Part shown: positions 1 to 64,000 of the stretch, piece by piece | How the letters are laid out: every line of letters starts with the position of its first letter | Numbering within the stretch: the first letter of the stretch is position 1 | Assembly: GCA_963575745.1 (NCBI GenBank) | Contig: CAUYUJ010017815.1 | Location: forward strand, 323,501-387,500 | Reading direction: 5' to 3' | Length of the DNA: 64,000 nucleotides | DNA from: Prorocentrum cordatum | Taxonomy: Eukaryota; Sar; Dinophyceae; Prorocentrales; Prorocentraceae | Notes under the pieces: generated by a model | What the model was told of the DNA's origin: nothing | The model's database searches: none | The model's input: only the letters and a program-made list of their open reading frames with translations | Made by a program: the position numbers and the translations under genes

Positions 1-570
1 TGATCGTCAGACGCAACTTGCTCCACCAATTTCTGGCGGCATCTTTGGTACCGTAGATGGCGCCATGGCAGACGACAAGGGATCCTTCTTGGACTCCGGA
101 TGGTGGTGGGGAGGGCGGCCGCAGCACCAAAATACGATCAAGGTCGTCTCCCTGTAGGTATGCACTCGTGGAGTCGAGCTTGAAGAGAGGCCAGTGCTTC
201 CCAGCCACCGTGCTGCAGATCAAATGACAGAGTAGCGGCGAGGATGTAGGGGAGTCAGGTCGGACGTGGACCGATTCGTATCACCCTGCCGCTACAAGCC
301 TGGACTTGGTCTTCAGGGGGAGCTTCGGGTCGTACTCATTCTAGTCAGTGTGGGCTCACCTCGATGGGCTGGGCTTGACCTTCACGATCAGCTCCTTCGC
401 CGCGTCGCTGGTGACGACGGTCACCGCCCTGAAGTTCTTCCTGTCGTCCCACTCATTGGCCATGATCGCGTCGAACAGGACCCTTCTCCGCCTTGGTCAA
501 CTTCGCGAGTGTCATCTCCTTGCCCCTGGACCTTCGGTCAACCATGCGTAGTTGAGCCAAGCGTAGTAGA
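1..570 (-). pseudogene. Ty1/copia reverse transcriptase fragment
   Basis: On the minus strand this stretch translates, with breaks, into the start of a Ty1/copia reverse transcriptase, the enzyme that copies element RNA into DNA. Seen: a pre-RT segment LFDAIMANEWDDRK near 440-481, then KSRLVAAG followed by an in-frame TGA near 280-285, then STSAYLQGD near 148-175 and AIYGTKDAARNWW near 22-60. These resemble the copia RT motifs around the first catalytic Asp (here LDSTSAYLQGD) and the following YGTKDA block. The catalytic YxDD box would lie beyond the left edge. Stops and frame changes mean no functional protein. It lies in the right order after the integrase remnant at 2.1-4.2 kb, so both probably belong to one element. 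Family assignment is from motif recognition only. Confidence 0.75.
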
Positions 571-1590
571 TGTCGTCCGTGTCGTGCTCCACGAGGTAGG
601 TTCCTCCTCACATGGGTCCTGGCCGTTGCCGCCTAGGTTGCGTCTTCCGGAGCCCGCAGGTCAGGGGGTCTTGCCGATCATCGTCTCGGGGACGTAGGTC
701 GGGAGTGGGCGGCTGCAGTAGAGGTCTTCATTTCCAGCGGGCACCCCACCATCCAGGTCAGCATCCTCATCTTCATCAGGTACAGGTACTGCTGAGCTCG
801 GTATATTGACAGTGGAGACCCATGCCAAGAAGCACCCTGCTTGCCTCCAGGGTGCCCTGGGTTTCTTGGGTTTCGATGGTTCTCCTATGGAAATCGTAAC
901 GCTCCCACACCAAAAATCGATGGACGTCCTGGGATCTCAGGGTTGAGTCTCTTCTGGAAGGTTTCTTGTGGACTGGTCCCTAGAGTATCAGGTGGTGGCC
1001 ACCTGGAATCCCCCACAAGTCACCGCCGGGTTTGGGGACACGGGGTCACCGCCGGGCTCTGTGAATCCTGGGCCCACCAGCGTTCGGGACATCCTCGAGA
1101 CAGCACGCGAGCCCCCGAACCGGGTGGTGACATCACATCGCCCGAGACTCACCGCCGGGTGTTGTCACCACCACGTCTGGGCACTGTAATCTTTGCGCGG
1201 TGCCGGCGTTTGACCGACAGTTTCTGCGGCAGCAACCGTGTTGCCAGAGCTTCCCGCTGCAGGGGTCGTTCGACCGTTCGCAACAGGGAGCCCAGCTCCG
1301 CAAATGAAAACGTTTTGGCATGCAAATGCTGATAATTTTGCCGGGCCTCGAGTCAAGCAGTGGCGAAGCGTCCTGGCTCGCCTATAGCCCTACCAAACAA
1401 TGGTCTGAGAACCCTTTGAGGTTTCCACGAGATGTCCTTAGAACACTTCTGGCGGAGCCTGTCTTGTTTTGAACACATCGCCTTTATGTCCTAAGAACAT
1501 TGATTTGTTATTGGAACATTTTGGGGTTCTAAGATTATATTCGCTTCGCTCATTCCGCCGGCCCATACAGTCTCATGTCTGCCGTTTGCC
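571..1590. other. No intact gene; decayed copia linker and CACCGCCGGG repeats
   Basis: No convincing gene. The first 300 bases are probably eroded minus-strand copia linker between integrase and RT. Positions about 1018-1160 carry several copies of a CACCGCCGGG-type motif. The remainder is unassigned. Confidence 0.4.
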
Positions 1591-1599
1591 CGAGGGCCT

Positions 1600-1775
1600 G
1601 GTGTCAATGCGGCGCTTTGGGGGTTCCTGGGGCCGCTTGGGGGACTCCTGGGGCGCTCTGGGGGGCATTTGGGGGGCCTCCTGGGGCCGCTTGGGGGACT
1701 CTTGGGGGCCTCCTGAGGGCCTCGTGGGGGCCTCTTGGGGCCTCTCAGGGGCCTCTTGAGGCCTCTTAGGGGCCT
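1600..1775 (+). repeat. GGGGCCTCTTGGGG minisatellite
   Basis: Irregular tandem array of 11-15-bp units built on GGGGCCTCTTGGG. Related arrays occur at 5.15-5.55, 6.77-6.87 (opposite orientation), 11.9-12.4, 20.6-20.9, 23.2 and 35.4-36.0 kb, so this is the most widely dispersed repeat of the window. Confidence 0.85.
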
Positions 1776-1966
1776 CGTGGTAGGACTATAGGGATGCCGA
1801 GACGGTCGGCCCCCGGCCAATCTAGCACAGGAGCCCGCTGGGGTGAGGTCCTCGCCCTGCCGGGCGGCTCTGCCGTCGCAGGCCGTGGCCCGCTGGTCCC
1901 GTCTCCGTCGGCGCCCGCTCCTGCTCCGGCCTCGGGCGCAGGCCGCGTCACCGGCGTCGGAGGCGC

Positions 1967-2097
1967 GAGGAGGAGGAGGAGGAGGAGGAGGAGGAGGAGG
2001 AGGAGGAGGAGGAGGAGGAGGAGGAGGAGGGGGGAGGAGGAGGAGGAGGGGGAGGAGGGGGAGGAGGAGGAGGAGGAGGAGGAGGAGGAGGAGGAGT
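1967..2097 (+). repeat. (GGA)n microsatellite
   Basis: About 130 bp of almost pure GGA/AGG triplets inside the region of the copia integrase C-terminus. Open frames through it are poly-Gly, poly-Arg, poly-Glu or poly-Ser and are not evidence of a gene. Confidence 0.97.
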
Positions 2098-2580
2098 ATG
2101 GAGGAGAAGCCACAACACGAGCAGGGGGTGGACCCGATGGCGCCGCCAGCGGTCCGCCTGGTAGCGGGCCGTCCTCGGGGATGAGTGGAGCGCCTTTCTC
2201 CAGACCTTCGCGTCGAACGGCGAGGAATCCTTGGTGACAGCTCTACGCTGATCCACGGGCATCCTGTCCCAGGTGATCAGCTCGTCCTCTGTAGCGAGAC
2301 GTAGCTGCTCGGGTCTTCTCCGAGACCGTGCTGCCACCGTGCCATAGCCAGATAGCGTGAAGACTGCACTGAACGGCTGCACGGCGCAGCGTAGCGTAGA
2401 ACGCGGGCGATCCCGGACCAGCGGCGGAGCAAGGCCTGTGACTCGCAGGGCCTGCCGGGCGCCTTCCTGCAGTACAGAGGTGGGCTCCGACGAAGCAGGG
2501 GCCCCTCGTGGGGGTCGAGCGCGTGCCAGCTTGGCCCTCACGCAGTTGTCGTCATCCATCCTCACGAATGCTACTCAGAA

Positions 2581-2737
2581 GGGGAAAATGTCACAGACAC
2601 AATTCATCGTCGATTCCCCAGAAAAGATGGGAAAATATGGGAAGTGGGGGGGAAAACAAAAACCCAGAACAGATTAGAAAATATGGGAATCCTCTTGTTT
2701 GTGTCTATTCATTTGTGTGTCCCAGGGCTCCTTCAGC
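2581..2737. mobile_element. Short dispersed element, family 1, copy 1
   Basis: A roughly 155-bp AT-richer block, inserted in the copia integrase, matches another block at 60800-60947. Shared features are ACAGACACAATTCATCGTCG near the left end, two GAAAATATGGG stretches, and TGTCCCAGGG followed by CCTTCA at the right end. The edges read roughly AGAAGGGG and CTCCTTCA, a short imperfect inverted repeat, and GCTACTCA/GCTACCTTA flank it as a possible 8-9-bp target-site duplication. There is no coding capacity, so it is probably a non-autonomous element. Confidence 0.7.
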
Positions 2738-2945
2738 TACCTTAGCGGACTCACGCCACAGTTTGCTTGAGGCCATCGCGGGCTCTGGGTCGAGAGCGGT
2801 CTCGTGGACGTGGAGTTGCTCCGCCTCGCCGTCTGAAAGGACCGGCCCCGGGATGCGCGATGGCCGCGCGTCCAGAGCACCCAGGTCGCAGGCGAGTACC
2901 CGTTGCAGAGCACCGTCTCATTGCGAACCTGGTTCACGATACCGC

Positions 2946-2994
2946 AGAGGAGGAGGAGGAGGAGGAGGAGGAGGAGGAGGAGGAGGAGAAGGAG
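2946..2994 (+). repeat. (GAG)n microsatellite
   Basis: About 16 GAG triplets interrupting the copia remnant. Confidence 0.95.
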
Positions 2995-4200
2995 GTCCTT
3001 CTCCTTGGTGTTGGCACCTGCGCCGCGTGGCGTCCCAGGAACAAAGGCGGGTTGGCAGCCCGATCGTCACCACAGCTCGACGGGGCTGTTGGAGAGACTC
3101 TTGCCCTGTGGTTGGCCAGCCGCAGTAGGTGCGGGCCCACCGTACCACCCCTGAGAGGTCCTTCTCCTTGGTGATCTGGGAGTTCTGCACCACGCGGTGG
3201 ACCGCCTCGTCCCAAACTCCACCGGGGCGCTCGATCCTGCCGAGCTGCTCGTGGGCGTCCAGCGCCGCGATCTCGGAGTCTCGACGCTGTTCTCGAGCAT
3301 GTGGGCCAGGAGCTCCACGAAGAGTGACTTGGGTTGCCCGGTCCAGCTGGCTCGGACTGTCGGGAACACGTCCAGGGCGACATTCGCGGCGGGAGCGTGG
3401 GTGCCTTTATGCAAGCGCAGCTGGTCCCGTCGCACGCTATGTTCAGGAACGCGTGGGTACCTCCCTCGGCGTCGTGGGCGAACAGTGTGTCGAGCACCAC
3501 GTGGAAGTTGAAATGGCATCGCCCTGGCATTCGATACTGGTGCGAGGTGCTTAGCATGTCGCCACAGGCGTCGTATCTGAAGTTCCACACCGCCTGGATA
3601 CACGCTTTCTTCGCGCCAGACCTCTTGAGGTACCTGGCGAGAGTCACGTTGGTAGGATGGCCGAAGTTCACGTGCAGGTTGCGAATGTCGCGTCTGACGC
3701 CGGGGTCGTAGCTCAACCACCGCGGGCGACAGGATGGTCTCGAGGTTCGCGGCCGCCTCGGCCCTGACGCCTGCCGGGTCCTCGGGACCTCCAAGATTCC
3801 CGTCCTCAGATGAACGACCCTGCTCTCGCTCGTCGTTTGGCTCCCTCCGCTGCAGCTGCTTGCCCCGCATCCTCCTTCTCGTGGAGATCGGTCCCTAGCT
3901 TGGGACGCTCTCATGGTCGTCGGTCTCCAGGTCGATCTGCTGCTCGATCGCGCGGAGGACTGTTCGGTCCAGCTTCCCGGGCCACCTGGCGGCCGCGAGC
4001 GTCCTGGACTCATTCTCGAACGGCTCGTGCCCGTGGCTGCGGTCGCAGTTTGCTCCGCTCAGGGCCTCGTAGATCGCGGCCGAGGTGGTGAGAATCCCCA
4101 TTGGCTTGCAGTGGAGGGTTTCCGATCTTCTCGCCCACGTAGCCCAGCATGCAGCCGTGAGAGGTGCACTCGAGCAGCACTCCCTTCTAAAACAAGGCAA

Positions 4201-4672
4201 CTTCCGCAAATCATATTTAAGCGCCCCCCGGCCTGCGAGCCGCAGCCCCTGACCCAGACCGGGGGGGGAACGAACCTCTGCCGGCCATTCCTGGCCGCCT
4301 TCGCCCGGCCGCCTTCGCGGGCGGGCGCGGCAGCGGTGCAGCGCAGAGAGGAGACGAGAAGCAAGGGGCAGGAGGAGGAAGAGGACGAGGACGACGGGGG
4401 AATCGACCGCCGCGCACAGCGCGCACCGCACAGCGCGCAGCGCGCAGCGCGCACCGCCGGGCCTCCTGGGTCCTGGTCATCTCGGGGTGGCCGTGCACGC
4501 CGGATCCGAGCGGGCTGCTCGAGCAGGGCGTGCCCCCCGCACGCGGTGGGCCACGGCCCCGGTCGGGCATGGGCCAGCCAGGAAGGGCCCCTCTTGTGGC
4601 GTCCTGCGCCTCGAAGGCGGTGGCAGCGGCTGCGCCTCCCTGGGAGCATGCTGTCCCGACTTTGACATTGAC
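4201..4672. other. GC-rich filler, no gene seen
   Basis: GC-rich sequence separating two pieces of the copia remnant. It includes a short GCGCACAGCGC-type tandem run (about 4412-4456). Open frames here are compositional and show no recognisable domain. Confidence 0.4.
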
Positions 4673-4828
4673 TCGGGCCTGTCCCTCTACCAGGGGGATG
4701 AGATTCGAAAATAGTCAAAAGTTAGTCTGAGGACGCTTTGTTGATCATGTTTTGAGTTTTTGTCTGAACAGTTCTGGGGTAATTTGTCATTTGTCGTCCA
4801 AAATCCGCCTGTAGGGGGACACGCCCGA
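4673..4828. mobile_element. MITE with TCGGGC termini, copy A
   Basis: 156-bp element with terminal inverted repeats: the left end begins TCGGGCCTGTCC and continues to an AGGGGGAT block, and the right end mirrors it as CCTGTAGGGGGAC then GCCCGA. The interior is AT-rich (AAAATAG, GAGGACG, TGTTTTGAG, CCAAAATCC) and matches the element at 63323-63458. It has no ORF. It sits inside the copia remnant, next to ACTTTGACATT on one side and ACTTTCATATT on the other, a possible imperfect target duplication. Confidence 0.8.
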
Positions 4829-5110
4829 CCTAACTTTCATATTTTCGCGGGCCGCGGGGCATCGTGACCACGATGCTGTAGGGGTCCTCCTCCAAAAGTT
4901 GCTTCCTCGCCAGCTGTCTTCCTTTCCGGGCAGCATCGTCCCAGCCGTCCTCGATGTCAGCGACTGGCCGCAGTTGCTGCCGAAGCTGTTCGAGGCAAGG
5001 AGCATGAGGCCAGACAGGTCACAGAAGATCTGCTTCAGTAGCGTCCTGCCCCTCGGCAGCCTCCGCGCACGCGTAGCGGTGCCAGCCAACACGTCTAGGG
5101 GCCGCATCTC
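4829..5110 (-). pseudogene. Upstream piece of the copia polyprotein
   Basis: On the minus strand this reads CLEQLRQQLRPVADIEDGWD and then LLEEDPYSIVVTMPRGP. A segment of the form 'DDP-hydrophobic-TxPCGPW' precedes integrase in copia-like polyproteins of dinoflagellates. It is in the expected position and orientation, upstream of the piece at 2.1-4.2 kb, and is cut off from it by the MITE at 4673-4828 and by GC-rich DNA. The assignment is inference from order and one motif. Confidence 0.45.
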
Positions 5111-5149
5111 CGCACTGCGCAGATCCTCGTGCCTGGCCTGGACCTCCTT

Positions 5150-5765
5150 CTAAGATCGCCTGGGCCGTCTGGGGGCCCTCTTTGGCTGTCTTGGGACCAT
5201 CCTGGGAGCCACTTGGGCTGACTTGGGGCGATCTTGGAGGCCTCTTGGGCCGTGCTGGGCGGTCGGAAGTTACAAAAGACGCTAACGCCAACATCTTCCA
5301 ATAACCCAAGCAACATCAATGAAGGTTGCCTCTTCGGGCCCTCTCTTGGGGTCGTCTTGAAGCCCTCCTTGGGCGTCCTGGGTGCCTCTGGGGCCGTCGT
5401 GGGACCAACTTGGGCCATCTTGAAACGCTCTTGGCCTGAGGCCGTGGGGCCTACCACCTCTTTGACTCCTCCCTGTGGCGCTCCTGGGGCGCTCTGGGGG
5501 CCCCCAGGGGGCGTGCCCAGGAGCTCTGGCGTCCGTGGCCCGACCTTGCCAGGAACTTGCTCCTCCTCCTCCTCCTACTCCTCCTCCTCCTCCTCCTCCT
5601 CCTCCTCCTCCTCCTCCTCCTCCTCCTCCTCCTCCTCCTCCTCCTCCTCCTCCTCCTCCCGCACCTGCCCGACTTGCCGTGGGCCGCCACGCGCACTCGA
5701 ATTAAAAGCATTCGGAACCTCTTGCCGGAGATTTTCCCACGCCTCTGGCCCGTGGGGCAGGCGGA
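5150..5765 (+). repeat. Compound dispersed repeat, copy A
   Basis: Order of parts: GGCC-CTTGGGG minisatellite; a non-repetitive stretch of about 70 bp (GGAAGTTACAAAAGACGCTAA, then CATCTTCCAATAACC, about 5268-5310); more minisatellite; a long pure (CTC)n run (5563-5659); and an end block with GCCGGAGAT and CACGCCTCTGGCCCGT (about 5730-5758). The same order occurs at 35410-36180. Over the CTC run the frames are poly-Ser, poly-Leu or poly-Pro. Confidence 0.7.
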
Positions 5766-5884
5766 AGCAGCTCGGCCACCGTGATGTGTGCAGGACGTGG
5801 ACGGCACGCAGGCTCCGCTCGTGTTTGCTCCTGCCGCTGTGCTCCACGCGTCCCTCGGGGTGCTCGGCCATGCTTTCACCCTCA

Positions 5885-6575
5885 CGTAGATCGTGCCCAC
5901 AGGGATTTGACCCACGGCCCCAGTGGGCGCGCCCGCATTGCGGCGCCGCGCCTATTTATGCACACCTCGCCTCTCAGGGAGCTCCACACACGCGGCCCCA
6001 CTGTGCACGCCCGCATGCTGGTGCCTCGCCCACCTGGGCACACCCTTATACGGATCGTGCCTCACGGGCAGCTTCACCTGTGGCACCGGCGGGCGCCCCC
6101 ACATGGCGGCGCCACGTTCATGTCGGCGCGATTTCCAAACATCTCGTGCCCCACAGGGGCTTTTATCCACGGTCTCGACGGGCGCGCCCGCATGGCGGCG
6201 CCGCACCCATTTCGACGCACCGCTCACGCAGATCTTGCCCCACAGGGAGCTCCACGCACGGGCCCAGAGGGCACAGTCGCATGGCGGGTCCGCGCCCCCT
6301 TCGGCACGCCGATCGCGCAGATCGTGCACTGCAGGGAGCTCCACCTCGTGAGCCGGGGTGCCCGCGTGCGGGCGCAGGCCCCTGTCGGCGCGCCTTTCAC
6401 ACAGATGGTTGCACACAGGGAGTTCGACTTGCGGCCCCAGTGGTCGCGGCCGCACGCGGGCCCGCGCGAATTTCGGCACACCCGTCACGCAGATCGTGCC
6501 CACAGGAAGTTCATCGCGCCCCTGCACGCTTTCTCCGAAGCTCCCTATCCGCACTGCCCCGCGGCGCGCAGTCTA
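5885..6575 (+). repeat. ~90-bp satellite array, about 8 units
   Basis: Tandem units of roughly 82-92 bp, each carrying a variant of GATCGTGCCCCACAGGGAGC followed by TCCAC. The motif recurs near 5888, 5970, 6054, 6141, 6231, 6320, 6402 and 6491. The period is close to a multiple of three, which keeps several frames open and gives a repetitive 30-residue pattern, so I do not call genes from it. A related array in the opposite orientation is at 24760-25200. Confidence 0.8.
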
Positions 6576-6764
6576 TGACGATAGGGCCGCGCCCTGCGCT
6601 ACACACCGTTGCATCGAGGTTTGCCATATATCATGCTAATTCGGGTCAAGATGCATCGAAGAAGGACCGAACATGTTCCGAAGATTGCCAAGGAGCCCGC
6701 AGCAAAAAAAAACTGTTAGAGAGGACTCGCTTTGAATGCATTTTCCATTGCTTATTGAAGTCGA

Positions 6765-6870
6765 CCCGCTTGGCCCCAAGTCTCAGCCCATCGTGGCCCC
6801 CAAGGTGGCCCTAAGAGGCCCAAAGAGGGCTCCAAGACAGCCCAGAGAGGACCCCGAGACAGGACATGCA
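6765..6870 (-). repeat. CCCCAAG/GGCC minisatellite
   Basis: Short, degenerate array of the GGCC-CTTGGGG family in reverse orientation (GGCCCCAAG, GGCCCAAAG). Confidence 0.7.
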
Positions 6871-6879
6871 AGCATTGTC

Positions 6880-7720
6880 GCGCATCCTCAGGTGGAATGC
6901 GATTCCCGTTTTCACACTCGCGTCTGGCACGTTGGGCCGGCGAGTTCCTGGCATCGGTCGCATCGCTTGAGGAAGGCGAATCGGAGGGGAATGGTTGCGA
7001 GCGTCTGGATCGCGAGTGTTGCCGCGCAGGAAACGAAGGGGAACCGCACGACCGACCTCCGCTGGCTTCAACATGGACGCGGGCGCTGGAGCAAGAGCAG
7101 GAATATGAGATGCAATCTAGAGCAGATGATTTGGCAGAGGAGAGGAGAGCAGAGAGAGAGGGAATAAGTGAGGACGGGATGAGGACGTGATTCCCAGACT
7201 GTCTTTTGCCAGTGTTGCCAGGCAAAGGGTTCTGGACGCCCGCGGGCACCTCCTCTCAAGGTTGTGGCTCGCCACACGCAACCGCCAAAGGGCGCCAGTA
7301 ATCACAAACTTAGTCAGAAGGGCGAACCAGACCTCAGAGAATTGTGATTGCAGATCCAAGCAGAACATCGAATAAAGCATCACCGTCACCATGTCTAAAG
7401 CTTCACCCGCAGGATAGTTGAACGCCGAAAATGAGAGGTGCCCGAACAGGCCGAACATAGACGTAAGCCCCGCAATTCCGGATAAGAGTGAGCAGGTGCC
7501 CGGGCTGTTTTGCTGGGGCTGTGGCGAAGCAGTGGCGCATGGGTGCGGCGAACAGTTGCTTTGCAGGAAAGTCGGCGTTTTCGAGCTCCCCGCTTAATGT
7601 CATGCAGTCTTTTTCCTACGTGTCTCGTTTTCTAGCGTGCGCCTCCACAGCCATGCCGTTGAGTGCCCCATCCAATGTGCCAAGCAATTTTTCGCTCGGC
7701 GCTGGCCAGTACTGACATAC
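6880..7720 (-). CDS. Possible split gene with a hydrophobic exon, function unknown
   Basis: Three minus-strand stretches look coding by residue content. About 7720-7480 reads QYWPAPSEKLLGTLDGALNG and on to MTLSGELENADFPAKQLFAA, with one in-frame TAG between. About 7480-7270 reads SLLSGIAGLTSMFGLFGHLS and later MVTVMLYSMFCLDLQSQF and EVWFALLTKFVITGALW, suggesting two membrane-spanning segments. About 7040-6890 reads DSPSSSDATDARNSPAQRAR, a hydrophilic tail. A GT follows the second stretch (TGGCG|GTTGCG) and could be a donor. I recognise no family and cannot fix the splice sites. The TAG may mark an intron edge or a broken gene. Confidence 0.35.
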
Positions 7721-7966
7721 ACGAATCCATGCTGTCTCGCTCGCACGGCCTTGAACTTGCGAGGAAAGGCCGTCGCAGGCCCTTTGTCCCGAGCGGCGGG
7801 GTTAGGAGGACCCGAGAGCAGCCGTAGCATGATCCGAACCCCAGGCCACCCTCTCCCAGGCAGGCCTCGCGTTCCGGAAATTCTCGACACACTAGTGGAC
7901 CGCAGTGCTTGCGCATGAAAGTGTGCGTGCGCGGCACGTGAGTTGCGTGTGGTATATGTGTCTCTA

Positions 7967-8015
7967 ATGTGCGTGTGTGTGTGTTTGTGTGTGTACGTGT
8001 GTGTGTGTGTGTGTG

Positions 8016-8066
<51 letters not shown>
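7967..8066 (+). repeat. (GT)n microsatellite
   Basis: About 100 bp of GT dinucleotides with a few single-base interruptions. Confidence 0.97.
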
Positions 8067-8069
<3 letters not shown>

Positions 8070-8175
8070 ATCCCTGGCCGGCGCCTTGTCGGCCTGTCTC
8101 ATCCCTCCTGCGTGGTGGCTGAATTCGCTTTGATTTTGCCCCGTTCTGCTTGGCTCGCCAGCGCAGCCCCTCTGC

Positions 8176-8373
8176 CTACGGTAGGTTCGTGTCGTGTCGA
8201 CCGGCGGCGACGACCCCGCCAGCGGCGTTCAACGTTGAACGCCGCGGGCGACCCAGAATCGGTCGATGTGGAACGATTTGGACGTTTCGGAAACGGCCGA
8301 TCGTTCAAGGTTGAACGATCCCCGCGGCGTCAAATACCAACGCCGAAGTCGGCACGACACGAACCTGCCGTAG
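8176..8373. mobile_element. TIR element containing two palindromes
   Basis: The 198-bp element is bounded by inverted repeats of about 26 bp (left CTACGGTAGGTTCGTGTCGT; right end GACACGAACCTGCCGTAG). Inside are a perfect 24-bp palindrome at 8222-8245 (arms GCGGCGTTCAAC / GTTGAACGCCGC) and a second at 8299-8320 (arms GATCGTTCAA / TTGAACGATC, 2-bp centre). Both share a GTTCAA core. No ORF. It may be a MITE; a structured RNA or protein-binding element is the alternative. Confidence 0.7.
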
Positions 8374-8650
8374 CCACCCGCGCACAGGTGTGCGCGGGTG
8401 CCCTAACTTGCGCCACCTTGCTCCGTTCCCTCCCGCTGCCGTGCGGGCGCACGGCACTGGCGCTGCCCTCTTTCGTGCTGCTCTGCTCTCCAGCCCTGTG
8501 CGCTGCTCGCCACTGCCTCTGCCACTGTCTCTGCCACTGTCTCTGCCACTTGCCTGCCCTCCGCGGGTCAGCCACAGGCCAATCCCCATCCGGTGCCCCG
8601 CGCGCCACCGCGCTGCCTCGCCCCTCCGCTTCTGGGGGGCCGCATGCGAA

Positions 8651-8773
8651 CCCTACCCCTACCCCCAACGATTTCTGAGGGGGAGGGGGGGGGGTCCACT
8701 TTGCTCGGGAGCTCCCGCAGGGAGTGACCCCCCCCCCCCTCTCAGAGAGAGATCGTGGGGGGTAGGGGTAGGG
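8651..8773. repeat. Foldback with CCCTACCCCTACCCCC arms
   Basis: The left arm CCCTACCCCTACCCCC plus AACGAT and a G-run is mirrored by a C-run, then ATCGT and GGGGGGTAGGGGTAGGG. The loop holds CACT...AGTG and the palindrome GGGAGCTCCC. The whole can fold into a stem of more than 40 bp with imperfect G/C runs. No coding content. Confidence 0.7.
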
Positions 8774-8959
8774 CTCCCACGTGGCCCCCCCTAGCTTCCC
8801 CTCCCCCTCTTGCTTCCCCCTCGTCCCCGTCGGCCCCCCCCCCCTCGTCCCCCCCTCGCGGCCCCCACCCCTTCGCATCGTGCCGCGCGGCTCCCGGCGG
8901 GCGAGCCTGGCACGCCCCTGCTGCTGCGAGAGCTGGGCGCCGGAGGCGCGTTTCTGCGC

Positions 8960-9815
8960 GCCCCCTTCCGCGGTCGGCCGCCAGCCCGGCTCCGCTTCGC
9001 TGCTGCGCGCGCGGCCGCGGCAAAAACAGAGTACGTGTGTGTGTGTGTGTGTGATCCAAACATTTTCGTCGGGTGGCGGGCACATGGTGAAATCTGAAAT
9101 GCAGTGTCGATGGCTCTTCGAGGCTTGAGTCTGCAAAAGGTGAATCACAAGGCGGATGTATATGGATTTCACCCTGAGCCCTCCACCCAGAAAATGCTCA
9201 GGTGATGGCCTGGCCGCGCGCGTGAGCTCCGTGCCGTCTGCTCGACTTGCTCCGCCTCGACGTTGCGCGCGAGGCCGCGATCGACCACAAGTGTGTTTGT
9301 GTGTGCGTATGTGCTTAGGTGTGTTTTCGTGACCCGTGTTATGACATACTGGCGATGATGACACACTGCCGCGTTGGAGGAAAAAGTGAGTGTGTGCGCG
9401 TGTGTTGCTTGCGCTTGCCCTCTGTCGCCAAAAGTGCCTGTGAATATTTATTGTGTGTATGTGTGTGTGTGTGTGGGTGATTGTGCCCCCTTGTCGACAC
9501 GCACTGCGCACTGTCATGCCTCGTCTCGCCCACCCATCCCCCCAGGCCCTCCCTCCACCCTTCGCGACCCCCCCGCGAGTGACTTGGTCGATCGCATACT
9601 GGTGGGGTGGATCCCGGTCCCCACACCGCGTGATCCGGGCCGGCCGCGCGCGTCCTTGAGCCCGACTTCTTCCTCCGCCGCGACGCTGCGCGCGTGGCCG
9701 CGGCGCCAGAAGTGTGTTTTTGTGTGTGAGCGTGTGTGTGTGTGTGTTTGTGTGTGTGCGTGCGTGCGTGTGTGCGTGCGTGCGTGTGTGTGTACGTGTG
9801 TGTGTGTGTGTATCA
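8960..9815 (+). repeat. GT-rich repeat units, about three copies
   Basis: A block with a CGCGCG(T/A)GGCCGCG core followed by a GTGTGT run occurs near 8998-9053, 9262-9330 and 9685-9811. The CGAC(G/C)TTGCGCGCG context upstream is similar in the last two. It looks like a degenerate tandem duplication of roughly 300-400 bp, each unit carrying its own GT microsatellite. A short (TC)n follows at about 9849-9870. Confidence 0.55.
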
Positions 9816-9944
9816 TTGAAGCCCCCGCTTCTCTTCCCACTGCTCGGCTCTCTCTCTCTCTCTCTCTCTCCGCCTCGTCATCGTCCTCATCCTGCCTGCT
9901 CCTGTTTCGCCAATCAAGTCATGACTGGCGTGGCTCGAGGGGCC

Positions 9945-10048
9945 GGTGCTCAATGTGACACATCGCCGAACCGCCAGGGCATTTATCAATATTTCCAGAT
10001 GCGGAGGAGCGTGGGAACATGGTGGATGCAGGCGACGGATATTGCGAT
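9945..10048 (+). CDS. Possible exon upstream of the channel gene
   Basis: A plus-strand stretch reads CDTSPNRQGIYQYF and then QMRRSVGTWWMQATDIAIPP, which looks like protein rather than low-complexity translation. It ends just before a (TCC)n run (10077-10116) that would lie in the following intron. Position and strand fit an exon of the channel gene beginning at about 10130, but no family motif is visible and the splice sites are not certain. Confidence 0.3.
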
Positions 10049-10129
10049 ACCCCCCGCCTCATTTTCACCCTCCGCATCCTCCTCCTCTTCCTCCTCCTCT
10101 TCCTCCTCCTCCCCTCCCTCTTTGCACGG

Positions 10130-10809
10130 GTAGGCGAAGTATGTGTCGCAAGGAGGACTACGATGCATTCAGTACAGGGGAGCGTGTTAACTGCAGTGTC
10201 TGATATTTGTCAGAAGTACTGCCACAGCCCAATAAATCCGATACCCGAAGAAAGCTTGCCCAAACCTGGAGGGGTAAACCAGTATTGGAGGGGGAAGGTA
10301 ACCAAGATCCAGACGTCTCGTGCCGTCAAGGTCAACATGCGGGTTAATGTGTTGGAAGTCTCAGTGATCGACCAAGTTCGAGAGCGGTTTTCAGCCATAT
10401 TCACGGTGGAACTATTTCATGTCGAGCCGATGTTGAAGGACTTTAGAACTGACGTGACCTACATATCTGACGGCGAACGTAAGGTTGAACGCAAGTGCCA
10501 AGTTGTCGGGTCGTGGAAATACTCCGCAAACGGAAAGATGAAGATTGTTTGTGAAAGCGGGGAGGAGTTGGAGCTTGCGCTCACGCGCATACAGAAGATT
10601 GGACAGCCAGACTGGAACAATTGCAAACTGTTCAAGCCCGCATTCACCTTCGGAAACGCCATTTCAAGGGTGGAAGTCATGGAACACACGCGTGCGCTGG
10701 AGTATTGCAGCAGTGTGGGAGGCCATGTTTTCGAGATGTACAAGTATCAGGGGACTTTTTGGGAAAGGTTCGACTTGGCCGCGATGCCGTTCGACAGGCA
10801 GATGCTGAG
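10130..10809 (+). CDS. Cys-loop-type ligand-gated ion channel, ligand-binding domain exon
   Basis: Encodes most of the extracellular beta-sandwich of a pentameric ligand-gated ion channel, the part that binds the agonist and drives pore opening in the membrane-spanning half. Seen in order: GKVTKIQTSRAVKVNMRVNV and EVSVIDQVRERFSAIFTVEL (the 'V.V..VS.ID...E.F' strands), FKPAFTFGNAIS, and YQGTFWERFDLAAMPFDRQ (the 'F.e.fdL..FPFDxQ' block). The two Cys of the animal Cys loop are not conserved, as in bacterial and many protist members. The exon may start near the TTTGTCAG at 10206-10213 or further upstream; the true start codon is not visible. It ends at 10809 (GA donor) or 10811 (GT donor). The membrane exon is at 21228, beyond the LINE A intron. 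Confidence 0.72.
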
Positions 10810-11097
10810 GAGTCGCTCCTATAATCCTTCTTCGCTTCCTCTTCGTCCTTTGCGTCCTCCTCACGAAGCAGTGGAAGACTACTACCATCCCCATTCTCCT
10901 GCCCCCCAACCTTCACAGTCAACCCGCATAGTAGGGATGGGCACCCTTCCAAGGGTACCCTCGCATCCTTGTCTCCTCGGTCCATCCTCGGCCCCTTTCG
11001 TTGGCCGCGCCCCGCTCGAAAAGCTTCGAAACGGCCTTCCCAGACCCTTGCATCCTTATCGTGCGTCCTTATGATACGGGTCGACTGTACTCCATAG

Positions 11098-11208
11098 GAT
11101 ATCCATCTACGGCGAAGAGCCACTCTGGCGGCAGCAGCTGGCCCCATTCAAGGACGGTTCTGCAGAAGGGTCCCACAGCGATGCCCGAGGCTTACGCCGT
11201 TCCCACAG
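11098..11208 (+). CDS. Channel gene, short exon between strands and membrane domain
   Basis: 111-nt exon between CCATAG and CCCACAG|GTCTAC. Read from the GA donor at 10810 it begins RISIYGEEPLWRQQL then APFKDGSAEG, which continues FDRQML well, but the frame is then out of phase with the next exon. Read from the GT donor at 10812 it stays open and ends MPEAYAVPT, which joins TEWQID at 21228 in frame. So either the canonical GT-AG reading is right or a small indel has broken the exon. The end is firm: TACGCCGTTCCCACAG here is matched by TACGGCGTTCCCACAG at the acceptor 10 kb downstream. Confidence 0.5.
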
Positions 11209-11689
11209 GTCTACATGGCTTGCAGCGATTCCCCGAGGAGACGCGATCCTGGAGCCTCCCAAAGGTGTGGGACCTCAGAGGCTAGATGATGATGAGGAGG
11301 AGGAGGAAGACGGTGAGGACCCGGACATCCGACGTCGCGATTTGTTCCATGCGTGGACCCCAGGGGTCCCCACCGCTTTCCCAGCAGCGGTCCCGAGGCC
11401 CAGAAAGGGATCTCAAAGGCATAATATTACAAAAACAAAGCCCGTCGAGATGTTGTACACGACGCGAGGGGGCTTGGCTGTGGAGAGAGGTTGAAAAAGG
11501 TTTGAAGAGGGGGCCGATGGAGAGATGGAAAGGGTCGAACAGGACCAGCGGGCGGTGGAGGAGGCAGAAGGAGTCGGTGTTAGCACTCAAGTGCACCATT
11601 CCGATGGCCCCATGAAGGGAAGATGTTGAGTCTCGTTTGCGCCCCACCTCCCACCCCTACCCCCGCCAAACGCATGGAGAGACCGGTTC

Positions 11690-11890
11690 AGTCAGGTTCG
11701 GTCCGGTTTCAATTCCAGTTCGGTTTCACTTGGCCGGTTCGGTTTGACGCCAGTTTGGTTTCGGCCGGTTCGGTTTGGGTTTCGTACCCGTTCGAATCGG
11801 TTTTGGTTTTCCGAACGGTACGAGCGGTTCCGGTTCGAGTCGGTTCTGGCTCGAGTCGATTCCGGCTCGGTTCGGGGATTCGGGGCGGGG
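11690..11890 (+). repeat. GGTTCGG-type minisatellite, left block
   Basis: Degenerate tandem GGTTCGGTT/TTCGGTTC units in the large channel-gene intron. A similar block lies at 20880-21110, beyond LINE A. Confidence 0.8.
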
Positions 11891-12373
11891 GCCTATGGGG
11901 CCTATGGGGGCCGGCCTAAGGTGGCCTATGAGGCCCTAAGGAGGCCTAAGCGGGCATATGGGCGCCTACGCCTAAGGGGTCACATGGGGGCCTATGGGGG
12001 CCTATGAGAGCCTATGGGGGCTGAGGGGGGCTGAAGGGGGCCTATGAGAGCACAAGGGCGCCTATGGGGGCCTATGGGGTGCCCATGGGGGGGCCCCTGG
12101 GCGCCTGAGGGGGCCCAAGGGGGCCTAAGGGGGCCTAAGGGGGCCCATGGGGGCAGAGCACAAGAGAGCCTAAGGGCCAAAGGAGGCCTCTGGGGGTCTC
12201 TGGGGGCCTATGGGGGCCTATGGGAGCTTACGGGGTCTTATAGGATTTTTATGTGCCTAAACGGGCCTAGGGGGGCCTGTGTGGCCTATGAAAGCCAAGG
12301 TGGCCCATGGGGGCCTGTGGGGCATTATGGGGGCCTATAGGAGCCTATGGGGGCGTATGGGGACATAAGGAGG
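11891..12373 (+). repeat. GGGGGCCTATG minisatellite, left half
   Basis: Irregular GGGGGCCTATG units. The array is cut by LINE A and resumes at 20606, so it is the target into which the LINE inserted. Confidence 0.85.
12361..12373 (+). repeat. Target-site duplication of LINE A, left copy
   Basis: GGACATAAGGAGG, identical to 20593-20605. It abuts the TTTTTT that is the A-tail of LINE A on the minus strand. Confidence 0.88.
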
Positions 12374-12502
12374 TTTTTTACCTAACAGCGAAGACTGATA
12401 GGTGGTTAAGAGGGCATCATGACGCCCCAGGGGGGTCTGGGCGCGATCCGGGGGAGGATGCCGGGGGGATGCCGGGGAACTCGTTTTAAGCAAACAGTAA
12501 CG

Positions 12503-13640
12503 CATTTCGTGGTCTTCGAGTTCCCAGAATTCTTTTCCTGGGCATGATTTTGAATGCCCGGAGCCAACTGTACACCACTTCGTGTTCTTCGTGTTCCCAG
12601 AACACGACTCCCGGGCCACATTTTGAATGCCCGGAGCCAACTGTAGGCCACTTCGTGTTCTTCGTGCTCCCAGAACACGACTTCCGGGCCACATTTTGAA
12701 TGCCCGGAGCCAATTGTCGGCCGCTTTGTGTTCTTCGTGTTCCCAGAACACCACTCCCGGGCCACATTTTGAATGCCCGGAGCCAACTGCAGGCCACTTC
12801 GTTCGGCTACGCGTAAGAGTGACCCTTGGCCAGAGTGACCTTTAGTGTTGGCCCTAATGGTGTCGGACAGATTTGTTGAGGAGTGCGCTCGGCCTCGTGT
12901 CGGCGCACGCTGCACCAGTCTGCGATCGCATCAGAGCGCGCTTGATTCAGGGTGCGCCTGTCGCAATCGATCGCAACGCATGCACGGTGTATTATGCCGC
13001 GTGCTTCGTTTGGCGAGGGGGGGGCAGTCGAGCGGGCGACGTGCTCTCCGCTTTGGAACTGGTCCCAAATCGTCCTGGAATAACTTTGATTATATTTTAC
13101 TAACTTTGACGAACTTTGAATATATTTTCGCACTCCGCGCTTTACAAGTCAATTCTTTACTATTGAAAATTATTTGCGGCCGCGGGGGGGCCAAGTTTCG
13201 GCCCGGTTTCGGCCTTGACGCCGGACCGGGTCAGACGTCATCGCGATGCGGCCCGGCAGTGCCAGAACATTCCGCGGTGGCGCCCGATTACGTCTGGCTT
13301 CGCAGAGCCCTCGGGCGGGTGTTCTGGGGCAGCCGGAACGAATTGGCGGGAGTCCGCAAGTGCCTGCTGGCGCTAGGGATCTATCGAAGCGCGCCCCACC
13401 GATCGTTGATGCAATCCGACGGCCTCGGCTTGCGCGGTTGCTCCAGGCCCCACGGGCCCCCCCAAGGCCGCGCACCAAAGGGCACTCTTGCCTAGGGTCA
13501 CTCTTACGTGTCGCCGATTCGTGTTCTTCGTGTTCCCAGAACACCACTCCCGGGCCACATTTTGAATGCCCGGAGCCAACTGTAGGCCACTTCGTGTTCT
13601 TCGTGTTCCCAGAACACCACTCCTGTACCACATTTTGCTT
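12503..13640. repeat. ~73-bp tandem array in the LINE A 3' region, interrupted
   Basis: Units of about 72-73 bp containing CCCAGAACAC(C/G)ACTCCCGGG, TTTTGAATGCCCGGAGCC and CTTCGTGTTCTTCGTG. About four units occupy 12503-12802 and 1.7 units occupy 13518-13640; the break is the TIR element at 12803-13517. On the LINE A strand the array is in its 3' untranslated part. Confidence 0.85.
12803..13517. mobile_element. 715-bp TIR transposon nested in LINE A
   Basis: Terminal inverted repeats of about 43 bp: the left begins TCGGCTACGCGTAAGAGTGA and the right, reverse-complemented, begins TCGGCGACACGTAAGAGTGA. It is flanked by TTCGT on both sides (12798-12802 and 13518-13522), and removing one copy restores the 73-bp repeat. 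That makes it a clean 5-bp target duplication. The interior is partly AT-rich (13070-13170) with no recognisable transposase, so it is non-autonomous or too degenerate to recognise. Confidence 0.85.
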
Positions 13641-14464
13641 GCCCTGCATTGCCACTGCGACTGCGACTGGGACTGCCGTTGCCTATGCGACGGCCATTGC
13701 GAATGCGAATGCGACTCCGAGTGCACCAGAATTCTACAACAGGAATCCTACATGAATCTAAAGGGGAATAATTCCAGATATGCTCATACACATCGCTGTT
13801 CGGTTGCTTTGCCAAGATAATTTTTAGCTGTGACCAGGCTCGCGCAGCACTAGCTCTGGTTCAAGCAGCCGCAACACTGGCGGCCGCGGCTGGCGGCAGG
13901 CGGAAGCCTAGGGGAGTCGAGCGGCAAAGGGGCGAGCGAGCCAAAAGGGCCGACTCGCCGCCGCCAGGCCAAGCCCCCACAACATCACCGAGCATGCGCC
14001 TTCGGCTGCACCGCCTTTGGCGGCAGCCCGAGCCTGATCCTTTCGACCTTCTCGAGGCGACGCTGCAAACCACGAGCGCTCTCTGGTAGCTTGCATCATG
14101 CGGACAAGCCCCCCTGCTTGCCTCCGATCACTCTCGCATAGCAATGACAGCGCGCGCACATGCGATCTCCAAAGATGGTCGTGAGAACATGCGCGCCGCT
14201 CGCCACTCCTGGGACCCCAGTGCCATCACCAGCGGTCGACGACGCAACGCTGGGGCCAGAGGGGCAATCGAGGGCCTCCGACCAAGACCGATCGGGCGAG
14301 CTCGAGCGGCGAGGCGAAACAACACAACCTTGCGAGGCAACCGGACTGCTGGCCGCACTGCGAAAACAGGACACATCGGCGGGCGCACACTCGCCGCCGT
14401 GGGCCCCCCCCCCAGGGGTTCTGCAGCGGGGCAAACAATGAGAAAAACATGTTTCATTTTTTTA
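13641..14464. other. LINE A 3' untranslated region, no gene seen
   Basis: Contains a short (TGCGAC)-like run (13660-13720) and GC-rich DNA. The minus-strand frames have no domain I recognise. A TAAAAAAATG on the minus strand just after the ORF2 stop (about 14455-14464) is A-rich but is not the element end. Confidence 0.5.
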
Positions 14465-17400
14465 TCATGTCCAGCTCTCCAAGAGCGGAAAGTTGGAAAT
14501 GGGAAAAAATGCCCAGGCCATTTTTAACGCCAACCAAGTTGGAGGAGACCCGAGGGACCCCGAGGGGGGAAGCGAGGCAGGCCCAACCACAAAGTTCGCG
14601 CCGCCAGCCGAACCCAGGCCACACGGGGCCTCAGCAGCGGGCCCCACGGGAGCGCGCGTGCAAGGTCCGACTGGGGCATCTGCAGCGGGGCCTACAGGAG
14701 CCTCGCTAGCACTCGCAACATCTTTCTCAGCCGATGTCGAGCGCACAGACCCGCTCGAGCTCGCTCCCGACGCTGCCGACAACAGGTAGTCGATATTATG
14801 TTGGGCTGTCTTGAGAGCCTTGGCCTTCGGCAGCTCGGACCTGCCGTCGCCTGTAGCCTCAGCAACTGCCGCCTCATGCTGGGCCTGCGCCAACGCGGCG
14901 AAGGCCGCCGCAGCCGCGGCCGCCGTCGCCGAGGCTGCTCGAGCAGGTCGCTTCTTCGAAGTATTGCCAGAGCGCGACGCGGCGTACGGCTTGGGCACGC
15001 AGGGCTTGGCCCAGAAATGCGCTTTGATGTTGCTGCTGTACGCGGTCCTGAGGCAGCGCAAACAGTGAATGCCCCCATTCGGGACCTCGATGACTTCGTG
15101 AGCCGTGAGATACAACAGAATATTGTTGGCCTGCTTCGTGACCTTCTCGTCCGAGATGCCAGCTCTGCCATCGGCAGCCATGCCGCCAGCAACCGAAACC
15201 CAGACGAACGCGGCGTCGAGCATGGCCTCCCTCGCCTGGATGATCTGCCGAATGGCGTCGGCAGCGCCGACTTGAGCAGCAATAAACATGGCGCACCGAT
15301 CAGCTTCGACGTTGCCTCTGCGCGCTCTGGCCGTGACCTGGCCCCCATTGCGCGTGCTGAGCAGAAGCGTGCGCACTGACCTTGGCAACTCTGCGAGGCC
15401 GCCTGCCCCCCCCCCCCCCCCCCCCCCGAAAAAGAAAATCCTGCACTGCGTGCCAGACGCGAACCCGCAGCTCCGCCCAGGCTGCCTCGCTGCTGGTGGC
15501 GGCCATGGGCCCACGAATCGTGGTGCCATTCACCGCAAAACCCAGAGCCAACATGAGCTGTCATTGGTGGAATGGTGTTCTTGAGAAGCAGAAGAGGCGC
15601 CAACAGCTCGCCGCCGCCAATGGACTGCAAGGCACCAGCCAAAGGGGAGGCCAACGCACGCGTGGCAGACCGTGGCCCAGGGTCGATGTGATAGCCCGCC
15701 GCTAGGCAACGCAATAACGGCACATCCTGCACAGGCGCCACCGTCGATGTAGGCTCCATCTGCGAACAGGTCGGGCTCTGCAAACGGCAAGCCCTCGTCG
15801 TAGCCCTTGATCCACTGCACGTGCACCAGGAAGTCGTCACCTGGCGGCCTCCACCCCGTGAGCGGTTCTGGCAGCCACAACCTCTCTAGCAGAGTCCTGA
15901 TCGTGATGGGGTCGCCCTTGTCCTTGAAGCGCCCCAGCTTCTCTTGCAGGGTCAAAGACGGCCAAACATCTTGATGCCCCATGTGCCTATGCCAATGCGC
16001 CCCCAACTCGCTGGAACACAGTGAGCAGACCGAGTGAGAGCAGAGGCCTGCCGCGCAGCGCCGCTCGTTGAGCCACTGACTATCGACCAGGCAGGGTCTG
16101 GTATACCCAGCTTCACTGGGCGCCAACGTCCTCCATGTCTTAGCGATCTTGGCGGGGCCTCGGCCCGACGCGACCCACCGCCTGACCTGCGGCAGAAAGG
16201 CGCCGCCAGCGCCGCATATGTCGTAGCGCGTGCCCTTGGCCAGCTGAGCCAACTGCCACCGCTCGGCGCCCCGCGTGGCAATCCGCCTGACCGCCCAGGG
16301 GGAGTGCGCCGCCAAGTTGAGCTTCTCGCCCGCGTCGGTGGCCCAACCAGTTAAGGAGCTGAGTGTGAACCCGATCCTCTGCAAGGACATTGCTGCTGCC
16401 TTGGGCGGGCCACGCGCGTCGCCCCAGTGCTTGGCGACCTTCGCGTTTTATTCGAAAACTGATTGCAAACTGGACGTAGGAATACACTTCTCCCATGCAC
16501 CCTTGGCCAGCATCATGACAGGCTCCAGCGTGGCAGTGAAGACGGGGTCCAAATTCTTGACTCCCGAGAGCACCAGCACTGCGGTGGCATTATTGCTTGC
16601 TGGCCGTGGCTCCACGGCTCTGACCGTGATGGAACGCATCCTGGACAACTCGCTGGAGTTGAGGCCAGCGCAGTTGACGCCGTGCATCGCCGAAGGGTGG
16701 AGGCCTATGAACGCAGCCTTGGCTGCAGCAGTGCGCCCGCGCCTTAGCCCCAAAAAAGCTCAGCACCTTGCCCAGGCGAAGCTCGGCGTTGGCTAGGCAT
16801 TGCTGCCGAAGGGCCCGAACAGCGCGTCGCCCCTCTGCATGATCAGTGCCTTGGTTGCGCGCGTGACGCGCCCCTTGGACTCCAGCAACCTTGAGCAGGC
16901 GCCGTGATGTGCTGCTTGGCAAGTCTGGTGGGTCATCCATTACCTTAGACTTCTTGACCGCCATCTTGGGTTTAACGTTCTTCAGCTGCTGCACCAATGC
17001 ACGAGTAGCTCCCGCAAGATCGCCGCCCTCCACGCGTTTGGCACCGCCCCAGCGCTGGTGCACCAGGTCGTCGACCACGATGGCTGGCGCGACGGCCCCG
17101 AACTGCGCGACCATCTCGTCGAGCGGCTGCGACAACGTGAGCTTCGTGAAGCCCGTGGCGAACGCGTCTCCAGCAAGCACCGCCTGGAAAACTTGCGACC
17201 CCTGCGAGCAGCACCCGTCTAGGTGCAGTACCCTCGGCGCGCGGTACAGAGAGATCTGCAAATTGGCCAGCCAGAGCGGAAAACCGAACTTGATGGCTGC
17301 CTGCACAAGGCACCGGTGCGAGACCTGCTCGAATGCCTTCCAAAGGTCCAGCAGGATGCTGGCAGATGCCCATTCTTGATCGGGGTGAAGCTCAGCATCA

Positions 17401-19376
17401 TCGCAATCCACTCTGATCTCGTCTGCTGCTACCACACCGCTTTGTCACATGAGCGCCCTGGGCACGCCCGCCAGCGGGGCCTGTCACTGGCATTCTCCCA
17501 CTGCTGCATGATGGGCCTGCGAAGCCTGCCGCGAACTCTGACCACCGCTGCCAACAACGCAATGGGTCGAAGGCCTCCATCTGCCTTGGGAATGAATGCC
17601 ACCTTGGTGATGAAGCTGTGCCAATATGCTTGCTGCTCGATTGCCATCACCATCAATGAGGGCCTCAATGCCTAGGTCATCCATCAGGTTGAATTAATTA
17701 ATTCACTTGGACGGATGCTGTCGAAGTTGGGCCCAGACTGAGGCTTGAAGGGCGATATCACTGTCCGCAGCTCGGCCACAGAAGGCATATCGGGCGCCTT
17801 CCGAGGTCCTCAGGCCAAGGCAGGCGGTGCCACTCAGGCTCGGGCTCCATCGGGGTCTTCGCGCCATGCGCACCACCACCTGCTGCCTGGTCTGGCAGGG
17901 CCCGGGGGGCGACGATGCCCCAGTAAACGGACCGCTCGTCGACCAACGCTTGCAGGCCCTGCTGAATGGTGAGCGGCGCCACACCAACTGCGTTGGCTGG
18001 CTTCGCATTCCAAATCTGAGCCGTCTTGCATGGATGCCGCCTGAGCCCGTGGCGATAGAGTGCAGCACCCAGTCGTTGTAGTTCTTGGAGGCTTGATCGG
18101 GACCCGTCTTGACCGTTGCGTCGGACCAGCTGGAACGCGCCGCACTGAGCGCCTCAAGCTGATCAAGGGAGAAATCCTGCGCGCCGCTGGCGATGATGCA
18201 GGCCACGCCCTGCAGCTCTGTGAGGTCGGACGGCGGCCTGCTAGCTAGCCTGCCTAAGGCACGCAGGGCTCCGAACCTGCTGAGCGGCCGCACGATCTGC
18301 GCTGCGTCTCGGAGACAGATTGCCACCGACCTGCACCAGGTCGAAGCTCGAGTGACGCGCGGCAGCCTAGGCGGCGACGGCGCCGTGGCTGTGGTGGCCG
18401 AAAGTTTTGGCCGTTCCGCATGGCCTGAGTGCCTGTCGAGGTCGTGGATGAGCCCGCACGCGTCAATCATGTTGACCTCCGCCTGCTCGACGAAAGCCTG
18501 CCACATGCTGTCTAGGTCGGTCATGCGCTCGAGCTGGTCACGAACGGCCCGCCAAGCTGAGCCATTATCCTGCGCGCAGCAGGCCAGCGGCCTGGGCAGA
18601 GGCAGCCGCTTGGCCGCGGGCATGACGGTCAGCTTCTGGTGCCTGCTCGGGCCGGGCAGCTCGAGCGCAACTGGATAGTGCGGGCTGAGGTCCAGCCCGT
18701 GGATAACGCTGGCCTTTGCCCCGCGGAAGAGCCTCGAGACCACGAAGTAATCGATGATCCTTCTTGCAGGTCTGCACGTGGCCTCCGCGGGCGCGGCAAC
18801 GACCGCCTGCGCCGCCTCTAGCCAGCCAGACTCTTCCAAGACTGGCGGCTCCATGTTGAAGTCCCCGCACACGATGAAGGGCCTGTTGGCCGCCTGCAGG
18901 GCCTTGAGCACCGCGTAGAGGGCGTCGGCATTGCTCTGGTTGAGCCCGGCGTTGACCTCCAGATACACGTTGACCCACGCGATGCCGCCTCTGCAGACGC
19001 CATTGAGGTGGGAGATGATGGCGCGACCAGGCTCCAGCACCGCCTGCTTGCCGAGCAGGTCGAACGGCCCGAGCCCGAGGTGCTGGGGCGCCATATGCAC
19101 AAGGCCTCCAGTGCCCTAGGCGCCAAAACCAGCGTTGATCGCTGGCGCTGTCTCCGAGGCCCATCCGAGCCGTCGAAGCTGCCCTTGAACGTCTTGGGTA
19201 CGTTGCGAATCCAAATGCGTCTCTTGAACGGCAGCGAAGTCGCAGCACCTGACAGTGGCTGTGCCAAGCAGGTTGGCGAACCTCGACCACGCATTGCAGT
19301 TGACCGCGAGGCCAACCCACCAACGCCCTTGCTTGTCCGCCGTCCTGGGCATGAGAGAGGAACGATTGCCACCCAT
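14465..19376 (-). pseudogene. LINE A ORF2: endonuclease, RT, RNase H, zinc finger (broken)
   Basis: The ORF2 protein would nick target DNA and prime reverse transcription there. It starts MGGNRSS at 19376, 17 nt past the ORF1 stop and in another frame. Endonuclease: AAVQETHL, FIVCGDFNMEPP (the GDFN box), IIDYFVVS and SPHYPV (SDH-like). An in-frame TAG lies at 19116-19118. RT: VAFIPKADGGLRPIALL (about 17600), ILLDLWKAFEQVSH (motif A) and AIVVDDLVHQ (catalytic DD, about 17068-17079), in changing frames. A zinc-type CSHSVCSLC stretch is near 16030. RNase H: DLFADGAYIDGG (about 15740-15790) and RRGNVEADR (about 15260-15330). The C-terminus has HEVIEV followed by CLRC and a final C, like the finger of LINE B. 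At least one stop and several frameshifts; a run of 22 C at 15406-15427 lies in the RNase H region. Confidence 0.85.
15406..15427 (+). repeat. Homopolymer of 22 C
   Basis: Reads as poly-Gly on the LINE A strand. Homopolymers of this length are prone to length change and sequencing error, so the local frame is unreliable. Confidence 0.95.
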
Positions 19377-19392
19377 GACCCCGCTGAGGCCG

Positions 19393-20325
19393 CTACCCCG
19401 GGGTCTTGGAGCGTTTGGCGGCCCTGGGCGTGTCCAGTGCCTCCCGGAGCCTCTTCCTCTCGTTCTCGTCCGCAGCGCTGCCGAGAAGCTCTCCAGGATC
19501 CTCGCCCTCCATGAACCTGTCGAACTCGTTGCTGCCTGGATCGCCTGCCATGGGGGCATCGGCCTCATCTGCGCCACCACCTGCGCCTGCACCAGGAGCG
19601 CCTGGACCTCCACCTGCGGCTGGCACAGCGCGGGCAGGCTCTGGCTCGGGATGTGGTGGGGCTGCGGCAGCAGCCATCTTGCCCAGAATCGTGGCGAGGC
19701 TAGCCATGACCTCAGCGCCCGACTTGCCCTCCGCGTCGATGGTGGCGACCTTGTCTTTGACGGAGCGGAGCGTGTCCTCGGCCGTGGTGGACGAGTAGAG
19801 CTTCGCCGCCTGCTTCTTGGCCTGCTCGAGCTCCGCCGCGCGCTCGGCCAGGGCCCGATTCGCTTCTGCCAGCGCCTCCAGAGCCTTGCGAGAGTTTTCC
19901 AAGAGGCGCCCGCGCTCGGCTGTGGCGTCGGCGACAGCCAGCGATGCTTTATCGACTGCCGGAGGGAGCTTCCGCGCCTCCGGGCCCAAGACACCAGCGG
20001 CTGCCTTGCGACGTGTCAGCTCGACCTTGTCTCGACTGCTGCGTGAAAGTCCGTCCTTGACTATCTCATGCGACTCCATGGCCGTGGCTGCGCAGGCTGC
20101 AATTTTCTCTGGCGAGAGCGCGAGGGTCGCGGGAGCAGCAGGCCCTCCGCTGTTAGGTCCGAGCCCTTTGCCACCACGCCCTTTGCCGCCGCCGCCTTTG
20201 GGCCCCTGCTTGGTCCAGGGAGCTCCGAGGTTGCCGCCGCCGACTGCCCACTTACCCCAAGGCTTGTGGTTGTCGCTCGCTGCTGGTGCATTGTGGTCCG
20301 TCTGCTTGCCCTTACAGCCAGCCAT
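19393..20325 (-). CDS. LINE A ORF1 protein (310 aa)
   Basis: First ORF of LINE A, expected to bind element RNA and act as chaperone in the ribonucleoprotein particle. The start is taken as ATG at 20325 (MAGCKGKQTDHNAP), the first good ATG after the leader in this frame that opens the recognisable protein. Layout: residues about 1-70 are Gly/Lys-rich (GPKGGGGKGRGGKG), likely nucleic-acid binding; about 75-220 are rich in Ala, Glu, Lys and Arg and likely coiled coil (ALAEANRALAERAAELEQAK); then a Pro/Ala/Gly linker and an acidic tail ending RAAKRSKTPG. The reading frame is intact, unlike ORF2. It lacks the CxxC ribbon seen in LINE B ORF1. Function is inferred from position and composition. Confidence 0.72.
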   Translation of the reverse strand: MAGCKGKQTDHNAPAASDNHKPWGKWAVGGGNLGAPWTKQGPKGGGGKGRGGKGLGPNSGGPAAPATLALSPEKIAACAATAMESHEIVKDGLSRSSRDKVELTRRKAAAGVLGPEARKLPPAVDKASLAVADATAERGRLLENSRKALEALAEANRALAERAAELEQAKKQAAKLYSSTTAEDTLRSVKDKVATIDAEGKSGAEVMASLATILGKMAAAAAPPHPEPEPARAVPAAGGGPGAPGAGAGGGADEADAPMAGDPGSNEFDRFMEGEDPGELLGSAADENERKRLREALDTPRAAKRSKTPG

Positions 20326-20570
20326 GATACAGAGTGAGAAAATGCTGTGGCGCATAACCACCGCACCGCACGCACTGCTAGCACTTCGCCATGAGAGCCA
20401 GAGGGTCCAAGCGAACAGACAGAGTCGGAACAAGACTGCGCACCCTCGGGCTGAGGGAGGCAGGTGATGACCAGGGGCGGACCTGGCACCACAAGAGGAT
20501 GAATCGCAAGCTCGGGGAACAGAGCTATCCCGCTTTCGCCCGGAGGCTTGCAGCCTCCCAAGCATGGAGC

Positions 20571-20592
20571 TTTGAGCCAAAATGGCTACGGA
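20571..20592 (-). other. Dinoflagellate spliced leader at the LINE A 5' end
   Basis: On the minus strand all 22 positions of the DinoSL consensus match except the last (CAAA instead of CAAG); the variable first base is T. The core GCCATTTTGGCTCAA is exact. The leader is not followed by GT, so this is not an SL RNA gene. It is a leader copied back from a mature trans-spliced transcript. Confidence 0.93.
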
Positions 20593-20605
20593 GGACATAA
20601 GGAGG
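20593..20605 (+). repeat. Target-site duplication of LINE A, right copy
   Basis: GGACATAAGGAGG, identical to 12361-12373 and touching the first base of the leader. Confidence 0.88.
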
Positions 20606-20870
20606 CCTAGTTATGGGTGCCAATGGGGGCCTATGGGGGGCCAAAGGGCACATGGGGCCCTAGGGTGCCTCTGCGGGCCTGTGAGGGCCCACGGGGGCCT
20701 CTGGGGCCTAAGGGCGCCGATGGGGGCCTACGGGGGCTGGAGCCTGCCCCATAGGCCCCCGCAGACCCCCTCTCCCTCGAGGCCCCAGTAGGCCCCACCG
20801 GGCCCCCTTGGGCCCACCGAAAGCCCCCAAACGCCCCTGGGGCCCTTCGGGCTCTTCTTCCCCTGGAGTC
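20606..20870. repeat. GGGGGCCTATG minisatellite, right half, inverted at its centre
   Basis: Units run as GGGGCCTATGGGG up to about 20745, then in reverse (CCCCATAGGCCCCC, AGGCCCCAGTAGGCCCC). This makes an imperfect inverted repeat of about 250 bp. Confidence 0.75.
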
Positions 20871-20879
20871 CGGACTTGG

Positions 20880-21110
20880 TGGGGTGTCCGTCTCCTTTTC
20901 GGTTCCCACTGGTTCGGTTCTGGTTTTGGTCCACCAGTTCGGTTCCGGTTCGGTTCTGGTTCGGTTCCGGCTCGGTCTGGTTCGGTTACAATTGGTTCGG
21001 TTGTTTGCGGATCCGTACCAATCCGGTTCGGTTTTTTTATGTTTTGTGTTTTGGTTTGTTCGGTCCGGCTCGGTCACAGTTCTCAGTTCTCGGTTCGGTG
21101 TGGTCCCCTC
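20880..21110 (+). repeat. GGTTCGG-type minisatellite, right block
   Basis: Degenerate GGTTCGGTTC(T/C)GG units, the same family and orientation as 11690-11890. Confidence 0.8.
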
Positions 21111-21227
21111 ATGCAAACGGGAATTCGGACCGCCAGCAAGGCAAATATGGGCAAACAATGCTTTCTCCTCAATCAAGCCTTTGCCACCCAATCCAGGGGA
21201 GGACGGCGGAGTACGGCGTTCCCACAG

Positions 21228-21647
21228 AGTGGCAGATTGATCGGGATGTGTATGTTGAGGACACAAAGGTACCGTCAGCTCGATTGATAGCGTGGGAGCT
21301 CGACGACGACTCCTTCAGGTCCGTCCTCGAAATCGTCGTTCACGTGAAACGCGTGCCGACTTTCTACCTGTGGAACGTCGTGGGTATCAATTTCATCCTT
21401 ACCCTATCGACAGCTGCTTCTTTTGCCTCGGCTCCAGACGACTTCAACGGACGGTCAGAGATTCAGTTTTTACTCCTGTTGACCACTGTCGGTTACAAGC
21501 TCGTCACAGTAGCGTGGTTGCCAGTCAAGTCGTACATGACATGGATGGATATCTACATATTTATCAATTTCGGCGTACAGATTTTCCTCATCGCTCTGAC
21601 ATTTTTCTGCATACAGATGGCGTGCACATTGGTTTACGACGCTGATG
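21228..21647 (+). CDS. Cys-loop-type ligand-gated ion channel, M1-M3 exon
   Basis: Encodes the last binding-domain strands and the first three membrane helices. Seen in order: TEWQIDRDVYVEDTK; FRSVLEIVVHVKRVPTFYLW into M1 (NVVGINFILTLSTAASF); DDFNGRSEIQ; M2, the pore-lining helix, LLLLTTVGYKLVTVAWLP; SYMTWMDIYI into M3 (FINFGVQIFLIALTFFC). The order R-x-P-x-F-Y, D..GR, LL-T-x-x-x-YK, LP...Y-T/W..D-x-Y is characteristic of the pentameric channel family. The acceptor is CCCACAG|AGTGG; the donor is GATG|GTGATTGG (GT at 21648). The sequence joins 11208 in frame as YAVPT-EWQID. The substrate (ion or ligand) cannot be told from sequence. Confidence 0.85.
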
Positions 21648-21821
21648 GTGATTGGAGGAGGACGTCGAGGAGTAGGATGAGGAGTGGGAAGACGAGACCT
21701 ATGAGGATGGAAAGCATTATCAGAAGGAAGACAACGGAGAGATAAAACAGGAACGATGACGATAGGATTGGGGAGGAGCAGAAATCGAGAGGATGAGGTG
21801 TAAACGCCTGCCCTTCTTGAG

Positions 21822-21928
21822 GCGATTGGACGGACGGGGCATACGACGGAATCTACTGGTGGCGAACCGCGCCCGACCGAGAGTGCTGGCCCGACCTGTA
21901 CAAATTCCAGGAGTTTGTTGCCGTGCTG
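21822..21928 (+). CDS. Channel gene exon leading into M4
   Basis: After a 174-nt GT-AG intron (21648-21821) whose ends both carry G(T/C)GATTGGA, the frame continues GDWTDGAYDGIYWWR, then CWPDLYKFQEFVAVL. It joins ACTLVYDAD from the preceding exon. The hydrophobic end FVAVLVYG is the likely start of helix M4. The donor could be the GT at about 21929 or a GC a few bases later; a GGA/GCA microsatellite (21942-21985) follows. Confidence 0.6.
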
Positions 21929-21941
21929 GTCTACGGGGCCC

Positions 21942-21985
21942 GAGGAGGAGGAGGAGGAGCAGCAGCAGCAGCAGCAGCAGCGGTT
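21942..21985 (+). repeat. (GGA)n-(GCA)n microsatellite
   Basis: Short compound triplet run in the intron after the channel-gene exon. Confidence 0.9.
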
Positions 21986-22066
21986 GAAGTAAACGGCAGG
22001 TGAGGCCGGGACGGAGAATGAGGGGGAGACAAGGGGAGAGGAGGAGCACGAGTCGAAAACGCTAGA

Positions 22067-22207
22067 AACATAAACTTGTGGCGCTCCGCGCGGATGTCTT
22101 GGATCCGCGCTGGAGCGCACAGGCGGCGCCAGCGCGCCCTGGCGCCAGGGAGGGGGTTCCAGCGCAGATCCAAGAAATCCGCGCGGACCGTCGAAAGTTT
22201 CTGTTTA

Positions 22208-22211
<4 letters not shown>
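22067..22211. mobile_element. Hairpin MITE with AACATAAAC ends, copy 1
   Basis: 145-bp element: the left end AACATAAAC is mirrored by GTTTATGTT at the right. Inside, GCGCGGATGTCTTGGATCCG is mirrored by GATCCAAGAAATCCGCGCGG, and GGCGCCAGCGCGCC closes the loop. The same internal repeats occur at 58505-58650. No ORF. A (TTG)n run (22208-22277) starts at its right edge. Confidence 0.78.

Positions 22212-22277
<66 letters not shown>
22212..22277 (+). repeat. (TTG)n microsatellite
   Basis: About 22 TTG triplets directly after the hairpin MITE. Frames are poly-Leu, poly-Cys or poly-Asn. Confidence 0.95.
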
Positions 22278-22429
22278 GAACATTATTAATTCTAAAGAAT
22301 AATTATTGTTGGGACCCCTGGTGCACGGCCCCCCTGCGCCGCCTAGGCCGCAGCTACATTTTCATCATTTTCGTGAGGAAGCCTCAGGTAATTCGATGTG
22401 ATCAAGATCCGGTTGTTTTGTTCCCCCCC

Positions 22430-23180
22430 GCTTTCCCTTGCAAAAAACACTATAAAATGACATTTCTTGTTCTAATATAATCAAATTTCAAGAATCCCTT
22501 GCAAAAAATAAGGTAAAGTGGACATTCGCGCGCGCAAGACGAAATCCTTCCAAAAGCTTAGTGTTCGGAGCGATTTTAACATAAAAACATCAAAAAACCA
22601 ATGGTTTTTCAAAAAAAAATGTCAAAATCTCATCCCGCGCGCTCTTGCGGATTCGTAGGAAACCCAACACTTTTTAAACATTTCTGTCAAACGGGCTTTT
22701 GCGAGCAACTTTTTCGAACTTCTGCGACAACGGTTGCGCACCTGCCAGGGCCATCATCCCTGTCAAATAATACCATGCGGGACACATTCGTTTTTTCTTC
22801 GCGCGCGCACGCCGAAATCTCCAAAAACCATTGGGTTCTTAAGAATTTTAGCACCGCGCATCATAAAATCACACGAATCGCACCGTAGGTCCTCGAAAAA
22901 CAGCTGCACGACTTTTCAAAATTTCCACCCGCGCGCGCTGTCCGAATCCTAAAAAAAACAATGGTTTCCCAACATTTATGTTACATGAGCTCGCGCGAGC
23001 TACTTTCGCACGCTCTTGCAACGGGGTTCGCGCGCCTGCCAGGGGCCATAATCCCTTGCGGTTGCGCCATAGGTTGCGCCCTCGGCCGCCGAGAATAAAA
23101 CGCCCTCCTATTGGTTGCGCCATAGGTTGCGCCCTCGGCCGCCGAGAATAAAACGTTCCCTACTGGTTGCGCCATAGGTT
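22430..23180 (+). repeat. AT-rich imperfect tandem repeats
   Basis: Three nested patterns. CCCTTGCAAAAAA blocks lie about 70 bp apart near 22434 and 22498. A unit of about 280-290 bp is seen twice (GCGCGCGCA plus CGAAATC near 22530 and 22800; GC(A/G)C(G/A)CCTGCCAGGG near 22735 and 23030). A unit of about 55 bp (GGTTGCGCCATAGGTTGCGC then CGGCCGCCGAGAATAAAACG) occurs about 2.5 times at 23063-23180. No gene. Confidence 0.65.
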
Positions 23181-23264
23181 GCCCCAGGAGGCCTTCAAGA
23201 GGCCCCAAGAGCCCGCCGTGAGGACCCAATAAGCCCCCAAGAGGATGCACCATGTCTAGCACTG

Positions 23265-23435
23265 GTAACAAAGGTATTTGTGTATCCCCACATCCGCCCA
23301 GGAATTCCACAAATGTGACCAACTATCTTGCGAGTACGTATCATCTCATGTGTGTCGTGCACACTATCAAATGTAACAGAGTTGTGTATTCCCATCATCC
23401 CAGGAACTTGACCCAAAAATGTGACCAACTCCGCT
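23265..23435 (+). repeat. Two-copy ~117-bp duplication plus (TC)n tract
   Basis: TTTGTGTATCCCCACATCCG with CCAGGAATTCC and AATGTGACCAACT is repeated as GTTGTGTATTCCCATCATCC, CCAGGAACTTG and AATGTGACCAACT. A TCTCTG-rich run follows to about 23486. Confidence 0.55.
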
Positions 23436-23771
23436 CTCTCTGTCTCTCTCTCTGTCTGCTCTCTGTCTCTCTCTCTGTCTCTCTGTATTATGTATTGTAT
23501 GGCACAATTGCACCATGCTGGGCACATGCGCGCCCCGAATAAGTGACCAAGTTCTGTGGGTGTGTACCCCACGCCAGTGTAGTAGCCACGGTCGTCCGCA
23601 CGCCACGAAGTGAAGTGTCCCAACGTCATAGGGCGGGAAGCTGGGTTTGGGTGGTCGCGAAGAGTCGTTTGGATATTTGGTAGAGCTTGTAATGCCCCCC
23701 CACGAAGTGGGGGTATTGCCTGGTGTCGTATGAAAACCCTGGCACTGGGGAGAACACCACGCGTTCGGGTA

Positions 23772-23784
23772 AAATGATTGTTGC

Positions 23785-23824
<40 letters not shown>

Positions 23825-23825
23825 A
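23772..23825 (+). repeat. (TTG)n microsatellite
   Basis: About 15 TTG triplets in the intron before the last visible channel-gene exon. Confidence 0.93.
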
Positions 23826-23896
23826 TTATCTCATTCTTATGAGGGTACGTAGGCAGCAGCGGGATATACATGTGAGGGAGGAATGCGTGTATGAAG

Positions 23897-24095
23897 GCCT
23901 GGATCATCGGGCACTCGGTGTTCTTGGTCACCCATTTGTGCGGGCACACAGAGTGCCTATTCGGGGACTGGACTCGCGTGTACGACCGCAAGCGCATGCT
24001 CGGAGGGACGGTCACGTGCTACGACCAGTTTCCTTACGGCGACTCTGGGAGACGATCATCTACTGACACCATCTACTCGGAGGGGATAGCCATAT
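23897..24095 (+). CDS. Channel gene, putative M4 and C-terminal exon
   Basis: After ATGAAG| the frame reads AWIIGHSVFLVTHLCGHTEC, LFGDWTRVYDRKRM and CYDQFPYGDSG, ending TIYSEGIAI at 24095. Joined to exon 21822-21928 it forms one hydrophobic stretch (FVAVL..AWIIGHSVFLVTHL) of the right size for helix M4. The exon ends CATAT|GTCGGG, where the GT and the next bases are the left end of a TIR element (24097-24290). The acceptor choice is inferred from hydrophobicity, and the continuation of the gene is not visible. Confidence 0.45.
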
Positions 24096-24096
24096 G

Positions 24097-24290
24097 TCGG
24101 GCCGGGCGAAAGGGGGGGATTGGGAAAGGGGGGGTTACGAAATTTGCTGCATGCAGCTGGTTTCGGCCTCACCGAGGAGCCCATTCCTCGATACATAGCC
24201 GCCTCGGGCGCCGGGAGGCGCCGGGAAAATCAGCTACGTGAGCTGATTTTCAAACCCCCCTTTGCTATCCCCCCCTTTCGCCCGACCCGA
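24097..24290. mobile_element. Introner-like TIR element at an exon end
   Basis: 194 bp with inverted repeats of about 45 bp: left TCGGGCCGGGCGAAAGGGGG, right ending CCCCCCTTTCGCCCGACCCGA. The middle carries further short palindromes (CATGCAG region, ATCAGCT...AGCTGAT). Its termini begin TCGGGC like the MITEs at 4673 and 63323. It starts at the exon boundary so that g+T supplies the donor GT. Confidence 0.72.
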
Positions 24291-24436
24291 TTGTAGCGCC
24301 CTGTTCCGAACATCCGGTTCGCGACGTGCGCCTCCCCCCCGCTCGTGCCGCCTTCTTGCCCGGAAGGTCTTTGCCTCCGCCACGGGCCGCCGCCCCCGGG
24401 GGTCCCTGGAGGCTGCCAGGGGCCCCCACCGCCCAG

Positions 24437-24536
24437 AGGAGGAGGAGGAGGAGGAGGAGGAAGACGAGGAGGAGGAGGAGGAGGAGGAGGAGGAGGAGGA
24501 GGAGGAAGAGGAAGACGAGGAGGAGGAGGAGGACGA
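24437..24536 (+). repeat. (GGA)n microsatellite
   Basis: About 100 bp of GGA with GAA/GAC variants. The frame reads as acidic poly-Glu/Asp and is not a gene. Confidence 0.95.
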
Positions 24537-24759
24537 CGAAACCCCAACGCTCACAAGGCAGCACCGGAAAGATGTCCGACCCGCCCTCTCCTCCCGGATC
24601 CTTCGGGTGGAGGGCAACATTCGGGGGCTCTCCTCCTGGTAAGGTTTGCTTCTGCCCCAGATCATATCTAAGCCCTGGAGGTCCCCGAGGCCAGTCTCCT
24701 CGATCCTCGAATGTCGAGGGACAAATGCTCGATTCTTCGAGTATCCCCACCAGACGCAT

Positions 24760-25200
24760 GCGAACGCTGCCACTAGGACCGTCGGTGGAGCTCCCTATGG
24801 GGCCACGAAGCGTGTGAGCGGTGTGCCAATTGTGGGTGCGGTGGGCGCATGCGAACGCTTGCATGTGGGCCTTCGGTGGAGCTCCCTGTGGGGCCACGAA
24901 GCTTGTGAGGAGTGTGCCGCCATGGGTGCGGTGGGTGCATGCAAACGCAGTCAGTGGGGCCGTCGGTGGAGCTCTCCATGGGGTCACGAAACGTGTGAGG
25001 AGTGCGCCGCCATGGGTGCGGCGGGCGCGTGCGAACGCAGCCAGTGGGCCCGTAGGTGGGGCTCCCTGTGGGGCCACGAAACGTGTGAAGCGTGTGCCAA
25101 AATGAATGCGGTGGGCGCGTACGAACGCTGGCCTTTGGGCCTTCGGTGGAGCTCCCTCTGGGGCCACGAAGCGTGTGAGAGGTTTGCCGAAATAGTTGAT
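24760..25200 (-). repeat. 90-bp satellite array, five units, reverse orientation
   Basis: GGTGGAGCTCCCTGTGGGGC recurs at 24784, 24875, 24965, 25055 and 25145, a strict 90-91-bp period. The reverse complement (CCCCACAGGGAGCTCCACC) is the core of the array at 5885-6575. Because 90 is divisible by three, every frame repeats each 30 residues, so open frames are expected and are not evidence of coding. Confidence 0.88.
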
Positions 25201-25229
25201 TGGCGCGGAGGGCAGAGGCAGGGATGGGA

Positions 25230-25510
25230 GGGGGCAGCGGGAGGAGGAGGAGGAGGAGGAGGAGGAGGAGGACGGAGGACGGAGGACGGAGGAGGAGGAG
25301 GACGGAGGAGGAGGACGGAGGACGGAGGACGCGGGGCGTTGTCTTTTTCAAACCGAGGTCCCAACCCCACAGTCTGGTTGGAAATGATCACGTGCCAAGA
25401 ACGGACGCAGGGCTGTGATGAGGGAGGGGGGGAGGAAGGAGGCGGGAACGCGGGGCGCTGTCTCTTCAAAACGCGGACCCAACACCACAGAATGGTTGGG
25501 GAAATATTGG
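25230..25510 (+). repeat. (GGA)n and (GGACGGA)n run with a two-copy ~120-bp block
   Basis: GGA triplets at 25236-25345 pass into GGACGGAGGA repeats. Then CGGGGCGTTGTCTTTTTCAA with CCACAGTCTGGTTGG and CGGGGCGCTGTCTCTTCAAA with CCACAGAATGGTTGG form a duplicated block. Confidence 0.6.
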
Positions 25511-25837
25511 GGACGACGGGACATGGAGGGGAAGAGGAACACCCAGGACTTTTGAACGATAGACAGAGTTTGGAACGTGTATCGATTTGGTTGCTTCACC
25601 CACTAAGGTCTATGTGCAACTGTTCTTCCTTCTCCGAACATCTCGTCGGACATCGGTTTCCTCGAGATGGTCTTCGGCAGGTCTTTTCAAAATCCATATT
25701 TTGACGCAGACTGACAAGCTCGGGAAGGGGATTGGGAACTTTTAAGAGCCTTTTTGCGTAAGCTTTGCTGAAAAAACAGCTCGAGACCGCCACATCCGGA
25801 TTGTTTAATCTATGACAACCAGCAAAGTGATTGTTTC

Positions 25838-27655
25838 AACGCCGCCACCCAATACTTCTTTTGTAAGGCCTCCACTCAAGTAATCCTTTCGTAAGGTGTT
25901 CACTAGAAAAAAAACCGTTAGTGCTGCCGCCACTAAGGGAATTCTGTAGCACGGCCTCCACACAAGGATTATGTGTTGTTCTTTGTTTTGTTGCAAGGCC
26001 TCCACAACGAGAATCCTTTTGCACGGCCTCCACAAAAAAAAGACTCCTTGTGTAACGTCGCCACATAAGAAATCCTTGCGCCGAGCCGTCACAAAAATAT
26101 GATTTTTGTTTGGCAAAACGAACTCTTTTGTGAGGCCGCCACAACAGGAATCTTCTTTCAAGGCCGCCACAAGGAATCCGTTTGCAGGGCCGCCCCCTAA
26201 TAATCTTTCGTGGCGGCCTCACAGAAGGAATCTTTTATGTACGTCCAGCACACAAGGACTCCTCCTGTAAGGCAGCCGATTAGTTTTCGGCAGCCAGCCC
26301 AGGAAACCAAGGAAACCATTCAAAACCATGGGGAGTAAGGAAACATAGCACAAGACAATGAACACCATATTGTGTTTGCATAAATTTTCTGTGTGGATAA
26401 TTGTTCCTTGTTGTGTCCATGGTTGTTTGCAATGTTTGCATATGTGCTCCGTAGTTTTAGAGGTGTTTTGTTCATTGTATGTTCATATGTTTTCTCTGTT
26501 CTAAATTTTCTAATGCGGTTTCATTGTCTGGGGGGGAGGTGCCTTGTTTCCGCTGTTGTTTTGCATTGTTGTGTTTGATATGTTTCTTTATTTTCATTGT
26601 TTCCTTGGGAGCCTCCGAAATTTGTCAGGCCGCCACACAAGGAATCATTTTCGTAAGGCCTCCACAACAAGGAATCATTGTGTAAGGCCTCCACAAAAGG
26701 ATGTCTCCTGTACAGCCCCCAACAAACGGAATTATTGTGTAAGGCCGCCACGCAAGGAATCGTTTTGTAAGGCCCCCACAAAAATAATCCTGTGGTAAGG
26801 CCTCCACAAAGGGAGTCCTTGTGCACGGTTGCCACAAGGGGATTTCTTGTGTAGGGCAGCCACAAAGGGACTCCTTGTGTAGAGCCGCCACAAAAATAAT
26901 CTTGTTGTAAAGCCACCGCCCAAAAAATCTTCGCAAGGCCGGTCCAAGAATAATTCTTTTGGAAGGCCCCCACAGTAGGAATTTTTGTGTAGGGCCGTCA
27001 GCAAAAAATGATTGTGTAAGGGTTCGCGCAAAGAATGTATGTAGGGCCGCCTCGAAAGGAATCCTGCTGTAAAGCCGCCAATCAGATTTCGGCAGCCAGC
27101 CGCGGAAAACAAGGAACATAATGAGCAACAGGGGGGACACGAAAAGCACAGCGAAAAACAATGAAAAACATATTACGTAGTGTGGTTTCATCGGTTCTCT
27201 TTGCGTGTCATTGTTGTTGCTGTCTTCTAATCGGTCTCCATTGGTTTGCATTGTTTTTGTTGGGTTCACATAAGTTGTCAGTCGTCCTCTGTGTGTTTTC
27301 GTTGTGTTTTCATATGTTGTTTTCTTTGGTTGTCATTGTGGTTTGTTGTGTTTTCGCAGTGCGCTTGTGGTTTTACATGGGTGCTTTTGTTCGATGTGTT
27401 TCCATGTTTTAAGTTGCTTTCGTTGTTTTTTTTGGTTCCCGGAGAGTTCCCGAAATTTGTCAGGCCGCCACAACAAGAATATTGTGCTTTGGCAAGGTCG
27501 CCACGAAGAGGTTTTTTTGGGGGGTAAAGGCCTCCACAAAAAGGAGCCCTTTTTTTAGCGCCCCCACTAATCACTCCTTTTGTTCTTCAGCCCGCCACAA
27601 AGGATTTCTAGCATCAGGCCGCCCAAAAAAAAGGAAATCCCCCCTTTTGGAAATG
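25838..27655 (+). repeat. Higher-order repeat: ~36-bp GGCCGCCACAA units with AT-rich spacers
   Basis: Some 30 copies of a unit of about 36 bp built on AAGGCCGCCACAAAAGGAAT and TTTTGT form three blocks (25838-26275, 26625-27075, 27465-27655). The two intervening spacers (350-390 bp) resemble each other: each begins TTTCGGCAGCCAGCC followed by AAGGAA, and each ends CCGAAATTTGTCAGGCCGCC. So the real period is a composite of about 800-850 bp. No protein-coding signal. Confidence 0.75.
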
Positions 27656-28290
27656 CAGCCACAGGTGGTGTACCTTCTGGGGGCTTCCTAAGCGATGCCA
27701 AGAGACGGCTTCGATGCATTGTCCGTGGGTGTCGGGCGCGGAAGGCTGGCGTTGGGGTTGATCGTGCCCACAGATGAGACGACGTCTCCCTCGACTGTAG
27801 TCTTTTGAACTGCAGCCACGGCGGACGCACCTTGGGAGGGTTTTGTTTCTTGCGCAAATATCTTCAACAGATCGGCGTTTCAAAGGGTTTGAATTCTGCG
27901 CATGTTCAATACATCCGTGGCGCGAGATGCTTGCCAAAAGAATCGGAAGATCAACGTGGCAATTGAGCCACGGTGGGCGCACCCCTTGAGCATTTCTTGT
28001 TTTACTCGTGGCGCCCAACAGGAGGCATTTTGCGCATGGTTTGTGGGTTTTGTCTGCGGGACTACTGTCACTAGAAACGTAGAGAGTGACAAGTGGCAAC
28101 CTCGATTGTACCTGCTTCAGGAACTTCGGTCACGGTGGACCTTCCCCTTAGAGATTCCAGTGGATGTCGTTTAAAGGAACGAGGAATCCCGTGCATCGAT
28201 CGTTGATTTTGAGCGCGGGATGTGTACCGCTAAGGACGTGCAGTTCAAACATGACAGAGCCGCAACTCCCAGCTGCCATGGAAACTCATC
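27655..28290 (+). repeat. ~155-bp degenerate tandem repeat
   Basis: A GCAGCCACGG(C/T)GG(A/G)CGCACC motif recurs near 27656, 27811, 27964 and 28124, spaced 153-160 bp. The remainder of each unit is strongly diverged. Confidence 0.5.
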
Positions 28291-29465
28291 CACGTATGTC
28301 GGCCTTCTTGATGGACTCCTGCACCGCCTCAACTAACACTGTTCAGTTTCGCTCGTGTTGATTGGTTCATGGCTCACATGCCCTTCTCGACTGGCATTCG
28401 GCGAGGGTCGGAGCCAACGCATTATATGTTGGTTTTGGGCGTGGGCTGTCTGTTAGCCAGGGCGCCCAAACATTAAGCATAGAAAACAGCAACCTGTAAT
28501 AGTAGGAGCATTAAGCAATCCGACATCAGTTCGTTTAGTTTCTTGTATACAGAATGTTGCACGCATCAGTACGCGGCGACGCATTGAAGACTCATGGGCG
28601 CACGCTCCATGCGGGGTTTTTCGGACTTGGCCGGTTTTACATGATTGAGGCGGAATGCGTTCGAGCGGCCAAGTCGCAGTGATGGAAACTGGTTGTACCT
28701 TAACAGGACGCAGTGCCAAAACCCCAAAACCGTTATCATCCACAACGCTAGCATCATACAACATAGTTCGCACATGATCGTCGTGACCGTCGCAGGCACA
28801 CTTTGCATCGGCATCGTACCAGCTGATGAAGCTCGCGCGGTTGGACCCGTCATCATCGCCAGCACAAGATGAAGCACATACTACATTTCAGCTTCCAGAG
28901 GAAATCATCGCCATGACGAAAGCCACTATAGCCACGAGCGTAGGCCAGACGACAAAGCCTCCAACACCAGGACCGAGCAAGCAAACAATGCGCGTCGGTA
29001 TATTGTTTTGTTGTTGTTGTTGTTGTTTTTGCGGGGGGGGGCTAGCATCGATTATTTGTGTGTTTCCCTGTTCGACTTTCTAGACAACGTGGCAAACGCC
29101 TGCTGAACATTTAGAGGCCAGGTGTCAACGCCTGGAGAGAAAGCGCAGCTTTTGGGGGACGCCCGAAGAAGTCTGGAAGCCTCCCTCCTCGATCATCGAG
29201 GGTCGAACGACAAATTGTGTGAGTTCTGCATCCCGTTCCGCCTCCTCCTGGTCTCCTCCTTCTCGTCTCTCTCGGACTTGGCCCGTCCCTTCGCACGTGG
29301 TTGGGTCATGCCTCGTCTCCTCCGTTTTTTCCTGTCCATTGCCGCCAGATCTCCGCCGTGATCAGGTACGTTTCGCCCCCTTCCCCATGATTGGCTTTTC
29401 ATCCCGAGACGCAGAGGCCAAACATGTCTAAACAACAAAAGCAACAATTTTAAGGCTGATCGCTC
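28290..29465. other. No gene recognised
   Basis: Mixed-composition DNA with a short (TTG)n and G8 run near 29008-29042. Short open frames on both strands lack domains, and I see no repeat unit. Confidence 0.4.
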
Positions 29466-29469
29466 TTCA

Positions 29470-31065
29470 TGGCTCGCGTGTCACTCAACATGTATACCGC
29501 AAGCCTTCGACACCCACCATCTTCGTTTCCGATCGCACCTCGTTTGGGGGGATCTCTTGCTTGTCTGCCAGGGAACCAGAGGAACGAGGAAGGAGGGGGA
29601 CAAATGGATTGGAAGAAGATTGAAGGCGGGGCCCTGACGATGGGGTTGGGCGGGCCAGCTCTAACTGGCGGGTCGGGCTGGCGGATCCTCGCGGGCGGAT
29701 CGGGCGGGTGGGGCATCGCAGCGGTCGGCAGGGTCGCCGGGCGCGCGGACGGGTGGACCCTGACAGGCAGGATTGGCGGGCAGATTTTGACGGGCGGGTC
29801 GGGCGGGCGAATCCTAATAACGGGCGGTCGGACTGCGGACCCTAGTGAGCCGGGTCGGGCAGGAAATTGAAGCGGGCGGCGGTTTTCAAGCAGGCGGCCG
29901 GGCGCGCCCCGACGGGCGGGCGGGCCGCGCGGATTCCAAGGAGCTGGTCGGGCGGGCGGGCCCCATCGGACGGGCGCGGCGTGGAAACAATGGTTTGACA
30001 TTTTGGGAGGGGGCCTCAGGCGAGAGCACGAGTCCTGAGTGACCTGTAGCGAGGTCTCGTGCGAGAGCGCGATTCCTTGGCGTCGTGGGCGCAGAGCACG
30101 AATTCATTCCAAGAACGTCCCAAGCGAGAGCGCGATTAGTTCGATATGAAGAAGTCCCGCGCAAGAGTGGAATTTTGAATGCACTGCGCAGGAATATCTG
30201 GCGGCAGCCACTGTTGTTGTAAACCCGTGGCCACGGGCACAGTTTGAGGCTCAAATTTTCCTGTAAAAAACCAGGGTGCGAACCCCCGGGGGGCACTTCA
30301 ACTGAATGATCATCCATCTGGCGCCATTGGGGGGATCAACAATCATAATGTCCAGAAGCGAGAGTCCAGCGTTCGTTCTAAGACTGTTCGCTCTCCGTGG
30401 GTCGCGTGTCCTGCATCATGTGTGCCGCAAGTCCTCGACGCCCGCTCTATCCGTCTGTGATGCTATCCCGTTTGGGGGTATACCTTTCTTGCTTGCCGCG
30501 TGTAGTTGGCGCGGCCCTTATAGTAGTGGGAGGAGGATGGAACTGACGAGAGCGAGGAACAGAGAAGGATGACAGAAGAAAGGGGGGCGCGGACGGGGCA
30601 TTAAAGCGGGCGGGTGGGGTTCCGAGCGCGCGAGCGGGCGGACGCTGACAGGTCGGTCGGTCGGGCGGGCCCTAAATGGCGGGTTGTGCGGTACATGGAT
30701 GCGCGAACGGGCGGACCCCAACTGGTGGGTCGGGCTGGCGGACGCTGGCGGGCGGGTCGGGCGGGCGGGCCCTAACGGGCGGGTCGGGCGACCGGGGTAA
30801 TTTGCGAAGACGCCTCAGGCGATAGTACGAATCATGAGCAGATTGTGAGGAACTCTCGTGCGAGAGCGCGATTCCTAGACGTCGGGAGCTTGGCGCCTGA
30901 GTAAATTGCGAGGAAGTCCTGGGCGAGACCGCGATTCCTGAGTGAATTGTGAAGACGTTTCGAGCGGCATCGCGGTTCTATGCAAATTGCGGGGAAGCGT
31001 TACGGGAACCGTCGATGTTGTTGTAGTCCAGGGGCCAGGGGCGCAGCGTGAGCGTCAAACTTGTA
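29470..31065 (+). repeat. Two-copy tandem duplication, each with its own GGCGGGTCGG minisatellite
   Basis: Copy 1 (29470-30265) and copy 2 (30375-31065) have the same order. First a TCGCGTGTC...GCAAG(C/T)C(T/C)TCGAC opening. Then a GGCGGGTCGGGCGGGC minisatellite (29640-29970; 30590-30800). Then several GTGCGAGAGCGCGATTCCT units. Last a TTGTTGTA...GGCCA(C/G)GGGC...AGTTTGAG(G)-like end. Divergence is high, so the duplication is old. Confidence 0.65.
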
Positions 31066-31106
31066 CATACATACATACAGATAGATAGATAGACAGATAG
31101 ATAGAT
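31062..31106 (+). repeat. (CATA)n-(GATA)n microsatellite
   Basis: Tetranucleotide run ending about 80 bp before the start of the retroelement ORF at 31184. Confidence 0.93.
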
Positions 31107-31183
31107 ATGTGCGTGTGTGTGGCATTGTCTGTGACTGAAGTGACGGGGTGTGGAAGCTAGCGAAAAGGTAGCAACCGCGGCCC

Positions 31184-32287
31184 ATGCTCCTCGAAGTTTT
31201 TGACGCGGCGCACCTCCGACGGTCCGACGGTGCTCCCGGCTTCTGTGGACGATTCCTCCAGGTTCCCGCGCGGGAGATCGGTCGCGGCGCGGTGGCTGGC
31301 ATCCCGGCCTGCTCGGCCGCGACCAGCGGTGGCGCGGACCTTTGCCCGCTCCCGCCGCCCTGCCCGCCGCCGCCCGCGTGGCCGAACCTGACCTGCACGG
31401 GGCTGGCCTGCCTGCGGGCGGTGTGCCCGCCGTGCCCATCCCTGAGCTGCCCTGAAAGGCATGTGTGGGCGCTGCTGTTCATCGCCGCGGCGCTGGACTT
31501 CGCGGTGGCGGGGCTGCGTTTGCTTCCAGGCCGGATCGAGGCAAACTTCCGTCCATGTAGGTGGTGTCAACGGGGCCAGGAGGCCTCCCTTTCCGGGGTG
31601 GCGGCATCATTGAGAGGGTTGATGCCCGGCAGTAGGATCCTAGTCCGCTACGTCGACGCTGGGGAGGACCTTTGGCATGAGAGAGTGTGCCTGTGGCCGC
31701 TGAATTTCGTCGAGTGGATCACCGAATCGCCCGACTGCGACCAGATGCTGGAGTGTCTGACGGGCGTGGACATCTCGGAGTTTGTGGTGTTCGCACCGTG
31801 CGGTTGGGTGCCAGGTTTGGTCACGTCGCTTCGGTTTCGTTTTCGCTCCTACACCGGAGCCCGTGCGTTGAGGGCGAAGGTGATCGAGGCGCGGCAGCTT
31901 GCTCGGCAGACGGCGCGGCAGGGCGATGCGCCCATGCCAGCGCCGCCATCCTCGCAGTTGTGGACGGGCCAGGTGGTCGCGCTGGAGGACCTCTGGAGTG
32001 GCTCGGGCCCAGTGCGGCGGCTTCGCGGCAAGGCCGCGCTCGCCGACGACGTTGTGCTGGGGCCGCCCGACGACTACGACGTCGGGCCTTGGGACACGGC
32101 CACCCCGCCGCCGACGGGCGAGGATCGTCGACGGACTCGAGGCGGGGGGCCCATCGTGGACGACTGGCCGGGCCACCGCTGGGTCGTCGGCGAGCTGAAC
32201 GAGTTGTTCCCCCTGGGGACCGAGTTCACGGTGGCGACGATCCTGCCAGAGAAGAAGGCGTACCGCGTGGGGATCGGGTGCTGTTAG
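31184..32287 (+). CDS. Retroelement N-terminal (gag-like) protein, 367 aa
   Basis: Open from ATG 31184 to TAG 32285. Seen: a Cys/Pro-rich segment (residues about 60-95, CPPPPAWPNLTCTGLAC, VCPPCPSLSC) followed by a hydrophobic stretch VWALLFIAAALDFAVAGLRL; ILVRYVDAGEDLWHERVCLW (residues about 153-172); then a long Pro/Arg-rich tail ending EFTVATILPEKKAYRVGIG. The 'RYVDEGE-LWHERL-LWP' block recurs, in my recollection, in the first part of a dinoflagellate retroelement polyprotein that carries an RT; the decayed RT of that kind lies downstream at 33.6-34.5 kb. The class of the element is not certain. Codon content is uniformly GC-rich like its surroundings. Confidence 0.5.
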   Translation: MLLEVFDAAHLRRSDGAPGFCGRFLQVPAREIGRGAVAGIPACSAATSGGADLCPLPPPCPPPPAWPNLTCTGLACLRAVCPPCPSLSCPERHVWALLFIAAALDFAVAGLRLLPGRIEANFRPCRWCQRGQEASLSGVAASLRGLMPGSRILVRYVDAGEDLWHERVCLWPLNFVEWITESPDCDQMLECLTGVDISEFVVFAPCGWVPGLVTSLRFRFRSYTGARALRAKVIEARQLARQTARQGDAPMPAPPSSQLWTGQVVALEDLWSGSGPVRRLRGKAALADDVVLGPPDDYDVGPWDTATPPPTGEDRRRTRGGGPIVDDWPGHRWVVGELNELFPLGTEFTVATILPEKKAYRVGIGCC

Positions 32288-33602
32288 GCGTCTCTGGCAC
32301 ACCTGCCTCTGGCCAGACCGCCGAGGGTGTCGTGGCGTTGTCCCGAGTGCCGTCTGACGAAGTGGCAGGCTCCGAGAGCAGGCGCTGGAAGGAGAGATCG
32401 CCGCCCTGACTGATGCCGAAGGGCGCAGCGGGTGGCGAGCCTTAAGCCCTTTTGCCCGCTCCTGCCGCTGACCCGGAGGAGCGCGAAGAGGGCGCGAGGG
32501 CCCTCCCCGCGCAGCATGACGAGGAGCGCGAGCGCCTCCGTTCGCGGAGCGAGGCGGTCGCTGAGATACACGAGAGTTTCTACGAGGATTGGCCCGTCGA
32601 GGGCCCGCGCGCGATGCTCTGCATGGCCGAAGACGTCGAGCGCGCTGGCGGGTCGCCCATGCAGTGATCTCACAAATACTTGGCGGAGAATAGGATCACC
32701 TTCTCGGATCGGCTCGCGCGCGAGTTCCAGGGGATGCGCCGCCTACTGGAGCATGCGGGCTGCCATATGGCCAGCCGAACCTCGCGTCGCTGTCGCGTTC
32801 GAGGCGTTGGCGACGAGGGCGCAGTTCCTGCCTGGCGCGGCGAGCCGCGGGCCAGGCGAGGGGCACTTCGAGCACGAGGAGTTGCGTTCGGGACATCAGC
32901 AGAGGGCGGCTGGCATCGCTCCGGCCTCGACCGCCCGCGCGGCGACTCGCGCGAAGGAGAAAGCAGAGATCAAGACGCAGCGCCTCAGGGCCCAGCATCC
33001 GCGCAGCCGCGTCGCCGATGGCAAAGGCGGGCCCGAAGGGGATTGGAGGCGCTGATAAACCCCGCCGCGGTTCGCTCTCACTTCGGGGGGGCAGCGCTCT
33101 TGGGCGCGGTTTTTGTGCTCGGCATCGCGACCGTCGGGGCGCTGGGATTCATCTTTGCCAGAGTTCTTCCGCTTGCCGACGCCGGTGGAGGAGGGGCCCT
33201 GCTGTGCCGGGGGGAAGTCGAGGTGCGCGCCAGCGGGTCGCTCGCCGCCGGGCCGTCGTTCGCCGCGCCGACAACGGCATCGAGACCTTGAACTGGCTGA
33301 GCGGGCACGGCGCGATTGCAGCTGTCTGGGGGATGGGTTCGAAGGCGCAGGTCGAGGCCGCCCGGCGCGTCAGGGGCGGGGCGTCACGTTGTCAGGCTCT
33401 TGACGTCGTTCCGCGCCCGCGCGAAGCCGCGCGAACGCTTCTGCGTTTCCGGGCCGGCCACGACTCGGGCGAGCTCATCGAGCGACTGCCAGGGGGAGCT
33501 GTCGCGCAAGGACTGTCCGCGCGCGGCGGGCGCAGCGCCGCCTGCGGCTGCGTCTGCGCCGGTAGCTTTTTAAGAGCGCACGGTTAGGCCTGACGTCGAA
33601 CT
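32288..33602 (+). pseudogene. Decayed middle part of the same retroelement
   Basis: Frames change repeatedly, but recognisable pieces follow in order: FYEDWPVEGPRAMLCMAEDV at about 32577-32640, then a stop, then ENRITFSDRLAREFQGMRRL (about 32685), and in another frame VAFEALATRAQFLPGAASRG (about 32795). These correspond to the 'DWP-GPRT' and 'FE-ARR' blocks that precede RT in this retroelement type. Later parts (33060-33600) are too eroded to assign. Confidence 0.45.
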
Positions 33603-34523
33603 ATGGGGCGCTACATGGACCAAAGCTTGTCGGGCGACCGTGACGCATGTGCCAGACTTGCTCGTCGGTTAGAGTCGATTTGCGCGCTGCGGCGGTGCGC
33701 TCGCTTCGGCGAAGGGGCGCGCCGATGTGTTTTGCGCGAAGAAGAAGCCGGGGAAGCAGAGGCTGGCGGTGGGCGCCCGCCGCAGCAACCGCCGATCCCG
33801 AGGCCCCCCCGGGGCGGAGCTGGCCGCGGCCGAGCCCCCGGGGCAGGTCGAGGTCGACGACGACTTGGAGGTGTTCATCAGCACCGGGGGCGCGTGGGAC
33901 GCGTTCTACCGCTTCAAGATCCTCGCGAAGCTCGGCAGACGCCGCGCGTTGCTGCCCCCGCGGGCGGAGGAGCTCGGTCTTCGCGAGGTCGAGGGGGCCA
34001 CGACCGCTGGGTGCACCTTTGCTTCGCGGCGTCGCCCGCGGGCGTCAAGCGGGCGCTCGACCTCGCGCGGGGGGCGGCGGCCAAGCGGGCGGAGACCGCC
34101 GCTGGCGCGGCCGCCGAGCGGCGCCGGCAGACGTTCGGCGGGCCGCGCTCGATCGCCTCGGGCGGGGGGGCCCTCCGTTGCATGTACGTGGGAAACGCGG
34201 GGCTTCTTGGCTGCCGGCCTGAGGGCGCACGGATGAAGGAATACCAAGCCTGCGCCGCTATCGACGACGTGGGCTCGACCCTGGGAGAGCAGGTCGACGC
34301 TCGGGCGGAGTCTGAGGCGATGGGCGTGGCGATCGACGGCCGCGCTGGCCTCGTGGTCACTGTTCTGAAGAGGATGTGGAAGGTGGACAGCCTGCTGACG
34401 CGGCTACTGAATCGCGGCGTCGACTCAGGTTATCAGCTGGAGGCGACTGCGGGCCACCTTGCGGTCATTTTCATGCTCCGTTTTTGTTTGCCATTCGCCA
34501 GTTCATCCGCAGTGTGGGACTGA
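33603..34523 (+). pseudogene. Decayed reverse transcriptase of the retroelement
   Basis: RT palm pieces occur in different frames: YMDQSLSGDRDACARL (33612), MFCAKKKPGKQRLAVGARR (33727; the 'KKxGKxRLVVDxRRxN' block), AWDAFYRFKIL (33895), and MYVGNAGLLGC (34181) where an active enzyme of this kind would have YVDN, so the catalytic Asp is replaced by Gly. SGYQLEATAGHLAVIFMLR (34427) then FLFAIRQFIRSVG follow. Frameshifts and the missing Asp show it is dead. It is followed within about 20 bp by an unrelated LINE tail. Confidence 0.55.
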
Positions 34524-34529
34524 GCAGGC

Positions 34530-35374
34530 GACCTCTGGCCCTGGGCGCGGGCCGAGCTTGGCGCAGCGCGCGCGGTGCTGCCCTGCGCTGCTGGGGGCAC
34601 GCAGACCTCTGGCACTCGCTGGTGGACGCCGCGCGCAGCGGGCGGCTCCGGGCCCGCTGGGTGCCAGCCCACAAGACGCCAGCGGAGGCGTGCCGCCTGG
34701 GGCAAGTAGCAAGCGGAACCGCCTCGGCAACGCGGCGGGCGACGGCAATGATGGCGCGGCAGCGGCCAGCATGGCGCCGCCGCCAGGCGTGGTGCGCGCC
34801 CGCTGCCAGGAGCTGCAGCTGCTGGAGGCTGTGCGGCGCGTTATGGCCGCCGCGCAGCAGGCCGCCTTCGCAGCGGCGCCGCCTGCCGCGCGCCGCCGCC
34901 AGTGCGACTGGCGCAGGGTTCGCCGCGGCGCCCGGGCCCGCGCGGCGTCCGCCCCGGCGGCCGACGCCCCCGCTCGCCAGGTGGCGCAAGCGCTGGCCAG
35001 CCCGCGCCGGAGCGGCGCTGATGCGCCCGTCAGCAGTTGCGACATGCTGGCCGCGTTTTTCGCCAGGCGTTCTTGGTGGCCCCACGCCCTCGCGCGCGGG
35101 TCCGGCCACGTCTTCTGTCTCCGCGCGGCGGTGCGACGTCGGCAGCTGGCCTGCTGGGGAGCACGTGCCTGGGCTGGCGGGAGCGTCTGCCGGCGCGGTG
35201 CCAGGCGGCGCTGCTCCTTGGCGAACTGCCCTGCGCGGGAGGCAACGCGGAGGCGAATGCATGCCTGGCTACGCAAAGCATTGTGCAGTTCCAAAAGGTC
35301 CTGGACTGAGCCTTTGGGTGGGGTCGAGCGCCGCGGCTGCGCGCGCGCTCGCGTGCGCGCGTCAAAAAAAAATC
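34530..35374 (+). pseudogene. 5'-truncated LINE: RNase H end, 3' tail and A9
   Basis: Starts inside an RNase H domain: CWGHADLWHSLVDAARSGRL, then RARWVPAHKT and, in a shifted frame, RLGNAAGDGNDGAAAASM (the 'AH...GN..AD' end of RNase H). The rest is Ala/Arg-rich with GHVFCLR and ends in untranslatable GC-rich DNA and AAAAAAAAA at 35366-35374. A 5'-truncated LINE with an A-tail is the usual product of incomplete reverse transcription. It is joined directly to the retroelement RT at 34523. Confidence 0.6.
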
Positions 35375-35409
35375 TCTTGGGGCCAAACAGGGTCGACGTC
35401 AAGGTGCTT

Positions 35410-36180
35410 CTTTGGGAGGCCTCTTGGGGTCTTTTGAGAAGCCGTTCGGGGGCGCCTGGAAGGCATTTCTGAAGCCTTCCGGGGCCTCCTGGGGGCCTCC
35501 TGGGGCCTTTGGGGGGCCTCTTGGCGGCATCTTGGGGCCTCTTGGGGGCCTCTCGGGGCCTCCTGGGGCCCTCTTGGGGCGAAGGCTCGGGTTTTCAGTT
35601 CGTGGCCCCTCTCTTGGGCCCCTCTTGGGGCCGTCTTGGGGCTCTCATGGGCCGTCTTGGGCGCCTCTTGGGCCGTGCCGTCTCGCGGCCCTCCTGGGGC
35701 CCTCTTGGAAGCCTCTTGGCCCGTCTTGGGGCGCTCTTGGGGGCCTCTTGGGGGCCTCTTAGGCCGTCTTGGAGCATCGGAAGCGAAAAGGCGACAAAGC
35801 TAATATCCTTCCAAAACAATCGTAACATATATGAGTTTGGCCTCTCGGGCCCTCTTCTGAGACCTCTTGGAGGCCAGTTGGAGGCTTCTTGGGCCGTCTT
35901 GGGGTCATCTTCGGCGTCTTGGAGCGCTATTTGGGCGTCTCGGGGGCCTCTTGGGCAGTTTTGGGGGCCTCTTGGGGCCCTCTTGGCGCGTTCTGCGGGC
36001 CTGAGAGGCCGCGCCCACGAGGAACACCATCTTTGTGTCGGACCGCCCGGGACCTTGCCGGGATCTTGCCGGGGTATTTTTCGTCCAGGGACCCCCAGGG
36101 GCCGCCCCGCGCGCGCGAGCTAGAAATATTATTAACCAGTTACCGGAGATCTTAGCACGCCTCTGGCCCGTTGGGCTAGC
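35410..36180 (+). repeat. Compound dispersed repeat, copy B
   Basis: Same order as 5150-5765: GGCC-CTTGGGG minisatellite, a stretch of about 70 bp (ATCGGAAGCGAAAAGGCGAC then AATATCCTTCCAAAACAAT, 35778-35822), more minisatellite, and an end block with GCCGGGATCTTGCC and CCGGAGATCTTAGCACGCCT (about 36146-36165). It lacks the CTC microsatellite of copy A. A TATATA run follows at 36185-36200. Confidence 0.7.
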
Positions 36181-36339
36181 GAAGTATATATATATATGTA
36201 TATCGGAGGTAGGGGGGTGAGATCGCAGTGGAACGGAGACCCCCAACCGGGAAATCGCTTCGTTTCGTTCGTGTCGCGCGTGCGGGCGAGGCGAAGCTGC
36301 GTGGGCGCGCGAAGGGAATGAACCCGCCGCTGCTAGGGC

Positions 36340-36450
36340 GAAATCAAGACAAATGATTATCCCCCTCCCGCCCGTCCGGCGGTGGCCACCGTGGTGTCCC
36401 GCGGTGTCCCGTGGTGTCCCGTGGTGTCCGCCGTTGATAAGGCGAAGTCA
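36340..36450 (+). repeat. GTGTCCCG minisatellite, left fragment
   Basis: Starts with GACAAATGATTATCCCCCTC and CCGTCCGGCGGTGGCCACCG, then GTGTCCCGCG/GTGTCCCGTG units, and ends in AAGTCAAAACAAATTATCCC. Identical architecture resumes at 38140, so the intervening microsatellite tract separates two parts of one array. Confidence 0.8.
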
Positions 36451-36499
36451 AAACAAATTATCCCAGAGCGACTCTACCTGGGAGTTGGAGCCCCGAGGA

Positions 36500-36567
36500 A
36501 AGCAATATTAGTAGTAACGGTAAACGCCGTCCCCCTCTTCTTCATCGTCGCAGTTGTAGCCGTAGCG

Positions 36568-36637
<70 letters not shown>

Positions 36638-36645
36638 TGGTAGTG

Positions 36646-36708
<63 letters not shown>

Positions 36709-38030
36709 CTAGTACTAGTACTAGTACTAGTAGTCGTAGTCGTATTAATAGTAATAGTACAGCTTAATACCTACATCTACACCCAGACCGACATCGACAT
36801 CTACACCTACAGCTACATCTACATGTACACATGCATATACATCTACATCTACATCTACAACTACACTCACATCTACATCTACATCTACACCTACACCTAC
36901 ACCTACATGTACATCTACATCTACATCTACATCTACATCTACATCTACACCTACATCCACATCTACACCTACACCTACATCTAAATATACACCTACACTT
37001 TCGCATTGGTTTTGTTGTTGCTGATACTTTGCCTTTGCTTTGATGCTATTATATGCCATGCCATGCTGCGTTATGCTATGCTATGCTATGCTATGCTATT
37101 TGCGCTATGCTATGTTATGATATGCTAGGGTATGCCAGACTGCGTTATGTTATGCTAGGCTATGATCTGCTATGCTCTGCTGCGCTATGATATGCTATGC
37201 TATGCTATGCTGCGCTATGCTATGCTATGCTATGCTATGCTGCGCTATGCTATGCTAGGCTATGCTATGATATGATATGATATGCTGCGCTATGCTATGC
37301 TATGCCATGCCATGCTGCGCTATGCTATGCTATGCTGTGTTGCGTTATGCTATGCTATGTTATGCTAGGGTATGCTAGACTGCGCTATGCTATGCCAGGC
37401 TATGATATGATATGCTATGCTGCGCTGTGCTATGCTATGCTATGCTATGCTATGCTGCGCGATGGTATGCTTTGTTATGCTATGCTATGCTGCGATATGC
37501 TATGCTAGGCTATGCTATGATAGGTTATGCTGCGCTATGATATGCTATGCTATGCTATACTGCGCTATGATATTATATGATATGATATGCTGCGCTATGC
37601 TATGCTATGCTATGCTATGCTGCGCTATGCTAGGCTATGCTATGCTATGCTATGTTGGTTATGTTATGCTATGCTGCGCTGTGCTATGCTAAGCGAAGCT
37701 ATGCTATGCTAAGCGAAGTTATGCTATGCTATGCTATGCTATGCCATGCTGCGCTATGATATGCTAGGCTATGTTATGATATGCTATGCTGCGCTATACC
37801 AGGCTATGCTATGCCATGACATGATATGATATGCTATGCTATGCTAATGCTGCGCTGTGCTATGCTAAGCTGAGCTAAGCTAAGCTGAGCTAAGGCTAGG
37901 CTAGGCTAGGCTGAGCTAAGCTAGGCTAAGCTAAGCTAGGCTAGGCTAGGCTAAGCTAAGCTAAGCTAAGCTAAGTTAAGCTAGGCTCAGCTAAGATGAG
38001 ATAAGCAAAGCTAATCTAAGGGGGCGCAAC
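36500..38030 (+). repeat. Successive microsatellites: GTA, CTACAT, TATGC, TAAGC
   Basis: (GTA)n 36566-36750; (CTACAT)n/(CTACAC)n 36772-36990; (TATGC)n about 37055-37860 with TGCGC inserted every 35-45 bp; grading into (TAAGC)n/(TAGGC)n 37860-38020. The frames give poly-Val, His-Leu-rich, or Met-Leu-Cys-Tyr-Ala repeats and are not genes. This is about 1.5 kb of nearly pure simple sequence. Confidence 0.93.
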
Positions 38031-38124
38031 TGGGGGAACCGCGGGGCGGATACTGGGGGAACCGCCCCGGGCGCTTTCCACTGCCCGGCCCCTTTAAGCC
38101 CAGAGAGTAAGAACCCTTCTAGGC

Positions 38125-38830
38125 AGAGCCTAGGTAGGGAATGATTATCCCCCTCCCGCCCGTCCGGCGGTGGCCACCGCGGTGTCCCGCAGTGTCCTGT
38201 GGTGTCCCGCGGTGTCCCGTGGCGTCCCGCCGTGGCTAGGGCGAAGTCAAGACAAATGATTATCCCCCTCCCGCCTGTCCTGCGGTGGCTACCGCGGTGT
38301 CCCGCGGTGTCCCGCGGTGTCCCGTGGCGTCCCGCGGTGTCCCGTGGCGTCCCGCCGTGGCTAGGGCGAAGTCCACATAAATGATTACCCCCGTCCCGCC
38401 CGTCTGGCGGTGGCTCGCGGTGTCCCGCGGTGTCCCGTGGTGTCCCGCGGTGTCCCGCGGTGTCCCGTGGTGTTCCGTGGTGTCCCGTTGAGTGAGACCG
38501 ATAGCGAGATCGATCGTGAGATCGATACTGAGACCGATGTGGTGCCCCGTGTCCCGTTGTGTTTCAAAAAGTGAGATCGATAGTGAGGTCGACAGGTGTC
38601 CCGTGGTGTACCGTGGTGTCCCGTGGTGTCCCGTTGAGTGAGATCGACAGTGAGATCGATAGTGCGAGCGATACTGAGATCGATGTGGTGCCCCGAGGTG
38701 TCCAGTGGTGTCCCGTTGTGTCCCAAAAAGTGAGATCGATAGTGAGATCGATGGTGAGATGGACAAGTGTCCCGAGGTGTCCCGTGGTGTCCCGTGTTGT
38801 CCTGTTGAGTGAGATAGACAGTGAGATCGA
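38125..38830 (+). repeat. GTGTCCCG and GTGAGATCGA minisatellites
   Basis: Three longer units (each GATTATCCCCCTCCCGCC-type start plus GTGTCCCG runs) at 38140, 38260 and 38385, then alternating GTGTCCCGTGGT runs and AGTGAGATCGATAGTGAGAT runs to 38830. Confidence 0.9.
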
Positions 38831-39072
38831 TTGAGTCAGATGTTGGTTTCCGCCTTTTCCCCCTACACACAATCTCCTTCTCACCCGAAGGGTGGTCGTG
38901 TAGGTAATGAATCAACATTTATGCGGCTTGTTATACAGGTAAAGATCATTGTTTGTTCTGTGCAGCGCACGATGGGATCGGATGTGGTATGCTCACGGTC
39001 CAGATTTCTCAACCAGATGTCTCACCAGGTACACATTCCGACTAGCTTATCACCTGGACGTTTCACCCTGCC

Positions 39073-39639
39073 ATGTCAGCTTGTTGGCCTAAGAGGTCAG
39101 TGCCGTTTGTTGCCCTTCTTGTGTTGTGCCTCCTCGGGGGGTGTTTTGGTTTTTGCTTAAAAATATCGGCAAACTTGTCGGCGCGCTGGCTGATCATTGG
39201 TACGCGCGCCTGGCTCCCTACAACCTTGTGCCGTGCACAGCGCCGCCAAACAGCGCCTCTGCTTTGCACCCTGTCGATCTCTCCCATGCCAGTTGCTATT
39301 GCTGATTGTGTCCCCCGTGCATCTTCCTTCCTCCCCATCACCTTGCACCCGCGATTATTACTCGATATGGTTACTACTCTCCCCTGCCTCCTGAGACTTG
39401 CTGTGCAGGTTCGCCCGCACCTCTCCCATGTGCTGTTCTCTCGGCACAATTGTACACATGTGCGTTTGCTATACTGCTTATGGTCATGCAGATCGTTTTC
39501 GCCCTGGTTTATGCTGCGCGTGTTTTCCACTCGGGTCGTCTTCGGCCGTCCCGAGGGGCGCTCTTGCTTCGGCGCCTGCCTCAGCCATGCCCCCCCCTTC
39601 CATTACCCAGTGCGAGTGCTACTCTCCTGTCCCCGCTGA
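39073..39639 (+). CDS. Possible secreted protein ORF, 188 aa, unsupported
   Basis: ATG at 39073 opens a 188-residue frame whose first 30 residues look like a signal peptide: a short basic start (MSACWPKRS), a hydrophobic core ([18 protein letters not shown]), then a change to mixed composition. The rest is Cys-, Leu- and Arg-rich with no recognised domain. It lies in non-repetitive DNA between the minisatellite and the LINE B target. Chance open frames of this length are common here, so it is listed mainly because the N-terminus is suggestive. Confidence 0.2.
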
Positions 39640-39688
39640 TACTGTGCTGGGTTGCCCGCGCTCCCTTTGCGTATTTTGCGCGCGCACA

Positions 39689-39841
39689 CACACACACTCA
39701 CGCACACACACACACACACGCGCACACACGCACACACACACAAAAACACACACATACACACACACGCGCGCACACACGCACACACACACACACATACACA
39801 CACACGCGCGCACACACGCACACACACACACACACACACAC
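39689..39841 (+). repeat. (AC)n microsatellite, 5' flank of LINE B
   Basis: About 150 bp of AC with periodic GCGC and single-base interruptions, ending directly at the leader of LINE B. A pure (AC)n run lies at the other end of the element. Confidence 0.95.
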
Positions 39842-39862
39842 CCGTAGCCATTTTGGCTCAAG
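39842..39862 (+). other. Dinoflagellate spliced leader at the LINE B 5' end
   Basis: All 21 invariant bases of DinoSL (CCGTAG, then CCATTTTGGCTCAAG) are present. Only the variable first position is C rather than A/G/T. The next bases are ATGATT, not GT, so it is not an SL RNA gene. Confidence 0.95.
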
Positions 39863-39984
39863 ATGATTTGTTCCACAGGGGAACGAGTGGATACCGCTAG
39901 TCCGCGGCCAGTGCCAGGGCTTCTCCGCCCGACAGTTTTGTTTCGGGTGTTGGCAAGGGGTAGGCTGTGCGCTGCCCACTCGCC

Positions 39985-41202
39985 ATGTCCAGTGCCTCGC
40001 AGAGGGCCAGGTCTGAGCCGCGGGCCAAGGGCGGCGGCCGCAAGGGCAAGAGCAAAGGAGTTGGCAAGGCAGGCAAGACCAACGCGAGCGGAGCCAACCC
40101 CCTGGACTACGTCCGCTGTGCGAACTGCTCGTACAAGTGGAACTTCAAGGCCAGGGTGGAGTGCTGCAACTGCAAGAAGCCGCTCAAGCCTGCCGCAGTG
40201 GACGAGCCTCCGCAGCTACGGGCATCGGCGTGGTCATTCGCGCGCGAGCCGTGGGTGCGGCACTCTGACGACTGGTTCGGGTACGAGGCACCCCCACCGC
40301 AGCCCGCCCCGCCGTCGGATGCAGAGTGCCTCGCGGCGTTGGCGGCCAGGCATCCCGAGCACGGCCAGCAGCTCGAGGCCATCAAGATGGCAGTCGCACC
40401 ACCGCCCGTTGCGGCCACGGCGTTGCCAGATGTGGCCCTCAACCGCGCCCAGGCCAAGCAGCGGCGGGCTCAAGCCGCCTTCCTCTCCAAGTCCCAGCAG
40501 GTCCACGACGCCGAGCAGTGGCTCCAGGCCTGCCGAGAGGAGGAGGTGCGTGCTGGTGAGCTCGTCCTGGCGTGCAACGTGGAGGTGGAGGAGGCCTACA
40601 AGGCAGCAGCGCCCAAGGGCGTCCAGGTGCAGGCGCAGGAGGCGCAGGAGCCTGGCGCCAAGGCTCAGCCTGCCGTGGGCCTCAACGTCACGGCGCTTTT
40701 GGCGGAAGACTTCCAGGTCGAGGCAGGCGACGCCTTCAGGCTGGACGACCCCGACCTGGACATCACCGACACGGAGCGCGAGGAGTTCAACAAGTCCCTG
40801 GAAGGCTTCGTCGAGCAAGTCAAGCAGCACGTGCGCACCACCTTCGGTGAGGCCAAGACGCAGCTGGAGCAGAGGCGCAGCGAGATCGACGCCAAGCACC
40901 AGCAGCTGCTGGCCAGGCGCAAGCGGCCTCGCACCGAGGCGGCAGGAGCAGCAGACCAGCCGCCAGCCCAGGCGCCAGCCGCAGGCCCTGCGGCAGCAGG
41001 CCCCGCGGAGGCCCCAGCGGCCGCCGCGGCCCCAGCCCAGGCCCCCACCCCTGGGCAGCCTGAGGCCCCTGCTCGGCCTCCTGTTGCTCACCCTCCAGAG
41101 CCACCCAGCCTCCGCTGCCCCGATGGCGCAGCCAAGTTGGCTCAGCTCAGGCGGGACTTGGAAGCAGCAGCCGCCGTTCCAGCTGGGGACGCAGATGCGT
41201 AA
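39985..41202 (+). CDS. LINE B ORF1 protein (405 aa) with CxxC zinc ribbon
   Basis: Probable RNA-binding partner protein of the retrotransposon particle. Start ATG 39985 ([12 protein letters not shown]), the first in this frame after the leader. Residues about 10-35 are Lys/Gly/Arg-rich ([16 protein letters not shown]). Residues 44-65 carry C-x2-C-x10-C-x2-C ([10 protein letters not shown] then [10 protein letters not shown]), a RanBP2-like zinc ribbon. A middle part is rich in Ala, Gln and Glu and probably coiled coil ([20 protein letters not shown]). An acidic segment ([20 protein letters not shown]) is followed by a charged helix, a Pro/Ala linker, and the end [10 protein letters not shown]. 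The stop TAA at 41200 overlaps an ATG of ORF2 (ATGCGTAA). Intact. Confidence 0.82.
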
Positions 41203-44200
41203 GGCCCAGACCTGGGGACCTGATGCGCCGCCAGAGGCCAAGCCACGAGAGCCCAGACTCGTCCGCCTGGGCAGGCGGGAGCGGGCCATCCTGGCCACGC
41301 GTATGCGCCGCATGGCTCGGCACTGGCGCCCTACCCCGTCGCTGGGGACCACGGCTCAGGACCGCAGGCACTGGGACTCCTACTGCGTGCCGTACATCTT
41401 CCACCAGCTGGGCTCTGGGGAGTACACAGCCATGCTGGACGACCTGGCAGCCACCACGGGCAGCGGATCCCGAATTGCCGAGCGCATGAGGATTGCACGG
41501 GAGTTGGGTGACGAAGCCTGGAACCGTGGAGGGGATGCCAGGCGCCTCCAGCGGCAGTGGCTGGAGCATCTGCAAGTGGCTAATCAGGATGCTTTCGAGC
41601 GTGAGGCGGCTCAGCAGGACCGCACCCAGTCAGCCGCGGAGCGGTGGTTCGACCGCCAGTCCCAGGCGACGTCGGGAACGCAGGCCCCCACCGTCTACTT
41701 CGACGACCGCATCCACTGCTGGAGGTTGTGCGCCGCGAAGGTGCTGGAGGCCGACCTCGGCCCATCCACCTCGACTGGGACCTCGGAGGAGCCGCTGTGT
41801 TGCTCTGCCTCGCCCGTTGAATGCACCGAGCTCACTCCCACCCCAGCCGCGTGCAACCTCACGGACGAGCACCGAGGAGCTGCCCCATGTATTTCAGCTG
41901 GTGGTCTCTCTGCCGTCCGAGGCAGCCCAGATCAGCTTACGTCAGTTGGTGGTTTCTCTGGCTCAGCTGTTTCAACGGGCGATGGTCTCTCGGCCGCCGA
42001 TGGTGGCACCCAGGCGCAGCTTATTTCAGTCAGTGGTGTTTCGGGCTCTACAGTTTCCACGGATGGTGGTTTCTTGGCCGCTGGAGGCACCCAGGTGCAG
42101 CTTACGTCAGGCCGGGGCCCCTCTGGCTCAGATGCCTCAACTGTTGATGGTTTCTCTGTCGCCGTTGGAGGCACTCAGGAGCAGCTTACGCCAGTTGGTG
42201 GTTGCTCGGGTTTTGCTGCTCCCACAGGCGGGGCTTTCTTGGCCGCTGGAGGCCCCCAGGCGCAATTTACGCCAGATGGTGGTTTCTCGGACCCAGTTGT
42301 TCCAGCAGGTGTTGGTGGCTCTGCCCACGGAGGCAGTCAGGCGTTGCTTACGTCAGTTTTTGTTTCTGCAGGCTCAGCTGTCTCATCTGGGGAAAGCCAC
42401 TGCGGCCCTGGGCAGCCTAACATCATCGAGATGGCCCATGAGACTGTGGCACACCCTACCGAGGGCGGGGACGTCAGTGTCGGCAGTGTTGGCGGCCAGT
42501 CCACCTGCAGCGGGACTCCGGCAAAGCCCCAGTGCGACGTCGCCAAGTATCGACCCTCAGCAGCAGGAGCCCGCAGAGGCAAGCGTCGACAGCGGAGCCA
42601 CAGGCGCTTCACCTTCCACAGCGTCAATGCCAGCCTCAGCTGGGGCAACGTTGTGGGCTACCTCCACGGCGCGGCACACCAGCAGCTCACCGAGGGCAAG
42701 ATTCCGATCATCGGTTTCCAGGAGCACGGCAAGCGGCGTTTATGGGCCGAAGAGAGCGCACGGGCCCTGGCGCCCTTGGGCTGGAGGGCCCTGCCCACGC
42801 CAGCGACGGACGGCCCGAATGGAGGGGCCTCGGCGGGTGTCTTGCTGGCGATACCTGCCTGCGTCGGCGTCACTCTTGCATCTGGACAGCGACACTGGGA
42901 CATATCTCCCCCAGGTTGTGCAGGCAGGCTCCTGATGGCCACCCTCGAGGCCAAGGGCATCGGCAAGTTACTGGTTTTCTGTGCGTATTGCTTCACTGGT
43001 CAGAAGTTGGCGTCTGTGGGCAATTCAGCTCTCCTGTCAGTTATCACGGGGTGGGCAGTCCAGCTCCAGCTGCCCTGGATCGTCATCGCGGACTGGGAGA
43101 ATCTACCTGACGCTTTGGAGCGTTCGCCGTGGAACAACCAGCTCAGAGGCCGCGTCGTAGCGTGGCAAGGGGAAGGGGGCACCAACCGCTCCCCGCACGG
43201 TGAGCGCGTGATCGATTATTTCTGGATGCACTCCAGTTTGGCTGCCAATATTTCCCCAGCTCGCATTGACGACGACGCGGTCTACCACCCTCATAGAGCC
43301 ACATGGGTCGAGTTTCAGCAGCCTTGGTCGGCCTTTACCTACACCAAGCTCATCCGACCCCACAAGTTCCCGATCCCAGGAGTCAAGCCGAGGCACTTCG
43401 ATCTCTCGTGCCCAGACGTGCCTGCAGGTTTCGACCCCGATGCGGTGCCTACCCAGGAGCTCCTGGACGACACCTGGGAGGCTTTCTGCCACGCCGCCGA
43501 GGAGGAGCTGATCCAGAAGGTGGGTTTGGACCCCAGCAGTCGGCAAGCCGATCAATGCCGAGGGCGTGGGGGACCACCGCGCTTCAGGAAGTGCCCGTTG
43601 CTCCCGACCCACACCGAGGCCATCGCTTCGTACGGGGAGGCCAAGCGTTGGAGGTGGTTTGCCAACGAGTTGGCTTGGCTGGGCATCATTGAAGTAAAGC
43701 TTTTCAGCTACACGGGCGCTTCCGACCTGGCCCTCACCACGTTGCACCAGCAGCGGCACGCCTCCATCCGCAAGTTGCGTGACCGCTTCAGGCACCACAT
43801 GCTGTTAGAAGGCGTGGCGGAGCTGCAGGAGTTCTTCGAGGTTTTCACGTCTCGGGGCCGCGGCTATGAAGACTTGCAGGAGCTCTCGGCTTGGCGCCTC
43901 AGCTGCAGTCAGTATGCCTCGTACTTGGAGTGGCAGATCGGCAAGGAACGACGAGATTCCTTCAAGCAGCGGTTAGAGGACGACTTCCCAGGCTCGCAGG
44001 GGCTCCTCCACAGGGTCACCAAGTGGCGCCAGGCTTGGCAGGCTCCCAAGGGCAGCATCTCCAAGGAGCTGCTCCCAGCGGCGCCTCAGGCCGCCGTGGA
44101 CCAGGAGTTGCACGACTGGTCGAAGGTCTGGACCACTGGCTCAGGTTTCCCCAAGCCGTGGAGGGGCCTCCAGCAAGTCGCCGTCACGCCGCCCAGCCCT

Positions 44201-47200
44201 CACCACCTGCGCGGTTTGGCCCAGCGTTTCAGGGCCAAGACGGGGATCGGCGTGGACGGATGGCAACCCAAGCTTTGGGCCTACCTCACGGACGGCACGC
44301 TCTCGGCGCTCGCGTCATTGCTGGCCTGGTGCCAACAACTGGGGCGGTGGCCGTCCCAGGTCCACCTCCTGCTCGTTTTCATCATCGGGAAGCTCGATGG
44401 AGGGGACCGACCCATCATTCTTCTACCTGGCCCTTGCCGAATCTGGGAGGCGTGGCAGCTGCCCACCATCAGGAGCTGGTTGGCGGCGCACCCCAGGAGC
44501 TACGACTACACGGCGGCGGGCCAATCATCGGAGCGTGCGCTGTGGAAAGCTTTGTTGGACGACGAGCTCGTGTTGGGCACAGGCATACGTGCGGCCACGA
44601 TGCTGGCGGACCTCGCCAAGTGTTATGAGAAGGTTCCGCATGAGCGTATGTGGTGGCTAGCAGCTTGGTGGGGCGGCCCGCTGGAGGTGGTCGCGCTCGC
44701 CCTGGAAAGTTTCGCCTTTGGCCGTGTCATTCGTCTCGGGGAGGCCTGCTCGGCGGAGGTCCTGTCCTCCACAGCGCTCCCAGCGGGCAGCCGTTTCGCG
44801 CCCACCTTCCTGAGGTTCTACCTCACGCTGTGCTTAGACGACCTGCTGGGGGTTTTCCGCCTCACGATCTACTTGCGCGTTGATGACATCGCCTTGCGGG
44901 TCATGTCCACCGAGGCGCGCGTCTTGCACATGCTGCCGCAGGCCACGCGCTTGCTGTTTTGGATGCTGGAGTCCTTCTTGGGCCTGGGGGTAGCCCGAGC
45001 GCGGGACGGGGCGAGAGGCAAGTGCTCTTTCCTGCAAACGGCCACTCCGTCTTCAGGCTTGACGCAGGCCATGGCCGTCCTGGGAGTGCCGCCCAGCACC
45101 TCCGAGCGGTGGCTCGGCATCGACTACGGTCCCAGCGTCAAGACAGAGAACCAGTCAGCCCCAGTCAGACACGCGCGGCTCAAGATAGCCAAGCAGCGTT
45201 GGCCTAAGATCCGCGGCCTTCCTCGTGCACGCGGGGGCAAGCTCAAGATGGTCGTGCGGCAGGGCCTCGGAGCCTCGGTCGCCTACGGCGCCCGTGTCCG
45301 CGGCACGCCCAGGCCCATCGTGCGTTTCATCCAGCAGAAGGATCGGGCCGTCCGCAGGGGCGCCACAGCTTTTACCTCCCGAGTCTTGCACGACGGCCTC
45401 GACCCCAGTTGCGCCGACACCCTCGTTCTAGCACCGCTGCTGGCTTGGGCGAGGGAAGCTTGGGACCACCCAGAGGGGCGGCGTGCGCAGGCCACTGCAT
45501 GGGCCCGAGTGCAGCAACAGCTCGCGTTGTACATGGACGCCGACGCTCAGGAGTTGTGGTCAGTGGTGCGCGGCCCAGCGGGGGCCACCTCAGTCACTGT
45601 TCGAGCCCATGGTTGGAGCATGCCGTCAGCCTTCGAGATTGTCTTGCCTCCACGTGGCGGGGTGCTCCAAGGAGGGGACGTCCATCTTGATATACTGCAG
45701 ATTTGCCCCAAGTCGGTCGAGGCCGCCGTGCTTTTGGCCGCCCGTTCCAGAGCCCTGTGTCAGTGGGCTGCGGCTCAGCCCGAGCGGGCTGCGCTCCTGC
45801 CAGCGCCGTGGCTCACCCCAGCGAGGCAGTTGGTCAAGCGGCGCAAGCAGGACGGGTGGCTGCAACACCATGCCGACGCGGTCAAGAAGGCGGTTTTGGG
45901 CGGTTTCCCTTCGCAGGAGGCCCTTTTCTCTTCGGGCCAGGCGGACACTCCGTATTGCCAGCTTTGCGACGACACGACCTGTTTCGGCACCCACCAGCAC
46001 TATTATTGGCGGTGCGGCAGCCCGACCTGTGCCACGGTGAGGGAGCAGCTGACGGCCCACGACGCGTCACCTACCTTCAGAGACGTCGGCCACCTGGGCG
46101 TGTCGGCCTCCTCGTCGGAAGCCTCAAGATGGTTGTGGGAGCGGGGTTTGCGGCGAACCCCATGTTACGGCTTGGCTTGGAGTCTACCGTCGCAGCGCAC
46201 CCATTGGATCGTCAATGGCGCGGCCCCCGAGCTCACCGATGTGCTGGTTTCGGACGGATCAGTCAAAGGCTTGGATGACCTCAGGCACGGCGGCTGGGCG
46301 GCTTTGCAGTGCACAGCGGAGGCCGACGACGTGGTGCAGGGCCTGTACGGCCCACTGCCCTTTCCCGACCCCAGCTCGGTCCTGGCAGAGTTGTGGGGTC
46401 TCCTCCACGCCCTCAGGCATTCGGTCTTCATCACGGCCATCATCATTGACAATGCTCAGGTGGTCCAAGGCTTGGCCCGTGGCAGGGCATGGTGTTGTTC
46501 AGCGGCCAGGCCCTATGCGCACGTCTGGCTCGAGATCTGGAATCGCCTGGATGACATGGACATCCTTCCTGGCAGAGAGTTGTCGGTCATCAAAGTCGCC
46601 TCGCACATATCGCAGGCCAAACGCCTAGAGCTGCCAGAGGAGGTCCAGATTCACATGAGGCACAATGACTTAGCCGACGAATGGGCCAAGCAAGGAGCAG
46701 ACCTCAGCGCGCCGCCAGAGTGGGCCACGTTGCAGGTCAAGCAGGAGCTCAAGGCCACCAAGCGCGTGCTCGAGTACATCGGGCACTTCAGGGTCCTCCT
46801 CGACGGGGTCAAGCTGGCGGAGCCTAGGCCCAAACGGCAGCAGGGCCAAGAGGCCAACATTCCTCAGGCTGCACGACCCCAGGCTGGTCCCAGGCACCCG
46901 CACGTTCTGGAAGTGTGCCGCGGTTACTCCAAGTGCACCAACTGCGGCAAGGTTGCCCGCACTCGCCTCGCGGCCTTTCAGTTGCAGGAGTGCCGTGGTC
47001 GTCTCCAAGGGCTCCAGGGCAAGTTAGTCAAGAGTGCGGCCAAGAGAGGCAGTGTGGCGGTGCCTCTTCTCGTGGCGGCAGGCGCCGCCGCTCGGCCTGT
47101 GCGACAGCGAGCAGACCATGGAGATCAGGGTGAGCCTCGAGTAGAGCCCGACCCTGCGCCTGCCTCCCAGCTGGGCCCCGACCCGCTGTGGGCTCCTGTC

Positions 47201-48658
47201 GCAGCAGCCCGCGCGGCTCTTGGCAGGATGGAGCGGATACCTGACGGCCCTGTGTGCATGGGAACCCCGCCAAGCCAGCCACACATCACGCCCGAACAGC
47301 AGCATGTCCGTTCCATCATGGACGATGCCATCATCTGGGCGTCTTTCTGGATCGATCGTTTCGACGTGGCAGGCTTCACCAACGAGTGGGACTACCGTTC
47401 GTGGTGTTCGGAATATCTTGAAAGGTTTCTCAGCTCGGCGGCGCGGGCACCAGTTCGAGAGCATCTTCTGCGTAGCAACCCTGGCCGCACTCTCGGGCAG
47501 GTCGTCGACGACCTATGCGCCACCTCTTGGACGCGTGCCGAACCAGCCCGTCAGGCGCAGTTCGCCAGGGCACGGCCTGACTCGGGTTTGACAGCCAGGC
47601 AGCGCCGCCGGCTGCTTCGGCATCACTTCGATGTGTTGAACCAGGTCAGGGAGCGTTTCAGGGATCTTCTTGGAGATCGTGCCCCGCCTGAGACGGCCTC
47701 CTGGCACCAGTGGGTCTTCGAGCCCCTCTCCTCGGATGGCGACCAAGGAGGTGATGCGGCAGGCCGCGCCGCCGAGGACGCCCATGGCTACGACGATACC
47801 GACGAGTTCGCGGCCCTCAGCGCGCACAGCGACCTCGAGGTGGTGGAGGCAGACGGCAAGGCCACGCAGGCCACAGGCACCCAGGCGTCAGAGCGCGAGT
47901 CGTCGCCCAATCCCGACCTCGCCCCCAGGGCACTCCAGCCACAGGAGGAGGGAGCTCCAGCGGGAGGGGCGAGGCGGGAGGGTGTTTTGCGGATCCGCAG
48001 CGCGGCAGCCACCTGTTCCCAGGACGTGGACGACGGTGCTACGGCTGGCGCTGGGGCAGCTCCTGTTCCCACGGTGCCGCCTGCTGCTCAACCCGCTGGC
48101 GAGCCTGGAGCTGATCAGGGCGAGTTGGCCAGCTCCCTGGACGTGGACGGCAAGGCTGCCACCCAGGCAGCGGCCGCTGTGTGCTCCGCCCCCTTGGCGG
48201 CACACCAAGCTCGTGCTGGCCAGGGCAGCCTGAAACACGGTGGTAAGGCCCCAAGGACTGGTTCCTCAGCATCCTCGGCGGCGGCGGCGGGCTCTGGCCA
48301 GGGCGGCCTGGCACCGCTGGCGGGGCCCCCGCCGCCCTCGGCTGGGGCTGCGGCGGCCTCGGAGCCAGAGCGGGGTGCGCGCGGGCGGGCGGCCTCTGCC
48401 CAGCCCGCCAGGAGTGGCCAGGCGCTGCCTGAGACGGCCAGAGCCGCTTCATCGGAGCCTCGGCCACATACGGTCGAGATCATTGGCAACTTCGTGGTCT
48501 GCGTCGTGTGTGGTTCCTACTACAGCTCGGTGGCCAGGAACCTCGGCGGGCCGTGCAGGCGGCTGGACCCGCGCGACCCAGGCGACAAGGAGCGCCTCAG
48601 GCGCATTCGCCGCATCCAGCGCGGCCAGGACCCAAAGACTGGAAGGGATCTGAGTTGA
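41195..48658 (+). CDS. LINE B ORF2: endonuclease, reverse transcriptase, RNase H, two zinc fingers (2487 aa)
   Basis: Cuts target DNA, primes reverse transcription on the nick and removes RNA. Start taken at ATG 41195, inside the ORF1 stop context; ATG 41123 is an alternative. Residues about 234-402: six ~27-residue Gly/Ser/Val repeats. Endonuclease about 472-710: IIGFQEHG, ASAGVLLAIP, WIVIADWENLP (GDFN position), VIDYFWMH, YHPHRATW (SDH position). RT about 1012-1335: TGIGVDGWQPKLW, FIIGKLDGGDRPI, MLADLAKCYEKVPH (motif A Asp) and YLRVDDIALRV (catalytic DD, about 1225). RNase H about 1682-1836 with Asp/Glu/Asp/Asp in VSDGSV, LAELWG, IIDNAQ and HNDLADEWA. Fingers about 1903-1934 and 2425-2456. 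At 2487 aa it is about twice a usual LINE ORF2. No stops; probably intact, though the endonuclease boxes are atypical. Confidence 0.88.
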   Translation: MRKAQTWGPDAPPEAKPREPRLVRLGRRERAILATRMRRMARHWRPTPSLGTTAQDRRHWDSYCVPYIFHQLGSGEYTAMLDDLAATTGSGSRIAERMRIARELGDEAWNRGGDARRLQRQWLEHLQVANQDAFEREAAQQDRTQSAAERWFDRQSQATSGTQAPTVYFDDRIHCWRLCAAKVLEADLGPSTSTGTSEEPLCCSASPVECTELTPTPAACNLTDEHRGAAPCISAGGLSAVRGSPDQLTSVGGFSGSAVSTGDGLSAADGGTQAQLISVSGVSGSTVSTDGGFLAAGGTQVQLTSGRGPSGSDASTVDGFSVAVGGTQEQLTPVGGCSGFAAPTGGAFLAAGGPQAQFTPDGGFSDPVVPAGVGGSAHGGSQALLTSVFVSAGSAVSSGESHCGPGQPNIIEMAHETVAHPTEGGDVSVGSVGGQSTCSGTPAKPQCDVAKYRPSAAGARRGKRRQRSHRRFTFHSVNASLSWGNVVGYLHGAAHQQLTEGKIPIIGFQEHGKRRLWAEESARALAPLGWRALPTPATDGPNGGASAGVLLAIPACVGVTLASGQRHWDISPPGCAGRLLMATLEAKGIGKLLVFCAYCFTGQKLASVGNSALLSVITGWAVQLQLPWIVIADWENLPDALERSPWNNQLRGRVVAWQGEGGTNRSPHGERVIDYFWMHSSLAANISPARIDDDAVYHPHRATWVEFQQPWSAFTYTKLIRPHKFPIPGVKPRHFDLSCPDVPAGFDPDAVPTQELLDDTWEAFCHAAEEELIQKVGLDPSSRQADQCRGRGGPPRFRKCPLLPTHTEAIASYGEAKRWRWFANELAWLGIIEVKLFSYTGASDLALTTLHQQRHASIRKLRDRFRHHMLLEGVAELQEFFEVFTSRGRGYEDLQELSAWRLSCSQYASYLEWQIGKERRDSFKQRLEDDFPGSQGLLHRVTKWRQAWQAPKGSISKELLPAAPQAAVDQELHDWSKVWTTGSGFPKPWRGLQQVAVTPPSPHHLRGLAQRFRAKTGIGVDGWQPKLWAYLTDGTLSALASLLAWCQQLGRWPSQVHLLLVFIIGKLDGGDRPIILLPGPCRIWEAWQLPTIRSWLAAHPRSYDYTAAGQSSERALWKALLDDELVLGTGIRAATMLADLAKCYEKVPHERMWWLAAWWGGPLEVVALALESFAFGRVIRLGEACSAEVLSSTALPAGSRFAPTFLRFYLTLCLDDLLGVFRLTIYLRVDDIALRVMSTEARVLHMLPQATRLLFWMLESFLGLGVARARDGARGKCSFLQTATPSSGLTQAMAVLGVPPSTSERWLGIDYGPSVKTENQSAPVRHARLKIAKQRWPKIRGLPRARGGKLKMVVRQGLGASVAYGARVRGTPRPIVRFIQQKDRAVRRGATAFTSRVLHDGLDPSCADTLVLAPLLAWAREAWDHPEGRRAQATAWARVQQQLALYMDADAQELWSVVRGPAGATSVTVRAHGWSMPSAFEIVLPPRGGVLQGGDVHLDILQICPKSVEAAVLLAARSRALCQWAAAQPERAALLPAPWLTPARQLVKRRKQDGWLQHHADAVKKAVLGGFPSQEALFSSGQADTPYCQLCDDTTCFGTHQHYYWRCGSPTCATVREQLTAHDASPTFRDVGHLGVSASSSEASRWLWERGLRRTPCYGLAWSLPSQRTHWIVNGAAPELTDVLVSDGSVKGLDDLRHGGWAALQCTAEADDVVQGLYGPLPFPDPSSVLAELWGLLHALRHSVFITAIIIDNAQVVQGLARGRAWCCSAARPYAHVWLEIWNRLDDMDILPGRELSVIKVASHISQAKRLELPEEVQIHMRHNDLADEWAKQGADLSAPPEWATLQVKQELKATKRVLEYIGHFRVLLDGVKLAEPRPKRQQGQEANIPQAARPQAGPRHPHVLEVCRGYSKCTNCGKVARTRLAAFQLQECRGRLQGLQGKLVKSAAKRGSVAVPLLVAAGAAARPVRQRADHGDQGEPRVEPDPAPASQLGPDPLWAPVAAARAALGRMERIPDGPVCMGTPPSQPHITPEQQHVRSIMDDAIIWASFWIDRFDVAGFTNEWDYRSWCSEYLERFLSSAARAPVREHLLRSNPGRTLGQVVDDLCATSWTRAEPARQAQFARARPDSGLTARQRRRLLRHHFDVLNQVRERFRDLLGDRAPPETASWHQWVFEPLSSDGDQGGDAAGRAAEDAHGYDDTDEFAALSAHSDLEVVEADGKATQATGTQASERESSPNPDLAPRALQPQEEGAPAGGARREGVLRIRSAAATCSQDVDDGATAGAGAAPVPTVPPAAQPAGEPGADQGELASSLDVDGKAATQAAAAVCSAPLAAHQARAGQGSLKHGGKAPRTGSSASSAAAAGSGQGGLAPLAGPPPPSAGAAAASEPERGARGRAASAQPARSGQALPETARAASSEPRPHTVEIIGNFVVCVVCGSYYSSVARNLGGPCRRLDPRDPGDKERLRRIRRIQRGQDPKTGRDLS
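41895..42400 (+). repeat. ~81-bp in-frame tandem repeat inside LINE B ORF2
   Basis: About six units of 27-28 codons, consensus near GGFSGSAVSTGGGFLAAGGT then QAQLTSV. Each DNA unit holds GGTGGTTTCT and GGAGGCACCCAGG-type blocks. It lies between the N-terminal helical part and the endonuclease, so it acts as a flexible linker if anything. Confidence 0.85.
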
Positions 48659-49176
<518 letters not shown>

Positions 49177-49379
49177 GCACGTTGGATTTCATCATGCGCC
49201 CGGCGAGAGCTGCGAGTTGGGCCCGGACGCAGACCCCCAGGGCGGTCGCCGCCGCTGTGGATGTTGGATGGCGTCGAGGGCACCGATGTTCGAGCATCGA
49301 CGTCTTTGGAGGTTCTCGGGCCAGGGCGCCCCTCGTGGCCTCGGCGAGCTGGAGCCCGCGGCTGCATCCTCCTGCTCCG

Positions 49380-49705
49380 TTCCCTCGGCCCTGCTCCCTC
49401 TCCTGTTTCCCACCCCCTCCTCTGCCTCGCCTCCTTCTCCTCCCTCCTCCCCCTCCCGATCCTCTCCCTCCCACTCCCCGTGCCCTCCTTCCCTCTACCC
49501 TCCCGTACCCTCTCCCTCACCCCTTCCCTCTACCCTCCTGTACCCTCTTACTCTCTCCCTCACCCCTTCCCTCTACCCTCCTGTACCCTCCCCGATCCTC
49601 TCCCTCCCACTCCCTGTGCCCTCCTTCCCCCATACCCTCCTGTGCCCTCTCCCTCACCCCGTCCCTCTGCCCTCCTGTACCCTCTTACTCTCTCCTCTCG
49701 GAGGG
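49380..49705 (+). repeat. CCCTC-rich minisatellite
   Basis: Units of about 40 bp (CTCACCCCTTCCCTCTACCC then TCCTGTACCCTC), four or more copies at 49470-49700, with a C/T-rich lead-in. Almost purine-free on this strand. Confidence 0.85.
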
Positions 49706-49809
49706 CACCAGCCAGACCCCTGCAGCACCGACCCTGGCCCCAGGCCGATCCTGGGCCCAGCGTGCGTCTGGCCAGGATCGGCGCAGGTGCATCTTTGGTG
49801 CCATCCTGT

Positions 49810-49950
49810 GCTCATCCTCCTCCCTCGTCCTTGTCCTCCTCCTTCTCCTCCTTCTCTTTTTCCTCCTCCTCCTCCTCCTCCTTCTCCTCCTCCTCCTCCT
49901 CCTCCTCCCTCCTGCTCCCCCTCATCCTATGCTCCTCCTCCTCCTCCTCC
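49810..49950 (+). repeat. (CTC)n microsatellite, 5' flank of LINE C
   Basis: CTC/CTT triplets with short breaks, ending exactly at the LINE C leader. A CTC run recurs at the other end of LINE C (55411-55460). Confidence 0.93.
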
Positions 49951-49972
49951 TCCGTGGCCATTTTGGCTCAAG
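49951..49972 (+). other. Dinoflagellate spliced leader at the LINE C 5' end
   Basis: Matches the 22-nt DinoSL at every position but one (CCGTGG for CCGTAG), with T at the variable first base. The core GGCCATTTTGGCTCAAG is followed by GCCTAG, not GT. Confidence 0.93.
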
Positions 49973-50280
49973 GCCTAGTGGCGTTCCATTCACTGCCTTC
50001 GCGGGGTAGGCTCCCAAGCGATCCAGCATCCAGACATTTGCCGCCACAATCACGGGTTAGCGGCCGCCCCTCCATATTCGCTCCCTCGCTGCGCACGCTG
50101 CTGACTACCGTCGCGCTGCGTTGCACGGAGCTCTTCATAACCGTGGCTCGTGAGCCAAGCTGCCAGGTTCAGCGACCGCCTCCTGGACCTCTGCCTCAGC
50201 CGCTACGTTCTGGACCAAAACCTTTTGCAGGCGCTTGGCGTCCAGCGCCCGCGACCACTACGACCAGCTACTTCGACATC

Positions 50281-51543
50281 ATGCCGGCCGCCTCCTCAGA
50301 CCGAAGCCAGTCTGCATCGAACGGATCTACGTCCCGCAGCAGACGCGAAGACCGCCAGCATCGCCGTGACGAGCCTCGCCGTCCCGAGCGTGGTGGCGAC
50401 CGCCAACCCCGCCGTGAAGAGCCTCGCCGTGACGGTCGACGTGTAGCTCGCGAACATCTCGGGCAGCTTGGCCACACGGGCTTCAGCAGCCAAGGCCCCG
50501 CGGGTGCCCCCCCACGCGCTACTGGCCGAAGCTCTGCGAAACCGCCGCCAATCTCAGCGCGATCTTCAGCCAGATCAGGAGGCCGTGCCGCTGCCGAAGC
50601 CGCCCCCGTGGCAATGGAAGATGAAGATATGCCACCGCCTGGTCATCCTCCTGCTGACCCACTCCTGGGCGCCGCCGACCCCTGGGTCAACAGCAGGTTC
50701 GGCTCACAGCTCGCGCGTGACATCGAGCTGACACCCACCTTTCCGTCTCAAGAGCTTGCCGCCGCAGCCGCCGCACAAGCCGCACCAGCTCCTGGTCTCG
50801 CCGCACCTCGTCCAGAGCAGCATCCTACACCTGCTGAGCGACATGAGCCGCTTCCTGGAATCCCTGAAGATCTTGACGTCGCCCTTCGTGAACTTATGTA
50901 ACGGCAGCTCGCTACAGCCGCTGCCCGTTCGCAAGCTCAAGCCGACCAGCCACTCGCCGAATCATGCGAACGCTTCAGACATCTCCTTCAACAGCACGTC
51001 ACCGCTACCGAACGCAGAGTTGGCGTCCGCACTCGCAGAGAACAGGACCGCCAAGCTGCTGAACACCAGCACATGTGGCAACATATCGACCAGATGCGCG
51101 ACGCGCTCGCCCCCGCCGAAGCCCAGACGCCGATCGCCGACCTCAGCCGCCTTGCCGAATGGGGCAGACAGCCCGACCCGACTGTCTTCACGATCTGAAG
51201 CCAACGCCTCATCGACCTCCAGGAGTGGATCGCCGCCGCCAATTTGCGGACAATCCATGTCGAACTTCTCGGTGGCGAACCTGCTCTCCGTTTCATACTA
51301 CAAGTCAAGGGAGGTAAAGTCATCGCAGTGCCTCGCGCCCTTGCCTTATCACGTGCCCTCCGAGACGAGCGTTCAGGACAAAGGCGAAATACACGCTGGC
51401 TCAATGGCCATTGTCAAAATCATTGTCAGAGGTTCAGCCGATCCGTCCACTGCCCAGTGGAACGACCAGGCCGCCGACCACCCGCAGTTCCATCACACCG
51501 ATCGCGGCGACATCATCACTTCCTTCCAGGCGCTCTTTGCTGA
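50281..51543 (+). pseudogene. LINE C ORF1 with two in-frame stops
   Basis: One frame from ATG 50281 (MPAASSDRSQSASNGS) to the stop at 51541-51543, interrupted by TAA at 50899 and TGA near 51197. Parts: Arg/Glu/Asp-rich N-terminus (RREDRQHRRDEPRRPE); acidic middle (MEDEDMPPPGHPP); after the TAA a long charged helix likely to be coiled coil (AESCERFRHLLQQHVTATER, HQHMWQHIDQMRDAL); then PDPTVFTI; and after the TGA RTIHVELLGGEPALRFILQV, a beta-rich stretch. The order of coiled coil then folded domain fits a LINE ORF1 RNA-binding protein. Two stops in an otherwise continuous frame point to recent inactivation rather than chance. Confidence 0.72.
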
Positions 51544-51599
51544 CGCGGAGACGGCCAAGTTGCGTTCCTAACCATCGCTGGGCCCCGTGGAGGGTCGAC

Positions 51600-54332
51600 G
51601 ACACCACCGAGCCGACCACGATCGCCACGTGGAACGCCAGAACCCTCGCGCGCTACAAGAGCAAGCGCCGCCGTTGCAAGCAGGCCGCCCTTGCGGAGTA
51701 TATGAAGCGCAAGTGTGCCATCGCACTGCAGGAGGTCCACGGCTCGGAGGCTCTGCTCCGCACCTGGGTCGACGCGCAGCCGTGCCCCTACAAGCTCTTC
51801 TTCTCTGAGTTCGCGCAAGACGACGGCGACGGTCCGAATGCCGCGGGCGGCGTCGCCACGCCCATCCCCTGGTTAACCCCGATGGAGCTCGAGCAGCTGC
51901 AGCCGAACCAGCTCCCGCTATTCGCTCATGAAGAATTCGTTCCTGGTCGCGTCCAGCTGGTGGCCGTCACGCGCGCCGTGACGCGTGCCACCTTGGTCCT
52001 AATGAATGTGGACAGTCACGAGATCGCCGACGCCGGCCGCCGCAAGGTCCAGCAGGCCTGGGAGCTGCGTCGCACATGGGCGGAAGCTAACTACCGCATG
52101 CGCACCTTCATCGCGATCAGGGGCATCAAAGCAGCCCGCCGCCTGCCGCAGAGCCCCCTGCAGCCGCAGCCGCAGCGCGCCAGGCTTGCGCTGGACAACA
52201 GCATGCGCCAGCAGCAGCCCTTCTGGAAGTCCCTCTTCGGCTCCATGCTTGAGATCGAGACCGAGCTCCCCGCGCGCTTCAACCGCTCGGATTTCGCCGC
52301 CTCGACCATCGACCGCATCTTCATCAGCTTGCCCTCGCGCGCCACCCAGGAGCTCTCGATCCACGCGAGCGCGGCGCACGACGCCGCGCTGCTCTCGGAC
52401 AACCGCCTGAGCGACCACGCCATCATCACTTTCTCCATCGGCATCAATCCGCGCACCCCGAAGGGCGAGCAGACCACCCACCCCTCGATCTTCCGCGACC
52501 CGAATTGCGCCATCTACTTCCAGCAGCTCCTGGACGCCACCATCTTCGACTACGTCTCGCTGGGCAGCCGCTTGCGCACCCGCGAGCGCCTCGCGACGGA
52601 GACCGCCCAGCTGGTTCGCGACGATTGGGTCCGCCGGGCTACCCGCGATGCCAGCCAGACAGGCTTCCGGGCCGGCAGGGTCTACGCGATGCGCTCCATC
52701 TCGCGAGCCGTTTGGCGCAAAGACCTTCAATTGGCCCGCAGAGTTGCCTCCGCGACCGAGCTCGGCGCCAAGTCCATCAACCTCTCCGACGGCGTCATCG
52801 CGATCAACGAGCCTGCCGTCTTCGCCAGCCTCGCTTCGCAGCTGAATCACGACTTCGAAGCGCGGCAACTCCCCCTCGCGCAGCAAGCCGCACAGCGCCC
52901 TCATGGGCGCGCTGGCGCCCTGGACCTTGAGAAACTCCGTAAGGTGTCGGGCTCTCCTCTGGTCTCCCTGGAAGCGCCGTCTCGTCCTCCAGGGAATCGA
53001 GGTCACGGGCCCAGACGGGCCCGAGGTAGCGAGAGAGAGAGCGGCTCGATGGTCGCCGCCCTGCGCGACCGCTGGCAGCCCGTCTTCGCCGCCAAGCCCG
53101 TCGACGAGACCAAGGTCACCAACTACATCCACGCGCGCATGCCGAAGGGCGATATCCTGGACATTGGGGCCCCCGCGAAGCCGCAGATCAAGGCTTTCCT
53201 GCAGCGCGCTTCGCCGTCAGCGCCAGGGCCCGCCTGCTTGCCGTGCTCCGCCTAGCTCGCGCACGACGCCTCGCTGACACTCCTGGAGGACGTGTTCTTC
53301 TTGTTTTGCTCTGGCCAGTACTGCATCCGCGACTTGAACGATTCCGACTTCGCCTTCCCGCCGAAGGGCGACAGCGCCGTTGGCGAATTCACGACAGACC
53401 GAGCTCCTGAAGAGACCCGACCGCCATCGTTTCAGAGCGCTGACATAAAGGCCATCGCCGAGGCAGCCAACTACCTCATCAAGGGCGCCGTGGCAGAGCG
53501 CACCCACATAGCACAACAGGGCTTCGTGCAGAAGCGCAACTTCACCAAGCACATCGTTCGCTTCGACTCTGAAATGCGGCGCGCAGGTCTATTCCCTGGA
53601 GCTCGCCAAGCCAAGCCCGTCGTCGCGAGCTTCGGCTTCTCTGCCGCCTTCCCGTCCTTAGGGCGGGTTTGGCTATTCGCCGCGCTAGAGCACTTCGGGA
53701 TCCCGGCTGGCCTCATGAACCTCCTCCGCGCGCTGTATTTTGCGCCGAACAGCTACATCGATATCGACGGCGTCAGGCACACCATGTTCGCACTAGAGTC
53801 TGAAGCTGCGCAGGGCTGTCCTGCTTCGGGCCCGGCCTGGGCCATCGCCATGGGCCCGTTCATCCGCCACCTCGCCACGTTTGTGGAGCACCACGACGGC
53901 ACGCCGAATCTGAACGCTGGCTACCTCGGCGCCTGCGCGGACGACATCGGGCTGCTGACATGCTCCTTGAACAGGCTGCGCCGCGCATCTGAGCCCTTTG
54001 CCGCAGCCGAGGAGCTTGCGCTCCTCTCGCTAAAGCCCCGCAAATGTTTCATCGCTCTGCTCTGGGCCGCGGCGACCCCAGACACCATTGCCCAAACCAA
54101 AACCCATTTGTCCGAGCTCGGACCTTCCTGGGGTGGTTTCTCGGTTGCGGGCTGCGCCAGATACCTCGGCACGTTCCTCGGCCCCGGCGCCTCGCTGGCT
54201 TCGCAGTGGCTCGCACCAGGGCAAAAACGGTGGCAACGGGGAAATCTTCTACACCGAGTGCAGGGAGGCAGTGACGCCACAGCTCGCTTTTATAATACTT
54301 CGGTCCTGTCCACGCTCCGCTCCAGCCGTTGA
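51600..54332 (+). pseudogene. LINE C ORF2: endonuclease and reverse transcriptase, one in-frame stop
   Basis: Endonuclease: TTIATWNARTL (51611), CAIALQEVHG, AAGGVATPI, STIDRIFISL and LSDHAIITFSI (52412), the order seen in APE-type LINE endonucleases; the GDFN box is replaced by MNVDSHEI. A TAG at 53253-53255 interrupts the frame where a Trp would be expected, and the same frame then carries RT: QQGFVQKRNFTKHIVRFDS, SFGFSAAFPSLGRVWLFAAL (motif A, with Gly where the catalytic Asp should be), AAQGCPASG and GACADDIGLL (catalytic DD intact). The frame ends at 54332. In a shifted frame to about 55170 the C-terminal block follows (FKTLSGGWTTTGRMH, then GCGSQPDSCPHYL). The stop, the lost Asp and the frameshift make it inactive. 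Confidence 0.82.
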
Positions 54333-55410
54333 TCGCCCGCCGTAAACAGTATGTTTTCCATGATGCTTCGCTCGTCGCCGAACTCACTTCGCAAAGTTGA
54401 GTTCATAGCCATGGCGCGGTGGAGCCCGCAGCCTGTCCCACAGCCCGCTCAGGTCACATATGTCGCTGCCGCTGCCCGATCTGCTGCCGTCACTCCCGCG
54501 GGTGGCGGGGGGGCCGTTTGCCGATCGCTTCGCCGACACATCATGGGAGGAAACCTCCCTTCAGAACGCATCTTGCTGGCAGGCTGGCGGGTGGTCGCCC
54601 GCTTTCTGGTCGTCTCGGCAGTCCATCGTACAGTGCTATCGCTCCCCCCTCCGAGCCCAGCCTCAGAAGCCGTTCGCCCGCCCAGCCCTCTCAGCCGATA
54701 TGCGCGCCACTCGCCTCGAACAGCGCGAGGCCGCAGCTGCCGCCCCGCCGCGTCGCCCGAAATGCCAGCGCACGTTTGCACGCAAGCTTGCAGAGCAAGC
54801 TTTCGCCTCGCCGTTTACTTTTACTCTGCTCAAACGCATCTCGGCGTGGAGGGGCCAGGCGCCGACGGCGCCAGGAGAGTTACAAAAGCGCTGGTCAACG
54901 CTCGCGGAAGCGCTCAAAACGGTGCGCCCCAGCTGGCACTGGGCCACCTTTAAGACACTCAGCGGTGGCTGGACTACCACTGGCCGCATGCACGTGCTCG
55001 CCCCCAAACAAGACGCTCTCGGGTGCGGGAGCCAGCCAGATTCATGTCCCCACTACCTCACCCGCCCCTCGCTTTCGAGCTTCCTCTGGTCCCCTGATCC
55101 TCCCCTCCTCCGTTCGACGCTCGCAGCCTGGGGCCTCGGGCCCGCAGTTGCGTACCCGTCCGAGAATTAGAATCCGCGTTCGTTGCGCCCGACGGTTGAG
55201 CGCATCACGCTCGCGCTTCACATCTATTGCCAAATGAAGTATCACGCTGGCCCGGGCTCACGCCCTGCGGCGATGGCCGCAGCGAGCCGAGCTGCCAAAA
55301 CACTTCTGTATAGGTGAGAGAGCTAGCGACGGGCGCCGCGTACAAACATCATTTGCCCTCGTTTCGCTTCGTGCCCGATTGCCCTCTTCTTTTCTCTTTC
55401 AGGGTACATG

Positions 55411-55460
55411 AGCTCCTCCTCCTCCTCCTCTTCCGCCTCTTCCTCCTCTCTTCCTCCCAC
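55411..55460 (+). repeat. (CTC)n microsatellite, 3' flank of LINE C
   Basis: CTC/TTC triplets beginning right after GGGTACATGAG, the counterpart of the run at 49810-49950. Confidence 0.88.
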
Positions 55461-56229
55461 CTGCGCACCGATCCCAGCACCTCTGTTGCATCTTTGTTTC
55501 CGTCCTGCTCTGCGACGAAGGCGCGCGCGAGGCCTCACCTCCAGGCCGCCTGCTCCGAGCACAGCACGCCCCGATTGCCCGACGACGCCTGGTTCATCCA
55601 GAAGTTCCAGTGCCTTTTGTTCATTCTGACACCGGCCAGGGGTCCAAGCAACGGGTGCACACGACAGCAATCGGGGGCGGCCAAGAAGGGGCTGATATTT
55701 CCTCCGATATCCTGGCGCCTCTTTTTATTTCATTACGTCCCTGCCCCCCCCCCTGTGCCGCGCACGTGCCGCTGGCCATGATTTGCGCCCCCCCCTCTTG
55801 GACGCCTCCCTCTTGGCCGCCCCCGAAGCCGCTTGTGGCCACCGCGCTACACGCTCTCCCTCCTCCACCTCCTCGCCCTCGTCCGTCCCACGAGATCGCT
55901 GTGCAGTTCTGCCGCGTGAACCAAGGTTGCGCGCGCGGGCTCGCCTCGTGGGTGTCATCGTTCGCAGGGGAGGATCGTCGGTCGTCGCCGAACGGGACGG
56001 GCGAAGTACGAGTCGCCGGATCTCACTCCGCGCTTCCCGGGCTGCCTGGTCGCCGTGCCCCGCGCGCAGGGAGCGGCGACGCAGGCGCTGCACGGTTGTG
56101 CAGGTGCAGTCCAAGTGGGCGGGGGCCGATGGGGCACGCGACTCGGTGAATTGAGCAAGGATTGGTGCAATGGGACATGATCGGGAGGGAGGGGGTATGA
56201 TGCCAGCTGTGCCTCGAGCGCACCTAACT
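55461..56229. other. No gene recognised
   Basis: GC-rich, with C-runs at 55745-55755 and 55787. Open frames on both strands overlap one another and lack domains. Confidence 0.4.
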
Positions 56230-56720
56230 TGCCGCTCCCCCCCCCGCTCCCCACTACCCCTCTTCGTTTCTTCCCCTCTCGTCCACCCCTCTTCCATCCC
56301 CTCCCCCCCTCCCCCCCTCCCACCTCCCTCCCTCTTCTATCCCTGCCGCCATCGCTCATTCCCTGTCCCCGCCCCCCCTCCCTCTGCCTTCCCTCCCTCG
56401 AACCGCCTATCGCCCTTCGCCCTTCCCCCCATTCCACTCCGCCTCTCACTCACCATTCTTCCTTCCCCTCCCCGTCCTTGCCTCTCTCCTTTCTCCCTCC
56501 TACTCCTCATCCCTGCCTCCCTTTCCTCCCTGACAACCCCCCCCTCGCCCCTCCCCTTTTCCATCTCTACAGTCTCCCCCACTTCCCCCCCCTCTCTCTC
56601 CTTCTCTTTCTCGCACTCCTTTGCCCCCTTCTCATTATCCCTTCCATCCTGCCTTCCATTCCTTCCTTCCTTGCGCCTTTCCCCCTCCCGCATCCACCCC
56701 TCTCACTCGCTTCGCCTCCG
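56230..56720 (+). repeat. ~490-bp polypyrimidine tract
   Basis: Almost exclusively C and T on the plus strand (CCCCTC, CCTTCC, TCCCTC) with few purines. There is no simple period. Frames are Pro/Ser/Leu-rich by composition. Confidence 0.9.
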
Positions 56721-56956
56721 CGTTTTTTCGCTCGTTCCTGCGTCCGCTACCCCCTCGTGCACCAGGATTGCGAAACCCCGGACTCGTTTGCTTGTCGTGT
56801 TTGTGACTGCGTGCGTGCGGTTTCACGGTTGGGTTTGGGTTTGGGTCTCACTTGTGGTCACCTCTTTGCGTATTCCACCTTTTGTTGTTCCTACTTGTCC
56901 TGGTCTTGGTGGAAGGCTGGGGTGGGGGCGCAGGAGGACTGACGGAGCCGGCTGTA

Positions 56957-57314
56957 TCCGATCGAGTGTTTGGCCGATGTTTTCAGCCAGATTGGCTCTT
57001 GGGAGCATCTTTCGATTTTTCAGAGCCTGCGCTGCCGGTGCGCAATCCCTAGGGGCATCCACTACGATAGGGTACGCGACGTTCGGCTTCACAGCCTAAC
57101 CACACGCGACTTGAAGGTCCTGCCCGACGGGGGTGGGCATGAGAACCGTGGGGGCGATTGGTGTTGGGTGGAATCGCGTCTAATCTTCATGGCGCAAGTT
57201 ATATGTTGCGCGCTCGAAGGTGGTGCGCGGCGATATCGTGTAGCCCACAGCATGCTTCTTGTTGTCTTGGGTCGTATCACGCCAGGGCAAGAGACTGGCC
57301 CTTTGGCCATGTGA
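56957..57314 (+). CDS. Possible exon or short gene, unknown
   Basis: Plus-strand frame reading ECLADVFSQIGSWEHLSIFQ, then VRDVRLHSLTTRDLKVLPDG, WCWVESRLIFMAQVICCAL and MLLVVLGRITPGQETGPLAM before TGA. Its composition is more protein-like than its GC-rich surroundings, and the opening weakly recalls an F-box (LxDVxxxI...L), but no family is assigned. The upstream boundary is unknown. It may be one exon of a split gene. Confidence 0.25.
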
Positions 57315-57946
57315 GTTCTACTTGTCCACAGCGTGGGCCGCCTTCGATTGGGCGCTGCATAGTGGAAGCTGGATAGCGACCAGTACGGAGGCCATGTGCA
57401 CGAGTGCCGTTTAGCGAGTGGATTTGTTTACTGTCTGCTGTTCTGTTTCATCCGGGATTCCCGCCCATTCCAATTGATACGTAACCCCGCAACTGCGGAT
57501 AAGAATGAGGGGGGCACCTGGGCTGCTTTGCTCGAAATCCGTTCCCCGTCATTGGGGAGGCACCCGATTTCCACCCGCCTTTCGTGAGGCTCTCGTGGCT
57601 CATGGACGTGTTTGTAAACGTTGGTCCCTCCTCTCTCTGGTATGGCCAAGACCCAGGTAGGGGAACCAAGTTGCAGGGCCCCGGATCCCCTGAACTGGCC
57701 AGAATCACTAAACCAGGTCTGCCGTAGCTGGTGTTTTTTCGGGTGACGGCAGTTCTGGTTAGTGGAACGGGGCGGAGGGGCGTCCCCCAGTACACATCAC
57801 TAAATCAGGTCCCACTAAACCCAGTCCTGCCAACGCCCGACTCTCATCTTCCCGTCGTCTCCCTCTCCGCCTCATCGTCGCCCGCCTCGGGGCCGCCGCG
57901 GCCCGGCGCATCGCTAGAGAGGGCAGGGACCCTTGCTCTCTATGGG
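57315..57946. other. No gene recognised
   Basis: Mixed-composition DNA. A short motif ATCACTAAA(C/T)CAGGTC is repeated near 57703 and 57799. Nothing else is seen. Confidence 0.4.
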
Positions 57947-58310
57947 CCGTCTTCTTCTTCTTCTTCGTCTTCTTTTGTTTCGTCTTCTTCTTATTCGTCT
58001 TCTTCGTCTTTTTCTTATTATTCGTATTCTTCTTCTTCGTCTTCTTCGTCTTCTCAGCATTATTGTTCGTATTATTATTGGTAGTATTATTATTATCATT
58101 ATCATTAATATCAGTACTTTATTATTATTATTATTATTAATAATAATATTATTATTATTATTAATATTATTATTGTTATTAGTATGTTTATTATTATTAT
58201 TAATATTATCCTTATTATTATTATTATTATCATTATTATTATTATTATAGTATTAGCATTCTCAGTATTATTATTACTATTATTATTATTATTATTATTC
58301 GTCTTCTTAT
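57947..58310 (+). repeat. (TTC)n followed by (TTA)n microsatellites
   Basis: TTC/TCG-rich triplets (57947-58060) pass into ATT/TTA triplets (58065-58310). It is the most AT-rich part of the window. Confidence 0.93.
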
Positions 58311-58504
58311 TATTCTTCTTCTTCTCTGGGGCTTGGGGGGGCAGGACGCCACCCTGCCGAGCTCAGAGAGGAGGTGGACCTCCGCGACCCGGCGCTCGCA
58401 GGGGCGCCCGTGGGGCGCACGCAGAAGGCCCGCCCGTGGCGCCGCCCCGCCCCCCCCCCCTCGAGGGCGGACGGGGAGCAGCGAGGAGGAAGACAAACGC
58501 CATG

Positions 58505-58650
58505 AACATAAACCTTTGGCGCTCCGCGCGGATTTCTTGGATCCGCTCTGGGCCCCCCCTTGGTGGCGCCTCCGGCGCCGCCCCTGGCGCGTTTCCGCGC
58601 GCCAGGGAGAGGGGTACAGCGCGGATCCAAGAAATCCGCGAGGACCGGCA
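58505..58650. mobile_element. Hairpin MITE, copy 2
   Basis: Shares AACATAAAC, TTTGGCGCTCCGCGCGGAT and the internal mirrored pair TTTCTTGGATCCGC / GCGGATCCAAGAAATCCGCG with the element at 22067-22211. The right AT-rich terminus is not preserved. Confidence 0.75.
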
Positions 58651-58820
58651 CGTGGTGTCTGGCGAGGCAGGAGGCGGCGGAGGGTCGAGACGCGGGGGAG
58701 CCCGGCGAAAGCCCAGGAAGCGACCCGAGGCCCGAGACGGCCCCACAGGACCCCCGCAAGCGGCCAAAGCATGGCACATCGAACCCTCTGTCACCCCCTC
58801 GGCGTGCCAACACCAACGGT

Positions 58821-59019
58821 CGGCGGCGAGCGAGGGGGGGAACTAAGAAGGAGCAGGCCTTCTCAGAAGGCGGCGGGACTTCTCCGAAGCCCTCGCGCCC
58901 TCTGAGAAGTTCTGTTTGGCTTCGGGGAATGCTTAGAAAACTTTTCAGAAGGCTGGGGGACTTCTTAGCCTTCTGAGAAGGTCTTCTCCCTCTGGTGTCC
59001 CCCCCCCCGCTCGCCGCCG
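58821..59019. mobile_element. Foldback element with CGGCGGCG ends, copy 1
   Basis: 199 bp. The left CGGCGGCGAGCGAGGGGGG and right CCCCCCCCGCTCGCCGCCG are mirror ends; the inner AGCAGGCCTTCTCAGAAGG pairs with CCTTCTGAGAAGG. The interior is a string of small CTTCTGAGAAG-type palindromes. The related copy is at 61258-61466. Confidence 0.8.
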
Positions 59020-59116
59020 AAACGGGGCCCCAGTGCACCGAGGGGGGAGGTGGGCGGGGGGTCGCTGTGCCATGTCGGCCGGTTTTGGGAGGTCGGAGCC
59101 CCCCCTCCCCCTCCCC

Positions 59117-59156
59117 CCCGGAGGAGGAGGAGGAGGAGGAGGAGGAGGAGGAGGAG
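59117..59156 (+). repeat. (GGA)n microsatellite
   Basis: About 13 GGA triplets at the 3' side of the minus-strand retrocopy. A longer run lies at its 5' side (60088-60275). Confidence 0.93.
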
Positions 59157-60084
59157 CCTCTGGGGGTCGACGGAGTGAAAAATTATAACGTCGGGGGTCT
59201 GGGCAGTGCTGGAGGCTCGGCAATGGGCACCAAGCCCAGGACAGGGGCTCCAGCCTGTCGGCCAGCTCATGCGAGAGCTGGTCGCGGTTCTGCTGGTGCT
59301 GCCACCGCTGCTCCTCCTGGTGGTGTTTCTGTTGCTCCTGCTTTTAAACTTGTCGCACGGCCCCCTGGTGCCGCTTCTGCTGCGCCTCGTTGGACTCCAG
59401 CTGCTTCCAGAGCGTGGCGGTTTCCAGGCTGAAGTGCTGTTGCATGTTCTCGGTGAGTCGGTGAGCGCCCTGTGCTCGTCGGTGTGCTCCTTGATCTGGC
59501 GCTCCAGCACCTCATTGGCGATGACAGATGACCTCCGTCTTGTTTCCCACGGACTCCCACCTGCCTTCACAGGTGGCCAGCGTTGCATCGTGCAACGCCT
59601 GGTGCTTCTTGCTCTTGCCCTGCGGGATACCAGAACCGGCTTGTCCTCCATGTCGGTGCCCAATGAGTCTTCCGTGCTCGAATCCGGTGACTGCGGCTGC
59701 TCCTTGATGTCCTTGAGGTCGGCAGCGCGTGACGGTGCGAAGACCCCGTCCGTCCTCCCACTCGTGCTTGGCCTCGTTTTCGACCCTGTTGAAATCACGA
59801 AGGCTTTGGATGATGGCTGCCAGGGAGTATGCTCCTCGACAGGCGTGCTGCACCCTTCTTGACAGTCTAGCTGTACTACGCTCGCGCGGGCTGAGACCTC
59901 GTCCATGACGTTGGACTGCTTGGCGACTTCGCCAATCGCTGCTTCGCGAACCACGGGCCGTTGATGTAGGTGGTGGCCCCGCTGGGCCACCAGTGCGTGA
60001 CCAGAGCTCTGGTCGGTCCCACCGCGCGCGCCGGCGGGGCGGGTGCCGAGCCAAGGGGAGTGGCTTGCGCCACAATGGCTGCGC
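59157..60084 (-). pseudogene. Decayed retrocopy with degenerate spliced leader
   Basis: A minus-strand, intron-free, frame-broken coding relic between two (GGA)n tracts. Protein-like pieces in changing frames: ATYINGPWFAKQRLAKS, NVMDEVSARASVVQLDCQEG, DLKDIKEQPQSPDSSTEDSL, and ENMQQHFSLETATLWKQLES followed by QHQQNRDQLSHELADRLEPL, a Gln/Leu/Glu-rich coiled coil. The 5' end is a 17/21 match to DinoSL. The parent gene is unknown; it may be a host mRNA or a LINE ORF1. The layout (microsatellite, leader, coding relic, microsatellite) repeats that of LINE B and C. Confidence 0.5.
60064..60084 (-). other. Degenerate spliced-leader relic
   Basis: On the minus strand GCGCAGCCATTGTGGCGCAAG aligns to DinoSL without gaps with 4 mismatches in 21. 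By itself it is weak; it is supported by its place at the junction of a GGA tract and a coding relic. Confidence 0.5.
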
Positions 60085-60087
60085 AGA

Positions 60088-60144
60088 CGATGAGGGAAGA
60101 GGAGGAGGGAGAGGGGGAGGGGAGGAAGGGAAGACAAGCCGGAG

Positions 60145-60179
<35 letters not shown>

Positions 60180-60275
60180 GAGGAGGAGGAGGAGGGGAGA
60201 GGAGGAGGGGAAGAGGAGGAGGGAAGAGGAGGGAAAGAAGAGGAGGGGAAGAGAAGGTGGAGGAGGAGGCGGTGG
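60088..60275 (+). repeat. (GGA)n microsatellite, imperfect
   Basis: GGA/GAA/GGGA triplets over about 190 bp. Confidence 0.93.
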
Positions 60276-60499
60276 AGGGGTCCTTTCTGATGCTCCTGAT
60301 GTTCCCTGCACTCCCAAGCGACCCACACGTGTGTGCGAGTAAGCCATCAAATTCACATGTCCCACTTCAGCTCCGGTCTAAACCGCTTGGGCGCTAAATG
60401 GCAGCAGAACCTATCGCTGTCATCTCCCGTGCTGTGGCAGAGAGCGGGTGGAGAGGGCGAAAGGGGCAAGGGGAAAGGGGACGAGTGGGAACACAGGGT

Positions 60500-60790
60500 G
60501 AATGCAACTTGCCCGAAAGACGCATGTACCAGATACGTCAGCTCGAAAAGTTTGGCTCTACTCAGCCCGCGGCGTCGGTGACGTCGTGCGTCAGGATCTG
60601 CATACGTGAATTCAAGCATCTTCTCCACACGAGTGATTGTGTCCGCCAAGGCCATTGCCAGCGGCTGCTGCCGTCTCCTCCGTGTCTCTCTATTGAGCGG
60701 CCTGCCGCTGCCAGCCGGGGTCGTGCTGCCAAAGGCGCCGGTGTCCGCCATGTCGGCGGCGGGGCTCCGAAGCCCACGCGCCGGGGTAGG
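60500..60790 (-). CDS. Possible minus-strand exon
   Basis: Minus-strand frame with MADTGAFGSTTPAGSG, ETRRRRQQPLAMALADTITR, VEKMLEFTYADPDARRH and LFELTYLVHASFGQVAF. It looks more like protein than compositional noise, and could be a further exon of the split membrane-protein gene upstream on the same strand (61.5-62.2 kb). No domain is recognised and no splice sites are fixed. Confidence 0.3.
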
Positions 60791-60799
60791 TTCAGGAGG

Positions 60800-60947
60800 G
60801 GAAACAACACACAGACACAATTCATCGTCGATCCCCAGGAAAATATGTGAAAATATGGGCAGTGGGGTGGAAGACGAAAACCCAGAAAATATAAGAAAAT
60901 ATGGGGAATCCTTTTATTTGTGTATTTATTTGAGTGTCCCAGGGCCC
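60800..60947. mobile_element. Short dispersed element, family 1, copy 2
   Basis: Matches 2581-2737 over its length (ACAGACACAATTCATCGTCG, GAAAATATGGG, GTGTCCCAGGGCCCCTTCA). It is flanked by TAGGTTCA and TAGGTCCA, a likely 8-bp target duplication with one mismatch. Confidence 0.7.
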
Positions 60948-61257
60948 CTTCATAGGTCCAGCCCATCCGGTGCCCGTGCCCGGGAGGCGCCGCGGCAGCC
61001 GGGAACTGCTGGGGAAGCTGCTGCAGCCCCGCACGGTGCGAGACGCCGTGCTGCGGCGCCGCGCCCGCCTGGGGGATCCCCACAGCCTGTCACCCAGAGG
61101 AGGAGAAGGTACCCATACCACTACCCTCCCCTCTTTTCCCTTTTTTTTGGAATTCCTGGGAGGACCTCGCCGCCACCGCTGGATTCGCTTCAAAAGTCGG
61201 GTCAGAACGCAACCGCAGGAGAGGTCCAGGGAGTAGCGGTAGCGGTACCTTGTGGTT

Positions 61258-61466
61258 CGGCGGCGGGCGCGGGGGGGAAATGAGAAGGGGCGGGATTTCC
61301 GAGGCTTCTGAGAAGTTTCCGGACTTCTGAGAGGGCTTCTGAGAAGTTCAGTCTGTATTCGAAATAGGCTGAGGAGACCTCTCAGAAGTCCCCCGGACTT
61401 CTAAGAAGTCCCGCGGCCTTCTGAGAAGGCCTGCTCCTTCTCATTTCCCCCCTAGGCCCGCCGCCG
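61258..61466. mobile_element. Foldback element with CGGCGGCG ends, copy 2
   Basis: 209 bp. The left CGGCGGCGGGCGCGGGGGG with AAATGAGAAGG is mirrored by CCTTCTCATTTCCCCCC and GCCCGCCGCCG. The interior has repeated CTTCTGAGAAG palindromes like the copy at 58821-59019. Confidence 0.82.
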
Positions 61467-61479
61467 AGTGGTGTCACCA

Positions 61480-61609
61480 GCCCCAGCAGCATGGCACGAA
61501 CCCGCTGCGGCATGAGGCGGAGACACGCAGAGAGGAGGAATATGCGGACGGACAACCCGTCGTGCTCAGCCACGGCACTCTGTCCCGGCCGAGGAGAGCG
61601 ATGGCAACG
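61480..61609 (-). CDS. Membrane-protein gene, downstream exon
   Basis: After TTTAGTCAG| the minus-strand frame reads RCHRSPRPGQSAVAEHDGLS and VRIFLLSACLRLMPQRVRAM then LLGLVTPLG. It follows the exon at 61804-62190 in phase across an intron of 194 nt (61803-61610, GT-AG), most of which is a 169-bp TIR element. The function is unknown. Confidence 0.42.
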
Positions 61610-61634
61610 CTGACTAAATCAAGTAAGCCACATT

Positions 61635-61803
61635 GTCACCACCCACCAAACCACCCCAACCCAACCCGAAGGCCCCAATTTATCCTCGATTTCCAGTTGG
61701 GGTGGGTCGTGGAACATCGAGAAAACACATGCGGAACCCGTACCCCCCCCAACCCTACATTCGGGTCTTCGGGTTGGGTTGGGGTGGTCTGGTAGGTAGT
61801 CAC
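61635..61803. mobile_element. Introner-like TIR element forming most of an intron
   Basis: 169 bp with inverted repeats of about 37 bp. The left is GTCACCACCCACCAAACC then CCCCAACCCAACCCGAAG; the right mirrors it as CTTCGGGTTGGGTTGGGG then TGGTCTGGTAGGTAGTCAC. It is flanked by ATT on both sides (61632-61634, 61804-61806), a 3-bp target duplication. On the minus strand its first bases GTGACT are the splice donor of the host gene (TTCAAT|GTGACT). Confidence 0.78.
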
Positions 61804-62190
61804 ATTGAAAATCGCATCTGCTCCGATCGTCTTTGCGATGACCAGCTTCAAACATGTGCTTTCGGAGATCACCGCGCAGGCCTGTTCCCACGTGGCCTTG
61901 AGAAAGCCGATTGAGAGACCAATCGTGATGGCGACACATACGATGTAGAACACAGTCGTGTAGAAGAAGCTGGTCCATGCACCGGCGCCACGGGCTGTCT
62001 CTAAGTGCTCATCACTGGGCCCGTCCCCGTCGTCTGTGTACTCCTCAAAGCCTCCTCGGCGAGGGCTGCCAAAGCAGTGCGGAGCTTCGGCTGCTTCTGG
62101 GCCCTCCGGCCGAGCTGCTTGACGAGAGGGTGTTCCGGGTTGTTCGTGATCACGTCGGCGACCTTCCTCATCACCTCCGCGTCGTTGACC
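61804..62190 (-). CDS. Membrane-protein gene, exon with one transmembrane segment (frame slip)
   Basis: The minus strand reads VNDAEVMRKVADVITNNPEH, PLVKQLGRRAQKQPKLRTAL and AALAEEAL, then, one base out of frame near 62048-62050, FEEYTDDGDGPSDEHLETAR, a hydrophobic span SFFYTTVFYIVCVAITIGLS, and KATWEQACAVISESTCLKLV ending GADAIFN at 61804. Both halves look genuine, so a single-base deletion (real or a sequencing error) is more likely than chance. One membrane helix is preceded by an acidic stretch. No family is known to me, and the 5' end is lost in a GGA tract. Confidence 0.5.
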
Positions 62191-62214
62191 GGGAGGAGGG
62201 AACAGGAGGCGGGG

Positions 62215-62330
62215 AAGAGGAGGAGAAGAGGAGGAGGTGAGGAGGAGATTGGACTTGCAGGAGGGAAGAGGAGGAGGGGAAGAGGAGGAAGGAGGAGGAG
62301 GAAGGGAAGAGGAGGGGAAGAGAAGGCGGG
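62215..62330 (+). repeat. (GGA)n microsatellite, imperfect
   Basis: GAGGAGGGGAAGAGGAGG-type units upstream of the membrane-protein exon on its strand. Confidence 0.9.
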
Positions 62331-62599
62331 GGATGAGGCGGTGGACGCGGAGCACGGTCTCCTTGCGTTCCCTGTTCGCGCATTGAGCACGCCACGGGGG
62401 CATGGCCCTGGACCGTTGGCGCTGCTCTTCTTCGGCCCCCTGCTCGTCCCCTTAGCAGGTGGGCGTCTGCTCCTCTCTGTGAGGTCTTTGGGGCGCGTGG
62501 GGCTCAAACAAAAGTGGCCCCGCCGCGGTCTCCTCCGATTTCGGGCTGCTGCTCCCCAGCGGGCCTCCGACGGGGCGCGCGCGCGTGCACCCCGCCGTG
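62331..62599. other. No gene recognised
   Basis: GC-rich DNA. The long overlapping open frames on both strands are compositional. Confidence 0.35.
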
Positions 62600-62830
62600 C
62601 TGCACGCGCTCGGGGGAGGGGGGAAAGGGGGGGGGGGGCACGAGGGGGGGGCACGAGAGGGGGAAGGGGAGAGGGGGTAAAGGGAAGGGGGAAAGGGGGG
62701 GGGGGGAAGGGGGAGGGGGGAAAGGGGGGAAAGGGGGGAAACGCACGTCTTCTGGTGCCCTCGACGGGGAAGGGGAAGGGGAGAGGGAGGACGCGGGGAT
62801 CTGAGGGGAGGGGGAGGGAGAAGAAGGGGG
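62600..62830 (+). repeat. G-run tract with G-quadruplex potential
   Basis: Dozens of runs of 4-12 G separated by A, AA, AAA or short CAC/CGA on the plus strand. It is strongly purine-only. Confidence 0.88.
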
Positions 62831-63322
62831 GGCTCTTGACGCTGACCGCATGGGAAGGTCGGGGAGAGGGTCGTCGTCGCTGTCCCCTCCCCCCAGCTCC
62901 AACAGCTGCACGGATGCAAGGGGGCTGTCGAATTGTGGTTTGCTTTGGTGCCGTTCGCGGTTTTGTGACGGGTTCCCAGCATCTACAAGGACGGGGTGGG
63001 TCTTCTTTCCACATGTCGTTTTCGCCCTAGCGCCGCGCGAATTCGTCGCAACAGATTTCCAAACAGGTACACGGATTGCGGACCATTTGTGGAATTGGCG
63101 TTCTCGTTTCAGCGCCGGGCACAGTCGCCGGAAAAAACTTTGAACAGATGTTACCCGGATGGATGGTGGCTCCCGTTCAAAATCGAATGTTGATTTGAGA
63201 TGTCCTGAATTCATGGGCTCCGGAATCTCAACGGATGCACCGGGTACACACCCCGATTGAGGCCGGCTCCTTTTTCAGCTCGGTGTTCTCGCCAGAGACT
63301 TCCTGTCGGTTCTATGATTAAG
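62831..63322. other. No gene recognised
   Basis: Unassigned, mixed composition. Several short frames but no domain or repeat. Confidence 0.4.
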
Positions 63323-63458
63323 TCGGGCCTGTCCATCTACAGGGGGAATCACCAAAAATAGCCAACAAATACTCGGAGGACGATTTTTTGATTTGGAGGT
63401 ATGTTTTGAGTACTCTTAATTTTTCGCCCAAAATCCCCCTGTAGGGGGACGGGCCCGA
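63323..63458. mobile_element. MITE with TCGGGC termini, copy B
   Basis: 136 bp. The left TCGGGCCTGTCCATCTACAG is mirrored by CTGTAGGGGGACGGGCCCGA. The interior shares AAAATAG, GGAGGACG, ATGTTTTGAG and CCCAAAATCC with copy A at 4673-4828. Confidence 0.82.
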
Positions 63459-64000
63459 CCCAATTCTAAGACCAGACGCCTTTGGAGACGACCGCGCCGA
63501 TCGAGGGCGGCTCTTTCTCACACCGGGGCTCTCGCTGGATACCCCCCTGGACTCTGCGATCATGCCGCGTCGCCGTCCTGATAGCCAGCGGCACAGAGAT
63601 GGCAGCTCGTGCTCAAAACCAGGACCGGGCCTGGATTGCAGGAGCACGGGGCGCCCATCTTTCAAGAGGGCACTCTCCACGCAGTCGAGAGGAAGTGCTG
63701 CCGGGGGGCGCGCGAGTAGGGGACTTGAGACGGGTGGGCGTGTCTGAAGTTTACTCTGGTCCTCCTCCTCCTCCTCCTCCATTCCTCCATCTCTCCCCTC
63801 CCTCCCCCACGGGAGCACCAGCAGGCGGGGGGGGGGGACAGGACGGGATGCGGAGGGGGAGGAGGCAAAGATCCATTCCCGAGCAGTGCGCCAGGCTGTT
63901 TCAGATAATTTCCGAGTGCCAGAGAAGGTCGGATGTGGAAATTTGGCGCCGTCGACCAGGACGACCCTGCCGACCGCCCGGATGGTGATGATGACGGGCA
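63459..64000. other. No gene recognised
   Basis: Non-repetitive apart from a short (CCT)n at 63762-63780 and a G10 run near 63829. No coding signal can be supported to the right edge. Confidence 0.4.

Follow-up and report, generated by a model that had tools for sequence, protein, structure and literature searches.

Why should the dinoflagellate spliced leader (DinoSL) stand at the start of three LINEs in a single piece of Prorocentrum cordatum genomic DNA? The evidence base is n = 3 elements in one 64-kb window, the window being the whole stretch of 64,000 bases analysed here. A sequence-only reading of the same stretch had claimed three near-perfect copies of DinoSL, and this is confirmed: with up to 3 mismatches allowed, the core of the leader is matched 3 times in the 64,000 bases and not once in 100 dinucleotide shuffles. 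The query letters are the same as those printed in PMC8045281 and PMC7245778. The copies are as follows:

20571..20592 (core 20571-20591), minus strand: DinoSL of element 1, 21/22, last base differing, first base T
39842..39862, plus strand: DinoSL of element 2, core 21/21, preceding base C, T-first 22-mer 21/22
49951..49972 (core 49952-49972), plus strand: DinoSL of element 3, 21/22, with G for A at leader position 6

Besides these three, the 22-mers of the window with at least 15 matches to the T-first leader reach 18 (at 60064, minus strand), 16, 15, and 15. The dinucleotides after the three leaders are GC, AT, and GC; GT, the donor feature of an SL RNA gene, follows none of them (0/3), which bears out the earlier claim that none of the copies is an SL RNA gene.

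Downstream of each leader, in coding orientation, lie an ORF1 and then a reverse transcriptase region (3/3). The chance of three out of three leaders opening a LINE in sense is ~1.6e-6 by arithmetic that takes the LINE starts as given, a guide only, the LINEs having been recognised with the leader positions already known. A LINE reverse transcriptase domain is predicted in all three elements, firmly in element 3 only. The claim that every leader opens a LINE with recognisable ORF1 and ORF2 needs trimming: the LINE in sense is there in each case, while the two frames are fully recognisable in element 2 only, ORF2 of element 1 being broken and both ORFs of element 3 carrying stops. Among 30 further large ORFs of the window, none matched a reverse transcriptase or endonuclease at E <= 0.1, and no fourth LINE, without a leader, was found in this way; reading the 31-37 kb region by eye gave it no assignment either. 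Element 2 has long intact frames:

39842..49033, plus strand: element 2, LINE of ~9.2 kb inserted into a (CA)n tract, 3' end picked by eye
39685..39841, plus strand: 5' flank of element 2, (CA)n
49034..49174, plus strand: 3' flank of element 2, (CA)n; flank-flank cosine 0.968, 1/5000 random pairs as high
39985..41202, plus strand: ORF1 of element 2, 405 aa; by eye it contains CX2C...CX2C
41123..48658, plus strand: ORF2 frame of element 2, 2511 codons from the likely Met; RVT_1 E 0.0014, below cut-off

ORF1 of element 2 has the same start as the Prorocentrum cordatum proteins P0002 and P0004 (P0002 aligned). Six protein relatives of the element were reported, 6/6 from Prorocentrum cordatum, and identity to P0002-P0006 is 93-99%. 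UniRef names P0003 and P0006 as RNase H type-1 domain-containing, and the RNase H of element 2 is named via its relatives only; reverse transcriptase and RNase H motifs were read by eye. The putative RNase H piece and the putative endonuclease piece of element 2 have no family listed in Pfam, and no retroelement was among the PDB sequence matches of its reverse transcriptase piece and its putative RNase H piece. An AlphaFold2 model of ORF2 of element 2 (5 near-identical rows, mean pLDDT 27.7) was discarded, as was one of the endonuclease region of element 1 (mean pLDDT 34.6). The other two elements are more worn:

49951..55408, plus strand: element 3, LINE inserted into CTC-rich DNA, 3' end picked by eye and approximate
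50281..50901, plus strand: ORF1 of element 3, stop after 206 aa
51318..54953, plus strand: EN-RT frame of element 3, two in-frame stops, at 53253 and 54330
12374..20592, minus strand: element 1, LINE insertion of 8219 bp that opens with DinoSL, closes with A6 and has a 13-bp duplication on either side
20593..20605, minus strand: target-site duplication of element 1, 5' copy, 13 bp, adjoining the first leader base
12361..12373, minus strand: target-site duplication of element 1, 3' copy, 13 bp, preceded by A6
19393..20325, minus strand: ORF1 of element 1, 310 aa, open
17706..19115, minus strand: endonuclease region of element 1, PF03372 E 8.9e-4 and PF14529 E 0.033, below the Pfam cut-off
16593..17444, minus strand: reverse transcriptase region of element 1, RVT_1 E 0.041, below the Pfam cut-off

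In element 3, RVT_1 is above the cut-off (E 7.9e-8), and its EN-RT frame matches LINE-1 ORF2p in the PDB at E 1.2e-4. RVT_1 was the only Pfam family listed for the reverse transcriptase pieces of elements 1 and 2, which share 31% identity over 101 aa (E 1.2e-7). Upstream of the reverse transcriptase, an APE-type endonuclease is a candidate in elements 1 and 3 (Exo_endo_phos E 8.9e-4 and 0.03, both below cut-off), with no match in element 2. Element 1, its ORF2 decayed, also holds a nested 693-bp element with inverted ends. Long terminal repeats are absent: comparing the first with the last 2 kb, flanks included, gave no repeat in elements 2 and 3 and three matches in element 1, all of them beyond the element, in its C-rich flanking repeat. 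Elements 2 and 3 have no poly(A) at the 3' end.

DinoSL lies at the 5' edge of the inserted copy in 3/3 elements. For element 1 the insertion edge is fixed at the leader by the target-site duplication, a perfect 13-mer with exactly two occurrences in the window, one per element edge. Chance 13-bp repeats are not negligible in the DNA of this window: a suffix of at least 13 bases recurs 3-12 kb downstream at 19/4000 random minus-strand positions and at 7/1199 local ones. In a blind scan 2-15 kb downstream from the left flank of element 1, the top peak (0.81) fell at 8220 bp, the duplication site, with 0.80 deeper in the repeat around it, at 8450 bp; alignment of the two C-rich flanks gives 74% over 114 bp at E 1.1e-15. 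Elements 2 and 3 lie within microsatellites, where no duplication can be delimited. Simple or degenerate repeats surround all three elements, halting at the leader and restarting past the 3' end; the placement is less sure in element 3, whose 3' end is the second-best peak of the blind scan, the best being a tract at 63741. The 4-mer cosine between the two flanks is 0.79, 0.97, and 0.81 for elements 1, 2, and 3 against a null mean of 0.26 (the value for element 1 counts the duplication itself), and 0, 1, and 0 of 5000 random pairs were as high. Between flank and inner edge the cosine is 0.45 for the right flank of element 1 and its own inner 3' edge, and 0.00-0.29 for the other five values.

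The 5' ends of the three elements have nothing in common beyond the leader, and the common sequence ends where the leader ends; since it stops there and no GT follows, the insertions contain only the exon. Leader wear parallels element wear (n = 3): in element 2 the core is perfect and the frames are open, and elements 1 and 3 each have one change in the leader and broken frames. Within the first 1.5 kb behind each leader there is no exact leader stretch of at least 9 nt that would mark stacked relicts, which is compatible with retrocopying because relicts are expected only after two or more rounds. Unusual RNA folding was not found in the first 120 nt behind the leaders (z 0.06, -1.01, and 0.58), and no Rfam family reached its gathering score in the window, a search that a diverged ribozyme could escape. 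An upstream pyrimidine tract as acceptor signal was rejected as a common feature, the pyrimidine fraction over 20 nt being 0.65, 0.50, and 0.95 against a window mean of 0.50.

Because the leader sits at the edge of the inserted piece in three LINEs, a leader-bearing messenger was probably copied back into the genome. We consider it very probable that a trans-spliced LINE mRNA was the insertion template, acting in cis or in trans. On this view, three Prorocentrum cordatum LINE families with unrelated 5' ends would each have had their pre-mRNA trans-spliced and so given the 22-nt leader; the leader-bearing mRNA would then have been reverse-transcribed and inserted, presumably by target-primed reverse transcription with the LINE's own EN-RT and mobilisation in cis. 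The leader would form the first bases of the inserted DNA because the reverse transcriptase copied the RNA to its extreme 5' end. For a capped, defined 5' end, other LINEs rely on an internal promoter or a 5' ribozyme; where genes are thought to be transcribed as arrays, as in this genome, trans-splicing would likely supply it to the LINE. The sequence-only reading had proposed that active LINEs copy trans-spliced RNA, and one part of this is supported: the leader belongs to the inserted DNA, with the duplication of element 1 at its first base, like repeats outside in 3/3 elements, and only the leader common to the 5' ends.

The template claim, as worded, overlaps with a reading in which the trans-spliced LINE mRNAs were re-inserted in trans by another retroelement, as for retrogenes, the leaders being relics of dead-end copies outside the regular LINE cycle. 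This is unlikely but a serious contender: relict DinoSLs are described as widespread on ordinary genes in the accessible text of PMC6050394, PMC12014239, PMC7245778, and PMC8045281, elements 1 and 3 are decayed, and the 2018 review that states the retroelement driving mRNA recycling in dinoflagellates as unknown favours Ty1/copia as the machinery (PMC6050394), the class to which 14/14 retrotransposon-like EST clusters of Oxyrrhis marina are reported to belong (PMC3942190). Yet the DinoSL insertions in these 64 kb are LINEs in 3/3 cases and host genes in 0/3, the missing poly(A) of elements 2 and 3 fits specific recognition of the 3' end better than mRNA capture, and element 2 belongs to a family with its close relatives P0002-P0006. 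An improbable alternative is that the SL-like 5' end is inherited element DNA with its own start site, a mimic or a promoter (TTTT box) that needs no new splicing each time. DinoSL has been proposed to hold a TTT(G) promoter motif, in the part of PMC6050394 that treats it, and there are no stacked relicts behind the leaders; on the other hand, three families with otherwise unlike 5' regions would all have to retain the same 22 nt, and leader wear fits age since insertion, a weak point at n = 3.

Joining of SL RNA to the LINE during insertion, by template switching or RNA ligation, has a precedent in U6/LINE-1 chimeras, in which LINE-1 copies with target-site duplications start with a full-length small RNA in sense orientation, according to the accessible text of PMC13174262. 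What the two cases share is a LINE between duplications with small-RNA sequence in sense at its 5' end; the difference is that the full small RNA is present there and the spliced exon only here. For the present elements we regard this route as very improbable: all three stop at the exon boundary without SL-RNA intron (no GT), a switch onto SL RNA should also have brought in the 3' part of that RNA, and the window holds no Rfam family at gathering score. Trypanosome LINEs of the SLACS/CRE type insert into SL RNA genes, and a leader at the insertion edge could in principle be target DNA of this kind. That origin is barely conceivable here, with flanks of (CA)n, CTC-rich, and C-rich repeats in place of an SL RNA gene array, no GT after the leader, and the duplication of element 1 outside the leader.

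Copying of a trans-spliced LINE messenger can be set beside several known systems, here as far as the accessible text of the sources extends. Dinoflagellate retrogenes with relict DinoSL (PMC6050394, PMC12014239, PMC3229502; Slamovits and Keeling 2008 and Song et al. 2017 as cited there) likewise arise from a leader-bearing mRNA that is reverse-transcribed and re-inserted, the leader marking the 5' end; they differ in that the cargo here is a LINE, the edge is mapped by duplication once, and there are no stacked truncated relicts. Parasitic flatworms have partial leaders at 597 mobile-element loci, mostly LTR and LINE, which the authors put down, as a conjecture, to integration of trans-spliced retrotransposon transcripts (PMC12582326, 2025). 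Leader and lineage are other ones, the leaders there are partial, and the accessible text of that report gives no insertion boundaries, whereas the present elements have near-perfect whole leaders at their edges. The trypanosomatid L1Tc/ingi elements are also LINEs in a host that trans-splices its mRNAs, but L1Tc has a 5' Pr77 promoter and HDV-like ribozyme and unspliced RNA (PMC8190864), against 0 Rfam matches at gathering score here. In these sources, then, relict DinoSLs on ordinary genes and the conjectured flatworm insertion of trans-spliced retrotransposon transcripts were already known; the new evidence is the placing of the leader at the insertion edge of LINEs. Against our preferred reading we count the description of the LINEs of Symbiodiniaceae and Polarella as divergent remnants of an old expansion (PMC8045281).

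Further copies were sought in contig collections that may leave out records of the window's own genome: exact DinoSL in viral contigs (1 contig) and genome contigs (2) was accompanied by no LINE in tblastn with five queries (best E 1.8), and two scans of viral contigs for related loci found no relative. When the leader-plus-ORF1 frames of element 3 and element 1 served as protein queries, 7991 and 7993 candidates were scored and none reached E <= 0.001.

LINE insertions that open with the leader link trans-spliced RNA directly to LINE insertion, and the idea of the leader as a boundary offers a route to complete LINE 5' ends in dinoflagellate genomes. More tentatively, and at less than even odds in our judgement, dinoflagellate LINEs may lack an autonomous 5' end and use the host leader as a renewable terminus: at the next transcription from neighbouring promoters the AG of DinoSL would act as acceptor, the leader would be replaced exactly and element length would stay constant, and LINEs would be the likely machinery of mRNA recycling. 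Splicing at the final AG of DinoSL would, one round on, give back an identical 5' end, and a renewable terminus, if true, would explain the lack of stacked relict leaders in the three elements. It also suggests how a mobile element could persist without its own promoter. The part of the earlier proposal that speaks of active LINEs fares less well: elements 1 and 3 are decayed, and the reverse transcriptase motif of element 2 reads RVDD where YVDD is expected; of its six relatives, P0007 is without the stretch and the other five (P0002-P0006) have YVDD.

The 21-nt core of DinoSL, the 22-nt spliced leader that is trans-spliced onto dinoflagellate mRNAs, matches the window three times when up to three mismatches are allowed, compared with 0 matches in 100 shuffles, and these are the same three copies that the sequence-only reading had listed; the remaining 22-mers with at least 15 leader matches score 18, 16, 15, and 15. 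GT is absent after 3/3 leaders, so none resembles an SL RNA gene, as had been claimed, and the leader is present as exon only; Rfam listed no family at gathering score over the whole window. Each copy opens one LINE in the coding orientation, a sample of three elements from a single window.

LINEs opened by DinoSL, with one nested element (window positions)
20592–12374, minus strand: element 1, with ORF1 (310 aa), EN region, and RT region
12814–13506, minus strand: nested element of 693 bp, bounded by terminal inverted repeats (TAAGAGTGACCCT...) and lying towards the 3′ end of element 1
39842–49033, plus strand: element 2, with leader, 122-nt gap, ORF1 (405 aa), then the ORF2 frame
49951 to about 55408, plus strand: element 3, with an RVT_1 match (E 7.9e-8)

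Long terminal repeats were not found in any of the three elements. Element 1 is decayed, its frames being broken; its EN region matches Exo_endo_phos (E 8.9e-4) and its RT region RVT_1 (E 0.041), both below the Pfam cut-offs, and the RT region also matches the RT of element 2 (31% identity over 101 aa, E 1.2e-7). A 73-bp minisatellite adjoins its nested element. Element 3, which matches human LINE-1 ORF2p (E 1.2e-4), is decayed as well: ORF1 ends at a stop after 206 aa, and two stops interrupt the EN-RT frame. In element 2 the ORF2 frame is open for 2511 codons counted from the likely Met; read from inside the leader (39848–48658, plus strand) it is open for 2936 codons, overlapping ORF1 in a different frame. 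RVT_1 is a weak match for its RT piece (E 0.0014), Pfam listed no families for its RNase H-like and EN pieces, and two of its relatives carry the UniRef name “RNase H type-1 domain-containing.” Of 7994 candidates scored in a protein search with a 1400-aa piece of this ORF2, six pass E ≤ 0.001, and every one is from Prorocentrum cordatum: P0002–P0006, at 93–99% identity over 26–100% of the query, and P0007, at 65% over 13%. The catalytic YVDD, RVDD in the window copy, is present in P0002–P0006, while the corresponding stretch is missing from P0007. ORF1 of element 2 starts where P0002 and P0004 start (P0002 aligned). Together with the closeness of P0002–P0006, this shared start points to a recent multiplication of the element 2 family. 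The sequence-only reading supposed active LINEs; of the three copies in the window, two are decayed and the third, element 2, has an altered catalytic motif.

The leader is the edge of the insertion. In element 1, CCTCCTTATGTCC immediately precedes leader base 1, and a second copy lies right after the 3′ A6 run; the window holds exactly these two occurrences. A suffix of at least 13 bases recurs 3–12 kb downstream at 19/4000 random minus-strand positions and at 7/1199 positions around the element 1 junction, and the duplication by itself is therefore suggestive, not overwhelming. The flanks of elements 1, 2, and 3 resemble each other across the insertion, with 4-mer cosines of 0.79, 0.97, and 0.81 (null mean about 0.26), and among 5000 equally spaced random pairs 0, 1, and 0 are as high. 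The element 1 flanks contain the duplication itself, and for elements 2 and 3 the 3′ end was picked by eye. Flank and inner edge, by the same measure, give 0.29, 0.07, and 0.14 on the 5′ side and 0.45, 0.00, and 0.29 on the 3′ side. Aligned directly, the two outer flanks of element 1 match at 74% over 114 bp (E 1.1e-15), and two weaker matches accompany this one; all lie outside the element. When the 3′ end was sought blind, with the left flank as sole query, element 1 scored highest (0.81) at 8220 bp, where the duplication lies, followed by 0.80 at 8450 bp, deeper in the same repeat; for element 2 the top peak falls within a (CA)n tract (0.97), and for element 3 the chosen end ranks second (0.83) to a tract at 63741 (0.88). 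The insertion sites (20592, 39842, and 49951) all lie in simple or degenerate repeats. TRF tandem repeats make up 10.7% of the window, and the immediate left flank of element 1 is outside the TRF calls; these three cases hint at a target preference of dinoflagellate LINEs.

Within the leader the three elements align, starting at base 1 or 2 and ending at base 21 or 22, and past it their first 450 bases share short chance matches only (best E 0.038). Sharing that stops at the leader end is what trans-splicing would predict, and not what would be expected if the 5′ ends had a common origin. According to two studies, dinoflagellate retrogenes that go through a second round carry a new leader with the truncated relict CCATTTTGGCTCAAG after it (PMC12014239, PMC3229502). 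The 1.5 kb following each of the three leaders holds no exact leader stretch of at least 9 bases; elsewhere in the elements such stretches occur only at 13938 (minus strand), deep in element 1, and at 47784 (minus strand), antisense in element 2. The absence of the relict would mean either that the insertion was a first-round one whose source had no leader, or that splicing used the AG ending the leader, which would regenerate an identical 5′ end.

Most likely, then, a LINE pre-mRNA, probably part of a longer transcription, would receive DinoSL by trans-splicing; the leader-bearing mRNA would be translated and then reverse-transcribed at the target nick, acting in cis, up to its extreme 5′ end, and the leader would end up as the edge of the new copy. 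The sequence-only reading had placed the leader inside the inserted LINE, copied from trans-spliced RNA: its edge position and exon-only state are borne out, while the trans-spliced template, like target priming and action in cis, is what we infer. Because elements 2 and 3 lack a 3′ poly(A), and element 1 has A6, we lean towards a machinery that recognises the 3′ end of the LINE itself, with the exact joins masked by microsatellite flanks.

Host genes with relict DinoSLs are widespread, as several papers describe (PMC6050394, PMC12014239, PMC7245778, PMC8045281); one of these called the responsible retroelement unknown and favoured Ty1/copia (PMC6050394), and a further paper assigned 14/14 retrotransposon-like EST clusters of Oxyrrhis marina to Ty1/copia (PMC3942190). 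LINEs were argued for, in a 2023 study, in the endogenisation of one dinoflagellate RNA virus, based on leaders and LINE genes near the viral genes (PMC10235124). The LINEs of Symbiodiniaceae and Polarella are described as the divergent remains of an expansion that took place long ago (PMC8045281), and the P. cordatum pattern may therefore not be general. Trypanosomes trans-splice as well, but their L1Tc element differs in producing unspliced RNA by means of a promoter and ribozyme of its own (PMC8190864). The nearest precedent among the sources is a 2025 flatworm paper: its authors excluded 597 loci where a partial leader lay at a mobile element, LTR or LINE in most cases, and raised the idea that trans-spliced retrotransposon transcripts became integrated (PMC12582326); the general idea is therefore already in print, as conjecture. 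Searches of the open-licence literature turned up no account in which DinoSL is mapped as the 5′ edge of a LINE insertion.

Elsewhere in the window, a series of long overlapping frames (31172–35594, plus strand), of which those scanned gave no Pfam match at E ≤ 0.1, may be a decayed gene or a further retroelement. Exact DinoSL also occurs on outside contigs. One listed in IMG/VR (IMGVR_UViG_3300045993_001077, positions 1936–2913; GC 0.22) has two copies, a glycosyltransferase gene (GC 0.21) before the first and a 254-aa ORF (GC 0.49) after the second, with an AT-rich stretch repeated, by eye, ahead of both; a large virus seems to have taken up a leader-tagged dinoflagellate cDNA here, or the contig may be an assembly chimera. 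Two contigs binned as Dehalococcoidia MAGs carry the leader at L002:1–60, directly after a terminal trinucleotide tract of that contig, and at L003:4334–4354, both probably dinoflagellate contamination or chimeras.
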